A DNA stretch of 44,033 nucleotides, taken from IMG/VR virus record IMGVR_UViG_3300025138_013595, positions 1 through 44,033 of that record. One strand, given 5' to 3'. Position 1 is the stretch's first letter; each line of letters starts with the position of its first letter. Shown one piece after another: positions 1 to 44,033 of this stretch. This DNA comes from a virus. The position numbers and the translations under genes were made by a program. The notes under the pieces are model-generated. The model worked only from the letters and a program-made list of their open reading frames with translations. It was not told where the DNA came from and did no database searches.

Positions 1-717
1 CTTTCGTAGATCACGGTCTTCGCTGTTCGATGCAAGTTTATGTTCACCTTCGAGTAGTTTGATGACACGCCCTGCGTTGGTGTCACCCTTAACAAGACCA
101 TGGTACGCTGCTTTATGAATCGTAGCAAATGGACTTCCTACGGAACCGTTTCCAGTTTCATCACTACCACTACCACTTACATAAATTGCAGTGTCTTGGG
201 TAAACTCAATATTTTTTGGGAATACATCAAAACCACAGATTGCCGGGTAGTCAATAAATGAACCTTCAAGTTTCAGAGGAATGCCAACCTTGGGGTAGAC
301 CTTTGCACAGATACGAAGTCTTTCCACATCTTCATAAGCGGCACTGTCGAATTCAAAGAACCATTCGAGTTCGCCGGTCTGTTCGTTGAGACGTTCTTCT
401 GTAGCGACACCAAGAAGATCTGAGTCTTCCTGCTCTGCGCCCCAGTTAGAGAGTACCTTGATGAGATCTCTTGCTCCAACTGTTCCCCAGTTTGCGAGGA
501 TATAGTTCAAATCATCGACGTTTACTTTGCCGTCTAGATTGAAATCGCCACTGAGTTGTGTTGGGATCTTATCGGCATCCTGTAGATAGAATTCTACCTT
601 CTCGATTCCTTCGAGTGCGTATGCTGCTACGCCGATGTTTGTTTTACCACTAACGGTGATGAACTGTGGTCTAGTCCAATACGCGATTGCTGTTTCGTTT
701 TCTGGTGTGTACGACAT
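1..717 (-). CDS. Fibre/appendage-like protein with dockerin-type motif and beta-helix start (3' end outside window)
   Basis: An open frame of 239 codons begins at the ATG at 717 and runs off the left edge without a stop, so only the N-terminal part is present. Residues 57-78 contain GDFNLDGKVNVDDLNYILAN, a calcium-loop plus helix pattern of dockerin type I repeats; a second shorter helix ending NWG follows at about 80-93. Residues 175-230 (IYVSGSGSDETGNG, then SPFATIHKAA) look like the entry of a right-handed parallel beta-helix (pectate-lyase/DUF1565-like), as in tail fibres and spikes. GGAG lies about ten bases upstream of the ATG. Probably a virion adhesin; function is inferred. Dockerin-like motifs are common in planctomycete surface proteins and uncommon in phages. 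Confidence 0.75.
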   Translation of the reverse strand, partial: MSYTPENETAIAYWTRPQFITVSGKTNIGVAAYALEGIEKVEFYLQDADKIPTQLSGDFNLDGKVNVDDLNYILANWGTVGARDLIKVLSNWGAEQEDSDLLGVATEERLNEQTGELEWFFEFDSAAYEDVERLRICAKVYPKVGIPLKLEGSFIDYPAICGFDVFPKNIEFTQDTAIYVSGSGSDETGNGSVGSPFATIHKAAYHGLVKGDTNAGRVIKLLEGEHKLASNSEDRDLRK

Positions 718-736
718 AGTACACTCTCCGTATCCT

Positions 737-753
737 GCGGGGCGTAACCCCGC
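737..753 (-). terminator. Stem-loop between minus-strand genes
   Basis: A perfect 6-bp GC stem (GCGGGG/CCCCGC, five-base loop) begins directly after the stop codon of the 754-1092 gene and lies just upstream of the fibre-like gene. There is no clear U-run, so it may be a weak terminator or an mRNA-processing or stabilising hairpin. Confidence 0.4.
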
Positions 754-1092
754 TTAAAGTATGCCAAGTGTTCGTGCAACTTTCTTTGCAACATCTCCAG
801 AACGATCTACACGTTTACCGGACTTTTTGATTGTGATGACACGCTCATTTACAATCATATATAAATCTCCATCTGAAACACTTATTGGAGTGTTTGGATC
901 AACTCTTGCTAAGTCCTCAAACCCCGTGATGCCCTTCTCAGACGCTTGACGCATGAGATCCCTGACATCATCGGGATTGATTGTTTTGTGTGAACTAGAA
1001 TCAATAAATTTTCTTATTGCTGTACTCTTACCAGACGCAGCACCGCTTGGTGACACGAACGCCTCACTAATATATTGCAAAAAAGATTTCAT
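754..1092 (-). CDS. Small P-loop-like protein with capsid-targeting-type N-terminus
   Basis: 112 residues. The start is the ATG at 1092, because it forms an ATGA overlap with the stop of the upstream HNH gene; an in-frame ATG further upstream is less likely. The N-terminus MKSFLQYISEA resembles the T4 capsid-targeting sequence (MKTYQEFIAEA in T4 internal proteins), with the I-x-E|A prohead-protease site after residue 10. Residues 14-22 (SGAASGKST) resemble a Walker A loop with Ser for the first Gly, followed by INPDDVRDLM, which recalls zeta-toxin/polynucleotide-kinase-type P-loop kinases. The protein is much shorter than those kinases, so it is either a minimal derivative or a remnant. Function unknown; the leader suggests packaging in the head. 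Confidence 0.75.
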   Translation of the reverse strand: MKSFLQYISEAFVSPSGAASGKSTAIRKFIDSSSHKTINPDDVRDLMRQASEKGITGFEDLARVDPNTPISVSDGDLYMIVNERVITIKKSGKRVDRSGDVAKKVARTLGIL

Positions 1093-1607
1093 AAATTGAT
1101 CCATTGACTCCAAAGTTTCTTACCATTCTCATCGAGTCCGGTAAGATGTAATGCATAGTATTTAGGTTTCGTTGGTTTGCAGCGAAGATTCAAATCACAC
1201 TCTTTGACTAATTTACTACCCTTCTTATTATTGCATTCAAAACATGCCGTGACTAGATTTGTCCACCCACTATCACCACCCTTGCATCGGGGGTGGACAT
1301 GATCTATTGTCAAATTCTTTACATTCTTGGTATGAAAACCACAATATTGACAGGTATGATTATCTCGCTTGAAGATGTTCCTACGAGTCGGACGCACATC
1401 GAGTTCGGGCAATTCGTGAAAACGAATAAGGACGATGGCGGCAGGTATTTCTACCTTTCCGTTCACCGTCCTTATCGAGTGGGTCTTTTTATATGGAGTC
1501 AGTGGTTTTGTTGCCTTACCAGAAAGCAAAAGTCTAACCGCTTTTTTCCATGATATAATCTTTAGTATCTGTTCACATGAGTTGAGTAGCAATACTTCTC
1601 GTTTCAT
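1089..1607 (-). CDS. HNH endonuclease
   Basis: About 172 residues. The C-terminal half holds a classic zinc-HNH module: CQYCG, then LTIDHVHPRCKGG, W-x-NLVTAC, and CNNKKG; the two CxxC pairs bind structural zinc and the DH...N residues form the nicking site. The ATG at 1607 is preferred because AAAGG lies six bases upstream; the ATG at 1613 directly abuts that Shine-Dalgarno. The HNH module follows a longer N-terminal segment seen in stand-alone phage and bacterial HNH proteins. It lies between two genes with capsid-targeting-like leaders, as expected for a free-standing homing-type endonuclease that has inserted in a structural operon. Substrate unknown. Confidence 0.88.
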   Translation of the reverse strand: MKREVLLLNSCEQILKIISWKKAVRLLLSGKATKPLTPYKKTHSIRTVNGKVEIPAAIVLIRFHELPELDVRPTRRNIFKRDNHTCQYCGFHTKNVKNLTIDHVHPRCKGGDSGWTNLVTACFECNNKKGSKLVKECDLNLRCKPTKPKYYALHLTGLDENGKKLWSQWINL

Positions 1608-1642
1608 GCACATCCTTTCGTATCATACCATAGTTTTCGAGG

Positions 1643-2416
1643 TCAACCATCACCCTTATCACGGTTATATCGATTGTCATCATCAGGCATCTGGAAAACA
1701 TTGTCCCAGAAATCATTTTCTATCTCTCGAATCTGTTCTTGTTGATCAAACCACTCTTCGATTATATCAACAAACCATCTACCCCAACCGCCGCCGCTGT
1801 CATCGGGTTCTATAACATCGGGAGGATAGGGACCGGGTTTTCCGTCACCATCGGGGTCGAGGTCATCCATGTTCGGTCGATCGACCGGTGGTTGTGCTGC
1901 TGGTGGGGTTGTTTGGAATGGACGACCATCGGGGTCAACTGGGTCTTGGTCACCAGATCGGTATTCAATTCTCGAAATTTTACCATTCTGTCCATATGAA
2001 AGTTGAATATTACCTGTTTTGACTAGATCAGTGAACACCTCAGTATATTCATGAACCTGATTCACAGTTTTTAACGTCGGTACATTCCGCATTTCTGCTT
2101 TGACTATTGGTCTAGAGGCAGCAATCGCGGCATGGGGAGAACTATAAAGTTGACCGTTCATACCTCTGAACTGTACTGCACCAGTTTCTTTATCCCTAAC
2201 AATATTGTTTCTCTTGACACCAGCGGCGACGGCAGCAGTGATCTCTGGACTGATATCTTTACCGGGTTTGTTTGCAGGCGAGGAAGGACTATCTCCAGAA
2301 ACAGAACCAAACCCCATTATACCAGAAAACTTAGTTGCTGGAGAAGAACCTGCTGATGCAAAAGATGCGTTATTCGCACCTACTTTTTCTTTTAAATATC
2401 TTTTAAATGATTTCAT
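1643..2416 (-). CDS. Probable capsid-targeted protein, Pro/Asp-rich C-terminus
   Basis: 257 residues of unrecognised family. It begins MKSFKRYLKEK, a T4-like capsid-targeting leader with an L-x-E site at residues 8-10. A low-complexity Ser/Ala/Gly stretch (about 12-50) follows, then a predicted mixed region around 70-165, then a Pro/Asp-rich linker containing DPDGDGKPG and an acidic, Trp-rich tail (about 205-257). The DPDGDG motif resembles a calcium-binding loop, but this is only a resemblance. The gene lies in the same minus-strand run as other leader-bearing genes. Role inferred: head-internal or structural protein. Confidence 0.7.
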   Translation of the reverse strand: MKSFKRYLKEKVGANNASFASAGSSPATKFSGIMGFGSVSGDSPSSPANKPGKDISPEITAAVAAGVKRNNIVRDKETGAVQFRGMNGQLYSSPHAAIAASRPIVKAEMRNVPTLKTVNQVHEYTEVFTDLVKTGNIQLSYGQNGKISRIEYRSGDQDPVDPDGRPFQTTPPAAQPPVDRPNMDDLDPDGDGKPGPYPPDVIEPDDSGGGWGRWFVDIIEEWFDQQEQIREIENDFWDNVFQMPDDDNRYNRDKGDG

Positions 2417-2418
2417 TT

Positions 2419-2841
2419 TTATTCGGAATCCATTCTGACGTATTCGCCTTTAGTTTTGTCCCATGTATAGGATGCCATTAATTGTTTTGCAGCATTCCTT
2501 GGATTTACACCCTTATAGTATAATTTAAGCATGTCGGTGGGTTTAATGTCTTCATATTTACCACCTGACTTCTTGAGAACTTTCTCGAACTCATCAAACC
2601 ATTTGATGAGTGGTTTATCTTCGGATCCTTGGTCCATCAGTGCTTCCTCGACTTCTTCCTTCTTCACACTCCATGTACCACCTTCGCCCTTGTACCACTT
2701 TGATGCCCATGCATTTGCATATGCAGATGGGTAAACATCAAACTTTGACTTTGCTTTTGCGATCGCCTTGTCCCATAGAGCGGGGTTGTCGGGAACATTT
2801 TTCTCTTGGAGATTGAGTGAAAGATCACTGAATGTTTTCAT
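2419..2841 (-). CDS. Capsid-targeting-like leader plus PSAYANAW-motif protein
   Basis: 140 residues. The leader MKTFSDLSLNLQEK again ends in L-x-E (residues 11-13). Residues 23-58 contain WDKAIAKAKSKFDVYPS followed by AYANAWASKWYKGEGGTW, a short motif that recurs in many marine phage and giant-virus proteins of unknown function. The C-terminal part (about 95-125) has a helical segment with KPTDMLKLYYKGVNPRNAA. The start overlaps the stop of the upstream 2838-5042 gene by 4 nt (ATGA), indicating translational coupling. Probably a virion or DNA-packaged protein; no enzymatic motif seen. Confidence 0.75.
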   Translation of the reverse strand: MKTFSDLSLNLQEKNVPDNPALWDKAIAKAKSKFDVYPSAYANAWASKWYKGEGGTWSVKKEEVEEALMDQGSEDKPLIKWFDEFEKVLKKSGGKYEDIKPTDMLKLYYKGVNPRNAAKQLMASYTWDKTKGEYVRMDSE

Positions 2842-5042
2842 GAATCGAATCCTTTATTGTATTTAGTAGACCAAGAATCTTGAATTCCTTGTTTCTTGGG
2901 ATCTTTGTCGGTTACGCCTGTTTTGACATTGATTGGTTTTTGACCTTTTCCACCATCACCAATGTCACCACGCTTTTTCTTGTCCTGTGCATATCTCTTG
3001 CGACGAACAAATGATGCGATCTTCTTCTTGCCTAGTTTATCTGCCTTCTGCTTTGAGAGACAGGCACTGTATGGTTCACCCTCTTTGGCATCACCACACT
3101 TGCCAAGTTTCTCTCCGTCTGTCCCGTAGCGATCCCAACCGGCACCACCACCTGCGGACTGTTGATTCATCCACTTACCCAGACCAGACTTTGCATAGGT
3201 CTTTTCGTCTAAGAATTCCGAATATTTCACGACTCGATCCTCACACATGGACGGATCTTTTTCTGCACCAAGTGATGCGACCGAATCCTTCATGAACTCG
3301 GCAATATCAATAACCTTTTGTAGATTATCATAATTTGCCCTATCAAGTATTTTGTTGACTGCGGGGATCGCAAGTAGACTCATCGCAAGATGTGTAGTCT
3401 GTGGATTTCTTGCAACAAGTTTAGCAACAGGTGTCATTTTCAACAACTTGGAAACAAGTCTATCCTTGAGACCCTCGTTTATTTGTACGTTCTCTTGAAT
3501 GTCATCGACGATTGCTGCCATGTCACCCATTGCGAACGATACATTATCACCTCGACGGTATAAGAAATACTTCACACCACCGGGGTTTTTCTTCGACTTG
3601 AGAATGATACGCTCGACCTTTGCCTTGCCTACCGTGCGGCGACCACTGGTGACAACGAGTTCGACGAAGTTCTTTGATGCTGTTGCCATCACTGACTTAA
3701 ACTTAACCTTGATGCTATCGCCCTTGTTGAGATCATTGAAAATACGAAGCATATCCTTGGGATCTACTGCCTCATCGAGTTGCGAAATTTCAAGAGACTC
3801 ACCACGGAACATTGCCATAGTCTGTCCGATCTCTGTACGCTTACCTGTCTTCTTGCCACGCAATGCTCTTATAATAGCATCACCCTCAAGTATCTTGATT
3901 GATTTCTCGACCATGTAATCCCCATCCGGTCGATACTCACCACAAACAAGTGACTTGATGCCTTGTCCATCATATGGAATCACACCTTCGTCTTCCATGA
4001 TATTAAGAACATCACTGATAATTTTATCGTTTATCTTTAAACCAGTAATTTCAGACCAGTCAGCACCAACTACACGATACCAACCCTTTTTCATTGCAAG
4101 ATACTCGACGAGTTTCTGCATATCTTTCTTTCCGGTTTTGAGATCTAAAAATTCATCTTTTGCTTCTTCTGCGGGATCAGGTGCGTCCATCGAGTCGTTC
4201 CACTTTTCAAGTACACCCAAGATATCTTTTACGGTGATACCAAAGTCTCTTGGTTTCTGCACAATGAACTGAACGTGGTAGGGAGTCATGCGTTTGGTGA
4301 TATATGACTTCTTTGTCTTGGGATGAATCCAACCCTTTATATCTGTGTTGATGCTCTCGGTCACATCACCCTTGCTCAATAGTTTCGATACTGGACTATC
4401 CTTCTCCCAGAATTTACATGACCAGTAACCGGGAGTGGTCTTATCAGTCTTTTCGTCACAATTGTGTCTCGCACGAAAGTTCTTGAGTCGGTCGGGACTA
4501 TCTCGCTTGATGGATAGGTTGGGGTCACCGAACTTGACCATGATGACATTGCCGGTCTTCGGGTTCTTGACGTAGACACCGAACTTCTTCTTCGATCCTT
4601 GTGGTAGGCGGAATGGGTTATCGAGATCAACCTCTTTACCCTTGTATTCACCACTGGTTTCGGACAACTCGTCGCATCCGCATCCGCAATCTTTTTTGAT
4701 GTAATCTTTGAATTCTTTCATAGTTCTCTTCTTAGTTATTTTTTTCATCTTTTCTATAAAAGCGAAGTAAACCTCTGCTGCCGCAGCGAGGTTTTTCTTC
4801 TTATCAGGATCATTCGCCCTCTTGCTGGCGACCTTTGCCCTCTGACTCATGGCGATTGCTGCCTGCACCTTATGTGCATGGGTGCGATCCGACTTTTCAA
4901 TCTTGACAACCGACTCTCTCGCCCTTGCCGCATCCGTGAACCCGAGTCCATGTATCGTACCCTTGGGATCCTCGTCTGTGTAGAGATCACTGTGGGTATC
5001 GGGGTCTTGCCCCTCCTTGGATTTGGGTATACGCTTGGTCAT
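2838..5042 (-). CDS. Large modular protein with internal capsid-targeting-like segments (possible cleaved polyprotein)
   Basis: 734 residues of modular build. Residues 1-107 contain TIHGLGFTDAARARESVVKI and HAHKVQAAIAMSQRA, a module often encoded separately in phages. At Met108 a second leader-like start, MKEFKDYIKKD, is followed by an L-S-E site (126-128) and a module with KKFGVYVKN, VKFGDPNLSIKRD and FRARHNCD that recurs in marine phage proteins. Further [IL]-x-E sites before small or polar residues occur at 422-424 (LDE|A), 521-523 (INE|G) and 611-613 (LDE|K). The last follows KYSEF, itself leader-like. The C-terminus (614-734) has the Gly/Cys/Lys-rich GWDRYG...KCGDAKEG...SFVRRKR module, also usually separate. 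A weak ribosome site precedes the internal ATG at 4721, so a shorter product is possible. I infer a fusion of packaged modules. Confidence 0.8.
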   Translation of the reverse strand: MTKRIPKSKEGQDPDTHSDLYTDEDPKGTIHGLGFTDAARARESVVKIEKSDRTHAHKVQAAIAMSQRAKVASKRANDPDKKKNLAAAAEVYFAFIEKMKKITKKRTMKEFKDYIKKDCGCGCDELSETSGEYKGKEVDLDNPFRLPQGSKKKFGVYVKNPKTGNVIMVKFGDPNLSIKRDSPDRLKNFRARHNCDEKTDKTTPGYWSCKFWEKDSPVSKLLSKGDVTESINTDIKGWIHPKTKKSYITKRMTPYHVQFIVQKPRDFGITVKDILGVLEKWNDSMDAPDPAEEAKDEFLDLKTGKKDMQKLVEYLAMKKGWYRVVGADWSEITGLKINDKIISDVLNIMEDEGVIPYDGQGIKSLVCGEYRPDGDYMVEKSIKILEGDAIIRALRGKKTGKRTEIGQTMAMFRGESLEISQLDEAVDPKDMLRIFNDLNKGDSIKVKFKSVMATASKNFVELVVTSGRRTVGKAKVERIILKSKKNPGGVKYFLYRRGDNVSFAMGDMAAIVDDIQENVQINEGLKDRLVSKLLKMTPVAKLVARNPQTTHLAMSLLAIPAVNKILDRANYDNLQKVIDIAEFMKDSVASLGAEKDPSMCEDRVVKYSEFLDEKTYAKSGLGKWMNQQSAGGGAGWDRYGTDGEKLGKCGDAKEGEPYSACLSKQKADKLGKKKIASFVRRKRYAQDKKKRGDIGDGGKGQKPINVKTGVTDKDPKKQGIQDSWSTKYNKGFDS

Positions 5043-5326
5043 CGAGTGGTGTGTCTTCCTAGATTATCCCTTGCTTCCTTGTCGAGTGCTTGATGGTTGT
5101 CCATGATGTGTTGCATACGATCTTGGAATTGACCACCTTGTGGTTTGTCTACCATATAATTAGAATCCATCCATGCGGTGGGTGCTGCCGTATATGCTTT
5201 CACGACTTTACCCGACTCACCACACTCTGGACATGCTTCGCCCAATGGTTCCTCACACTTGGACATGGTAAGAAAACTATCAAACGACTTTTCACAACTT
5301 CCGCAACTAAAACTGTACGTTGGCAT
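5039..5326 (-). CDS. FmdB-type zinc-ribbon protein
   Basis: 95 residues. The N-terminal half is a zinc ribbon: MPTYSFSCGSCEKSF has the first CxxC and EACPECGESG the second, the layout of FmdB-family regulatory ribbon proteins. The C-terminal half (about 50-95) is charged and probably helical or disordered. A good ribosome site (AGGAG, spacing 7) precedes the ATG. It is the first gene of the minus-strand run that continues to the left edge, coupled to the next gene by an ATGA overlap. A TATAAATA-like element lies about 20 bp upstream. Function unknown; small zinc ribbons of this type are common in phages. Confidence 0.82.
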   Translation of the reverse strand: MPTYSFSCGSCEKSFDSFLTMSKCEEPLGEACPECGESGKVVKAYTAAPTAWMDSNYMVDKPQGGQFQDRMQHIMDNHQALDKEARDNLGRHTTR

Positions 5327-5346
5327 AATAAAACTCCTACTTTATG

Positions 5347-5354
5347 TATTTAAA
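5347..5354 (-). promoter_or_regulatory. Possible late promoter (TTTAAATA)
   Basis: TTTAAATA on the minus strand differs by one base from the T4 late consensus TATAAATA. Its inferred start at about 5341 would give a short leader that keeps the AGGAG ribosome site of the zinc-ribbon gene. It would drive the structural and cargo run ending at the left edge. Single mismatch and AT-rich context make this tentative. Confidence 0.35.
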
Positions 5355-5355
5355 T

Positions 5356-6123
5356 TTAGGGTAGAGTTGCCAGATGCGAGTCGATCCATTCTTTGTAGAA
5401 TTCAATCGACGCACCGGCATTCTCGTATATACGACCATCACTTGTAATTCCATAATGTGTAATGATTCCTATCAATTTGTTATCATGAGTAAGAATCGCA
5501 CCACCCGAGTCACCGTGCCAGACGGTATCCCTTAGCGGGAGCATGATCATGAATCTTGGTGAAAGAACAAGTCTCCCGTAATATCTGAAGACACCGGGAT
5601 TGCTGTTTCTGCGTAGTCCATGACCATGCCCCACTGTGGTAAGAGGCATATTTTTATACAAGTCATCGGTCGCATTATTAAACATTAAACAAGGATCCTT
5701 ATCGGAATCAGACTCAAGAAATACAAGGGCAATATCATGCCAATTTCGCCTTAAAATAGAGGGAAAATAGACAATTCTGTTAATACAAGATCGATCACCA
5801 TCAACTTCGACCCATTCTAGATTATCCATATCTTTACTGTTCACAACATGAGCAGCAGAGAGAACGACATTAGGTGCAATGAGTACACCCGTCCCAATTA
5901 CAGAACCAGTGTTATAGTTTCGTATTGCACCAACAAAATCATATGAATCATTTTCATCAAACAAATGATAAGAAAAAGAATCAGACTGAGGAAGGGTGAA
6001 AGGTTCTGATGTAGGAGGAGTGTTATCGAAGGTGGTTGTGGTTACTGGAGAAACACAACTTCCCATGAATGAGGAGCATATTAAAGACGCTGAGAGATAC
6101 CTAGCAAGTATTGGTAACTGCAT
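5356..6123 (-). CDS. Secreted trypsin-like serine protease, putative lipoprotein
   Basis: 255 residues with the S1 (chymotrypsin/trypsin) triad: His92 in LSAAHVV, Asp130 in HDIALVFL and Ser206 in HGDSGGAI. GHGHG at 165-169 and the hydrophobic beta pattern fit the two-barrel fold. The N-terminus has a hydrophobic stretch (about 4-21) ending MGSC, a weak lipobox with Cys23 as possible lipidation site, so the enzyme is probably exported to the host envelope or periplasm. It sits alone on the minus strand, with no strong ribosome site. Phage proteases are usually cytoplasmic prohead proteases of other folds; an exported trypsin-like enzyme is unusual. Possible roles: envelope remodelling, superinfection blocking or lysis. 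Substrate unknown. Confidence 0.88.
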   Translation of the reverse strand: MQLPILARYLSASLICSSFMGSCVSPVTTTTFDNTPPTSEPFTLPQSDSFSYHLFDENDSYDFVGAIRNYNTGSVIGTGVLIAPNVVLSAAHVVNSKDMDNLEWVEVDGDRSCINRIVYFPSILRRNWHDIALVFLESDSDKDPCLMFNNATDDLYKNMPLTTVGHGHGLRRNSNPGVFRYYGRLVLSPRFMIMLPLRDTVWHGDSGGAILTHDNKLIGIITHYGITSDGRIYENAGASIEFYKEWIDSHLATLP

Positions 6124-6196
6124 CTCATTAGTATGTAGGGAAGTAAGGTAATGTTCTTTACTTTTTTATATTTTATGGGGTAAAGTCCCCATACTC

Positions 6197-6703
6197 CTAG
6201 TGATGCTCCATTGATTCATACACAAAGTCCCACATCCAATCCCATCGCCAATCTTCGGTATCCTCTACACCTTCCTTGACAGATCGCCTATTTGCCTCCT
6301 TGTCAATCAATTCTTCAATATCATCAAGATAAATTTCATCAATCATTTCACCATTCTCATAGATGCGAGAACCAACAAAGGTAGGACACTCGTCAATGAA
6401 CTTATGACGAATAGAACACTCATTGTCTGTAAGATAATTAATATGATCAATGAATGGCGAAATTTCACTCCATGCAGATTCAATACACAAATGAAGAGAA
6501 TTTTCATCAATGTAGGGGACATCATTAAACCGTGTCCACTTTGCACCAATATGATTATCATTCCATTTTACGGTATTCTCATAGGAATCATAGAGACAAT
6601 GAAGAGTGTCTTCATCAACAAGTTTCTTTAGAATAGAATTGATGGTATTGCTCTGGGAATTGGGGAATGTGATTTCGATTATGTTGTTAACGTGGTTTGC
6701 CAT
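6197..6703 (-). CDS. Hypothetical protein, possibly Api92/YubB-like ferredoxin-fold
   Basis: 168 residues. The start MANHVNNIIEITFP and the IGAKWTRFND segment recall the ferredoxin-like domain of Api92/YubB-type phage and plasmid proteins, which begin with a beta strand after MANH and carry a conserved G-x-KW. The C-terminus is very acidic and Trp-rich (DTEDWRWDWMWDFVYE). No catalytic motif is visible. It is a single-gene unit separated by gaps from neighbours on both sides. Family assignment is low-confidence; function unknown. Confidence 0.6.
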   Translation of the reverse strand: MANHVNNIIEITFPNSQSNTINSILKKLVDEDTLHCLYDSYENTVKWNDNHIGAKWTRFNDVPYIDENSLHLCIESAWSEISPFIDHINYLTDNECSIRHKFIDECPTFVGSRIYENGEMIDEIYLDDIEELIDKEANRRSVKEGVEDTEDWRWDWMWDFVYESMEHH

Positions 6704-6822
6704 TGTGTATGAATCTTTCTTAATGTTGTGGTGGAAAATGGGGGAAAATGTTGCAAAATGTGTTTTATTAATTAAATAAAAAGGATATGCGTGGTTTGTG
6801 CCGCTCAGAGTGTCATAGAGAA

Positions 6823-7260
6823 TTAGTCCAGTCCAGCATCTTTTCGCAACTGTGATAGGTACTTCGCTGTTCGTTTTCGGTAATCACCGCAAGGCAATTT
6901 GTATTTCTCAATGACGCTCCATGCCTGACTCTCTGTGTGTTCTTCCATGATCAGGTAGTTGGCATCGTTACTTTTCTTTATCCAGTTTATGTACACGGGA
7001 TCGTCGGTGAACCACTGCCACATGTGTGAGTATTCATGTGCAAGTGTGTGCAACCATTTGGTCTTCGCCCCACCTACAGCGACCGCGATGACACCCGACT
7101 CGTCTCCGTCTGGTGCGTTGAAGTATCCATCTGTCTGTGTCCTATCGTCGGATGCAATGATCGTTTTGCCGGAGCCGAAAAGCAGTTGAACCGAGAAACG
7201 TGATGCTTCCCGGTCAACCAACTTTATAAAATTATTTGCTTGTGGGCAGGTTGTTATCAC
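6823..7260 (-). CDS. Zincin-like metallopeptidase (HEXXH)
   Basis: 145 residues with HEYSH at 75-79 inside a hydrophobic helix (LHTLAHEYSHMWQW) and a downstream acidic cluster EEHTESQAW (106-114) that could supply the third zinc ligand, as in gluzincins. The stop-start overlap with the upstream VWA/metallopeptidase gene (7257-9512) shows co-translation. With that protein and the divergent AAA ATPase it may form a proteolytic or remodelling module. No signal peptide seen, so likely cytoplasmic. Substrate unknown. Confidence 0.78.
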   Translation of the reverse strand: MITTCPQANNFIKLVDREASRFSVQLLFGSGKTIIASDDRTQTDGYFNAPDGDESGVIAVAVGGAKTKWLHTLAHEYSHMWQWFTDDPVYINWIKKSNDANYLIMEEHTESQAWSVIEKYKLPCGDYRKRTAKYLSQLRKDAGLD

Positions 7261-9512
7261 ACAATTTCCTTTGCAATCTTATCCGTGAAGGTGTTGAGCA
7301 GCGGACGGGACATGGTACGCTTGCCGAGATCCTTGCGGAATGCGTTGATGACGCGGGTGGTGGAAGCGTTCTCGGGGAGAGCATCCATCTTTTCGCTACT
7401 GGTGTAGACGGCAATCTTCTTATCCATCAGGAAGTAGGTATCATAACCATTGTGTGACTGCTCGATGAATCCGTTCTTCTTGAAGTTTTCGATCTTTCTT
7501 TCGCGGAGTTCATAGTTTCCATCAGCGTAGTAAAGATTTCTTTCGATGGACTTCTTGCTATCGAGGAAGATACCGATGAGGTTGCCACCAGCGAGATCCT
7601 TGTACATACGGAAGAGAGCGTTGGTTCCACAAGCATCGCCAGCGTAGGCGTCGAATGACCAGTTGCGACCAGTCTCACGCTGCTGGACCATAACACGCTG
7701 ACTCTCGAAGGGATCTCCACCACATCCGTCAGTGATCCAGATGCTATTGAGAACGTCGATACCGTTCGCTCGACGGAATTCGCCAGCGATCTTCATAGCA
7801 GCGACGATGGACTCATTCAGAGGAGTACCACCGAGGTGGAGCATACCGGGATAGTCGTATGACTTAGCATAGTCACCGATGCACATGAGGAACGAACCCA
7901 TACGGTCCCAATCCGCCTTCTTCATCTTATCGGAGAAAAGTTCGATAAGCGAAAAGTTCTGAAGATTCATGGAACGCTTGTTCCGCTTGTCTTCGTCGAT
8001 GTTCCAGTGGTTACCGTTGACCGACTTGCCCCAGCAATGGTTGTCATCCTGCGAGTATCGCTCGCCCGTGGTATAGGTCGAGAATCCGTAGACGCGGAAC
8101 GGAATACCGACCTTCTTGCAGAACATCGCAGTGATGGTGGTCTGAGCAACGGTTTCCGCCATACAATCATCCATCGAACCGGACCAATCGACGTACATGA
8201 CGATTCCGTGGTTCTTGCCCTTGACTTCGATCTTGTTACGAAGAAAGATATCTTCGGTCATCTTGTACTTGTGAAGGTTGGTCATATCGAGACGACCAGT
8301 CTTCGCGGTTTGCGTTCGTGCGTTGATTGCTGCCGCCTTCTTACGCTCGAACATCTGAGCGAGATTTGCAACGGTGGACTTCGCACCACGCTGGAATTCT
8401 TCCCACTTGGCATCGTTACCAGCAAGACCCTCACCAGCAGCGATCACATCCTTATGACCGACGATGATGTTATCGAGGTTGATGTCATTCATGAGAGGAA
8501 GATCATAGTTAGCATTTTCGTTACGCCAACCGTTGTTCTTCTCAACCTTCGCTTCGCCAGCAATGTTTTCGTCCATCGCTCGCTGCGTAGTAGCGGGAGC
8601 AGGAGCGTGAACCTTAGAAAATCCCTTGCTCGGAGTGTCGGCATCGGTGTCGGTGTCGTTTTCGTCACCTTCATCACCATCGCCCGAACCGGAGCCGTTC
8701 GTCGATTCAGCGGATTCGCCGGTATCGGTGTCGTCGTCGGCACTATCGCCGGAGTCTTCACCATCGTCGCCAGTACCGGAACCGGAACCGCTTTCGCCCT
8801 CTTCACCCTCTTCGTCGGACGGCATACCACCACCCTGACCAGCAGGACCGTCTTCGTCGCTGTCCTTCGCATCGGGGACTTCGATAGGCGATTCGCCTTC
8901 ACCCTCACCGGGAGCGTCAGTGTTACCCTCTTCGGGAACCTCTTCGCTACTTTCGTTTTCCTTGCACCAGTCGTAAATATCCTTCGCAAGCGTACAAACT
9001 TCCTCGAAAGTTTCGGTGTTCTCAGCACGATTCACGAAAACCATTTCGTCGGTGTCGAATTGGATATCACCATCGAAACCCTTGAAGTGGCAATTGAGAC
9101 GGTCGATGAATTTCATGGTATTGGGATCACGATCGCCCATACCGAAAAAGTCACGGTTTCGCATCTCACTGTATCCCGCACGATAGTCGCGTCGAAGACC
9201 AGCATACTTTCGCTGGATCAACTTGTCAATTCGGATATCCTCGACCACGTTGAGATAGTCCTTCGCCACCATATTGACGGAGCCGAAAACTTCTTTAAGA
9301 AGAATTTCGAGATCGCCGCAATCAGTAAAGATCGCGTGGGCGCATTCGTGACCGATGAGCATATCCTTCAGACGATCCGAGCAATCCCAGTTCGGCATGG
9401 TAAGAACTCGACGCTTAACATCGAAGGATGCCGTAGGGGCAGTGGAATCAACAGCGACACCGATGTTTTCAGTGGCGAGCAGGCGAGCGAATCCGGGGTT
9501 GACTTGAAGCAT
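7257..9512 (-). CDS. CobT/DUF2201-like protein: metallopeptidase-like head, acidic linker, VWA domain
   Basis: 751 residues. The N-terminal domain (about 1-180) has HECAH at 55-59 (IGHECAHAIF) followed by VVEDIRIDKLI (89-99), matching the putative metallopeptidase half of DUF2201-type VWA proteins. Residues about 185-295 form a highly acidic Glu/Asp/Gly/Ser linker like that of CobT. The C-terminal VWA domain begins near 430, with an intact MIDAS motif DWSGS at 442-446. VWA proteins of this type act with MoxR/CobS AAA ATPases as metal-inserting or remodelling complexes; a matching ATPase is encoded divergently at 9887. The two genes share an inverted leader repeat. True cobalt chelatase activity would need CobN, which is not in the window. 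Confidence 0.88.
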   Translation of the reverse strand: MLQVNPGFARLLATENIGVAVDSTAPTASFDVKRRVLTMPNWDCSDRLKDMLIGHECAHAIFTDCGDLEILLKEVFGSVNMVAKDYLNVVEDIRIDKLIQRKYAGLRRDYRAGYSEMRNRDFFGMGDRDPNTMKFIDRLNCHFKGFDGDIQFDTDEMVFVNRAENTETFEEVCTLAKDIYDWCKENESSEEVPEEGNTDAPGEGEGESPIEVPDAKDSDEDGPAGQGGGMPSDEEGEEGESGSGSGTGDDGEDSGDSADDDTDTGESAESTNGSGSGDGDEGDENDTDTDADTPSKGFSKVHAPAPATTQRAMDENIAGEAKVEKNNGWRNENANYDLPLMNDINLDNIIVGHKDVIAAGEGLAGNDAKWEEFQRGAKSTVANLAQMFERKKAAAINARTQTAKTGRLDMTNLHKYKMTEDIFLRNKIEVKGKNHGIVMYVDWSGSMDDCMAETVAQTTITAMFCKKVGIPFRVYGFSTYTTGERYSQDDNHCWGKSVNGNHWNIDEDKRNKRSMNLQNFSLIELFSDKMKKADWDRMGSFLMCIGDYAKSYDYPGMLHLGGTPLNESIVAAMKIAGEFRRANGIDVLNSIWITDGCGGDPFESQRVMVQQRETGRNWSFDAYAGDACGTNALFRMYKDLAGGNLIGIFLDSKKSIERNLYYADGNYELRERKIENFKKNGFIEQSHNGYDTYFLMDKKIAVYTSSEKMDALPENASTTRVINAFRKDLGKRTMSRPLLNTFTDKIAKEIV

Positions 9513-9513
9513 G

Positions 9514-9539
9514 GTGTTAGGTTCCTGTTAGGGAGTTGG
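9514..9539 (-). repeat. Inverted leader repeat, left copy
   Basis: These 26 bases on the minus strand, immediately upstream of the VWA gene start, are identical to 9860-9885 on the plus strand upstream of the AAA ATPase. Both copies include AGGAACC, the probable ribosome site. The two divergent genes thus have near-identical 5' leaders, suggesting a shared translational or transcriptional control. Confidence 0.9.
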
Positions 9540-9568
9540 TTAGGTGGAGAGTCGTTCTCTCCACCATA

Positions 9569-9596
9569 ATAATACCACAACGGGAGTCAATTGCAA
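9569..9596 (-). promoter_or_regulatory. Putative sigma70-type promoter for the VWA operon
   Basis: On the minus strand TTGCAA (9591-9596) and TATTAT (9569-9574) are separated by 16 bp. The preceding TTGTGG just before the -10 is also found in the opposite promoter at 9801-9828, so the two look like mirror copies. Confidence 0.55.
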
Positions 9597-9755
9597 GAGG
9601 AAAAGAAGAATATTCTCAAATATTTAGTGTCAAGGAGAAAATTGATATTTAACCAAAAATTAATATGGGCGGGCTAGGGCTCCGGTTTTTTGAGAAAATC
9701 AAGCAAAAATGACGATTTTTGGCAAAAAAGACGATAATTCATCGAAAAATATCAT

Positions 9756-9775
9756 TTATCCACAATTTATACACA
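9756..9775 (+). promoter_or_regulatory. Two tandem DnaA boxes, candidate origin or DnaA-controlled switch
   Basis: TTATCCACA at 9756-9764 and TTATACACA at 9767-9775 both match the DnaA box consensus TTATNCACA exactly, in the same direction and 11 bp apart (one helical turn). They sit in the AT-rich 9513-9886 divergent intergenic region, which contains no gene. The region could be a replication origin or a DnaA-regulated promoter region. T4-type replication is not known to need DnaA, so the role is open. Confidence 0.6.
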
Positions 9776-9800
9776 ATTTTAGGAAAATCGTCTAAAGGGG

Positions 9801-9828
9801 TTGCATTGGGTCTGGTTTGTGGTATAAT
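9801..9828 (+). promoter_or_regulatory. Sigma70-type promoter for the AAA ATPase operon
   Basis: TTGCAT at 9801-9806 and a perfect TATAAT at 9823-9828 with a 16-bp spacer. The inferred start near 9835 gives a leader of about 50 nt that contains the right copy of the inverted leader repeat. Confidence 0.75.
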
Positions 9829-9859
9829 TAGGGAGTCCCACCGGGGCGAGAATCATCAC

Positions 9860-9885
9860 CCAACTCCCTAACAGGAACCTAACAC
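9860..9885 (+). repeat. Inverted leader repeat, right copy
   Basis: Exact 26-base inverted copy of 9514-9539. It ends one base before the ATG of the AAA ATPase gene and includes its ribosome site AGGA. Confidence 0.9.
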
Positions 9886-9886
9886 T

Positions 9887-11101
9887 ATGAACAAGTCAAG
9901 AACGCTCTTCCTCGACGTACTCCGCGAACATATTGAATCGGGCGATCTCGATGCCAACTGTACCAACGGCGATATTGAACCTATCGCACTGGCACAGGGT
10001 TGGACTGTCATCCCGCTCTGGTTCCGTCAAGATAGCGAAAACCCGATGAAAGTCGGTCGTGGTCGCTATGATCTCTCTTCGATCGTTAATGGACAATCGG
10101 CTCCGGTCGAGCGACAAACTCGTGTCGCTCCCGCTGCTCCCGCTCCTGTTAGCGATTCCGCTCCACAGGCGTCTGCTATCTTGAAGCAGTCGCTTGTGTC
10201 GAGCGAATCGGTCATTCCTGCGAAGGATTCGGACTTCGTGGCATGGGGTCACTTCGACGATGTTACTACCATCATCAAGTCGGGTGCATTCTATCCCACG
10301 TTCGTGACTGGTCTTTCCGGTAACGGAAAAACCACGATGATCATGCAGGCATGTGCGAAGGTGAATCGTGAATGCTACCGTGTGAACGTCACTTCGCAAA
10401 CTGACGAGGATGACCTGCTCGGTGGGTTTCGACTTGTGAACGGTGAGACTGTCTGGTATGACGGTCCCGTTATCCAAGCGATGAAGAACGGTGCTGTTCT
10501 TCTCCTCGACGAAATCGACCTCGGTGCTTCGCCGCTCATGTGCCTCCAACCCGTATTGGAAGGCAAGGGGATTTTCCTTAAGAAAATCAATCAATTCGTC
10601 GAACCTGCTCCGGGGTTCCAAGTCTTCGCAACTGCGAACACTAAGGGCAAGGGCGACGATACGGGTGCATTCGCCCATACGGGTATCTTGAATGAAGCAT
10701 TCCTCGACCGATTCCCCGTCACGTTAGAACAGGCGTATGCTTCCAACGGTGTCGAGAAGCGAATTCTCCTCCGAAAAATGAAGACGCTCGGAGTCGAGGA
10801 TAAGGATTTCGCGGGCAACCTCGTGAAGTGGGCGGATGCTATCCGAAAGACTTTCATGGAAGGCGGAATTTCCGAGATTATTACAACTCGCCGACTTCTC
10901 TCCATCACGCAGGCGTTTTCTATCTTCAACGATAAGGCGAAATCCATCAGCATGGCAATTTCCCGATTCGACGAAGAAACGAAGCACGACTTTCTCAAAT
11001 TGTACGAAAAGATCGATGCTGAAGTCGTTCTTTCAGAAGAAACCCCCGAATCGGCTCCGGTCGAAATCGATCCCTCCAATCCCAACAATTGCCCCTATTG
11101 A
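9887..11101 (+). CDS. MoxR/CobS-like AAA+ ATPase
   Basis: 404 residues. Walker A GLSGNGKT at 143-149 region, Walker B AVLLLDEID at about 203-211, sensor-1 Asn in ATANT (248-252) and FLDRF (272-276) in the arginine-finger region identify a MoxR-class AAA+ ATPase. The N-terminal about 70 residues form a separate small domain (GWTVIPLWFR), followed by a Pro/Ala linker. CobS-type ATPases of this layout are known in marine T4-like phages. It is transcribed divergently from the CobT-like VWA gene with an almost identical leader, so the two are very likely partners. Likely role: ATP-driven remodelling or metal insertion into an unknown target. Confidence 0.9.
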   Translation: MNKSRTLFLDVLREHIESGDLDANCTNGDIEPIALAQGWTVIPLWFRQDSENPMKVGRGRYDLSSIVNGQSAPVERQTRVAPAAPAPVSDSAPQASAILKQSLVSSESVIPAKDSDFVAWGHFDDVTTIIKSGAFYPTFVTGLSGNGKTTMIMQACAKVNRECYRVNVTSQTDEDDLLGGFRLVNGETVWYDGPVIQAMKNGAVLLLDEIDLGASPLMCLQPVLEGKGIFLKKINQFVEPAPGFQVFATANTKGKGDDTGAFAHTGILNEAFLDRFPVTLEQAYASNGVEKRILLRKMKTLGVEDKDFAGNLVKWADAIRKTFMEGGISEIITTRRLLSITQAFSIFNDKAKSISMAISRFDEETKHDFLKLYEKIDAEVVLSEETPESAPVEIDPSNPNNCPY

Positions 11102-11118
11102 TAAGGAATTTTTCACAA

Positions 11119-11331
11119 ATGGCACAACCATTTAGCACTATCGAAGACCTCCCCGATTTCGACATTGAATTCCCTGTGGGGTGGGAACCTGAGACCGATG
11201 GCGAAGAGGACATTCCTCAGACCTTCGATCCTGATAACCTCCCTGTAGAGGAAGACGAATCAGACGGACGATGGTCCGAACAGGATAACTTCCCGTATCA
11301 CGAACTTGACGATGTAACTTGGTTACACTGA
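11119..11331 (+). CDS. Small acidic protein
   Basis: 70 residues, very acidic, with DLPDFDIEFPVGWEPETDGE and later YHELDDVTWLH. The ATG at 11119 is chosen over an upstream TTG because AAGGA lies 11 bases before it and it follows the stop of the ATPase gene by 17 nt. No recognisable domain. Because it is in the same operon as the AAA ATPase it may be an accessory or adaptor, but that is only positional. Confidence 0.65.
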   Translation: MAQPFSTIEDLPDFDIEFPVGWEPETDGEEDIPQTFDPDNLPVEEDESDGRWSEQDNFPYHELDDVTWLH

Positions 11332-11384
11332 ACAACAAACTTTTCATCACTTTTTTTACAGACGCATTACATAAGGAAACAATA

Positions 11385-11648
11385 ATGCCTCGACCAATGA
11401 TTAACGTAACTCTCGACTTCGCCTCCATTGAGGGACGTATCGCCAATGGCGAACGTGTCACTGTCCGCCACATTGCTGAGGAACTTAGCGTTTCTCCGCA
11501 GATCGTGAGACGTGCCCTCAACGAACATTACACGAATCGTGTGATGTTTACCCGTGGACGCACGGGCGGAATCGCCATCAAGGCGGACGCGACTACTCCG
11601 GAACCCACCGGTACGGAGACCGCGACCACTGAGATGGCAACAGCGTGA
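11385..11648 (+). CDS. Small helix-turn-helix DNA-binding protein
   Basis: 87 residues. The segment VTVRHIAEELSVSPQIVRRA (about residues 25-44) has the spacing of a helix-turn-helix with ISVSP-like turn, followed by a basic wing (RVMFTRGRTGG). The tail is Thr/Glu-rich. ATG at 11385 with AAGGAA seven bases upstream. It is last in the ATPase operon; the following 288 bases are AT-rich without a gene. Probable transcriptional regulator, target unknown. Confidence 0.7.
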   Translation: MPRPMINVTLDFASIEGRIANGERVTVRHIAEELSVSPQIVRRALNEHYTNRVMFTRGRTGGIAIKADATTPEPTGTETATTEMATA

Positions 11649-11901
11649 GTCACTCCGGAATCCCGGTGGCGTGTAAAAACGTCATCGGGGTAAACCGGTT
11701 TTTGCAAAACGCCTTTTAACAGTATTTTGGCAATTAAAAGGTAAGGTTCCATATGAGGTTTAGCGGTGCATATAGTTTTTCACGAAAAGGGTTTTTTACA
11801 AAATAGGTAAAACTTTTTCAAAAACCTCGATTCCAATTTTTTTTAAAACTATTTTTCCCCCAAATACCTTTTTCTATTTTACTCATTTCCGACCCTTCCC
11901 G

Positions 11902-11930
11902 TTGACAACCCCCCAATTCTAAGGTACAAT
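11902..11930 (+). promoter_or_regulatory. Sigma70-type promoter giving a leaderless transcript
   Basis: TTGACA (11902-11907) and TACAAT (11925-11930) with a 17-bp spacer. Only six bases separate the -10 from the next ATG at 11937, so transcription should begin at or next to the start codon. The rest of the 11649-11936 gap is AT-rich, with no gene or convincing terminator seen. Confidence 0.65.
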
Positions 11931-11936
11931 AGACGC

Positions 11937-12317
11937 ATGACTGATACAGCAACCACCAACGTACTCACCTCCGATTACCTCTGTGATAAGGTTCGGGATG
12001 CCGATCGACCCACCACCCAACAATCGTGGGTCTGGCGATCCCTGCTCTACTGCTTCCGCGAGATGCAGCGAGATATCAAGCGATATCGCAAGGATCTCGG
12101 TCAAGTGGCGAACCGCAACTCTCCCGCGTACTGGATCGACTGGATGTCCGATGGGAGACTCGACAAGAACTCTGCTCCATCCGACATTCACAACATCATT
12201 CTGGAAGATGCGAAGGATCCCCCGCGTAACCTCAATGGTCGTCACCTCGATAACGCAGTGACCTTTCTCACCTCCGAAGGCGTTGCCGAAAACGTCATCA
12301 AATTCGTCCAACGCTGA
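11937..12317 (+). CDS. Hypothetical protein, probably translated from a leaderless mRNA
   Basis: 126 residues, unrecognised. Mostly helical and charged, with WVWRSLLYCFREMQRDIKRY (about 31-50), SPAYWIDWMSDG and a C-terminal segment GVAENVIKFVQR. No ribosome site fits before the ATG, and the promoter at 11902-11930 puts the transcription start at about the A of the ATG. It is followed after 18 nt by a lysozyme-like gene, so both may be expressed early from the same promoter. Function unknown. Confidence 0.7.
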   Translation: MTDTATTNVLTSDYLCDKVRDADRPTTQQSWVWRSLLYCFREMQRDIKRYRKDLGQVANRNSPAYWIDWMSDGRLDKNSAPSDIHNIILEDAKDPPRNLNGRHLDNAVTFLTSEGVAENVIKFVQR

Positions 12318-12335
12318 TCAAAGGATTGACCACAC

Positions 12336-12779
12336 ATGACTTTTAAAACTGCAATGGCAATTTATCTTTTCGGTGCTGCAAGTATTACAACTTCTGCACA
12401 TGCTATAACCGAGAAAGAACTCACTGATGTCCTTACTGCAATTCGTACTGTTGAGTCTAGCAATAATCCTAGTGCTATCGGTGATTCTGGTAATGCTATT
12501 GGTGTTTATCAAATTTGGAAAGTTTATCATCAAGATGCTATTCAGTATAGCGGTATTGGTGGCAAGTATCGTGATTGCCTTGATCCTGTTTACGCAGATA
12601 AAATCGTTCGAGCATACATGGGACGTTATGCCACTGAGAAGCGACTGGGAAGACCGGTAACTCAACGCGATATTGCAGTGATGCACAATGGTGGTCCTCG
12701 TGCAGTATGGGCGAAGGGCAAGAAGAAGCAGAATGTTGACAAGTATTGGGCAAAGGTTCAGAAGGAACTTAGCAAATGA
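12336..12779 (+). CDS. Secreted lytic transglycosylase/lysozyme-like enzyme
   Basis: 147 residues. Residues 1-23 form a signal peptide (basic start, hydrophobic core MAIYLFGAASITT, AHA cleavage site). The mature part has AIRTVESSNNPSAIGDSG (35-52) then GVYQIW, the SLT-type lysozyme signature with Glu40 as the catalytic acid. MHNGG at about 116 fits the later substrate motif (x-HNGG). It should act on peptidoglycan after export, as a host-Sec-dependent endolysin or wall-remodelling enzyme. The next gene overlaps it by 4 nt (ATGA). A 57-residue two-helix membrane protein at 13589 could be its holin. Confidence 0.85.
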   Translation: MTFKTAMAIYLFGAASITTSAHAITEKELTDVLTAIRTVESSNNPSAIGDSGNAIGVYQIWKVYHQDAIQYSGIGGKYRDCLDPVYADKIVRAYMGRYATEKRLGRPVTQRDIAVMHNGGPRAVWAKGKKKQNVDKYWAKVQKELSK

Positions 12780-13264
12780 ACGAGGATTCTATTAACAATT
12801 GGTATCAAAGTGAAACTGCACCGTTTCTACCGAACGACATTCAACGTCCACCGCGTAATGCTCCGAGCGATAGCAAGGGTGTAGTCATGGTACTGGCATG
12901 TGAGTATTACTTGGACGCACATCGAAACGAGATCATCTGTCACCAAGTGTGGAAGAGTCCCGACGAGTGTAAGGTTATGATCCTGACGAATCAGGGTGTT
13001 GGTTGGATTGTTAGTGGTGGGAGCGATGAGTACACTACTTTCACCGAATCCGAGGCAAGACGCTGCTGGAATCACTCAGTGGACAACGGGGCAACCCGTG
13101 TGTACAAGAGAGCGAACGCAAGCAAGTCCAGCAAGTATGGGATGACCGGGGGTTTTGAGCAATGGAAAAGTTCTTCAAGTTATTACAAGTACGATGAGGA
13201 TCCCAAGTCCTACAAGGAACTTGCTATTGAAGACGCGATCTGGGAGTGTATTAAGAATGTCTGA
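12776..13264 (+). CDS. Hypothetical protein
   Basis: 162 residues, unrecognised. ATGA overlap with the lysozyme-like gene. Segments GVVMVLACEYYLD and GVGWIVSGGSDEY suggest beta-rich structure; the C-terminus (YYKYDEDPKSYKELAIEDAI) is charged and helical. Four cysteines are scattered without a clear zinc pattern. No signal peptide or membrane segment. Function unknown. Confidence 0.7.
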   Translation: MNEDSINNWYQSETAPFLPNDIQRPPRNAPSDSKGVVMVLACEYYLDAHRNEIICHQVWKSPDECKVMILTNQGVGWIVSGGSDEYTTFTESEARRCWNHSVDNGATRVYKRANASKSSKYGMTGGFEQWKSSSSYYKYDEDPKSYKELAIEDAIWECIKNV

Positions 13265-13592
13265 TGTTAAATTTGTTAAAACTTTGAAGCAGGAAATCAC
13301 TGCGAACACCCGGATCTGGCAGACTCTCTGGCAGCACGTTCCGACTGACGAGTATGTCGTTGTTTCATCTTCCGTGGTTAGTTCGGATGTCACTCGGTCA
13401 CTGGGTGTTCCGGATGAGATGGTAAATGAAACTATGGCATTCGCATCCAATGAGCATGGTTCGTGGGATCCCGAGGATCTTGCCGTGGACTACCCTGCAA
13501 AGTGGACGAAGAAGGATCACGAAAATCTTGCAAATGTTGCTCAAAAAAATCGCGGCGAAAAAAACGCTGAAAACACTGAGGACGAACTGTGA
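13257..13592 (+). CDS. Hypothetical protein
   Basis: 111 residues beginning at the ATG at 13257, which overlaps the end of the previous gene by 8 nt. Contains TRIWQTLWQHVPTDEYVVV and a predicted helix around residues 50-70, then a charged tail (NLANVAQKNRGEKNAENTED). No family recognised. It ends in a GTGA overlap with the next small membrane gene. Confidence 0.68.
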   Translation: MSDVKFVKTLKQEITANTRIWQTLWQHVPTDEYVVVSSSVVSSDVTRSLGVPDEMVNETMAFASNEHGSWDPEDLAVDYPAKWTKKDHENLANVAQKNRGEKNAENTEDEL

Positions 13593-13762
13593 TTGATCTA
13601 CTTGTAAAATTCTGTCCGTTGATTGCAGGTATTCTATATGCTATTGTTGGCATCGGATACTTCATCAAGAAGGACTACGCATGGTCACTGGTATGGATCT
13701 CATACGCACTGGCAAATCTTGGACTCGTTCTCGCCGCATCGGCAGCAAAGGAAACTGTATAA
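13589..13762 (+). CDS. 57-residue two-helix membrane protein, holin candidate
   Basis: GTG start at 13589 overlapping the previous stop (GTGA) and a TAATG overlap with the next gene, so the frame is bracketed by coupled neighbours. The protein has two hydrophobic helices, LIAGILYAIVGIGYFI (about 11-26) and WSLVWISYALANLGLVLAAS (about 32-51), separated by a short charged turn KKDY. Size and topology resemble class II holins, and a secreted lysozyme-like enzyme lies 0.8 kb upstream in the same operon. Function is inferred only from topology and context. Confidence 0.7.
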   Translation: MIDLLVKFCPLIAGILYAIVGIGYFIKKDYAWSLVWISYALANLGLVLAASAAKETV

Positions 13763-14148
13763 TGGCAAATTGGGATATTTCACACGGAACTCTCCATCAA
13801 GGAAATAAGAAAATTGATAGAGAAATTGTATCTTCTGTCGTTCACTGGTTCCTTGGTCGATATGCCATGAACAGGAAGTCACAAGAGTGTCGTATTGTTC
13901 ATGTTAATCTCAAGACATATAAGACGATGAAGTGTTGGGGTGAATGCTCCGAAGGTGAAAATGGCATTGATTACAATATCGACATTGCCACCGACCAGTC
14001 GCTCCGTGACTTCATCGCTACGCTCATGCATGAGATGGTACACGTTCTCCAGTGGGAGCGTGGATCATGGAAGGGAGAAGGTGAGCGTGAGGCAACCGAA
14101 CTCCAGTACGAACTCGCAGACGACTTTTGGAGATGTGGCAATGTCTGA
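13762..14148 (+). CDS. SprT-like zincin metallopeptidase
   Basis: 128 residues. HEMVH at 90-94 (FIATLMHEMVHVLQWERG) is followed 15 residues later by EGEREATEL (107-115), giving HEXXH plus a downstream Glu as third ligand. The overall size and layout resemble SprT/WLM-like minimal zincins. TAATG overlap with the upstream membrane gene. It is the third HEXXH protein in the window (see 6823-7260 and 7257-9512). No export signal; substrate unknown. Confidence 0.8.
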   Translation: MANWDISHGTLHQGNKKIDREIVSSVVHWFLGRYAMNRKSQECRIVHVNLKTYKTMKCWGECSEGENGIDYNIDIATDQSLRDFIATLMHEMVHVLQWERGSWKGEGEREATELQYELADDFWRCGNV

Positions 14149-14272
14149 TACAATCATCTTCTATCCCGGATACCGCTGGGAACCTACTCCCAAGAATTGG
14201 GAAGAACTAACCGAAGAGGAATGCTTGGAGATCCTCGGTCTCTCAGACGAAAGAAACACACACAATGGGTGA
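14141..14272 (+). CDS. Small hypothetical protein (43 aa)
   Basis: ATG at 14141 overlaps the previous stop by 8 nt. 43 residues, with YRWEPTPKNWEELTEEECLE, acidic and Trp-rich. It belongs to a chain of very short genes whose starts lie inside the previous gene's end. No recognised family. Confidence 0.6.
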   Translation: MSDTIIFYPGYRWEPTPKNWEELTEEECLEILGLSDERNTHNG

Positions 14273-14363
14273 TGTGACCGAAGTCTGGATGATGACGTTT
14301 CAACTTTTGTCTTTTTGGTGGTTACTCTGTATGAAATGTGTTGATTGGAATGAACATGTCTGA
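14265..14363 (+). CDS. Very small hypothetical protein (32 aa)
   Basis: ATG at 14265 lies 8 nt inside the previous gene; 32 residues, partly hydrophobic (MMTFQLLSFWWLLCM). Overlap at both ends with neighbours supports its being translated. May be a short membrane peptide. Confidence 0.45.
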   Translation: MGDVTEVWMMTFQLLSFWWLLCMKCVDWNEHV

Positions 14364-14451
14364 ATTCTTTTTGTATCTTTCTCTGTATTGCTTTATACTT
14401 TTTATTATCCTTGGTTTTTTGAAGATTGGAACGGAACACGACAATGAATGA
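14356..14451 (+). CDS. Very small membrane peptide (31 aa)
   Basis: 31 residues beginning MSEFFLYLSLYCFILFIILG, one predicted membrane helix (about 4-22). It overlaps the previous and next genes by 8 nt each. Small single-helix proteins like this are frequent in phage lysis and host-takeover regions; function unknown. Confidence 0.5.
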   Translation: MSEFFLYLSLYCFILFIILGFLKIGTEHDNE

Positions 14452-14638
14452 TCTCAAACCCGAAGTTGAAATTTCTGATCGTGAGGGCAATGCATTTGGT
14501 ATTCTTGCAAGGTGTCAACATGCCGCGAAGCGAGCAGCATGGGATGAAAGATATCTTGAAGAATTCCTTGACGAAGCGACTGATGGCGACTATAATCATC
14601 TACTTAGGACCGTCATGCAGTATTTCACTGTTGTATAA
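14444..14638 (+). CDS. Small conserved-type phage protein
   Basis: 64 residues: EISDREGNAFGILARCQHAA and later EEFLDEATDGDYNHLLRTVMQYF. This layout (G-N-A-F, helical body, GDYxHLLxTVMxYF) recurs in small phage proteins of unknown function. Start at ATG 14444, inside the previous gene. Confidence 0.65.
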   Translation: MNDLKPEVEISDREGNAFGILARCQHAAKRAAWDERYLEEFLDEATDGDYNHLLRTVMQYFTVV

Positions 14639-14641
14639 ATA
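14634..14641 (+). promoter_or_regulatory. T4-type late promoter (TATAAATA)
   Basis: Perfect TATAAATA with an inferred start at about 14647, downstream of the ATG at 14642. This supports the ATG at 14660, which has AAAGGA nearby, as the true start of the next gene. Confidence 0.55.
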
Positions 14642-14659
14642 ATGAAAAGGACTCACACA

Positions 14660-14950
14660 ATGTCTGAATTGTACGAAAAGAACCAACCATCCGGATGTAT
14701 TCTCTCCGACTCTTGTAATTTTATCATCGGGTGTTCTGAAGATGAAAACCCATTCGGTGCTATGACTGATGAAGACTTTGCCGTTGTTATGGTAGAGATC
14801 TCTGAGTGTATCAAGGCGATCTCTGATTATATGGATATTCTTCAGTCAAATTGTACTCTTGAGGAGATGTACTCTCTTCTTACGGCAATGAAGCGTGTGA
14901 ACCAATTGGCGATTATCGAAGTAAACGAAAATCGCAACTATAACCAATGA
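14660..14950 (+). CDS. Hypothetical protein
   Basis: 96 residues. ATG at 14660 with AAAAGGA 9 bases upstream; the ATG at 14642 lies before the likely transcript start. Contains FIIGCSEDENPFGAMTDEDF and a long helix (ECIKAISDYMDIL...). No motif identifies a function. Confidence 0.65.
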   Translation: MSELYEKNQPSGCILSDSCNFIIGCSEDENPFGAMTDEDFAVVMVEISECIKAISDYMDILQSNCTLEEMYSLLTAMKRVNQLAIIEVNENRNYNQ

Positions 14951-14960
14951 AAGAAATAGT

Positions 14961-15197
14961 ATGAATTTTATGCAAGATACAGGCGTGAACGGATGTGGTA
15001 TCCGATTTGAAAAAAACCACCGTGGTCAGTGGTCAGCATTTCCGATGCTGCAACTGAATGAAAAATGTGACGGTCTTTCTTCCGATGAGTGTATGCGTCT
15101 TGCCTCCGCACTACAAATTGCATCGGCAAAGGTAAATGAAATGAACCAAAACGAAAGCACTGAAATGCTTTTTGAACAAAGAAACAGGACTATTTAA
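14961..15197 (+). CDS. Hypothetical protein
   Basis: 78 residues beginning MNFMQDTGVNGCGIRFEKN, with a helical SSDECMRLASALQIASAKV segment. Unrecognised. Tightly placed between 14660-14950 and the GroES-like gene, so co-transcribed with them. Confidence 0.6.
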   Translation: MNFMQDTGVNGCGIRFEKNHRGQWSAFPMLQLNEKCDGLSSDECMRLASALQIASAKVNEMNQNESTEMLFEQRNRTI

Positions 15198-15199
15198 TA

Positions 15200-15484
15200 A
15201 TGACAAATAAAAATGATAAAGGGTTTCAACCCGTAGGTGATCGACTCCTCATCACCCGACAGAAGATTGACGAAAAGACCGAATCAGGAATTATTCTTCC
15301 TGCAAACCACAAGAGAAAGATGTTTGAAAATCTCGCAACTGTTATTGCACTTGGTGATGGTGAAAACATTTCAGATCACATTACCGAAGGATGTACAGTA
15401 TACATTCGTGATGAAGCACCATCGGTAGAAATTAGTGAAGGCATTTATCTTGTAATGCATGATGCCATCTATGGAGTTCTTTGA
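15200..15484 (+). CDS. GroES-like co-chaperonin
   Basis: 94 residues. The N-terminus FQPVGDRLLITRQK and TESGIILP match the GroES (Cpn10) fold start, and the region between Thr25 and about 40 corresponds to the mobile loop. The C-terminal part keeps the beta-barrel pattern (EGIYLVMHDAIYGVL). T4 has gp31, a GroES functional analogue needed for capsid folding with host GroEL. A phage-coded GroES-like protein probably serves head or tail protein folding in the same way. Confidence 0.85.
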   Translation: MTNKNDKGFQPVGDRLLITRQKIDEKTESGIILPANHKRKMFENLATVIALGDGENISDHITEGCTVYIRDEAPSVEISEGIYLVMHDAIYGVL

Positions 15485-15486
15485 TA

Positions 15487-15741
15487 ATGTATAGATTGCA
15501 TGTTGACATTCCACTCGGACACGACGAAGATACTGCCAAGCAGGTTGCTGAGCAGGTCATACAGTGGGTCTTCCGTGATGTGGACGCTCAGGAACGTATC
15601 CAACGTCTTGCACTTGACAAGTTTGATATTCAAGAAATCAATTGCCGACTCGGCAACGACGAAGATCGACAGAAGTCAAACTACCTCGACGTAAACGAGA
15701 ACGGTCACACCACCAATAAGAAGATACGCATACGCATCTGA
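15487..15741 (+). CDS. Hypothetical protein
   Basis: 84 residues from the ATG at 15487, two bases after the GroES-like stop. Helical AKQVAEQVIQWVFRDVDAQE (about 18-37) followed by charged segments, basic C-terminus (KKIRIRI). No domain recognised. Confidence 0.6.
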   Translation: MYRLHVDIPLGHDEDTAKQVAEQVIQWVFRDVDAQERIQRLALDKFDIQEINCRLGNDEDRQKSNYLDVNENGHTTNKKIRIRI

Positions 15742-15749
15742 CCTATTCA

Positions 15750-15822
15750 GGGACAGAAGCGGATGGCATCAGCAGTATCGCTTATAACGATATTTTCGGG
15801 AGTTCGAGTCTCCCCTGTCTCA
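15750..15822 (+). tRNA. tRNA-Ile (UAU anticodon), imperfect D arm
   Basis: A 7-bp acceptor stem (GGGACAG with CTGTCTC, one G-U), a perfect anticodon stem TATCG/CGATA around the loop CTTATAA, and a 5-bp T arm GGGAG/CTCCC with loop TTCGAGT. The anticodon is UAU, decoding AUA. The D arm (GCGG/CAGC) has one mismatch and position 8 is A rather than U, so it is atypical. The CCA is not encoded. It lies in a short gap just before a nuclease-like gene and tRNA-Leu. Confidence 0.65.
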
Positions 15823-15851
15823 TTATCCATTTCGGCTACGGTTTTTTTATC

Positions 15852-16358
15852 ATGAACGAATTTGCATCAGAATGGCATAGTAATTTTTCACGGGCAAAGT
15901 CTGCACAAAGCAAGGCGTTGTCTGAGGCGACTGTCGTTCAAGATCTAATCGCTCATGGTTACGATCCACACCTACCACAAGACCGAGATTCGATCCACGA
16001 TTGCACAATTGAGATTTCGCCGAACCGTTGGTTGAAAATACAAATTAAAAGTTGCTATGGAAATAGTACAAATGTAAATCTTAGCACTCGCGGAACCACA
16101 AACACCGCACCAGTTTCACCGGGAGAGAATAGCAAACCGAGGACAAGCACTGGATATTACAATTCTGGCATTCACCTCATGGCAGTCGTGACAGATGCAA
16201 AAGTAATTTATTATGACATTTTGCCATTTGGCAATTTGCAAGAAAAGTTTAACTGGAAAAAAGTTCAACCGGTTAATTTGGAAACTTATATTAATGGACT
16301 TCTTGGCGATGTGGCGGAATTGGCAGACGCAACGGACTTAAAATCCGTCGAGGGTTAA
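15852..16358 (+). CDS. PD-(D/E)XK-like protein whose end runs into tRNA-Leu
   Basis: 168 residues. RDSIHDCTIEISPNRWLKI followed by QIKSC fits a PD-(D/E)XK nuclease core (Asp in HDCTIE, then Q-x-K), similar to the group containing the tRNA-intron homing enzyme I-Ssp6803I. The last 17 residues (GDVAELADATDLKSVEG) are the translation of tRNA-Leu DNA (16305-16390), and the stop codon lies inside the tRNA gene. It is flanked by two tRNAs. Either the gene has invaded the tRNA or the true stop was lost when recombination fused it to the tRNA. Catalysis not proven. Confidence 0.7.
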   Translation: MNEFASEWHSNFSRAKSAQSKALSEATVVQDLIAHGYDPHLPQDRDSIHDCTIEISPNRWLKIQIKSCYGNSTNVNLSTRGTTNTAPVSPGENSKPRTSTGYYNSGIHLMAVVTDAKVIYYDILPFGNLQEKFNWKKVQPVNLETYINGLLGDVAELADATDLKSVEG

Positions 16359-16390
16359 ACCTCATGGGGGTTCGAGTCCCCCCATCGCTA
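16305..16390 (+). tRNA. tRNA-Leu (UAA)
   Basis: 86 nt: acceptor GGCGATG paired with CATCGCT (first pair G-U), D arm GCGGAATTGGCAGACGC, anticodon stem ACGGA/TCCGT with loop CTTAAAA (UAA), a class II variable arm (CGAGGGTTAAACCTCA) and a T arm GGGGG/CCCCC with TTCGAGT. The 5' part overlaps the end of the nuclease-like reading frame. CCA is not encoded. Confidence 0.95.
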
Positions 16391-16402
16391 CTTTAGTTTT
16401 TT

Positions 16403-16410
16403 TATAAATA
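16403..16410 (+). promoter_or_regulatory. T4-type late promoter (TATAAATA)
   Basis: Perfect TATAAATA just after the tRNA-Leu. The inferred start at about 16416 drives the 16496-18508 virion gene. A hairpin begins at its last base. Confidence 0.7.
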
Positions 16411-16433
16411 CCACTGGGAAACTAGTGGTTTTT
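16410..16433 (+). terminator. Small intrinsic terminator-like hairpin
   Basis: ACCACT and AGTGGT form a 6-bp stem with an eight-base loop, followed by TTTTT. It would stop transcription from upstream before the late promoter takes over. Confidence 0.5.
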
Positions 16434-16495
16434 ACATTGTATGAAAATCCCAAGAAGATAATGTTGCAACTAATCTTTTAAAGGAGATTTTACTC

Positions 16496-18508
16496 ATGGC
16501 AGTCGAAAGAAAAACATTTTTATGGATAGGTAATGACCGGGCGCATAGGCATCGTCAGATAGTGGCAGGTATATCAGGAGGAACTCAGTTTGGTGCTACA
16601 GGCATCGGAGCATGGAACGGGGCATATGCAGGTGGAAATGGACAAGCGAACAACTGGGTTGGAATAGGTAGCGAGGCAATTGCTGCGGTGACGGGCGAAA
16701 ATGCCAAGAAGGCACTTGATGTCTTCTGGAACGACAAAGATAACTGGGCGGAACGTATAGAGGGAATCAGTGGAGACTTGGGCAGTAGTGGTGACGGTTG
16801 GGATCCCCAACAATATTACTACGTTCGGGCAAACCGAATTCCACACCGTGCAGATCATGTTGTTTTTGAATATGTTGTAGGACAGACAGGTAACGGACTG
16901 TTACGAAATCAGGTAGGTGAAACCACTTCGTCCGTGGGGGCGTCGTTTGGGCAAATGGAAACCAAAGCATTTAACGCTCCTCTTTCACCATGTCTTTTTG
17001 GTGGTCAGAGTCGTCCAACAGATGGTCTATCTGGTGAAGGCAGTATCTGGGTAAATGCCGATACTACGGGATCTTCGGCAGCAAATCGCCAAGGTCCACT
17101 GTCATCTGTTAAAGTGAAACCAAGTTATTTCCATCATTCTTATGGCGTTATGGATTCAAGGAGTAAGTTCTTTGGTTTTGCTGACAATCTCCCTAACGCT
17201 GATTGGGGAAAGGGAGAACAAGGGCACAAATTTTGGGGTGGTCGCGTCAGTACCCAGTCCTCTAGTCTTATCTCTGGTGCGTCATTCGGAAACGTCTCGT
17301 GGTCAATTGGTTTCACCGGAATCAACCTCAAGGCATTGGATGTTGAATTAAATAGTCCATATCGACTACCTCGCATTGCTAGACCAGAAACTCTAGACCC
17401 CAGTGGTAATCGGTTATTTCCGGATACGATTGTAAATGATGAAAATGATGGTGGGAGAACGATCACGATCGCCGCCGATCAAGCAGTGAATAATGTAAGT
17501 CCAAGAAGTACATGTAAAATAACTCATGCAGATAGTATTGTCAACATGAGCGTAGGAACTCGGTCCTTCATCCTAGACAGTGGTAATGTGATTAACCTCA
17601 ACATGTCCGACATGTATATGCCAAATGCCAGCGATGACGAGAAGAAAGAGGTTGCTCTTTTCGGTGCCCCAGAGAAAATAAACGGACCCTCTCCCCGCAT
17701 GTTCTCATGGAACGGAACTGTTTCAAACACACTTCGTTGCGACCCATGTTGGTACACTTCCCAGACAGACTTTAAGAGTAATATTGGCAGTCCAAATATT
17801 ATATTTGGTCCATACTATGTCACCGGTATCTTCTCTCCAAGAGTTACTAATCCCGCTACTGTATCAGTACGACCACAATTCATCTCAAAGTACAATCTAA
17901 ATGCTAACGATATTACTTTCCTTAATGATGACTCTGGAAGTGACTCTCCCGGCGAGACCAACGAGGTTATCGGTGGTAGATTTGACACCTTTAGAATAAA
18001 GGGTACTGGGAATGAGAGATTTTCTGCTAACCTCATTAAGTTTGAAGAGTTTAATCCGAGATGGGATGTTATCACCTCGGAGGGATCCCCTTCTACAAGG
18101 ACTGGTGTTCGTGGATTCAACAATAAACTTTATGTTGATGCAGGATGCACGATTACAAATCTAAACGTCGATGCAGGATACTTTGGAATAGGTGAAGGAC
18201 ATCGCGGTGGCGACACGTTCGACACCCCAGCAGAGGTCGGAGATGTTGTTGTTCTGAATGGGTATGCCGAACAAAAGGCATACATCAATGGTGAACATCC
18301 CACCATACCGGGATTCAATGCATTTTATATCGGTCAGGATGGAGTGAATGCAACTGGTCAAAACTTCCAGATGCGATCGAGACACGCAGAATTTGATTTT
18401 GGTCAGGGTGTATTTCTAAGAACTGGTCCTGAGTCCACTGGTGTTACTGGTGCAGGGTTCGCCTTCGTTCAGGCACCAAGTGTCGGGTTGGGTTCAAAGC
18501 GTCCATAA
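16496..18508 (+). CDS. Large probable virion structural protein
   Basis: 670 residues, Gly/Ser/Asn-rich, with beta-rich patterns throughout (for example NVSWSIGFTGINLKALDVEL and RVTNPATVSVRP), few Lys runs and no enzyme motif. It starts MAVERKTFLWIGNDRAHRHR. A strong ribosome site AAAGGAG precedes the ATG, a TATAAATA promoter lies about 90 bp upstream and a clear terminator follows. These features fit a highly expressed late tail fibre, decoration or capsid-associated protein, but I could not assign a family. Its size and composition are the main evidence. Confidence 0.7.
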   Translation: MAVERKTFLWIGNDRAHRHRQIVAGISGGTQFGATGIGAWNGAYAGGNGQANNWVGIGSEAIAAVTGENAKKALDVFWNDKDNWAERIEGISGDLGSSGDGWDPQQYYYVRANRIPHRADHVVFEYVVGQTGNGLLRNQVGETTSSVGASFGQMETKAFNAPLSPCLFGGQSRPTDGLSGEGSIWVNADTTGSSAANRQGPLSSVKVKPSYFHHSYGVMDSRSKFFGFADNLPNADWGKGEQGHKFWGGRVSTQSSSLISGASFGNVSWSIGFTGINLKALDVELNSPYRLPRIARPETLDPSGNRLFPDTIVNDENDGGRTITIAADQAVNNVSPRSTCKITHADSIVNMSVGTRSFILDSGNVINLNMSDMYMPNASDDEKKEVALFGAPEKINGPSPRMFSWNGTVSNTLRCDPCWYTSQTDFKSNIGSPNIIFGPYYVTGIFSPRVTNPATVSVRPQFISKYNLNANDITFLNDDSGSDSPGETNEVIGGRFDTFRIKGTGNERFSANLIKFEEFNPRWDVITSEGSPSTRTGVRGFNNKLYVDAGCTITNLNVDAGYFGIGEGHRGGDTFDTPAEVGDVVVLNGYAEQKAYINGEHPTIPGFNAFYIGQDGVNATGQNFQMRSRHAEFDFGQGVFLRTGPESTGVTGAGFAFVQAPSVGLGSKRP

Positions 18509-18548
18509 ATTAAATAAATTTTTACAACATGACAATTCAACAAGAACT

Positions 18549-18574
18549 GGGGGGAGGCAACTCCCCCCTTTTCT
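18549..18574 (+). terminator. Intrinsic terminator
   Basis: 8-bp stem GGGGGGAG/CTCCCCCC with a GCAA tetraloop followed by TTTTCTATTTT. Ends the 16496-18508 transcript. Confidence 0.88.
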
Positions 18575-18635
18575 ATTTTACTCTTTTATAAAATACCATT
18601 GAAAAAGAAACTATTCAGAAAGTCGTTCAAGTGGG

Positions 18636-18663
18636 TTGACAAGCACGAAATACCTGTTATAAT
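18636..18663 (+). promoter_or_regulatory. Sigma70-type promoter
   Basis: Perfect TTGACA (18636-18641) and TATAAT (18658-18663) with 16-bp spacing. The spacer ends AATACCTG, identical to the tmRNA promoter at 21962-21989, so the two are related copies. Probably an early or host-recognised promoter. Confidence 0.85.
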
Positions 18664-18690
18664 TAGAGCATAACCGTGAAGGAGACACCA

Positions 18691-18973
18691 ATGAAATACT
18701 TACCTCAAGAACCTACCCTTAAGATGATTAACTTATATTATGTAATGCGTGTCTCCAGCGATATGGTAGGCGGCGATTTCCGACCCGCATCGGATTGAGT
18801 CATATTTAGGAGATGATTGGGAACTAGATGCCCAGTCGTATATCTCCGAACGCGGACCCCGTTCTTATGGGGGAGACCCCATAAGAACATTTCATGTGCT
18901 AGAAACGATTTGCAGTGGTCGTGGAAGCAAAAACAAGCACACTGCACTTTTATATGAAAGGTTGTTTATATGA
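18691..18973 (+). pseudogene. Frameshifted small gene (or programmed +1 frameshift)
   Basis: The frame starting at ATG 18691 (GAAGGAG upstream) codes for 35 residues (MKYLPQEPTLKMINLYY...DFRPASD) and stops at 18798. The +1 frame is open from about 18770 to 18973 and continues with coherent protein: IESYLGDDWELDAQSYISER, GPRSYGGDPIRTFHVLET and KNKHTALLYERLF. Removing one C near 18781 (GATTTCCGACCC) would join them as GGDFDPHRIESYLGDDW. The second part ends in an ATGA overlap with the next gene, as expected for a real upstream gene. Either an inactivating single-base insertion, a sequencing error, or a +1 frameshift at the TTC CGA step. No recognised family. Confidence 0.6.
18861..18888 (+). 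other. Perfect 12-bp stem with GAGA tetraloop
   Basis: GTTCTTATGGGG pairs with CCCCATAAGAAC around GAGA (a GNRA loop). It lies inside the frameshifted gene and has no U-run, so an RNA structure or a site for regulation is more likely than a terminator. Confidence 0.6.
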
Positions 18974-19230
18974 ACAACAACTCCCCTAAGCGTCAGATCA
19001 TCTCGTACCTTGCCGAAGGCAAGAGCATCACTCCTAAGCAGATGCGAACCAAGTTCGGGGTCAAGAACCCTACCGCGACTCTTCGCAACGTGCGTGACAC
19101 CGTGGAAAACTACGGTAACTGGACCATCGTCGAAGATGGTATCTACGGTGGCGAAACTCAGTTCGCCATGAAGCGAGTTGCACTCGTCAGTCCTACCGTG
19201 GACACCGACGATCTTGCTGATCTCTACTGA
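18970..19230 (+). CDS. Helix-turn-helix DNA-binding protein
   Basis: 86 residues. RQIISYLAEGKSITPKQMRT and FGVKNPTATLRNVRDT (8-44) make a winged-helix/HTH pattern similar to small phage and plasmid regulators with a repeated turn after NP. A short tail is acidic. ATGA overlap with the frameshifted gene upstream and GAAAGG ribosome site. A regulator of host-type transcription is plausible; target unknown. Confidence 0.75.
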   Translation: MNNNSPKRQIISYLAEGKSITPKQMRTKFGVKNPTATLRNVRDTVENYGNWTIVEDGIYGGETQFAMKRVALVSPTVDTDDLADLY

Positions 19231-19254
19231 ATCCAGTAGACCAACTGATCCGGT

Positions 19255-19278
19255 GGGTGGGGGCGAATGCCCCCACCC
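19255..19278 (+). terminator. Strong GC stem-loop after the HTH gene
   Basis: 10-bp stem GGGTGGGGGC/GCCCCCACCC around GAAT, followed by AGAAACCGG instead of a U-run. Likely an attenuator or stabilising hairpin rather than a classic terminator. Confidence 0.5.
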
Positions 19279-19300
19279 AGAAACCGGTACGGGGTAATAC

Positions 19301-19459
19301 ATGGGCGGTTCACACTCAGCAGGAAAAGGCGATAAATATCGTCAGGTAGATCTCGAAAAGTATCGAGACAATTACGAAAAGATCTTCGGCAAGAAGAAGA
19401 CAAAAAAGAAAGTTAACAATGGAAAACGAAACAAAGATCGTCCGACTGACAAGTCATGA
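19301..19459 (+). CDS. Small basic protein (52 aa)
   Basis: ATG at 19301, 52 residues: MGGSHSAGKGDKYRQVDLEK, then KYRDNYEKIFGKKKTKKKV. Small Lys-rich proteins with DKYRxVDLxKxRDNYxxIFG recur in T4-like phages. It overlaps the next gene by 41 nt in another frame. Function unknown. Confidence 0.65.
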   Translation: MGGSHSAGKGDKYRQVDLEKYRDNYEKIFGKKKTKKKVNNGKRNKDRPTDKS

Positions 19460-19745
19460 AGAAATTATTGGTAAGGTTACTACCACCGACACTGGTGTTA
19501 TCATCAAGGATCCGCTGATCCTCATTCCTACACAGCAGAAGTCACTCGCACTCGCTCCGTGGATGCCTTACACTACTATCGCAGATGATGGTATCGAAAT
19601 TGCAGAGGATCGAATTATGTTTATCGTCGAACCTCATGCAGAACTTGCCAAGGAACACATGTCGGCAGTCTCTGGACTCGTCGTTCCCGGTTCACAATCC
19701 GCAGGTGTTGCTGGTGTCATCGGTGCAGACATCCTTAAGGGTTAA
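19419..19745 (+). CDS. Sm-like (LSm/Hfq-type) phage protein
   Basis: 108 residues. IVRLTSHEEIIGKVTTTDTG followed by VIIKDPLILIPT has the Sm1 pattern (strands with G-K-V, then a bend), and LAPWMPYTTIADDGIEIAED with MFIVEPHAELA covers the second motif seen in phage Sm-like proteins. Such proteins probably form RNA-binding rings that affect mRNA or sRNA stability. The C-terminal 30 residues are Ala/Gly-rich. Host Hfq-like function is possible but untested. Confidence 0.7.
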   Translation: MENETKIVRLTSHEEIIGKVTTTDTGVIIKDPLILIPTQQKSLALAPWMPYTTIADDGIEIAEDRIMFIVEPHAELAKEHMSAVSGLVVPGSQSAGVAGVIGADILKG

Positions 19746-19753
19746 TATATCAA

Positions 19754-19888
19754 ATGGCAAACAACTCTCAAAATTCCAAGCATGTGAATAACATGATTAA
19801 AACGGGCAGTCCTAGACCACAGAAACCTAAACACGGTAACACTAAAGGCAAGACTACTCGTTCGGGTTCTGGTCGCAAAGTACGCTAA
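19754..19888 (+). CDS. Very basic small protein (44 aa)
   Basis: 44 residues, about one third Lys/Arg/His, with PRPQKPKHGNTKGKTTRSGS. Positioned immediately before tRNA-Arg. Could be a nucleic-acid-binding peptide; no family recognised. Confidence 0.55.
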   Translation: MANNSQNSKHVNNMIKTGSPRPQKPKHGNTKGKTTRSGSGRKVR

Positions 19889-19893
19889 ACATT

Positions 19894-19966
19894 GCGCCCG
19901 TAACTCAGTGGATAGAGTAGCGGTCTTCTAAACCGCCGGTCGTTGGTTCAAATCCAACCGGGCGTG
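19894..19966 (+). tRNA. tRNA-Arg (UCU)
   Basis: 73 nt: acceptor GCGCCCG/CGGGCGT, D arm with TAACTCAGTGGATAGAGTA, anticodon stem GCGGT/ACCGC with loop CTTCTAA (UCU, for AGA), and T arm GTTGG/CCAAC with TTCAAAT. All stems intact. AGA codons are decoded. Confidence 0.95.
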
Positions 19967-19973
19967 TTACTCA

Positions 19974-20046
19974 GGATCGGTAACTCAGTTGGTAGAGTAG
20001 CGGACTTTTAATCCGCGAGTCGAGGGTTCGAGTCCCTCCCGATCCA
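19974..20046 (+). tRNA. tRNA-Lys (UUU)
   Basis: 73 nt: acceptor GGATCGG/CCGATCC, anticodon stem GCGGA/TCCGC with loop CTTTTAA (UUU), and T arm GAGGG/CCCTC with TTCGAGT. All canonical. Confidence 0.95.
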
Positions 20047-20051
20047 TTCAA

Positions 20052-20531
20052 ATGTCTGATCGCGTTCTAACAAATCTCAACACCTATGCGACGATGGCGT
20101 TCCCCAAAGCGTTGGAAATCGCTAGGACAAAGAAGCACATTTCCCTGATTCTTGATAAGAAGGGAAGTGTGCTTTCTATTGGATGTAACGAAATGCGTAC
20201 ACATCCAGAGGCGGCAAAGATAGGTTATCGATACAACGAGGTTCATTCGGAACTCGATGCACTTCTTCACCTTGATAAAAGAATGCGAAACGATAAAGAT
20301 CTTATACTTTTAAATTACAGATTTAACAGGTTCGGGGACTTTCGTATCTCCCGACCTTGTGTAAAATGTATGCCTTGGTGTACTGCAATTTTTAAAGAAA
20401 TTATTTACACTACGAGAAACGGATACGAAATCATTTCCGGTCAAAAGGATTATACGGATTCCATCGTATTGTCTATTGACCAATTCAATATGCAGACTAT
20501 AATGGGTACAAATGGCAAAGCGACACATTGA
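20052..20531 (+). CDS. Cytidine/deoxycytidylate deaminase-like protein
   Basis: 159 residues. HSE at 65-67 (VHSELDALL) and PCVKC at 102-106 give the zinc-site motifs of the cytidine/dCMP deaminase fold (H-x-E ... PCxxC). Cys110 extends the second motif (PCVKCMPWC). dCMP deaminase would feed dUMP to the ThyX gene at 34169. The His residue is in HSE rather than HAE, so substrate preference is uncertain. Confidence 0.82.
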   Translation: MSDRVLTNLNTYATMAFPKALEIARTKKHISLILDKKGSVLSIGCNEMRTHPEAAKIGYRYNEVHSELDALLHLDKRMRNDKDLILLNYRFNRFGDFRISRPCVKCMPWCTAIFKEIIYTTRNGYEIISGQKDYTDSIVLSIDQFNMQTIMGTNGKATH

Positions 20532-20694
20532 CAGATTTGATATAGAAGCAGAACGCGAAGGTAATGCAATCAAGGGACATACTGTTCTCCGACGAGGACA
20601 GGGTAAAGGAATTACCAAGCAACGTAATATGCACAAACGTGGTGCTGAAATTCTCACTACTCGAATCGTGAACAGAGAAGGATGGTTAAAGTGA
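20512..20694 (+). CDS. Small basic hypothetical protein
   Basis: 60 residues, basic, with HIDRFDIEAEREGNAIKGHT and TKQRNMHKRGAEILTTRIV. ATG at 20512 starts inside the deaminase end (20 nt overlap), and the end forms a GTGA overlap with the next gene. Unrecognised. Confidence 0.6.
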   Translation: MAKRHIDRFDIEAEREGNAIKGHTVLRRGQGKGITKQRNMHKRGAEILTTRIVNREGWLK

Positions 20695-20900
20695 ATTGTT
20701 TCGATTGTAATAATAAAATTCCAGAAGCACGACTGGAAGCACTCCCTGATGTGGAGTATTGTGTGAACTGTGCAGACAACCACACCGAACGAGTTGTTGG
20801 TCGGATGATCTACAGTCACAAGACTGCGGGTGAACTAGTCTTTGCAAGTGGTAAAGAAAACATTCGTCGGTTGAACCGAGAATATGCGAGATCACGATAA
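20691..20900 (+). CDS. DksA/TraR-type zinc-finger protein
   Basis: 69 residues, GTG start at 20691 in a GTGA overlap. CFDCNNKIPEARLEALP followed by VEYCVNCAD is the C4 zinc-finger of the DksA/TraR family (CxxC-17-CxxC with IPEARLEALP). TraR-like proteins bind the secondary channel of RNA polymerase and change promoter use. It is shorter than DksA and lacks the long coiled coil, like TraR. A phage copy may bias host RNA polymerase; inferred. Confidence 0.85.
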   Translation: MNCFDCNNKIPEARLEALPDVEYCVNCADNHTERVVGRMIYSHKTAGELVFASGKENIRRLNREYARSR

Positions 20901-21118
20901 TGTACGAACAGCAATATGCAATGACGATGCTTATTTTCATGACTATTATGAACGTATTTTTTGCCGGTCTGATGATATTTGAAATTGTTCCTGTTCCTGT
21001 GGGAATGACTCTTGCATTCGTTGGAATGTTTGCTATGATCTGGAAGACGAAACGAGATCTCATGGGTAATGTAAAACTATGGGAAAATGCATATACTAGG
21101 AACAATAAAAATGACTGA
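20900..21118 (+). CDS. Small two-helix membrane protein
   Basis: 72 residues with hydrophobic segments MLIFMTIMNVFFAGLMIFEI (about 10-29) and PVGMTLAFVGMFAMIW (about 33-48), then a basic tail (KTKRDLMGNVKLWENAYTR). TAATG overlap with the DksA-like gene. Possible envelope or holin-type protein; function unknown. Confidence 0.65.
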   Translation: MYEQQYAMTMLIFMTIMNVFFAGLMIFEIVPVPVGMTLAFVGMFAMIWKTKRDLMGNVKLWENAYTRNNKND

Positions 21119-21368
21119 TTGGAATAAAACATGTTACGTCACGGGTAACTCTATGACTGAAAAAGACAACGCCAGATTCACATATGAATTTGACGCATGG
21201 GTATCTGAGGCGGGTCAAAAGATCGTCGAAGAAGATGCCCGTGGTTCTGATCCTTCGGAAGAAAATAGAATCATTTTCGGGGAGTGGTATGCACAAGATG
21301 AAGCAAATGCCGCGAACGATGAATTTCGCCGAGGTTGGCGACCGGTTCGTCGTGGGTGGGATGGATGA
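21111..21368 (+). CDS. Hypothetical protein
   Basis: 85 residues from the ATG at 21111 (AGGA upstream); overlaps the preceding gene by 8 nt. Contains FTYEFDAWVSEAGQKIVEED, then FGEWYAQDEANAANDEFRRG. Charged and helical; unrecognised. Confidence 0.62.
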   Translation: MTDWNKTCYVTGNSMTEKDNARFTYEFDAWVSEAGQKIVEEDARGSDPSEENRIIFGEWYAQDEANAANDEFRRGWRPVRRGWDG

Positions 21369-21769
21369 AAGAAGAAAATATTATGAATAGAGAACCAACG
21401 ATTTATGTTGCCGGACCAATGCGAGGATTTGAGAATTATAATTATCCTGCATTTGATCGATGTGCAAGAGTCCTTCGTGGGCAGGGATGGATTGTTATCA
21501 ATCCTGCCGAACTAGACAGAGAAGCAGGAAAACCGATGGCGGATCCTATGGCATTCTCACCAGACACAAACTACGAAGACCATGAGTTTATGCGAAAAGC
21601 ATTGCTCCGTGACGTTGTTGCAATTTGTGAAGAATGTACTGCAATCTACATGATGAGCAATTGGGAAAAGAGCAAGGGTGCGAACGCAGAGTTGTCACTT
21701 GCAAAGGCATTGGGACTTGACATTTATTATGAAGCACCACTGCCGAAGGTAAAGAAAGAATTGAAGTGA
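21365..21769 (+). CDS. DUF4406/nucleoside 2-deoxyribosyltransferase-like protein
   Basis: 134 residues. PTIYVAGPMRGFENYNYPAF and later EFMRKALLRDVVAICEECTA, MSNWEKSKGANAELSLAKAL match the DUF4406 family, a relative of nucleoside 2-deoxyribosyltransferases (YVAGPM at the active-site loop, GANxEL signature). ATGA overlap with the previous gene at 21365; an ATG at 21383 is a possible alternative. Likely in nucleotide salvage or sensing, but the catalytic activity of this family is not well established. Confidence 0.78.
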   Translation: MKEENIMNREPTIYVAGPMRGFENYNYPAFDRCARVLRGQGWIVINPAELDREAGKPMADPMAFSPDTNYEDHEFMRKALLRDVVAICEECTAIYMMSNWEKSKGANAELSLAKALGLDIYYEAPLPKVKKELK

Positions 21770-21975
21770 GCAAATATACCATCAGAGACCATAAAGAATT
21801 TGATGGTAATATGCGGGTATTCCTGACAGACCCAACGCAAGTTATGATCATGGGTAGTCCTGAATTGAAAAAGTATATTAAGCAAAGAATCGACGAACAC
21901 CAGAGTAAAATAGAATACTGGGATCGACTTAAGAAATTAAACGAGAAAGTATCCCAAGGGGTTGACAGAGACTGA
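21766..21975 (+). CDS. Hypothetical protein
   Basis: 69 residues from the GTG at 21766 (GTGA overlap). SKYTIRDHKEFDGNMRVF and KIEYWDRLKKLNEKV, mostly helical, charged. Its 3' end contains the -35 of the tmRNA promoter. Unrecognised. Confidence 0.55.
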   Translation: MSKYTIRDHKEFDGNMRVFLTDPTQVMIMGSPELKKYIKQRIDEHQSKIEYWDRLKKLNEKVSQGVDRD

Positions 21976-21989
21976 ATACCTGCTATAAT
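21962..21989 (+). promoter_or_regulatory. Sigma70-type promoter for the tmRNA transcript
   Basis: TTGACA (21962-21967) and TATAAT (21984-21989), 16-bp spacer ending AATACCTG as in the promoter at 18636. Inferred start near 21996, right at the start of the acceptor piece of the tmRNA. Confidence 0.85.
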
Positions 21990-21995
21990 ACATAC

Positions 21996-22335
21996 TGTGT
22001 CGTTGAGGAAGACGGCAAGATTCACACGGACACGGGAGTTCGACTCTCCCCGCCTCCACCAAACACACTCTCTCGTTTCAAAGATATGAAACGCTAGAAC
22101 AATTAAAGACATGACACGGCGGGAGAGTGTGTTTGGCGGGGGCGAAATGGAATCGATTCGGTGAAATCGAAGCGTTGGAGACGACTGAGAAGGCGACCTA
22201 CTCATTAATCGCGGTTGCAAAATCTAACTGACAACAGTTACTCACTCGCTGCTTGATAGCAGCACGGACCCTTGGATGAGGGCAACCTCATTCAAGGCAT
22301 TACAGACAAATGCCTATCTCACTAACTCGGGAAAC
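21996..22335 (+). ncRNA. ssrA: Permuted (two-piece) tmRNA
   Basis: The tRNA-like 3' end comes first: T arm GGGAG/CTCCC with TTCGACT (22034-22050), acceptor CGCCTCC and an encoded ACCA ending at 22061. An intervening segment (22062-22137) follows; CCAAACACACTCTC (22059-22072) pairs perfectly with 22123-22136. The 5' piece begins at 22138 with GGGGGCG, which pairs with CGCCTCC, then AAATGGAATCGATTCGG, the tmRNA start signature. GTCGT at 21999 can pair with ACGAC near 22180 to make helix P2. The tag region ends in the hairpin GCTGC/GCAGC around stop codons. Around 22216 the LAA-ending tag frame is offset from GCA by one A in a run of four. Permuted tmRNAs occur in Alphaproteobacteria and some cyanobacteria. 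Confidence 0.92.
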
Positions 22336-22351
22336 AAGAAAGGAGAATGGC

Positions 22352-22480
22352 ATGACTCATATGACCTATCGTGAAAAGAATGAGTACCGTCGATGGTACG
22401 AAAACATGAAGCGAGAATCGTGGAACGAAAAGTTCCGACAACTACGGAAGACAAGACGCGAAGCGTTGAAGCGGAAGTGA
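22352..22480 (+). CDS. Small basic protein, paralogue of the 35967-36149 gene
   Basis: 42 residues from the ATG at 22352, AAGGAG upstream. EYRRWYENMKRESWNEKFRQ parallels EYRLWYENTKRDHWNRKFRE in the minus-strand protein at 35967-36149, so the two are related. It lies on the tmRNA transcript between the tmRNA and the structured region. Arg/Lys-rich; probably binds nucleic acid or protein. Function unknown. Confidence 0.65.
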   Translation: MTHMTYREKNEYRRWYENMKRESWNEKFRQLRKTRREALKRK

Positions 22481-22800
22481 CAATTGAATAAAAATTGAAG
22501 AGAGACTGATCCTCTCTCTTCGGGACTCGCATAATAATCCTCAGACTGGGGATAGTGCAATCTCTGAATGGTTTAGCGACCTGTTCCCTACGATGTAGAA
22601 ATACTTGAGGGATGACCCTTAGCGGGGTGTGCGGAGAGATCTGAGTAGAGTACTACGCATCATGTACAGTCACTCGAAAAGTTCAGGTATACATGAATCC
22701 TGAGTCCCATTGATCTAATTTGGTAGAGTGGAGTGGAAACGCGATCAGAAAAATCTGATTGTTGGACTCCGAAATGGTCCCACACATTCTACCATACATA
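22481..22800 (+). ncRNA. Candidate structured non-coding RNA
   Basis: About 320 bases without a plausible gene. It begins with a 9-bp hairpin (GAAGAGAGA/TCTCTCTTC, 22497-22521), and near its end has a closing helix GGTAGAGTG/CATTCTACC (22722-22730/22785-22793) enclosing GATCAGA/TCTGATT (22743-22760) and a GGAC/GTCC stem. It does not match tRNA, RNase P, 6S or group I intron signatures I know. Located directly before a good terminator and on the tmRNA transcript. Nature unknown. Confidence 0.45.
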
Positions 22801-22801
22801 G

Positions 22802-22833
22802 AAAGCATCACCTTCGGGTGGTGCTTTTCTTTT
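22802..22833 (+). terminator. Intrinsic terminator with UUCG loop
   Basis: 11-bp stem AAAGCATCACC/GGTGGTGCTTT closed by a TTCG tetraloop and followed by TTTCTTTT. Ends the tmRNA transcript. Confidence 0.92.
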
Positions 22834-22864
22834 ACGCCTACATATTTGGTCAAGGGAGACTTAC

Positions 22865-23947
22865 ATGAAAGAATTCAACGACCTATATGAGCAGGCAAAA
22901 TTCTGCTATAAACTAAACGAGGCAAGATCTCGCGGTGAGGAGATGGAAGAATTTATTATCGCAGCAATCAACAAAGAACCGCAACCCGTATCGAAATTCG
23001 GTATCGAAGACGGAGCAGGGGAACGAATCGCCAAGCAACTCCGCAAAGCAGGAGTGAAGGGAAAAGGTTTGGTTCTCGGTGCAGACCAACTAGAAGTCAC
23101 TGAACTCTGGTCACAATACTGGTTACCCGGAAAGGTTCCAGCATCCACGAAGACACCAAAGACAGACTTCAAGATCGGCAATGATAAAATTTCATTAAAG
23201 ACTGGTGGTGCTGCTCAGTTAATGAGTGGTGGTAAGAACGAATCTATCGCTACCTTCTATTGTGCTATTGACCGTCTAGGTCTTAACATGGGTGGCATGG
23301 CATCCCGTATCGAAAAGGCAATGCTTGATTTATCTCCCTCAAGTATCGCACAGAGTAATCTCAAAGATGAAATTAAACTCGGTAAAGATAAAGTAGTTAA
23401 AGCAGCGAATGAAGCACACAAGGTTCTGATGGGAGACATGAAAAAGATGTTTGCATCGAACCCAGACTTTGCATACGAATTTGCATATGAAGCAATGACT
23501 GGTGATATTAAATTCGGTGGTAGTGATGGTTCATGTTCTCACTTCCTCTCGGTCTCTGACGACGGCAATACAATTAAATTGGTTGGAGTTGGCGACGAAG
23601 CATATGTAAGAAAAGTTGCAAGTAAGATGAAAGTTTCCGTCCGGTTCAAGACCACCAGTGAAAAGTCTGGTGGAGTCAAGACCGGGCGTTATCGTTACTG
23701 GTCTGCCATCGGACTTATTGTAGATAAACTCACCGAGAGTTATGAGGAAATTGGTCAACTACTTAATGAGGGTAAACTCGACGAAGGTATTCTTGGAAGA
23801 ATTCTTAACAAGTTCATTGCTTTCCTTAAGAAGCAAATTGCCAAGATCAAAGAATTCGTTGTCAAGTCAGGAAAGAACCTGATCGAATTCCTCGGAGCAG
23901 AACCAAGCGTTTCCTTTAACAACAATATTGACTTTACTAAGATATGA
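22865..23947 (+). CDS. Capsid-targeted candidate with PD-(D/E)XK-like motif
   Basis: 360 residues. Leader-like start MKEFNDLYEQAKFCYKLNEA; the first [IL]-x-E|A is LNE|A at 17-19. Residues about 100-125 have KTDFKIGNDKISLKTGGAAQ followed by LMSGGKNES, reminiscent of the D...(E/S)-x-K core of restriction-like nucleases, though not proven. Two adjacent protease-like sites, LNE|G and LDE|G, occur at 300-308, just before a Lys-rich amphipathic tail. It starts a plus-strand run of leader-bearing genes after the tmRNA terminator, overlapping the next gene by 4 nt. Function unconfirmed; nuclease-like role inferred. Confidence 0.75.
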   Translation: MKEFNDLYEQAKFCYKLNEARSRGEEMEEFIIAAINKEPQPVSKFGIEDGAGERIAKQLRKAGVKGKGLVLGADQLEVTELWSQYWLPGKVPASTKTPKTDFKIGNDKISLKTGGAAQLMSGGKNESIATFYCAIDRLGLNMGGMASRIEKAMLDLSPSSIAQSNLKDEIKLGKDKVVKAANEAHKVLMGDMKKMFASNPDFAYEFAYEAMTGDIKFGGSDGSCSHFLSVSDDGNTIKLVGVGDEAYVRKVASKMKVSVRFKTTSEKSGGVKTGRYRYWSAIGLIVDKLTESYEEIGQLLNEGKLDEGILGRILNKFIAFLKKQIAKIKEFVVKSGKNLIEFLGAEPSVSFNNNIDFTKI

Positions 23948-24657
23948 AATCTTTTAAAACTTACATTTCATTAGAAGAACAAAGTGCAGTCACCTCTCAT
24001 GGTGAACCAACTGCACATCAATATCGCATTATGCAAAAATCCCATGAGATTCTGCCCGTGGACTCCGTTCAGGGTCTAATCTCTGCACCCCCGTCCAGTT
24101 CCTCTGACGAGACGCGGGCGGAACTCATGGAATTACAAGATAGACTTGAACTGGGAACAGACAATAAGAAAATGTTGGATAAGTGGGATCTGGATCTTCT
24201 TGCTCCATTTGTAAAGTATCTTAAAGACAACAATCTCCGATATGATAAAGAACTTTTAAATGATATAATCAACGCTTCCACGGTCGTGATGTTAAAGCAA
24301 AAGTATCTTTTTGATCGTCCTCGTCCGGGCATTGTAGCGAAAGATATGGGTCTTCCCCTATCTCCTCTCAAGAGCGGCACAGCGGACTCTCCAGCGTATC
24401 CTAGTGGACACAGTGGGCAGTCCAGACTCATCGCACTGTACCTCACAGGACTCCATAGAGACCACTCTAGCAGTTTCTTAGATTTAGCGGAAGAATGTGG
24501 TCAGTCAAGACTAAACGCCGGTGTACACTATCCTAGCGACCACGAAGCGGGTGTGGAACTAGGAAATAAATTATACGCTTCGATGAAGACGGATGAGACT
24601 AAAAAAATAAAATATAAAGACTTACCCGCACCACCAACCGGCATGGAAGGATATTGA
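23944..24657 (+). CDS. PAP2-family acid phosphatase with capsid-targeting leader
   Basis: 237 residues. All three PAP2 motifs are present: K120-x6-R127P (KYLFDRPRP), PSGH at 153-156, and SR-x5-H-x3-D (Ser188, Arg189, His195, Asp199). These provide the catalytic His and phosphate-binding Arg/Lys of class A acid phosphatases and lipid phosphatases. There is no signal peptide or membrane segment. Instead the start MKSFKTYISLEEQ is a T4-like leader ending L-E-E. This suggests a soluble phosphatase packaged with the genome. Possible substrates include nucleotides, sugar phosphates or pyrophosphates; none is shown. I am confident of the family, less so of the role. Confidence 0.88.
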   Translation: MKSFKTYISLEEQSAVTSHGEPTAHQYRIMQKSHEILPVDSVQGLISAPPSSSSDETRAELMELQDRLELGTDNKKMLDKWDLDLLAPFVKYLKDNNLRYDKELLNDIINASTVVMLKQKYLFDRPRPGIVAKDMGLPLSPLKSGTADSPAYPSGHSGQSRLIALYLTGLHRDHSSSFLDLAEECGQSRLNAGVHYPSDHEAGVELGNKLYASMKTDETKKIKYKDLPAPPTGMEGY

Positions 24658-24658
24658 T

Positions 24659-25873
24659 ATGTTAGATTTTAAAAGATTCTTATCCGAAGAAAAGAACCTC
24701 CACCTTGAACACCTTGAAGACGAGTTGATCAACAATGGATCCAAGGGTGCAAGAGAAGCAATTACCTTTGCAGAATCTCTTGTAAAAATGTTAGCAGGTA
24801 GTGGGTCGAAAAAGTACAACATCACTGTCAAATGGGACGGCGCACCCGCAGTCTTTGCGGGCATCAACCCCGAGAACGGAAAGTTCTTCGTTGGGTCGAA
24901 GAGTGTTTTCAATGTTACCCCAAAGATAAACTATACTAACGCAGATATTGCTAAAAATCATACAGGCGGTCTTGCTGATAAATTGAAAGTTGCGTTAGCA
25001 AACTTATCAAAACTAGGAATCAAAGATGTGCTACAGGGTGATATGATGTTCAGTGACGATCTTGCTTCCCAGAAGATCGATGGCGTAGATTATATTACCT
25101 TTACTCCAAACACAATCACATACGCTGTTCCGGCAGATAGCGATCTTGCGAATACAATTGTCAAAGCAAAGATGGGAATCATTTTCCATACCAAATATAC
25201 CGGCAATGATCTCCAGACGATGAAGGCATCATTTGGTCCTGATATTTCATATCTTAAGAAAACCTCAGCAGTATGGTTTGACGATGCAACACTTAAAGAT
25301 GAAACGGGAGTTGCAACATTTACTGCAAAAGAAACAGAAGCAGTTAAAAAGAAATTACAGAAGATTCGTGCCATGATGGACCGAAAGACCATGAAGGTTA
25401 TGGATGATTTCCTTGCTGATGACACGATGCAATTATACATTAAGACATTCTATAATACACTCGTCCGTGCTGGAGCATTCGGAACTCCCTCTGCCACATA
25501 TGCAGGATTCAAGGAGTGGACCGAAAAGAAATTTGATACAGACATTGCCAAGATGAAGTCTGAAAAAGGTAAAGAAAAGAAACTACAAGTAAAGAAACAA
25601 ATGATGTCATATATCCGAAGCAACTCCAAGGCGTTGTTACGGATGTTCGCTGTACATGCAGCGTTGCGTGATGTCAAGATGATTCTCGTCCGTAAGATCG
25701 AACAGGTTAAGTCTATTGGACTCTTCCTTAAGACGGACAATGGATTCGATGTGACTGCCCCGGAGGGTTTTGTTGCAATCGATAGACTATCAAATCGGGC
25801 ATTTAAACTCGTTGATAGATTAAATTTCTCACAGGCAAACTTTAATGCCGCCAAGAACTGGGAAAAAGGATAA
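24659..25873 (+). CDS. Ligase/nucleotidyltransferase-like protein (DUF6267-like) with leader
   Basis: 404 residues. The leader MLDFKRFLSEE ends L-S-E|E. KWDG at 58-61 (ITVKWDGAPAVFAG) is the covalent-nucleotidyl-transfer motif I (KxDG) of DNA/RNA ligases and capping enzymes. FFVGSKSVF (77-84), LQGDMMF (125-131) and MGIIFHTKY fit later motifs in the same family-like order. The C-terminal half is Lys-rich and helical. Its marine-phage relatives (DUF6267-like) are of unknown function. If active it would join or modify nucleic-acid ends; that is inference. Confidence 0.78.
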   Translation: MLDFKRFLSEEKNLHLEHLEDELINNGSKGAREAITFAESLVKMLAGSGSKKYNITVKWDGAPAVFAGINPENGKFFVGSKSVFNVTPKINYTNADIAKNHTGGLADKLKVALANLSKLGIKDVLQGDMMFSDDLASQKIDGVDYITFTPNTITYAVPADSDLANTIVKAKMGIIFHTKYTGNDLQTMKASFGPDISYLKKTSAVWFDDATLKDETGVATFTAKETEAVKKKLQKIRAMMDRKTMKVMDDFLADDTMQLYIKTFYNTLVRAGAFGTPSATYAGFKEWTEKKFDTDIAKMKSEKGKEKKLQVKKQMMSYIRSNSKALLRMFAVHAALRDVKMILVRKIEQVKSIGLFLKTDNGFDVTAPEGFVAIDRLSNRAFKLVDRLNFSQANFNAAKNWEKG

Positions 25874-25876
25874 ATA
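25869..25876 (+). promoter_or_regulatory. Possible late promoter (GATAAATA)
   Basis: GATAAATA, one base from TATAAATA, followed by CTTAAAAGGAGATAAAC before the next ATG. A nearly identical arrangement, CATAAATACTTTAGTAC then AGGAGATAAACA, precedes the 28468 gene, suggesting a common control unit. Confidence 0.4.
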
Positions 25877-25893
25877 CTTAAAAGGAGATAAAC

Positions 25894-26088
25894 ATGGCAT
25901 CTAGAAAATTAAATGCAAAGACGTATCAAATCAAAAGACTATCTCGTCGAGATGAAATTAGTTCTAAAACACGTTGTGGTTATACACCATTACCTAAACC
26001 AGAACCAGTTACACCTGTCGCAGAAGTCCCCGTTGTAAAACCAAAAAAAGCACCAGCACCGAAGTTGCGTGCAAAGTCCACCAAATAA
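25894..26088 (+). CDS. Small Pro/Lys-rich basic protein
   Basis: 64 residues: MASRKLNAKTYQIKRLSRRD, then PKPEPVTPVAEVPVVKPKKA. Strongly basic with a Pro/Val/Lys tail resembling DNA-condensing or linker peptides. AAAGGAG ribosome site. It follows the ligase-like gene in the cargo operon. Possible head-internal DNA-binding protein; inferred. Confidence 0.6.
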   Translation: MASRKLNAKTYQIKRLSRRDEISSKTRCGYTPLPKPEPVTPVAEVPVVKPKKAPAPKLRAKSTK

Positions 26089-26098
26089 GGAGGTGATC
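26086..26098 (+). promoter_or_regulatory. Exceptionally complete Shine-Dalgarno sequence
   Basis: TAAGGAGGTGATC is complementary to 13 bases of the usual 3' end of 16S rRNA (GATCACCTCCTTA), six bases before the ATG at 26100. This is far longer than usual and should give very strong initiation. Confidence 0.85.
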
Positions 26099-26099
26099 T

Positions 26100-26231
26100 A
26101 TGGAAAATTTAGACACTGCTAACATTCTCGGAACTATTTTTTACAGTATCGTTGTCTTTGGTCTTGGTGCCTTAAGTGGCAGAAAGATCTGGTACTGGGT
26201 TCGTAAATTCTTTCCTTGGAACAAGGACTGA
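26100..26231 (+). CDS. Small single-helix membrane protein (43 aa)
   Basis: 43 residues, hydrophobic helix ILGTIFYSIVVFGLGALSG (about 9-27) followed by basic, aromatic RKIWYWVRKFFPWNKD. TGATG overlap with the large fusion gene downstream and an unusually complete Shine-Dalgarno. Possible membrane anchor or lysis-related peptide; unknown. Confidence 0.65.
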   Translation: MENLDTANILGTIFYSIVVFGLGALSGRKIWYWVRKFFPWNKD

Positions 26232-28471
26232 TGATAGAATATCGTTCATTAAAAGAACGTACCCTACTCAGGGGACAGAAAGAGAAATCTGCTGTCCTCA
26301 CATTCGGTAGGTTTCAACCACCAACAACCGGTCACGGTAAACTGGTGGATGCTGTCCTATCAACTGCGAAGAAACTGGGGGCGGATGCCTTTATTTTCCC
26401 CAGTCGAACGCAGGATAAAAAGAAGAACCCTCTTCAGACCAAAGATAAAGTAAAATTTCTCAAGAAGTTCTTCCCGCGTGCCCGGATTGTCAACGACAAA
26501 AATGCAAAGACTGTTTTCACCGCAATTGAAAGTCTTGTAAAGAAAAATTACACCGACATCACCCTAGTTGTCGGTGGTGATCGGGTCGATGAGTTCAAGA
26601 AAACCATCGCACCCTACGTTGATGAAATGGGACTTAAAAAGTTTCAAGTCGTTAGTGCCGGTGAGCGTGATCCAGACGCAACCGATGTCAGTGGAATGAG
26701 TGCGTCGAAAATGCGTGCTGCCGTTACTGACAATGACTTCGACTCCTTTATGAAAGGAATTCCCAAGGGTGTTGGTAAAAGAGTTGCAAAAGAACTCTTC
26801 GATACTCTGAAGAAAGAGATGGGTCTAAACGAAGAAACCAAGGAACCAAAGAAGAACAACCTCAAACGATTCCTCATCGTTAGTGCTTCTGATAAAGGAG
26901 ACACTACATCTAAACTTATCGATGCAGTAGAAGACTTAGGACACAAACCCACGGTCATTCGTGCGGACACGGCATATATCGGTGATGTGGACGGCGACAA
27001 TCTAACAATTGAAAACATTGATAAGAAGGGCGAAGACATTACAATTAATGTCAAAGAAACAATTGCTTTTGTCCGAGGATCCTCCATGAAGACCGCAGGT
27101 GGTCGAGCATTAGTTGAGGGTCTGGACAGTAGCAATACTTTGGTTATAAATTCAAAGCAAGTTTTCGACTTGCTTGGTAACAAGTATGCCACCCACGTTT
27201 TGTTTGAAAGAGAAAATATCAATACCCCACGAACCGCGTTGATCACAAACGAGTCATCGATTGATCGGGCGCACAAGAAGGTCGGTGGAAAGTTCCCGGT
27301 CATCGTGAAGTCACTTCATGGCGCAGAGGGAATCGGTGTTGCGAAGGTTGACTCACAAGAGTCTTTCAAATCAGTTGTACAATCACTGCGTAAAAGCGGC
27401 GAGGATATTCTTGTACAGGAAATGATCGACATCGATGGAGATGTAAGAAGTATTGTCATGGATGGTAAAATCGTCGCATCCATGAAACGACTCAAGGCAG
27501 AGAAAGACTTCCGAACCAACAAGGCGTTGGGTGCAGAAAGCGAACCATATTCCCTCTCTGAATCTGAAAAGAAATTTGTAAAGAAAATTGCAAAGGCATC
27601 TGGTGCTATCCTTGCTGGCGTAGACCATGCGATTGCTAAGGACGGAAAACTATATGCCATTGAAGTGAACGCTTCTCCCGGTTCTGGTGCCCAAGATTAT
27701 ACAAAGTATATCGACGAGGATCAAGAAGAGGGAGTTGTCGATGGCGACGAACTCGTCAGAGATATTGTAGAGAGATCGCTACTCATCACTAAACCGGCAG
27801 AGGCATTCACTGTCGGTCGTGTTGAAACTGTCAAGATCGGTGGACGTACAATCAAAACTAGAGTTGATTCTGGTAACTCATCATATTCTGTCGTTGATGC
27901 AAGAGAAATAAAAGAAAGCAAAGGAACAGTCCGGTTTGTTTTCGACAGCACCAAGTTTAAACGTCCAGTGGTTGACACTGTAGAGATAAACATGGGTGGT
28001 GGTAAATTTGAAGAACGATATGTGGTCGAGATGGACATGCAGATTGGTCGAAAGACTTTTGAAAATGTAAAGTTCTCTTTATCTGATCGCAGTTCAAATG
28101 TATATCCTTCCCTCCTTGGTAACGAGTTTATGAAAGAAAACAACGTAGTGGTTCACACCAACGAAGTTTACATGCAGGAACTTGAAGAGAGAACTCTCAC
28201 TAAGGGTGAGAAGGATAAAAAAGAGAAATATATAAAAGGAATGAAGAAGCAAGCGAAAGATTTTAAAAAACGCTATGGTTCAGATTACAAGTCGGTGATG
28301 TACGGCACCGCAACCAAGATGGCAAAACGTGATGCCACCGAGGAAGATATTGATTTTGATTCTCCTCCTGAAGAGGGAACTGATGAAATTGTACGGCGTT
28401 ATAAAAAAATGACTCCGGGTGAATTGAATGAAATTGCACATAAATACTTTAGTACAGGAGATAAACAATGA
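26231..28471 (+). CDS. HIGH-type nucleotidylyltransferase / RimK-like ATP-grasp / RimB-like retropepsin fusion
   Basis: 746 residues; the ATG at 26231 (TGATG) is chosen over an upstream TTG. Leader MIEYRSLKE ends L-K-E. Domain 1 (about 20-195): nucleotidylyltransferase with FGRFQPPTTGH (TTGH at 32-35), GGDRVDEF (115-122) and SGMSASKMR (154-162). Domain 2 (about 210-515): RimK-like ATP-grasp, with RPR-like TPRTAL, the nucleotide-binding segment near K360 (FPVIVKSLHGAEGIGV) and the metal site IEVNAS (477-482). Domain 3 (about 525-645): retropepsin-type aspartic protease with DSG at 546-548 and LLGNEFM, as in RimB/DUF785 proteins. C-terminus (650-746) has RTLTKGEKDKK and MYGTATKMAKR. [IL]-x-E sites occur at 199-201 and 651-653. 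RimK and RimB in bacteria modify ribosomal protein S6; combined here in one packaged-type protein. Confidence 0.88.
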   Translation: MIEYRSLKERTLLRGQKEKSAVLTFGRFQPPTTGHGKLVDAVLSTAKKLGADAFIFPSRTQDKKKNPLQTKDKVKFLKKFFPRARIVNDKNAKTVFTAIESLVKKNYTDITLVVGGDRVDEFKKTIAPYVDEMGLKKFQVVSAGERDPDATDVSGMSASKMRAAVTDNDFDSFMKGIPKGVGKRVAKELFDTLKKEMGLNEETKEPKKNNLKRFLIVSASDKGDTTSKLIDAVEDLGHKPTVIRADTAYIGDVDGDNLTIENIDKKGEDITINVKETIAFVRGSSMKTAGGRALVEGLDSSNTLVINSKQVFDLLGNKYATHVLFERENINTPRTALITNESSIDRAHKKVGGKFPVIVKSLHGAEGIGVAKVDSQESFKSVVQSLRKSGEDILVQEMIDIDGDVRSIVMDGKIVASMKRLKAEKDFRTNKALGAESEPYSLSESEKKFVKKIAKASGAILAGVDHAIAKDGKLYAIEVNASPGSGAQDYTKYIDEDQEEGVVDGDELVRDIVERSLLITKPAEAFTVGRVETVKIGGRTIKTRVDSGNSSYSVVDAREIKESKGTVRFVFDSTKFKRPVVDTVEINMGGGKFEERYVVEMDMQIGRKTFENVKFSLSDRSSNVYPSLLGNEFMKENNVVVHTNEVYMQELEERTLTKGEKDKKEKYIKGMKKQAKDFKKRYGSDYKSVMYGTATKMAKRDATEEDIDFDSPPEEGTDEIVRRYKKMTPGELNEIAHKYFSTGDKQ
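28439..28446 (+). promoter_or_regulatory. Possible late promoter (CATAAATA)
   Basis: CATAAATA differs from TATAAATA at the first base only. It lies at the end of the fusion gene, 22 bases before the ATG at 28468, followed by AGGAGATAAACA. Very similar to the element at 25869. Confidence 0.4.
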
Positions 28472-28785
28472 CAGCACCAAATCCATTTGACAACAGCACT
28501 ACTAATAACCTCAAGGGGGTTATTGATGCGGTTAGTCAAGTTATTAGTGGCGGAGAACCCGCCGTCCCAGAAGAAATGGGAACACATGCCGATGCAGCAG
28601 CATCGGAGATTGCTAAGATCGAAGGACCACATCTTCAGGGTGATATCACCAAGATTATGCAAAAGCATTTTTCTGCTGGATCCAAAGGCAACCCACAAGA
28701 AACTAAGATGCAAAAAGCATTTGAAAAGGAAGTTGGGAAGCGAGTTGCCCAAGGGCGAGCGGCAGGAAAGTGGAAAGAACACTGA
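28468..28785 (+). CDS. Hypothetical protein
   Basis: 105 residues starting MTAPNPFDNSTTNNLKGVID. Ala/Glu/Lys-rich helical body with DAAASEIAKIEGPHLQGDI and KMQKAFEKEVGKRVAQGR. ATGA overlap with the fusion gene. No family recognised; may be a structural or scaffold-associated protein. Confidence 0.62.
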   Translation: MTAPNPFDNSTTNNLKGVIDAVSQVISGGEPAVPEEMGTHADAAASEIAKIEGPHLQGDITKIMQKHFSAGSKGNPQETKMQKAFEKEVGKRVAQGRAAGKWKEH

Positions 28786-28786
28786 T

Positions 28787-29164
28787 GTGATAGATAATAT
28801 TTATTATGGTTTTGATGATGATGCATTCCAAGATTATGCAATGCAAAATTATAAAAATCCTTCTTGCTCGGGAAGAGAAGAATTTGAAGAGGATATAAAC
28901 CGAATCAAATATGTCAAGCGTCTGTTTGGCAGATACTTCTCAACCGGAGAACTTAAAGAACGATTGATATTGAATCATATCATCATCTTTTATAATGTAT
29001 TTGAGATGGAAGCAGCGACTAAGATGCTTTTCTATCGTATGGAAGATAGATTTAAACCATTAGTGAAAACATTTTTGGTTTACCTAAATTACCTTCCTGA
29101 AGATGAAGCATATGTACGAGTCCCAATGGATACAAAAGTTATACAGATACTCAGGAGACTATAA
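28787..29164 (+). CDS. Conserved T4-like phage protein (marine type), unknown function
   Basis: 125 residues from the GTG at 28787. The order NIYYGFDDDAFQDYA, NPSCSGREEFEEDINR, KRLFGRYFSTGELKERLILN, NHIIIFYNVF and FLVYLNYLPE is characteristic of a small protein found in many marine T4-like phages. No enzyme motif; function unknown. One-base TAATG overlap with the next leader-bearing gene. Confidence 0.75.
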   Translation: MIDNIYYGFDDDAFQDYAMQNYKNPSCSGREEFEEDINRIKYVKRLFGRYFSTGELKERLILNHIIIFYNVFEMEAATKMLFYRMEDRFKPLVKTFLVYLNYLPEDEAYVRVPMDTKVIQILRRL

Positions 29165-29604
29165 TGAAATCGTTTGAAGAATTTAAACAATACACACAAG
29201 AACAATCTGGGGTACTAGAATTATTCTTCATAGAAGAAGCACCGACAAATGCTGGCGGTGCTTCTATTTCACAGGGCGGAGTTGATACAAACGGTTCGTT
29301 TGATAAGGTTGCTGGGTTAGACAAACCACTCCTAAAAAAGAAGAAGAAAAAAGAACTAGAGAAATATGAGGGTAAATCATTTAGCGTCTCTGCCGAAGAG
29401 TTTGAAAAACTAAAAGCAGGAAAAGTTCGTGGTGCTAGATGGAACAAGTATATCGATGAAACCTCTGAACTGGGGACGGAGATAAAAAGATTTTCTTTAC
29501 GAAACCCATCTAAACCAGTTGTCATTAGAAACGAAGAAACAGGAGAAGTTGTCTTTCTTCGTCGTAGACAAAACGACGGTAGACTTAGACACAATAAGTC
29601 ATGA
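29164..29604 (+). CDS. Capsid-targeting-leader protein, basic
   Basis: 146 residues. The leader MKSFEEFKQYTQEQ continues to VLELFFIEEA, where I-E-E|A at 23-25 matches the prohead-protease site. The body is basic with KPLLKKKKKKELEKYEGKSF, FSVSAEEFEKLKAGKVRGAR and ends RRRQNDGRLRHNKS. Such small basic leader proteins are like T4 internal proteins that are injected with DNA. Function inferred from leader and composition. Confidence 0.75.
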   Translation: MKSFEEFKQYTQEQSGVLELFFIEEAPTNAGGASISQGGVDTNGSFDKVAGLDKPLLKKKKKKELEKYEGKSFSVSAEEFEKLKAGKVRGARWNKYIDETSELGTEIKRFSLRNPSKPVVIRNEETGEVVFLRRRQNDGRLRHNKS

Positions 29605-30053
29605 TCGAAGGATTACTAACAGCAGAATTTTTATCATTAGTTGGCGGTAGCATCACTGGTTTTATCTTTAAGTCTCTTGCAGAAAAAAGACAAAACGAAC
29701 AAGAGCGATTTAATAGATTACTTGATGCAAATAAAGCAAACAATGAATCACATAATCAAGCGATCCAGAGAGTCGGCAGCGATGCAGGTAAAGTGGTCCG
29801 TCGATTCATTGTTCTTTGTATTCTATTCGGAACAATCATTGCACCATTCATTCTTCCATTCTTCTCGGTCCCAACCGTAGTTGAATTGGTAGAAAACAAA
29901 CCACACTTCTTAGATTTCTTTGGGTTGTTTGGTACATACGAGGACACAACATTTGTTCCTGTTGATGGATATCTTTTCACCACAGAGAACAGACAGATTC
30001 TCGTTACCATTGTTGGATTTTACTTTGGATCAGCAGTAGGAAAGACTAGATGA
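29601..30053 (+). CDS. Three-helix membrane protein, holin-like
   Basis: 150 residues with hydrophobic segments at about 7-24 (FLSLVGGSITGFIFKSL), 68-90 (RFIVLCILFGTIIAPFILPF) and 132-147 (VTIVGFYFGSAVG). An amphipathic Lys/Gln/Asn-rich segment (26-60) lies between the first two. This layout resembles the '3TM holin' family (as in gene-transfer-agent holins). A spanin-like gene follows with an ATGA overlap, supporting a lysis role. Not proven. Confidence 0.7.
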   Translation: MIEGLLTAEFLSLVGGSITGFIFKSLAEKRQNEQERFNRLLDANKANNESHNQAIQRVGSDAGKVVRRFIVLCILFGTIIAPFILPFFSVPTVVELVENKPHFLDFFGLFGTYEDTTFVPVDGYLFTTENRQILVTIVGFYFGSAVGKTR

Positions 30054-30292
30054 AAAAGTTTTTAATTATGTTACCGTTTCTTACAAGTTGTAAGGCGACT
30101 GGGAATAAAATCATTACCTCCCAAGGGGCACCTAAAGTTGAATCTGAAACGGTCCCGATCGATAATAATTCTTTACAAATGTCAATATTTGACTCATCAC
30201 ATATTATTTTGTGGATATGTGTTTGTGGTATTGCTGGGTACTTCGTCTGGAAGGAATTTAGATCCTCCGGTCGTCGAGTGCCTTCAAGTTAG
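30050..30292 (+). CDS. Spanin-like small lipoprotein with C-terminal membrane helix
   Basis: 80 residues. Start MKKFLIMLPFLTSCK is a short lipoprotein signal with the lipobox Cys14. A C-terminal hydrophobic helix ILWICVCGIAGYFVW (about 53-67) follows. A lipobox plus inner-membrane helix is the arrangement of unimolecular spanins, which fuse the two membranes in Gram-negative lysis. It is shorter than usual, so this is only a candidate. Its end overlaps the convergent RuvC-like gene by 35 nt. Confidence 0.6.
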   Translation: MKKFLIMLPFLTSCKATGNKIITSQGAPKVESETVPIDNNSLQMSIFDSSHIILWICVCGIAGYFVWKEFRSSGRRVPSS

Positions 30293-30836
30293 AATGCAAT
30301 AAAGAACAAATATAATAAGAATCGGCAATGTCAGTAATGGGGTTGCCGATTGTTGTTCGATCAGGCGTAATTGTATTTTTTAATTTCATGCCAGTATCTT
30401 GATCGAAAGTCTTCACCATCAACTCCTTAGAGGCATTACCTTTGCCTGTGGCGTGCTTCTTCACGGTAGTTGGGGTCAGAACCTCAATTGGTTTTCCTAC
30501 CTGATACAATTTATATTTTAACAATCCACAGTTCTCTGCAATTTGGAAGATTGCCCGACCGGAAGCACCGTATGCATATCCTTCTAGACCAACCTGATCA
30601 CACCCAAGAACCTTATCAACCGCCCAGTCTGAAATGGTTTGATATCTTTCGCACTCATGGTTATAATCATCAAACATTTCACCAAAGATGATTCCCTCAT
30701 ATACCCTTGCATGTTTCTTTACATTTGTAAGAAAGTAAAAAGAACATTTGTGTATACCAAAAACATCCTCGATACTTCCATCGAAGACACATACACACGG
30801 ACCACATAAAGAATAATCAATACCTGCTATTGCCAT
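30258..30836 (-). CDS. RuvC-like Holliday-junction resolvase/nuclease
   Basis: 192 residues. RNase H-like fold signature of RuvC: Asp7 in AIAGIDYSLC, Glu85 in GLEGYAYG and Asp169/Asp172 in ITDIADSYY provide the metal-binding acids. The ATG at 30836 is preferred over 30872 because a TATAAATA late promoter places the transcript start exactly at that ATG, giving a leaderless message. T4 uses gp49 for this task; marine T4-like phages often encode a RuvC-like protein instead. Likely resolves branched DNA during packaging. Confidence 0.82.
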   Translation of the reverse strand: MAIAGIDYSLCGPCVCVFDGSIEDVFGIHKCSFYFLTNVKKHARVYEGIIFGEMFDDYNHECERYQTISDWAVDKVLGCDQVGLEGYAYGASGRAIFQIAENCGLLKYKLYQVGKPIEVLTPTTVKKHATGKGNASKELMVKTFDQDTGMKLKNTITPDRTTIGNPITDIADSYYICSLLHSNLKALDDRRI

Positions 30837-30841
30837 ACTAC

Positions 30842-30849
30842 TATTTATA
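30842..30849 (-). promoter_or_regulatory. T4-type late promoter, leaderless (TATAAATA)
   Basis: Perfect TATAAATA on the minus strand. The distance puts transcription start at the A of the ATG at 30836. It lies between the terminator of the upstream operon and the RuvC-like gene. Confidence 0.75.
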
Positions 30850-30853
30850 TGCG

Positions 30854-30883
30854 AAAAACCCCGGTCTTCCATGACCGGGGTTT
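30854..30883 (-). terminator. Intrinsic terminator of the NrdJ-porin operon
   Basis: 11-bp stem with CCCCGGTC/GACCGGGG around a six-base loop; the minus-strand transcript ends in TTTTT. It may work in both directions. Confidence 0.9.
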
Positions 30884-30909
30884 AAACGCAAAATTATAAA
30901 ATCAGATTA

Positions 30910-31119
30910 TCAGGAACCGACTGCAACGGTCGCAGCATCCCATAGGGACTTGACCGAAGAGGCGACCCAGACCACGCCTGCCCATGAGAATGGGAGGAGG
31001 GCAAGAGTAATCAACATACTGCGGCATACGCCGATCTTACCCAAAGTTCGGGTAACAACATCTTTATCGCAATCACCGGTCACAGGACACGGATTTACAC
31101 ACATTTTCTTAGTAGACAT
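30910..31119 (-). CDS. Small membrane protein
   Basis: 69 residues. Cys-containing polar N-terminus (KKMCVNPCPVTGDCDK), then hydrophobic MLITLALLPFSWAGVVWVAS (about 35-54) and an amphipathic tail ending VGS. AAAGGAGA ribosome site before the ATG. Last gene of the minus operon, directly after the porin. Function unknown. Confidence 0.7.
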   Translation of the reverse strand: MSTKKMCVNPCPVTGDCDKDVVTRTLGKIGVCRSMLITLALLPFSWAGVVWVASSVKSLWDAATVAVGS

Positions 31120-31137
31120 AATATTTCTCCTTTATGT

Positions 31138-32181
31138 TCAGAAACTAATTGTGATGAAACTACGCACCACATATTCACCTTGACCAGCACCAGCATTCCA
31201 ACCGGTATTATCGGTATCGAATCCAGCAGCGATGTCGTCGAAAGCGTAACCAACAGAGTTGGTCCACTTGACACCTCTAGTCAAATCATAATTAAGACCG
31301 ATGGTTCCCACGTTGAGTTTACCACCAGCGAAACCTCCAAGGTTTCCGTACTCATACTGACCAAACAGTTGTGATTGATCACTGAGATTGAATGAGGCAG
31401 TTGTAACTAGCGAGTAGTTTTCCCAACCATCCATTCTATCATCCGAGATCCATGCTGCGTTGAGTGAAAACTCATCGAGCGTGACTGTAGTATCAAGAGT
31501 ATAACTCATGTATTGTGCTGGACCTTCGATGTAAGCGTAACCGCCACCAACAGAAAATCCTTCACAAACATCATAACCTGCATGGAAACCAGCGGCATAG
31601 TCGCCGTTGGAAACACCAGTTAGGTTATCAAAACCGTTGTTGTAAAACGCACTGAATTCGACCTCTCCGAACGAACGGGAAAGTTCGATACCCTGACCAT
31701 ATCCCTGCCCAAAAGTTTGAGCAGTGATGCTATAGGTCTGCGTAGTAAGGTCGGCAGGGTTTGCAACAAATCCACTGTAGAAAGTAGAAACAAACTGACC
31801 AACACGAACATCAGCGAAATCAAAACCACGGTAATCAACGAATGCTTCTAGAAGTTCAAATTCACTTCCGGGAGTCCATTCGCCATTTAGACGGAAAGAA
31901 GCGTCCTTGCCAAGACGACCCTTGAGTCCTAGTCTTGCACGATACACATCAAATCCGTAAAGAGCATCGGCACCACCGCCGTTGCTATACGACCAACCAG
32001 TTTGAAGTAGACCATCGACAGTAATTGCCATGAGTCCATCTCCACGAAGCGACTTACGAGTCTTAGCGTCTTCTTGGACACTATTCATAATAAGTTCATA
32101 CGCTTCAGGTGTTGGTTCATTTGCTACGGCAACTCCGCCGAAAACAAATGGTAATAGGATAGCACTAATAATTTTATTCAT
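31138..32181 (-). CDS. Outer-membrane porin (OprO/OprP-like)
   Basis: 347 residues. Signal peptide MNKIISAILLPFVFGGVAVA ends at AVA|N. The mature part alternates polar and hydrophobic residues over the whole length with Gly/Tyr/Phe-rich strands (RLNGEWTPGSEFELLEAFV, VRVGQFVSTFYSG) and ends in SFITISF, with a terminal Phe as recognised by the BAM complex. VDYRGFDFADVRVGQ resembles phosphate-selective porins O/P. Phage-coded porins are rare; they can alter uptake or replace a receptor to block other phages. Good ribosome site AAGGAG. It follows the NrdJ gene by 21 nt. Confidence 0.88.
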   Translation of the reverse strand: MNKIISAILLPFVFGGVAVANEPTPEAYELIMNSVQEDAKTRKSLRGDGLMAITVDGLLQTGWSYSNGGGADALYGFDVYRARLGLKGRLGKDASFRLNGEWTPGSEFELLEAFVDYRGFDFADVRVGQFVSTFYSGFVANPADLTTQTYSITAQTFGQGYGQGIELSRSFGEVEFSAFYNNGFDNLTGVSNGDYAAGFHAGYDVCEGFSVGGGYAYIEGPAQYMSYTLDTTVTLDEFSLNAAWISDDRMDGWENYSLVTTASFNLSDQSQLFGQYEYGNLGGFAGGKLNVGTIGLNYDLTRGVKWTNSVGYAFDDIAAGFDTDNTGWNAGAGQGEYVVRSFITISF

Positions 32182-32202
32182 CTTTATTCTCCTTAAGATG
32201 GG

Positions 32203-34146
32203 TCAGGTAAGATCTACTACTTCACACGAATCGCCACTACATGCGTATGTCTGGGATCCAGAAGTATTGTCTTCCTTCTCATAGTTTGCTAACTCTTCCC
32301 AGTTTACGCTCTGGGGTAACTTTTCTAGTTCTCTCATGTATGTCTCTTCATCGATTTCTTGATACGGTGCCTGCTTATAGACATGATCAGAAAACGGAAG
32401 GAACGAGATACCAGAAATTTCTTCAAGGTGCTTCCAAACCCACGCACCAACTTCCAACCACTCATGTTCTTTCACTGAGATGGTGACAGATGGTTTGTGT
32501 TCGCACCAATGTCGCTGGTAGACCAACCACACTTCAAGTTGCTCGATTGCAGTCATATCACTTCGGGTGACACATCCAGCAGGAGACTTGGTTGGGAAGG
32601 AAAACACAGTTACATTATCGGGTTTCATTACATCCGGTTCATTATAAAATCCCTTGTCTTTCATGAAAGAACATAGAGGATCCTTGTTGTCTGCACGAAC
32701 TGTGCGGATGTAATAATTACTATGACGAGCATGAATACCAGATGCAGCATCAACCAATTGGGATACGGTTCCAGAAGGTTTCACGCAAGTCGTTGCAGCA
32801 GATTGAGGAATACCAATCTTCTTTGCAAATTCTTTATTGGTATCAACAGATACTTGTCGCATTTCGTTCAGTCTAAATTCTAGATTGTGGAGGGAACGAG
32901 TTGTTTCTGAGTCCATGATACCAGTCAAAGATACGCCAAGAAGTCTTTCTTCTTCACAGTTCTTCTTCCATACAGAAGAAAGATAACGGAAGTCTGTAAG
33001 GGTAGACTGCCATGTACCAAGAATAGTTGCGAGTCTAATCTTTCTCTTGAGAGACTCAACAGTATCATCTTCGCGGACAACGATCTCTGTTAGATTACAA
33101 AATTCTGCATCACGGAGAAGAATTTCAGAGCAAGGGTTAGTTCCAAAACGATGATCAGGATCTCGATGGACATGTCCTTCTCCTCGGTCTGCTGCTACCT
33201 TCTTACATTGGTTCTTTGCACTTGAACGATTAAAGATACCACGCTCGCCGCTCTTTGATTCATATAGAGATATCCATTCTTTCATGAACGTGCCGATCTC
33301 CGTGGGACCACCATTATACACCGCAGAGTTATTTGCTAATGCACGTTGTGGTTCTGTCATCCACCACTGACCACTCTTAGCATCACGCATACGATCATCC
33401 ATTAGTGATGACAATGAGATAAGAGCAGAACGGCGGACTCCGCCAACGACGACGATTTCTGCAATCTTGCAAACAATATCATGACATTCGATGGTCGTGA
33501 GTCGCCGTCCTGCTGCTTTCTTAAAAGTATTTACTGTGAACTCGAAAAGATCGAGGAGTGGTGCCGGTCCAGAAGCACGACCACCAAAGGTCTTTAGTCT
33601 TGCTCCAGCAGCACGAACTTTGCTCACATCCCACTTAGGAACTTGACCATTCACAAGAAGTGAAACCAATTCTTTGTAGGACTTAGACCAACCAACCTTA
33701 GAATCCGCAACTACGATAGTAGTATCTGTATCATGAAACTCTTCTGCAATGATGGGGAGTTGATCAACTTCTGCACGTTCTACCGAGAAACCGACACCGG
33801 TTCCACACATGAGAACGTATAGAATTTCATCAAACGCACGAAGTCTATTGACGGCAACATATGAGCAATTATATCCTGCAACATGATCTCTCTTGAGTGC
33901 TTCTCCTGCGGTCATCAATGCTCGCATGGATGGCATGATCTCTAGATTGAGAACTGCATCTTCTAATTCTTTTCTTTGCTTGACAGAAACTTTGTAATCA
34001 TGCTTAGTGGATAGATGATCCACGAAGAAATCAAAGTAACGGTTTACGGTTTCGTCCCATGTCTCTCTGCGATTCGCTTCTGGTAACCAGCGTGAGTAGC
34101 GGGACAAGTGAATAAAGTCTTGATATAGTGTTGGTAGTTTTTTCAT
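32203..34146 (-). CDS. nrdJ: Adenosylcobalamin-dependent ribonucleotide reductase (class II)
   Basis: 647 residues. Matches the monomeric class II type: C94 and C350 form the reductant pair, C339 in TNPCSEI is the thiyl site with Glu341, and the spacing C339-C350 equals that of the Lactobacillus enzyme. CGTGVGFSVERA and GGVRRSALISL are conserved blocks. The C-terminus has YACSGDSC, a CxxxxC-type redox tail. It converts ribonucleotides to deoxyribonucleotides with vitamin B12 as radical source, under aerobic or anaerobic conditions. It is part of the nucleotide supply with ThyX immediately upstream. Confidence 0.95.
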   Translation of the reverse strand: MKKLPTLYQDFIHLSRYSRWLPEANRRETWDETVNRYFDFFVDHLSTKHDYKVSVKQRKELEDAVLNLEIMPSMRALMTAGEALKRDHVAGYNCSYVAVNRLRAFDEILYVLMCGTGVGFSVERAEVDQLPIIAEEFHDTDTTIVVADSKVGWSKSYKELVSLLVNGQVPKWDVSKVRAAGARLKTFGGRASGPAPLLDLFEFTVNTFKKAAGRRLTTIECHDIVCKIAEIVVVGGVRRSALISLSSLMDDRMRDAKSGQWWMTEPQRALANNSAVYNGGPTEIGTFMKEWISLYESKSGERGIFNRSSAKNQCKKVAADRGEGHVHRDPDHRFGTNPCSEILLRDAEFCNLTEIVVREDDTVESLKRKIRLATILGTWQSTLTDFRYLSSVWKKNCEEERLLGVSLTGIMDSETTRSLHNLEFRLNEMRQVSVDTNKEFAKKIGIPQSAATTCVKPSGTVSQLVDAASGIHARHSNYYIRTVRADNKDPLCSFMKDKGFYNEPDVMKPDNVTVFSFPTKSPAGCVTRSDMTAIEQLEVWLVYQRHWCEHKPSVTISVKEHEWLEVGAWVWKHLEEISGISFLPFSDHVYKQAPYQEIDEETYMRELEKLPQSVNWEELANYEKEDNTSGSQTYACSGDSCEVVDLT

Positions 34147-34168
34147 AACAAATTTCCTTTGGGATACT

Positions 34169-34885
34169 TTATGTAGTCAATTCTTTCCATGAGAATTTGA
34201 AGAGAGGGGAGATAAGTTTTGCAATTGCTTCTGCATACTCTCGTATTTCCCACTGGGCATGTTCGTCAATCCGTTGCTTGTAGAATCTTGCATACGCAGC
34301 AAGAGATCCCGTCCAGTACCATTCCGTGTACATTCCCTGTGGGAGAACAAATCTTGCTTGCTCTGGTGCTACGCCATTTCGGAGTAACTCATTGTAGTTA
34401 TACAAACACAAGCGAAGAGCATTAGTATAACCGAGATCGGTGTCCTTGTCAACACTAATAAAGTCATCACTTCCCTGTTTTGCACCATTTGTTGGTTTTC
34501 CTCTCCACTCTGGTTCATAGAACTCTGGTTCAAATGAAACATATCTTCTAGAGATTTCATTTTCCACAAATCCTTGCTTGTGCTTGAAACATTGTGTCCG
34601 AATAGAGATAGGTGCCTTTATTCGTAGAGTGATCTGTGGATGTGCGAAAGGGGTCCAGTGTTGGTGTTTTGCAAGATATCGAATAAGTTTTTCATCTTTC
34701 GGACACAAGCATTGTACATCTTCTTTGTAATACTGTGATCCAGATTTGGTGAGGCGAGTGACTGCTTCTTGATCTTCGCACCATTCACTTTCACTATTAA
34801 ACGAAACTCTTGCAGCGTTACAGACGGTTAAATCACTTCCCATATGATCAATTAATGTAACGCTTCCTTTGTCTAAAACTCTCAT
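34169..34885 (-). CDS. thyX: FAD-dependent thymidylate synthase ThyX
   Basis: 238 residues. ThyX signature region HQHWTPFAHPQITLRIKAP followed by CFKHKQGFVENEISRRY with Ser112; the usual RHR is KHK here (101-103). PEQARFVLPQGMYTEWYWT fits the substrate and FAD contacts. It methylates dUMP to dTMP with folate and FAD, supplying thymine when the host pool is low. Overlaps the primase gene by 4 nt. Confidence 0.92.
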   Translation of the reverse strand: MRVLDKGSVTLIDHMGSDLTVCNAARVSFNSESEWCEDQEAVTRLTKSGSQYYKEDVQCLCPKDEKLIRYLAKHQHWTPFAHPQITLRIKAPISIRTQCFKHKQGFVENEISRRYVSFEPEFYEPEWRGKPTNGAKQGSDDFISVDKDTDLGYTNALRLCLYNYNELLRNGVAPEQARFVLPQGMYTEWYWTGSLAAYARFYKQRIDEHAQWEIREYAEAIAKLISPLFKFSWKELTT

Positions 34886-35970
34886 AGTCTACTCCACTCG
34901 TTTAATCGATGCTTGGCGACCAGTCCGCTACAAGTATTCTCATCGATGATCTTTTTGATTTCTCTTTTTCTGTACCCTGCCATCACCATGTCATTTGGAT
35001 CTTTATGTTCCATATCACTTGGCCAAATACACACATTCTTTCCTTTGTTGATCAATTTCAAATTCAGATCATGTATCTGTTTGTTTCGTGGTTCGTTGTC
35101 TAGAACATATACTCCTTCACTACCGGATAGGTGTGGTGGAATGTTATCAATTCCAGAGGCACCAACCATTGCAATGCAGTTTTTGATAAACAAACTATCG
35201 ATCGGTCCTTCTACAATGTAAACCTTTTTCTTAGGATTTATCCTCCACTGACCAAACCACAGTTTATCAGGAGCATCACTTGACTTGATTGTGATATATC
35301 TTAGAAGTTCTCTTGTCTTTCGTGTTTGTCTATTGTCATCGACATTGCCATGTACGGACTGCATTGCTAACGCTCTGCCCTGTGCTGCGACCATATTGCC
35401 TTCTCTGTCAAAGAAGGGCAATACAATTCGATCTTCTCCACCACCGTAAAGATTTGCTTGTCCTGTCAACAACTTGGTAAAGAGACCAAAATTTCTACAA
35501 TAGTAAAGTAGATCATACTTTTCCTTTGGAATCAAACGATTCTTAACCCACTGTTTTGCGGGATGAGTATCCTCCAATGTGGAAATTGGAGTCAACCATT
35601 TATTGTCAACAACTTCTTTATACTTCTTTCTGAACATCTCTTCAACACCTGTTGCTTTAATTTTGACCGGTCGAGGTCGCGGTTTTCTTTCTGTATTTTC
35701 TCTATATCTCTCTAACTGATATTCAGTCTTGAGTGCTGGGGCATGTTGTTCTAAAAAAGAATAAAGTGAAAGGGAAGCAGCACAGTTGTGACACTTGTAA
35801 TAGTACGACCCTTCTTTTTCATAGAAGAATCCCCTACACTTGTTCTTGTTCTTCTGTGAGTCTCCACATAGTGGACACCGGCAGTTTGCAAGGTTATCTT
35901 TTTTCCAAGAGAACCTGTCGAGTGAACTTGAAACGAACTCGACAAATTTCTTATCAACGTAAACAGTCAT
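34882..35970 (-). CDS. 61: DNA primase, T4 gp61-like
   Basis: 362 residues. N-terminal zinc finger with CPLCGD (C32, C35) and CHNC (C60, C63), then a TOPRIM domain with VYIVEGPIDSLF (E254, D258) and VLDNEP (D291). The DnaG-like core makes RNA primers for lagging-strand synthesis. It is next to the gp41-like helicase gene, as in T4, and probably acts with it in the primosome. Confidence 0.9.
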   Translation of the reverse strand: MTVYVDKKFVEFVSSSLDRFSWKKDNLANCRCPLCGDSQKNKNKCRGFFYEKEGSYYYKCHNCAASLSLYSFLEQHAPALKTEYQLERYRENTERKPRPRPVKIKATGVEEMFRKKYKEVVDNKWLTPISTLEDTHPAKQWVKNRLIPKEKYDLLYYCRNFGLFTKLLTGQANLYGGGEDRIVLPFFDREGNMVAAQGRALAMQSVHGNVDDNRQTRKTRELLRYITIKSSDAPDKLWFGQWRINPKKKVYIVEGPIDSLFIKNCIAMVGASGIDNIPPHLSGSEGVYVLDNEPRNKQIHDLNLKLINKGKNVCIWPSDMEHKDPNDMVMAGYRKREIKKIIDENTCSGLVAKHRLNEWSRL

Positions 35971-36149
35971 CTGCTATTTCTATTATTACGGTTTTTCTTG
36001 TTTAGTTCACGGAACTTTCGGTTCCAATGATCACGCTTCGTGTTTTCATACCACAGACGGTATTCTTCTTGCCAATCACGACTCATTCGTTCTGGTTTCC
36101 TCTTGGGAAACTCTCGCTTCGGATACGGTTTCTTGTAATTATTATTCAT
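35967..36149 (-). CDS. Small basic protein, paralogue of the 22352-22480 gene
   Basis: 60 residues. PKREFPKRKPERMSRDWQEE, then EYRLWYENTKRDHWNRKFRE. The core closely parallels the protein at 22352-22480. Placed between primase and helicase genes with ATGA overlaps on both sides, so co-translated with the primosome genes. A primosome accessory or nucleic-acid binder is possible; unknown. Confidence 0.72.
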   Translation of the reverse strand: MNNNYKKPYPKREFPKRKPERMSRDWQEEYRLWYENTKRDHWNRKFRELNKKNRNNRNSR

Positions 36150-37564
36150 AGTACCTTTAATTGCCTTATTTTGTCTGAGTTAGACTTAAACTTTTCATCG
36201 AAATTTCTACCGTCGAATCCAACACCAGCGGTCATATCTGTTTCGCCTTGGTTGCTTCCTTGTAGATTTACTTCTGAATTATCAACATCAAAAAGTTTCA
36301 TCTTTCCTCTGTTGATTCCCACTACGAACTTCTTGTTTGCGAAGACATCATTATAACGATTCTTCAGTTGCTTTACAAGCAGTTGTCCTTGTTCTTCTAG
36401 TTCTTCTGTAGTAATTAATGCAAACATAAAGTCGGCAGTTGCAGGAAGACCGAAAGACTCAGATGTGTCTTCGAGACCAACATCGCTACTAGAAAAACCA
36501 GATCGGTTTGTTTGTGTTGCAGAAAAGATAGGGACATTCTGTTCTACTGCGAGTCCACGCAACTCTTCTGCGATTGCCTTAATTACTGTGTAAGAATTTA
36601 CATTACTTCCTGCCTTGTATCGACTGGACGCACAGATATTTAGGTAGTCAATGAAGATAACATCTGGAACAAAGTTCTTTTTCAGTTTTAATTCTTCAAG
36701 AAGAATACGGAAGTGTTGAACATTTGCAGTTGCTGTTGGGTACTCTTTCACAATCAGTTTGGATTGGATATTTTCTGTTACGCGACCGATCTTCTTTTCA
36801 TACGATCCTTTAGGAAGAATCTTCAATTCATCAAGAGTGATGTCCATAAGATTAGCATCGATACGTTCCGCAATTCTCTCTTCTGCCATTTCACATGTGA
36901 TGTATAGAACATTTTTGTTTGCGGCATAGCAAGCGGCAGCATGGTGACACATGTATAGTGACTTACCCACACCAGTACCAGCAAGAATGATATTCAATGT
37001 TTTGTTTGGAACACCACCATTGGTGATCAAGTTGAAGAACTCAAGATCGAAAGGCATTTTTGATTCTACTCTGTGATAAAAATCAAAACGCTCATCTGCA
37101 TCACCTTCATAATCGTGACCGATATGTTCATCGAACGAAACAGCAAGTGCGTCTGATAGAATTTCTGGTAGACAGTTCTTTGTCTTCGTCTTGGACTTAC
37201 CATCAATGATTTCAATTGATTCTAAGATTGCATTGTAGATCGCTCGATCCTTGCAGAAATCTTCTGTCTTGTCGAGCAACCATTCTGGATCAACTGCTTC
37301 TTTATCTTCTCCTAGATCCTCGATTAAGGCAACACAATTCTTATAATCCTGTTCGCTAAGATTTGACTTCTCGTCAATACCAATCATTAGAATATCGGAT
37401 GTTGGGAGTGCATTGTACTTCGAGATATGTTCACGAATCATATCAAATACAGTCTTGTCAGTTCTAGTCTTGAAATAATCGTCTTTCAAGAAAGGAATTA
37501 CTCTGCGTGAAAAATCTTCATCACGCATGAGGTTTCTGAGAATAATCTTTTCAGTCGTTTGCAT
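36146..37564 (-). CDS. 41: Replicative DNA helicase, T4 gp41-like
   Basis: 472 residues. RecA-type core with Walker A AGTGVGKS (195-202) and Walker B DVIFIDYLNI (301-310), with CEMAEERIAERIDANLMD (224-241) in the DnaB family H2-H3 region. N-terminal helical domain (1-180) corresponds to the primase-interaction region. It unwinds DNA ahead of the leading-strand polymerase and partners with the gp61-like primase next to it. Confidence 0.95.
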   Translation of the reverse strand: MQTTEKIILRNLMRDEDFSRRVIPFLKDDYFKTRTDKTVFDMIREHISKYNALPTSDILMIGIDEKSNLSEQDYKNCVALIEDLGEDKEAVDPEWLLDKTEDFCKDRAIYNAILESIEIIDGKSKTKTKNCLPEILSDALAVSFDEHIGHDYEGDADERFDFYHRVESKMPFDLEFFNLITNGGVPNKTLNIILAGTGVGKSLYMCHHAAACYAANKNVLYITCEMAEERIAERIDANLMDITLDELKILPKGSYEKKIGRVTENIQSKLIVKEYPTATANVQHFRILLEELKLKKNFVPDVIFIDYLNICASSRYKAGSNVNSYTVIKAIAEELRGLAVEQNVPIFSATQTNRSGFSSSDVGLEDTSESFGLPATADFMFALITTEELEEQGQLLVKQLKNRYNDVFANKKFVVGINRGKMKLFDVDNSEVNLQGSNQGETDMTAGVGFDGRNFDEKFKSNSDKIRQLKVL

Positions 37565-37826
37565 CGGTAAGGAACTCCGCTTCGTCCAATTGGTTTTCGA
37601 GTATGTCTACTAGTATATCACCAAGTACCTCTTCAAGTCCAGAAGAATCTTCGGGAAGTTCACCTTTAATAAGATCGTAATCAAATGCTAATCGAGCATG
37701 GTCATCTACTTCGTGGATACCAACCTTGCCAAACTTAACAATAATTCCTTCATATTCAGAATCAAGAAGTTGAACAGCAGTTGCACCAGTATCTCGACCC
37801 TCAACTATCTGGTAGTTCGGTTTCAT
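37551..37826 (-). CDS. Hypothetical protein between uvsX and the helicase
   Basis: 91 residues from the ATG at 37826 (AGAGGAAACAG before it), overlapping the end of uvsX by 26 nt. [20 protein letters not shown], then [20 protein letters not shown], then an acidic tail. Gene position next to uvsX is typical for T4-like marine phages. Unknown function. Confidence 0.7.
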
Positions 37827-38850
37827 CTGTTTCCTCTTCGATGGAAGATCCATATTTAAACTTCTTACCCACACACGCTTCGATCTTATTCATTACTTCT
37901 TCGGTAAAATACTTTTCCGGATCTCGATAAATTTGCTTTTCGTAGACCTTAGTTCCATCGGCAACTTGGATACGAGTACCCAACTTCTCAAAGATCTGAT
38001 TTTCTACTGCAAGATCTACAAGACCATAATATGGATGTAGTCCAGTGTCATAATTCAACATAACATCGACCATAGAATTTTCTTTGGTGATACGAGACTT
38101 GTAAAGTTTACAATGAACGATGTTGCCAATAACATCTGTTCCTTCTTTTACCTTCTTCTTTGAAAGATAGATGATAGTGGATGCTGCGTACTTAAGACCA
38201 GAACCTCCACCCATTTCCTTCTGAGGGAACATAGAACCAATAACATCATATGTGTGGTTTGTAAGAATCATCGGGATTCCTACTTGACCCAACTTCAATG
38301 TCAGGGTTCGGAAAGTAGATTTTACAATTTGGGCACGGGTCATGTCTCGGGTTGTCTTGCCATCCGCTGTATCTGTCACTTCTTTCAATGTAGACAACAT
38401 ACCCAACGAATCGAGTACAATGAGTAATGGTTTCTTTTCAGATTTCTTTTGCTCGCCGTAGGCAGCGACAACTGAAAGCACCTGATGACGAAACTCTTCT
38501 ACGGTTCCGACAGGAATGATGGCAATACGCTTTGGGTCAATCCCTCGTTCTCGAACCATGTCGGAGGTAATAGCATATTCAGTGTCAAAATATAACACGT
38601 TAGCATTAGGATTGTCACTAAGAAACTTATGGACAATTCCAAGGGCGAAGAAAGTCTTGCCAGTAGCGGACTCTCCTGCCAACGCCGTGATCTTGTTATC
38701 CGGCAGACCACCGTAAAGACTTCCAGATAATAGTGCATTGAAGCAATAAGACCCAGTATTAATAAAAGATCTAACATCTGAAACTAATCCTTCCTCCGCA
38801 ATACCTGCGTGTTCGTTTCCCGTCGCCTTAACCAAATCATGAATATTCAT
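37801..38850 (-). CDS. uvsX: UvsX recombinase (RecA-like)
   Basis: 349 residues. Walker A GESATGKT (59-66), Walker [12 protein letters not shown], and [15 protein letters not shown] with NHTYDVIGS as in T4 UvsX. It catalyses strand exchange for recombination-dependent replication and repair. Confidence 0.95.
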
Positions 38851-39080
38851 TATGTATTATCCTTTAGCAAATCAATTAGAGCAATCAAACCATTTCGTCG
38901 ATTGCTTAGTTTTTCCATTGTTTCATATCTGCAATATGAGTCTTTAACTGCTTCTGCAATTTTAACATTTAGCAGGTTGATCTCATCATCTGCGAGATCA
39001 ATTATAGCATCTATATCTCGTTCGTCAAGTTCTAATAGTTTAGAAGTCAAAATAACACTGCCTTTCTTTCGTAGTGCCAA
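38850..39080 (-). CDS. Small conserved hypothetical protein between polymerase and uvsX
   Basis: 76 residues from the ATG at 39080 (a TTG at 39050 in a TTGA overlap with the polymerase stop is a possible alternative). Helical, charged: [20 protein letters not shown] and [20 protein letters not shown]. The position between DNA polymerase and uvsX is as in other T4-like phages. Function unknown. Confidence 0.65.
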
Positions 39081-41551
39081 TCTGTATGAGACAATATCAC
39101 TGATAAAGGATCAATAAAAGAGGACTCGAATTGTTTTTTATAATTGGCATACTTTTCTAGTTCAAATTCTTTGGGAGCAGACGAAGAGAATGAAACCACG
39201 TTACACCCAAAAGGATTTTCATCCTTAAGGTTTACGAATTTAATCTTATCGCCCTCTTGAATCGAGACGTACTTTGATTCTATACCCATCTCCTTGATGA
39301 AGTGATTGTACACCAACGCACCCTTCACAGCAATAGGAGTTGATTTCTTCCATATACTAGTTCCGTCTCGATACTTTTTCATATTGTTACAACTTCGAGG
39401 GAAAGCAACATTTTCCACAGGCAATTTCATGAATTCAGATCGGAACTCACTGACAAATTCAATGAGTTCGTCTTCCGTTCCTCTCATGATCATATTAATC
39501 GCCTTCTTTAGTTTTTCTCTCACGATCTGAGGAGTCGAAGATCGAGATGTCTCGATGCCCATGATTTTCATTTTGGGTTCTGTGTATCGAATTCCCTCTG
39601 AGTCAAAGACATTCATCATGTATCTTTTCTTGGCAGTCCAGATCGCTTTGTCTGCAATACACTCTCGCTCCATGACCATTTTGTTTTCATACGCATTGGT
39701 CATTTCTGCTAGTGTATCATACTGCTTCTTGATGAACGGAAGAATTATTTCTTCTGCTGCTTTGTCGAGGAATGTAACCACCTCCGACTTGGACTTACCC
39801 CCACATACTTTATCCACAAGATTCCCACAACGCAAATAGACACTATCTGTATCAGATGCCACAACATAATCATAATCATTAGTACCAACTGTCTTGTTTA
39901 AAAACTCATTCAATTTATCAGCAATCCACCTGATTGCCAACTGTCCCGAAAGTGTGATCGAAGTCGCTAGGTCAACATCGTAGTATCGGAACCATTGATT
40001 ACCGATAGCACCATAAGCAGAGTTCAACTGAATCTTACGAACCAACTGAAAGTTATTGTACTTGGCAATCTGATTTTCCAGACCAGTCTCACCCGCCTGC
40101 TGACGCTTCTGACAATCAATCATCTTCTTCTTGTATAACTTACGTTCTTCGTACATCTTTTCCATCAGAGCAGGGAGGAATCCTTGGACATCCTTTCGAT
40201 AGCAAGTTCCACTCGCCGCAACAGAATAACCCATTGACTTAAACTTCTCAAGTTTCTCATGGCATCCTCTATGATACGTTTCTGGTGATGTCTTTAGAAT
40301 ATTATCCACACCGATGCCAAACGAATCTTCACCCGGATCAACTTTCGTTTCGGGACTGATATTGTATTGCATAATGAGGTGAGGATATAGACTGTTCAAG
40401 TCAAAGGACAGAACCCAGTCATGCATCCCTGTAATTGGTTCTTTTACATATGCACCAGCATATTGTTCGCTCTTAGAACCGTGCTTCTTCAATGGGATAA
40501 CGGTTCCTTCAGATCGCAGATGATGGTAAATGATCTGGTCCCAAGTACGAACCTGAGAGAAGACATCAACAAGATTTACCTTTGCGGTATATGCCAATGC
40601 AAGAGCGAGTTCAATTAACTTCATCTTCCCTTCGAGTTTCTCGATGAGGATTGTATCTTGATAATTGTATTGTACAAACTTCGAGAAGTCTTTCTTGTAG
40701 AAATCAGAGATACTATCGTATTCATCATACGAGAGTTTACTCTCGCCAAGTTCAACCGAAGCAATGTGATCTAGTTTATATGATTCCTGATTAGTATAAG
40801 TGAAAGTTTTATATAGATCAAGATAATCTAGAGTAGCGACACCGGTCAAATCAAAGGCGACTTTCTCACCATGTAGGGTTCGGACAGTGTGTTCACGAAC
40901 ATAACCCCACGGAGAAAGTTTGTCTGCTTCTTTACATCCGATGAGTTTACGCATTCTAGAATAAAGATATGCGATGTCAAAGAACTTGACGTTCCACCCA
41001 GTTACGATGTCGGGGTCGAGTTTCTTCCAGATCTCGATGAAGGATCGAAGCAAATCTGACTCGCTACTAAAACTGTGAGTATGAGCATCCCGATCATCAA
41101 TACTAAAATCGCCAAGGGCAAAAACATGAGTCTCAGAATCCACACGAATGGTGATAACAGTAACTTCTTCAATTGGGTTTTCGACATCGGGGAAACCTCT
41201 TTCACATGTTGTCTCAATATCTAGGTAAGCAATCCGAACGAGAGAAGGATCGTAGTTAACTTCCTCCTTGAAAAGATCGCCAATGAATTGATAAACATAA
41301 TCGCTGTTGCCATAAATCTCAAAACCAGAAACGCCTTCGTACTGCTTGATGAAATCTCGACAATCTCTGATTGACCCCGGACGGAATGGTTCGACCCAAT
41401 TACCATCTAGTGTTTTAAATTTAGTTGGTTCCGTTGACGGGACAAAGAGAGTGGGATTGTAGTCCACACTCTCCTGTACCCGCTCACCTTTTCGGAATCC
41501 GCGATAGAGAACCTTGTTCCCTCTCAACGAAACATTCGTATAGAAACCCAT
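39047..41551 (-). CDS. 43: Family B DNA polymerase, T4 gp43-like
   Basis: 834 residues. Exonuclease motif LDIET (D111, E113), polymerase motif A with DLNSLYPH and motif C ASDTDS. Full-length family B polymerase with proofreading. It replicates the phage genome with the gp41/gp61 primosome nearby. Confidence 0.96.
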   Translation of the reverse strand: MGFYTNVSLRGNKVLYRGFRKGERVQESVDYNPTLFVPSTEPTKFKTLDGNWVEPFRPGSIRDCRDFIKQYEGVSGFEIYGNSDYVYQFIGDLFKEEVNYDPSLVRIAYLDIETTCERGFPDVENPIEEVTVITIRVDSETHVFALGDFSIDDRDAHTHSFSSESDLLRSFIEIWKKLDPDIVTGWNVKFFDIAYLYSRMRKLIGCKEADKLSPWGYVREHTVRTLHGEKVAFDLTGVATLDYLDLYKTFTYTNQESYKLDHIASVELGESKLSYDEYDSISDFYKKDFSKFVQYNYQDTILIEKLEGKMKLIELALALAYTAKVNLVDVFSQVRTWDQIIYHHLRSEGTVIPLKKHGSKSEQYAGAYVKEPITGMHDWVLSFDLNSLYPHLIMQYNISPETKVDPGEDSFGIGVDNILKTSPETYHRGCHEKLEKFKSMGYSVAASGTCYRKDVQGFLPALMEKMYEERKLYKKKMIDCQKRQQAGETGLENQIAKYNNFQLVRKIQLNSAYGAIGNQWFRYYDVDLATSITLSGQLAIRWIADKLNEFLNKTVGTNDYDYVVASDTDSVYLRCGNLVDKVCGGKSKSEVVTFLDKAAEEIILPFIKKQYDTLAEMTNAYENKMVMERECIADKAIWTAKKRYMMNVFDSEGIRYTEPKMKIMGIETSRSSTPQIVREKLKKAINMIMRGTEDELIEFVSEFRSEFMKLPVENVAFPRSCNNMKKYRDGTSIWKKSTPIAVKGALVYNHFIKEMGIESKYVSIQEGDKIKFVNLKDENPFGCNVVSFSSSAPKEFELEKYANYKKQFESSFIDPLSVILSHTDWHYERKAVLF

Positions 41552-41552
41552 A

Positions 41553-41945
41553 TCAGGTATCCTTACAATAGAGACCTCGTTCAGTTTGCACCGACCAGTC
41601 CTCTGGTGAAGTTTTACTTACGTCTTGTTTCTCATCCTTCTCCTTGGTATATGCTGCAAGGAGAACCATGTAATTGATTACATCAATAACTGTGTCTTTG
41701 AAACTTTCATCCTCGACATGCATCTTACCAGAGTCAAGGAAGGATGATAGGCGACTCATCTTGTCGGTGATCCTAACCATAAACCCCTGTTCAGTGTCAC
41801 AAATTCCCATTGCCTCACATCTGGTAAAATTAGCAAATGGTTCTGTTCCATGATTACCTGCATAATCTCTATTCTTCAAATTCATTAGATCTCTGCCTTC
41901 ATTGCAGAGTTGTTCATGAAACATTAGTAGTTCGTCGCGTGTCAA
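41553..41945 (-). CDS. DUF1599/MazG-like nucleotide-associated protein
   Basis: 130 residues. NLKNRDYAGNHGTEPFANFT and MVRITDKMSRLSSFL, then DTVIDVINYMVLL, match DUF1599 (also called nucleotide-modification-associated domain 1), with all-alpha NTP-pyrophosphatase-like features. One base after the polymerase gene start. Possibly sanitises or regulates nucleotides; role inferred. Confidence 0.75.
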   Translation of the reverse strand: MTRDELLMFHEQLCNEGRDLMNLKNRDYAGNHGTEPFANFTRCEAMGICDTEQGFMVRITDKMSRLSSFLDSGKMHVEDESFKDTVIDVINYMVLLAAYTKEKDEKQDVSKTSPEDWSVQTERGLYCKDT

Positions 41946-42928
41946 ATGAGTTCCTTTCCTGTCACTTGTATATCACTAGTATACATCATCTTTGCCAGTT
42001 CGTCAACCTGAATCTTTGGTTCCCAACCAAGTTTATCTTTTGCCTTAGTACAGTCTCCTAAAAGATAAGGTACTTCATGTGGTCGCATAAATCGTTCATC
42101 TATTTCTAAGTAATTATTATAGTCGCCAAGTTCTGCAAAATCAAAAACTTCTTTTAAGAACTCTCGGACGTTTGTTGTTTTACCTGTTGCAATAACATAA
42201 TCATCAGGTTCATCTTGCTGTAGCATCAACCACATTGCCTTGACATAATCACCAGCATATCCCCAGTCACGATAAGCATCCAAATTACCTAATGTTATTT
42301 TATCTTGAATACCAAGTTTAATTCTTGCTGCTGCCATTGTTATCTTTCGGGTAACGAAAGTTTCACCTCGGCGGGGGGATTCGTGGTTGAATAGAATACC
42401 ACAAGAACCATGAAGACTATACGAGTGACGATAATTTCTTACCAAATTATGTGCAAAAAGTTTTGCACAAGCATATGGGGAGGCAGGTGTCATTCTTGAT
42501 GTTTCAGTGTAACCTGTTTCGGGACACGGTGCATCTCCATACATTTCAGATGATGATGCTTGGTAGAACCTACATTCTGGTGCGATAGATCGAATCGCTT
42601 CTAGGATGTGTAGAGTTCCTACACAAATACCATGCACGGTGTCTTCCGGAACATCAAAAGAAACTTTAACATGGGACTGTGCTGCTAGATTATAAAACTC
42701 ATCTGGTTGATATTTTGCTATGAGTCTCCATGTAGAAGACGCATCACTTAGATCGTGATACTCCAAAATAAAATTTGGATCCCACGGAAACATATGGTCA
42801 ACCCGGTCGGTGTTGATTAAACTAGTTCTTCTCTTGAGACCCACGACTCTGTATCCTTGACTGAGCAACCACTCTGCAAGATAAGAACCGTCCTGTCCAC
42901 ACACTCCACTGATTATTGCCGTTTTCAT
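41942..42928 (-). CDS. gmd: GDP-mannose 4,6-dehydratase
   Basis: 328 residues of an extended short-chain dehydrogenase. GVCGQDGSYLAEWLL (8-22) is the NAD(P)-binding Gly motif. SSSEMYG provides the active-site Ser/Glu and SPYACAKLFAH the YxxxK pair. NHESPRRGETFVTRKI is typical for Gmd. Converts GDP-mannose to GDP-4-keto-6-deoxymannose for fucose or other sugars, for surface glycans. Overlaps the next gene by 4 nt. Confidence 0.95.
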   Translation of the reverse strand: MKTAIISGVCGQDGSYLAEWLLSQGYRVVGLKRRTSLINTDRVDHMFPWDPNFILEYHDLSDASSTWRLIAKYQPDEFYNLAAQSHVKVSFDVPEDTVHGICVGTLHILEAIRSIAPECRFYQASSSEMYGDAPCPETGYTETSRMTPASPYACAKLFAHNLVRNYRHSYSLHGSCGILFNHESPRRGETFVTRKITMAAARIKLGIQDKITLGNLDAYRDWGYAGDYVKAMWLMLQQDEPDDYVIATGKTTNVREFLKEVFDFAELGDYNNYLEIDERFMRPHEVPYLLGDCTKAKDKLGWEPKIQVDELAKMMYTSDIQVTGKELI

Positions 42929-43725
42929 TTTAATTTCCTTAATGTTGCGCCCGAGTCAAAGATAATACTATCCTCTTTATGGCAAACTGGCACTGTGCCG
43001 TTTTCTCTCATACAGTTAAACATTTCAATTAGTCTTGGCATTGGCCAATTATTTTTTGCATAGTTTGCCTCTGCGTATTCAGATGGAACTCTCTTTATAT
43101 TATTCTCTTCCATCCTTTCTATATCAGCAAGGATATGCGGATCAGAGGAATACATCTCTTTGAGTTCATTTGTCTGCTGTATGTACATATCCATTAGAAC
43201 AGGAGTATCATAATAGTGTCCATTGTCTCGCATGTCAAACCCTAAGTACACAATTTCTCCTGCCCCCATAAGAGTTGCCAAGTGTGTTGCCGTGAAAATA
43301 ATATTGTCCCTCCCAAAGAAAGGACTGTTGTTTTCTGGTTTAGTAAATAAAGCATCTACACTCTGGGGATTGTGCATGTGGGATGAAATCTGTAATGTAT
43401 TGTTATCAGAGAAAAATGATGGGGGTAGTGTTGTTGCCCCGCCATGTGGCCAAGATGGATCAGTCCCAATACCCTGCCCCTGATAAAATCTACATTCAGT
43501 GACAACACCATAGTGACAAGTATGAAGATAGCAAGACCAAGTGGATGATGCTTGATATGTTGTCGGTCCCCATAGTTGAGAGGAGTTAACACTAATGGAG
43601 ATTCCCTTTTGTATTTTATTTTTGTATTGTTCAGGTATGTCTAAAGCACCGGGACCATTTCCTATGAGGTAGATTGTTTCTCCATTGTGCTTTTTATAAA
43701 AATCACTTAACTGGGTGTATTTCAT
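42925..43725 (-). CDS. DUF115/MptE-like glycosyltransferase-like protein
   Basis: 266 residues. ETIYLIGNGPGALDIPEQYK and the later ISVNSSQLWG, FTATHLATLMGAGEIVYLGF match the DUF115 (6-hydroxymethylpterin pyrophosphokinase MptE-like) fold used in motility-accessory and sialyl/legionaminyl-type transferases. Found beside the Gmd gene, so probably involved in decorating a surface sugar. Exact donor unknown. Confidence 0.78.
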   Translation of the reverse strand: MKYTQLSDFYKKHNGETIYLIGNGPGALDIPEQYKNKIQKGISISVNSSQLWGPTTYQASSTWSCYLHTCHYGVVTECRFYQGQGIGTDPSWPHGGATTLPPSFFSDNNTLQISSHMHNPQSVDALFTKPENNSPFFGRDNIIFTATHLATLMGAGEIVYLGFDMRDNGHYYDTPVLMDMYIQQTNELKEMYSSDPHILADIERMEENNIKRVPSEYAEANYAKNNWPMPRLIEMFNCMRENGTVPVCHKEDSIIFDSGATLRKLK

Positions 43726-44033
43726 TTGTTTTCCTTCATATCAAAAAAAGTATCAGAATTTATATTCTTATCGTCAATAAACAAATCGTAAACTGGTTTT
43801 CCAAAGTGTAGTTTGTGATACTTCACACCCCACTCTTCAAATTGTTTTTCTGTAACTTCTCTCCAGTCGATACCAGATCCAGTTCCTCTTGCCGTCCAAT
43901 ATACGATAGTGTTTCCTTCATCGTATAACATATTTATCTTACCGATTCTATCTGTCATTGGACTCGCGTTTGCGTAATTTCTATCTGAAACAGACTCACA
44001 TATTGTATCATCTATGTCAACGTAAATTATCAT
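43722..44033 (-). CDS. HAD-like phosphatase of a sugar cassette
   Basis: 103 residues, apparently complete with its ATG at the very window edge (44033). MIIYVDIDDTICESV is the HAD motif I (DxDDT) and VYWTARGTGSG fits motif II (T/S), with VYDLFIDDKN for the later Asp pair. Small HAD phosphatases of this type occur in capsule and sugar-nucleotide clusters. With the neighbouring Gmd and DUF115-like genes it forms a probable glycan-modification unit. Confidence 0.8.
   Translation of the reverse strand: MIIYVDIDDTICESVSDRNYANASPMTDRIGKINMLYDEGNTIVYWTARGTGSGIDWREVTEKQFEEWGVKYHKLHFGKPVYDLFIDDKNINSDTFFDMKENK

Follow-up and report, generated by a model that had tools for sequence, protein, structure and literature searches.

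The genome fragment analyzed here raises the question of why a set of otherwise dissimilar viral proteins should begin with the same kind of short leader. The analyzed stretch, hereafter called the window, comprises positions 1 to 44,033 of IMG/VR record IMGVR_UViG_3300025138_013595 (44,033 nt) and is a 44-kb fragment of a marine phage of the T4 type. Its DNA polymerase finds its best matches in cyanophages (about 50% identity), and recA/UvsX-, helicase-, primase-, ribonucleotide-reductase- and CobS/CobT-like proteins were recognized by eye. Eight non-homologous genes share a leader with an M-x-x-F/Y-type start and an [IL]-x-E end, arranged in two groups at 754-2841 (minus strand) and 22865-29604 (plus strand). 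The first-pass annotation had listed these leaders and likened them to the gp21-cleaved leader of T4 internal proteins. All eight exist, but those at 754-1092, 1643-2416 and 2419-2841 are on the minus strand.

The leaders are present on unrelated bodies, including nuclease-like, PAP2, DUF6267, CTP_transf/RimK and unknown families. The minus-strand group consists of a 112-aa protein with a P-loop-like GAASGKST motif (754-1092; MKSFLQYISE↓A, the arrow marking the predicted cut), for which family searches gave no match, a 257-aa protein of unknown function (1643-2416; MKSFKRYLKE↓K), whose single relative found is identical, and a 140-aa protein (2419-2841; MKTFSDLSLNLQE↓K) with a weak DUF5872 match below the cut-off. 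Absent from the earlier list was a 734-aa fusion on the same strand (2838-5042), which harbors an apparent former leader and a KYSEFLDE↓K site internally. The plus-strand group encodes a putative PD-(D/E)XK nuclease (22865-23947; MKEFNDLYEQAKFCYKLNE↓ARSRGEEMEE), a PAP2-family phosphatase without obvious membrane spans (23944-24657; MKSFKTYISLEE↓Q), a DUF6267 protein with an invariant KWDG (24659-25873; MLDFKRFLSE↓E), a 746-aa fusion of NMNAT-like cytidylyltransferase, RimK-type ATP-grasp, Zn/Asp-protease-like and ERTLTKGEKD modules (26231-28471; MIEYRSLKE↓R), and a 146-aa protein (29164-29604; MKSFEEFKQYTQEQSGVLELFFIEE↓A) with a long leader ending in FFIEE↓APTN (or FIE↓E).

Pfam supports the earlier calls of a phosphatase (PF01569 PAP2, 39.9 bits; curated cut-off 27.2) and of a RimK-type fusion (CTP_transf_like, RimK and Zn_protease). 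The description of the DUF6267 protein as ligase-like stands only insofar as the KWDG motif, its sole basis, is invariant; when a nucleic acid ligase or nucleotidyltransferase was considered, searches by PDB fold and by sequence gave no significant match. The nuclease assignment is model-based and putative: the best fold match is the restriction endonuclease HinP1I (E=4e-3, prob 0.89; model pLDDT 65), and D101, S110 and K112, candidates for the catalytic D-x(n)-[DEQS]xK of PD-(D/E)XK nucleases, are invariant in the family. This protein has a second conserved site, LLNE↓G, at residues 297-302, followed by a C-terminal helical tail, and the two regions modeled with low confidence, residues 7-20 and 291-312, are those in which the conserved LxE sites at 19 and 302 lie. 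By analogy with T4 Alt, the site at 302 suggests C-terminal processing.

In T4, the capsid-targeting sequence (CTS) is an N-terminal propeptide of 10-19 aa with Y/F at positions 4 and 7, I/L at position 8 and Glu at position 10 or at the cut; targeting is a matter of residues 4 and 7, processing by gp21 is directed by residues 8 and 10, and gp21 cuts after L/I-x-E (PMC9026906). The window leaders match this sequence at positions 4, 7, 8 and 10. Three have the exact spacing of T4 IPII/IPIII (MKTYQEFIAE↓A, cut by gp21), sharing the 10-residue form with F/Y4, F/Y7, I/L8 and E10 and the predicted cut after L/I-x-E, whereas the others are length variants of 9 to about 25 residues. The predicted P1' residues also differ, since K, R, Q and E occur where T4 internal proteins have A or S, and this speaks against capsid targeting.

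The frequency of the leader was assessed with the motif M..F..[FYLI].{0,9}[IL].E, which was shaped on the window itself. It occurs at 7 of 62 N-termini in the window vs none of 252 internal methionines (Fisher p=9e-6), and in 11 other genomes, with the window excluded, at 15 of 2280 vs 9 of 7952 positions (p=2.6e-5). This confirms that the leaders are real and above chance. A very strict pattern had been dropped because it missed leaders of variable length, and the pattern was widened before the comparison with mass spectrometry data. As a control, the exact 10-residue form matched only ipII, ipIII and 61.1 among 261 T4 ORFs; a scan with exact spacing thus recovers known capsid-targeted proteins and little else. 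T4 gene 61.1 (18966-19130), annotated as hypothetical only, starts with MKTFKEFIKE↓D in perfect capsid-targeting spacing. A scan of the window for T4 late promoters (TATAAATA/CTAAATA) gave no matches above chance and was not useful.

Judged on their own sequence, the proteins at 26231-28471 and 2419-2841 are the poorest members of the set. It is conceivable, although on balance unlikely, that some members, mainly these two, are false positives while the rest are genuine, which would be compatible with capsid targeting of the remainder. The T4 spacing is matched least well by MIEYRSLKE↓R and MKTFSDLSLNLQE↓K, in which P1' is R or K. However, relatives of the 26231-28471 protein show clearer leaders (MKKFSEIIE↓A and MRFSDFLQE↓Q), and in three cyanophages a homologous cytidylyltransferase is among the virion proteins.

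Among relatives, the length of the leader is variable, and a Glu is fixed where the conserved body begins. In the nuclease family, leaders of 10 to 19 residues (MKEFNDLYEQAKFCYKLNE, MKDFKDLYESAKNQQSLTE, MLSLKGHSLLSE, MKSFIQLINE and MGSFKNYLKE) are followed by the body directly after Glu, and M1 and E19 are the sole invariant leader positions. The PAP2 family keeps MK[SP]F and an [IL]xE or FE before Q/E around a variable middle (junctions SICE↓Q, SLQE↓Q, PLFE↓Q and QLRE↓E), and in the 29164-29604 family both long and short leaders precede NAGGAS. A leader is present in 46 of 48 distinct DUF6267 N-termini from IMG/VR, the two exceptions beginning at the body itself, with P1' residues A (21), G (14), E (5), D (3) and S (3). 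On unrelated bodies, then, only the CTS-critical positions and the junction Glu are conserved. Such variable length between invariant ends would be expected if the leader is a removable propeptide, and not if it is a functional domain.

The window itself contains no gp21, but its absence from a 44-kb fragment is uninformative. A search of ten cultured relatives detected gp21 (PF03420) in every one of them, and three large IMG/VR contigs carry it too. The closest large contig, G002, which has 28 genes in common with the window at a median identity of 80% and largely in the same order, carries adjoining genes for portal, prohead protease, scaffold and major capsid protein (gp20-21-22-23). Predicted from sequence only, the gp23 sites are YLKE↓AAPSN in this contig, FLSE↓AAPTN in Melnitz and Mosig, and LLGE↓AAPTN in DLP6. 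The gp23 proteins of relatives and the leaders therefore have the same [IL]-x-E site, and the body start of the 29164-29604 protein resembles the predicted mature gp23 (AAPTN/AAPSN).

These observations also bear on the possibility that the leaders are assembly tags for tail, baseplate, neck or scaffold that are not removed by gp21. This is consistent with the deviating P1' residues K, R, Q and E, with the internal leader of the 2838-5042 fusion, whose Lys at P1 indicates that targeting may matter without cleavage, and with the T4 finding that Asp at position 10 prevents processing yet leaves targeting intact (PMC9026906). Nevertheless, the junction Glu is the leader residue most conserved across families, the gp23 sites of the same phages have [IL]-x-E as well, and the leader-bearing virion proteins of S-CREM2 include enzymes and not tail parts. 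A tag that stays on the protein thus appears improbable.

Published virion proteomes of relatives allow a comparison with detected proteins. For cyanophage S-CREM2, 52 virion proteins have been detected (PMC10665884), of which 26 non-structural ones could be mapped (table entries 145, 165 and 174 were not mapped by the gene caller). With the motif frozen, 4 of these 26 were positive vs none of 168 undetected proteins (p=2.6e-4), namely SAM hydrolase gp6, APH-like kinase gp14, cytidylyltransferase gp154 and gp155. A further-widened motif (6/26 vs 1/168, p=2e-5) was set aside in favor of the frozen one, because the pattern had been adjusted after the S-CREM2 sequences were known. By eye, leaders were also found in gp12, gp13, gp15 and gp136, and the DUF6267 protein of this phage lacks a leader and is absent from the list of virion proteins. 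Like the window, S-CREM2 has Q, E and K among its predicted P1' residues, so that the oddity of the window residues carries less weight as an objection. The result comes from one phage only, and the close gene neighbors gp12-gp15 are not independent.

The association was not reproduced proteome-wide in S-SCSM1, where 1 of 46 virion proteins vs 4 of 232 others matched the motif (not significant). The NMNAT of this phage, with the leader MKSFLQFLKE↓A, is nevertheless a virion protein, as are its contiguous neighbors gp089, gp282, gp280 and gp279, which have no clear leaders (PMC9602691). In S-SZBM1 the cytidylyltransferase was likewise detected in virions. Enzymes homologous to or of the same class as those considered here (NMNAT/cytidylyltransferase, SAM hydrolase, APH-like kinase) thus occur in the virions of S-SCSM1, S-SZBM1 and S-CREM2, and in S-CREM2 and S-SCSM1 these enzymes start with the same leader as the window proteins. 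The tag is not required for packaging, since several detected virion proteins have no recognizable leader, and virions purified by CsCl may carry contaminants according to the authors of both proteome papers. A homologue of the ATP-grasp part in YerA41 is annotated as a structural protein and lacks such a leader, so that leaders are not the sole route into the virion. Leaders, targeting sequences and cleavage all go unmentioned in the main texts on S-CREM2 and S-SCSM1 (PMC10665884, PMC9602691), a literature search on capsid targeting in cyanophages returned the T4 review alone (PMC9026906), and no sequenced mature N-terminus from these phages was found. Several unrelated, mostly virion-detected proteins have a second module in common after the leader, A..LGL.SDGHG.W.D..G..VA.T..GEL.FYD, which is carried by S-CREM2 gp12 and gp14 (L243), the S-SCSM1 NMNAT (L244:7734-8963) and syn9 149735-150883. 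From its sequence, this module is perhaps another packaging domain.

That the leaders are chance resemblances or convergent amphipathic N-termini without a role in packaging, for instance a translation or folding signal of late genes, is very improbable, because the looseness of the motif, the unrelated appearance of some matches in other phages and the non-significant S-SCSM1 count are set against the 7 of 62 vs 0 of 252 in the window, the invariant ends of variable-length leaders on non-homologous bodies and the association with virion detection in S-CREM2.

The leaders are thus probably a T4-type capsid-targeting propeptide system, as the first-pass annotation had proposed, and would serve here as a common tag by which a whole kit of enzymes is shipped. 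The observed basis for this consists of the leaders themselves, their conservation pattern, the gp21, gp22 and gp23 genes of the syntenic relative, and the detection of leader-bearing proteins of relatives in virions, above all in S-CREM2; the replicate in S-SCSM1 failed, and neither packaging nor cleavage has been shown for this phage. Late in infection, F/Y at position 4 and an aromatic or aliphatic residue around position 7 would dock the precursor on the scaffold core in the prohead. The protease gp21 would then cut after [IL]-x-E and the leader would be lost, although its removal in relatives has not been measured. The mature protein would remain in the head with the DNA and be injected into the next host. 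The inferred cargo would comprise the nuclease-like protein, the PAP2 phosphatase, the DUF6267 protein, the NMNAT/ATP-grasp/protease fusion, the small P-loop-like protein and three unknowns.

In fusions, cuts at domain borders might release single enzymes. The 746-aa fusion has LNE↓E at 201 just before the ATP-grasp domain and LEE↓R at 653 just before the ERTLTKGEKD module, and phage Mosig encodes the ATP-grasp/protease part as a free protein whose own leader, FKNYLEE↓A, stands in the place of LNE↓E in the window fusion. In the 2838-5042 fusion, the internal MKEFKDYIKK (residues ~108-117) lies at a domain junction, and the domain behind it is a free leader-bearing protein in C48C1 (MKKFKQYIDE↓G, 55% identity). 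MKEFKDYIKK is apparently a fossil leader, judging from these sequences; as Lys replaces Glu at P1, the cut there is probably lost, and the KYSEFLDE↓K near residue 613 looks intact. However, the 746-aa protein contains ten LxE motifs, and because the motif is short and some matches are accidental, processing of the fusions remains a hypothesis.

The mechanism class is already known from T4, where cargo is loaded into the prohead core. The T4 internal proteins IPI and IPIII have anti-restriction and anti-defence functions. By analogy, the likeliest, still speculative, purpose of the cargo is takeover in the first minutes of infection or counter-defence, and NAD metabolism involving the NMNAT domain is perhaps, equally speculatively, part of that takeover. 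T4 internal proteins are few and small, whereas enzymes in the window cargo reach 746 aa and domain fusions are among them. In phiKZ and SPN3US, too, a gp21 homologue removes the propeptides of many head and ejection proteins, and enzymes are carried in the virion, but these are giant phages with another cleavage motif (S/A-x-E in phiKZ) and not close relatives of the window phage (PMC9026906). The breadth of the enzyme cargo, the presence of gp21-type sites at the domain borders of fusions and the predictive use in marine phages appear undescribed in the literature searched. A wider generalization is possible but somewhat less likely than not, namely that marine T4-like phages use the leader as a general, transferable tag for a large and fast-changing enzyme arsenal and that some fusions are cut in the head at gp21 sites into several injected enzymes. 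If true, a T4 curiosity would become a sequence rule for predicting the proteins that abundant ocean phages deliver into host cells, and it would become clear why NMNAT, SAM hydrolase and kinase have repeatedly been detected in cyanophage virions, for which an explanation has been lacking. As proteins co-injected with DNA are a natural place for early counter-defence, a tag that names them would provide a ready-made list of candidates.

Further features of the window were unexpected for a phage: a trypsin-like serine protease (5356-6123, minus strand) and a porin-like outer-membrane protein (31138-32181, minus strand), both identified from sequence alone and both with a signal-peptide-like start. 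Directly upstream of the plus-strand leader cluster, a permuted (two-piece) tmRNA gene is located at 21965-22347 (plus strand; tag DNSYSLAA; Rfam tmRNA_permuted, 70.5 bits, cut-off 47), and a tmRNA carried by a phage is unusual in itself.
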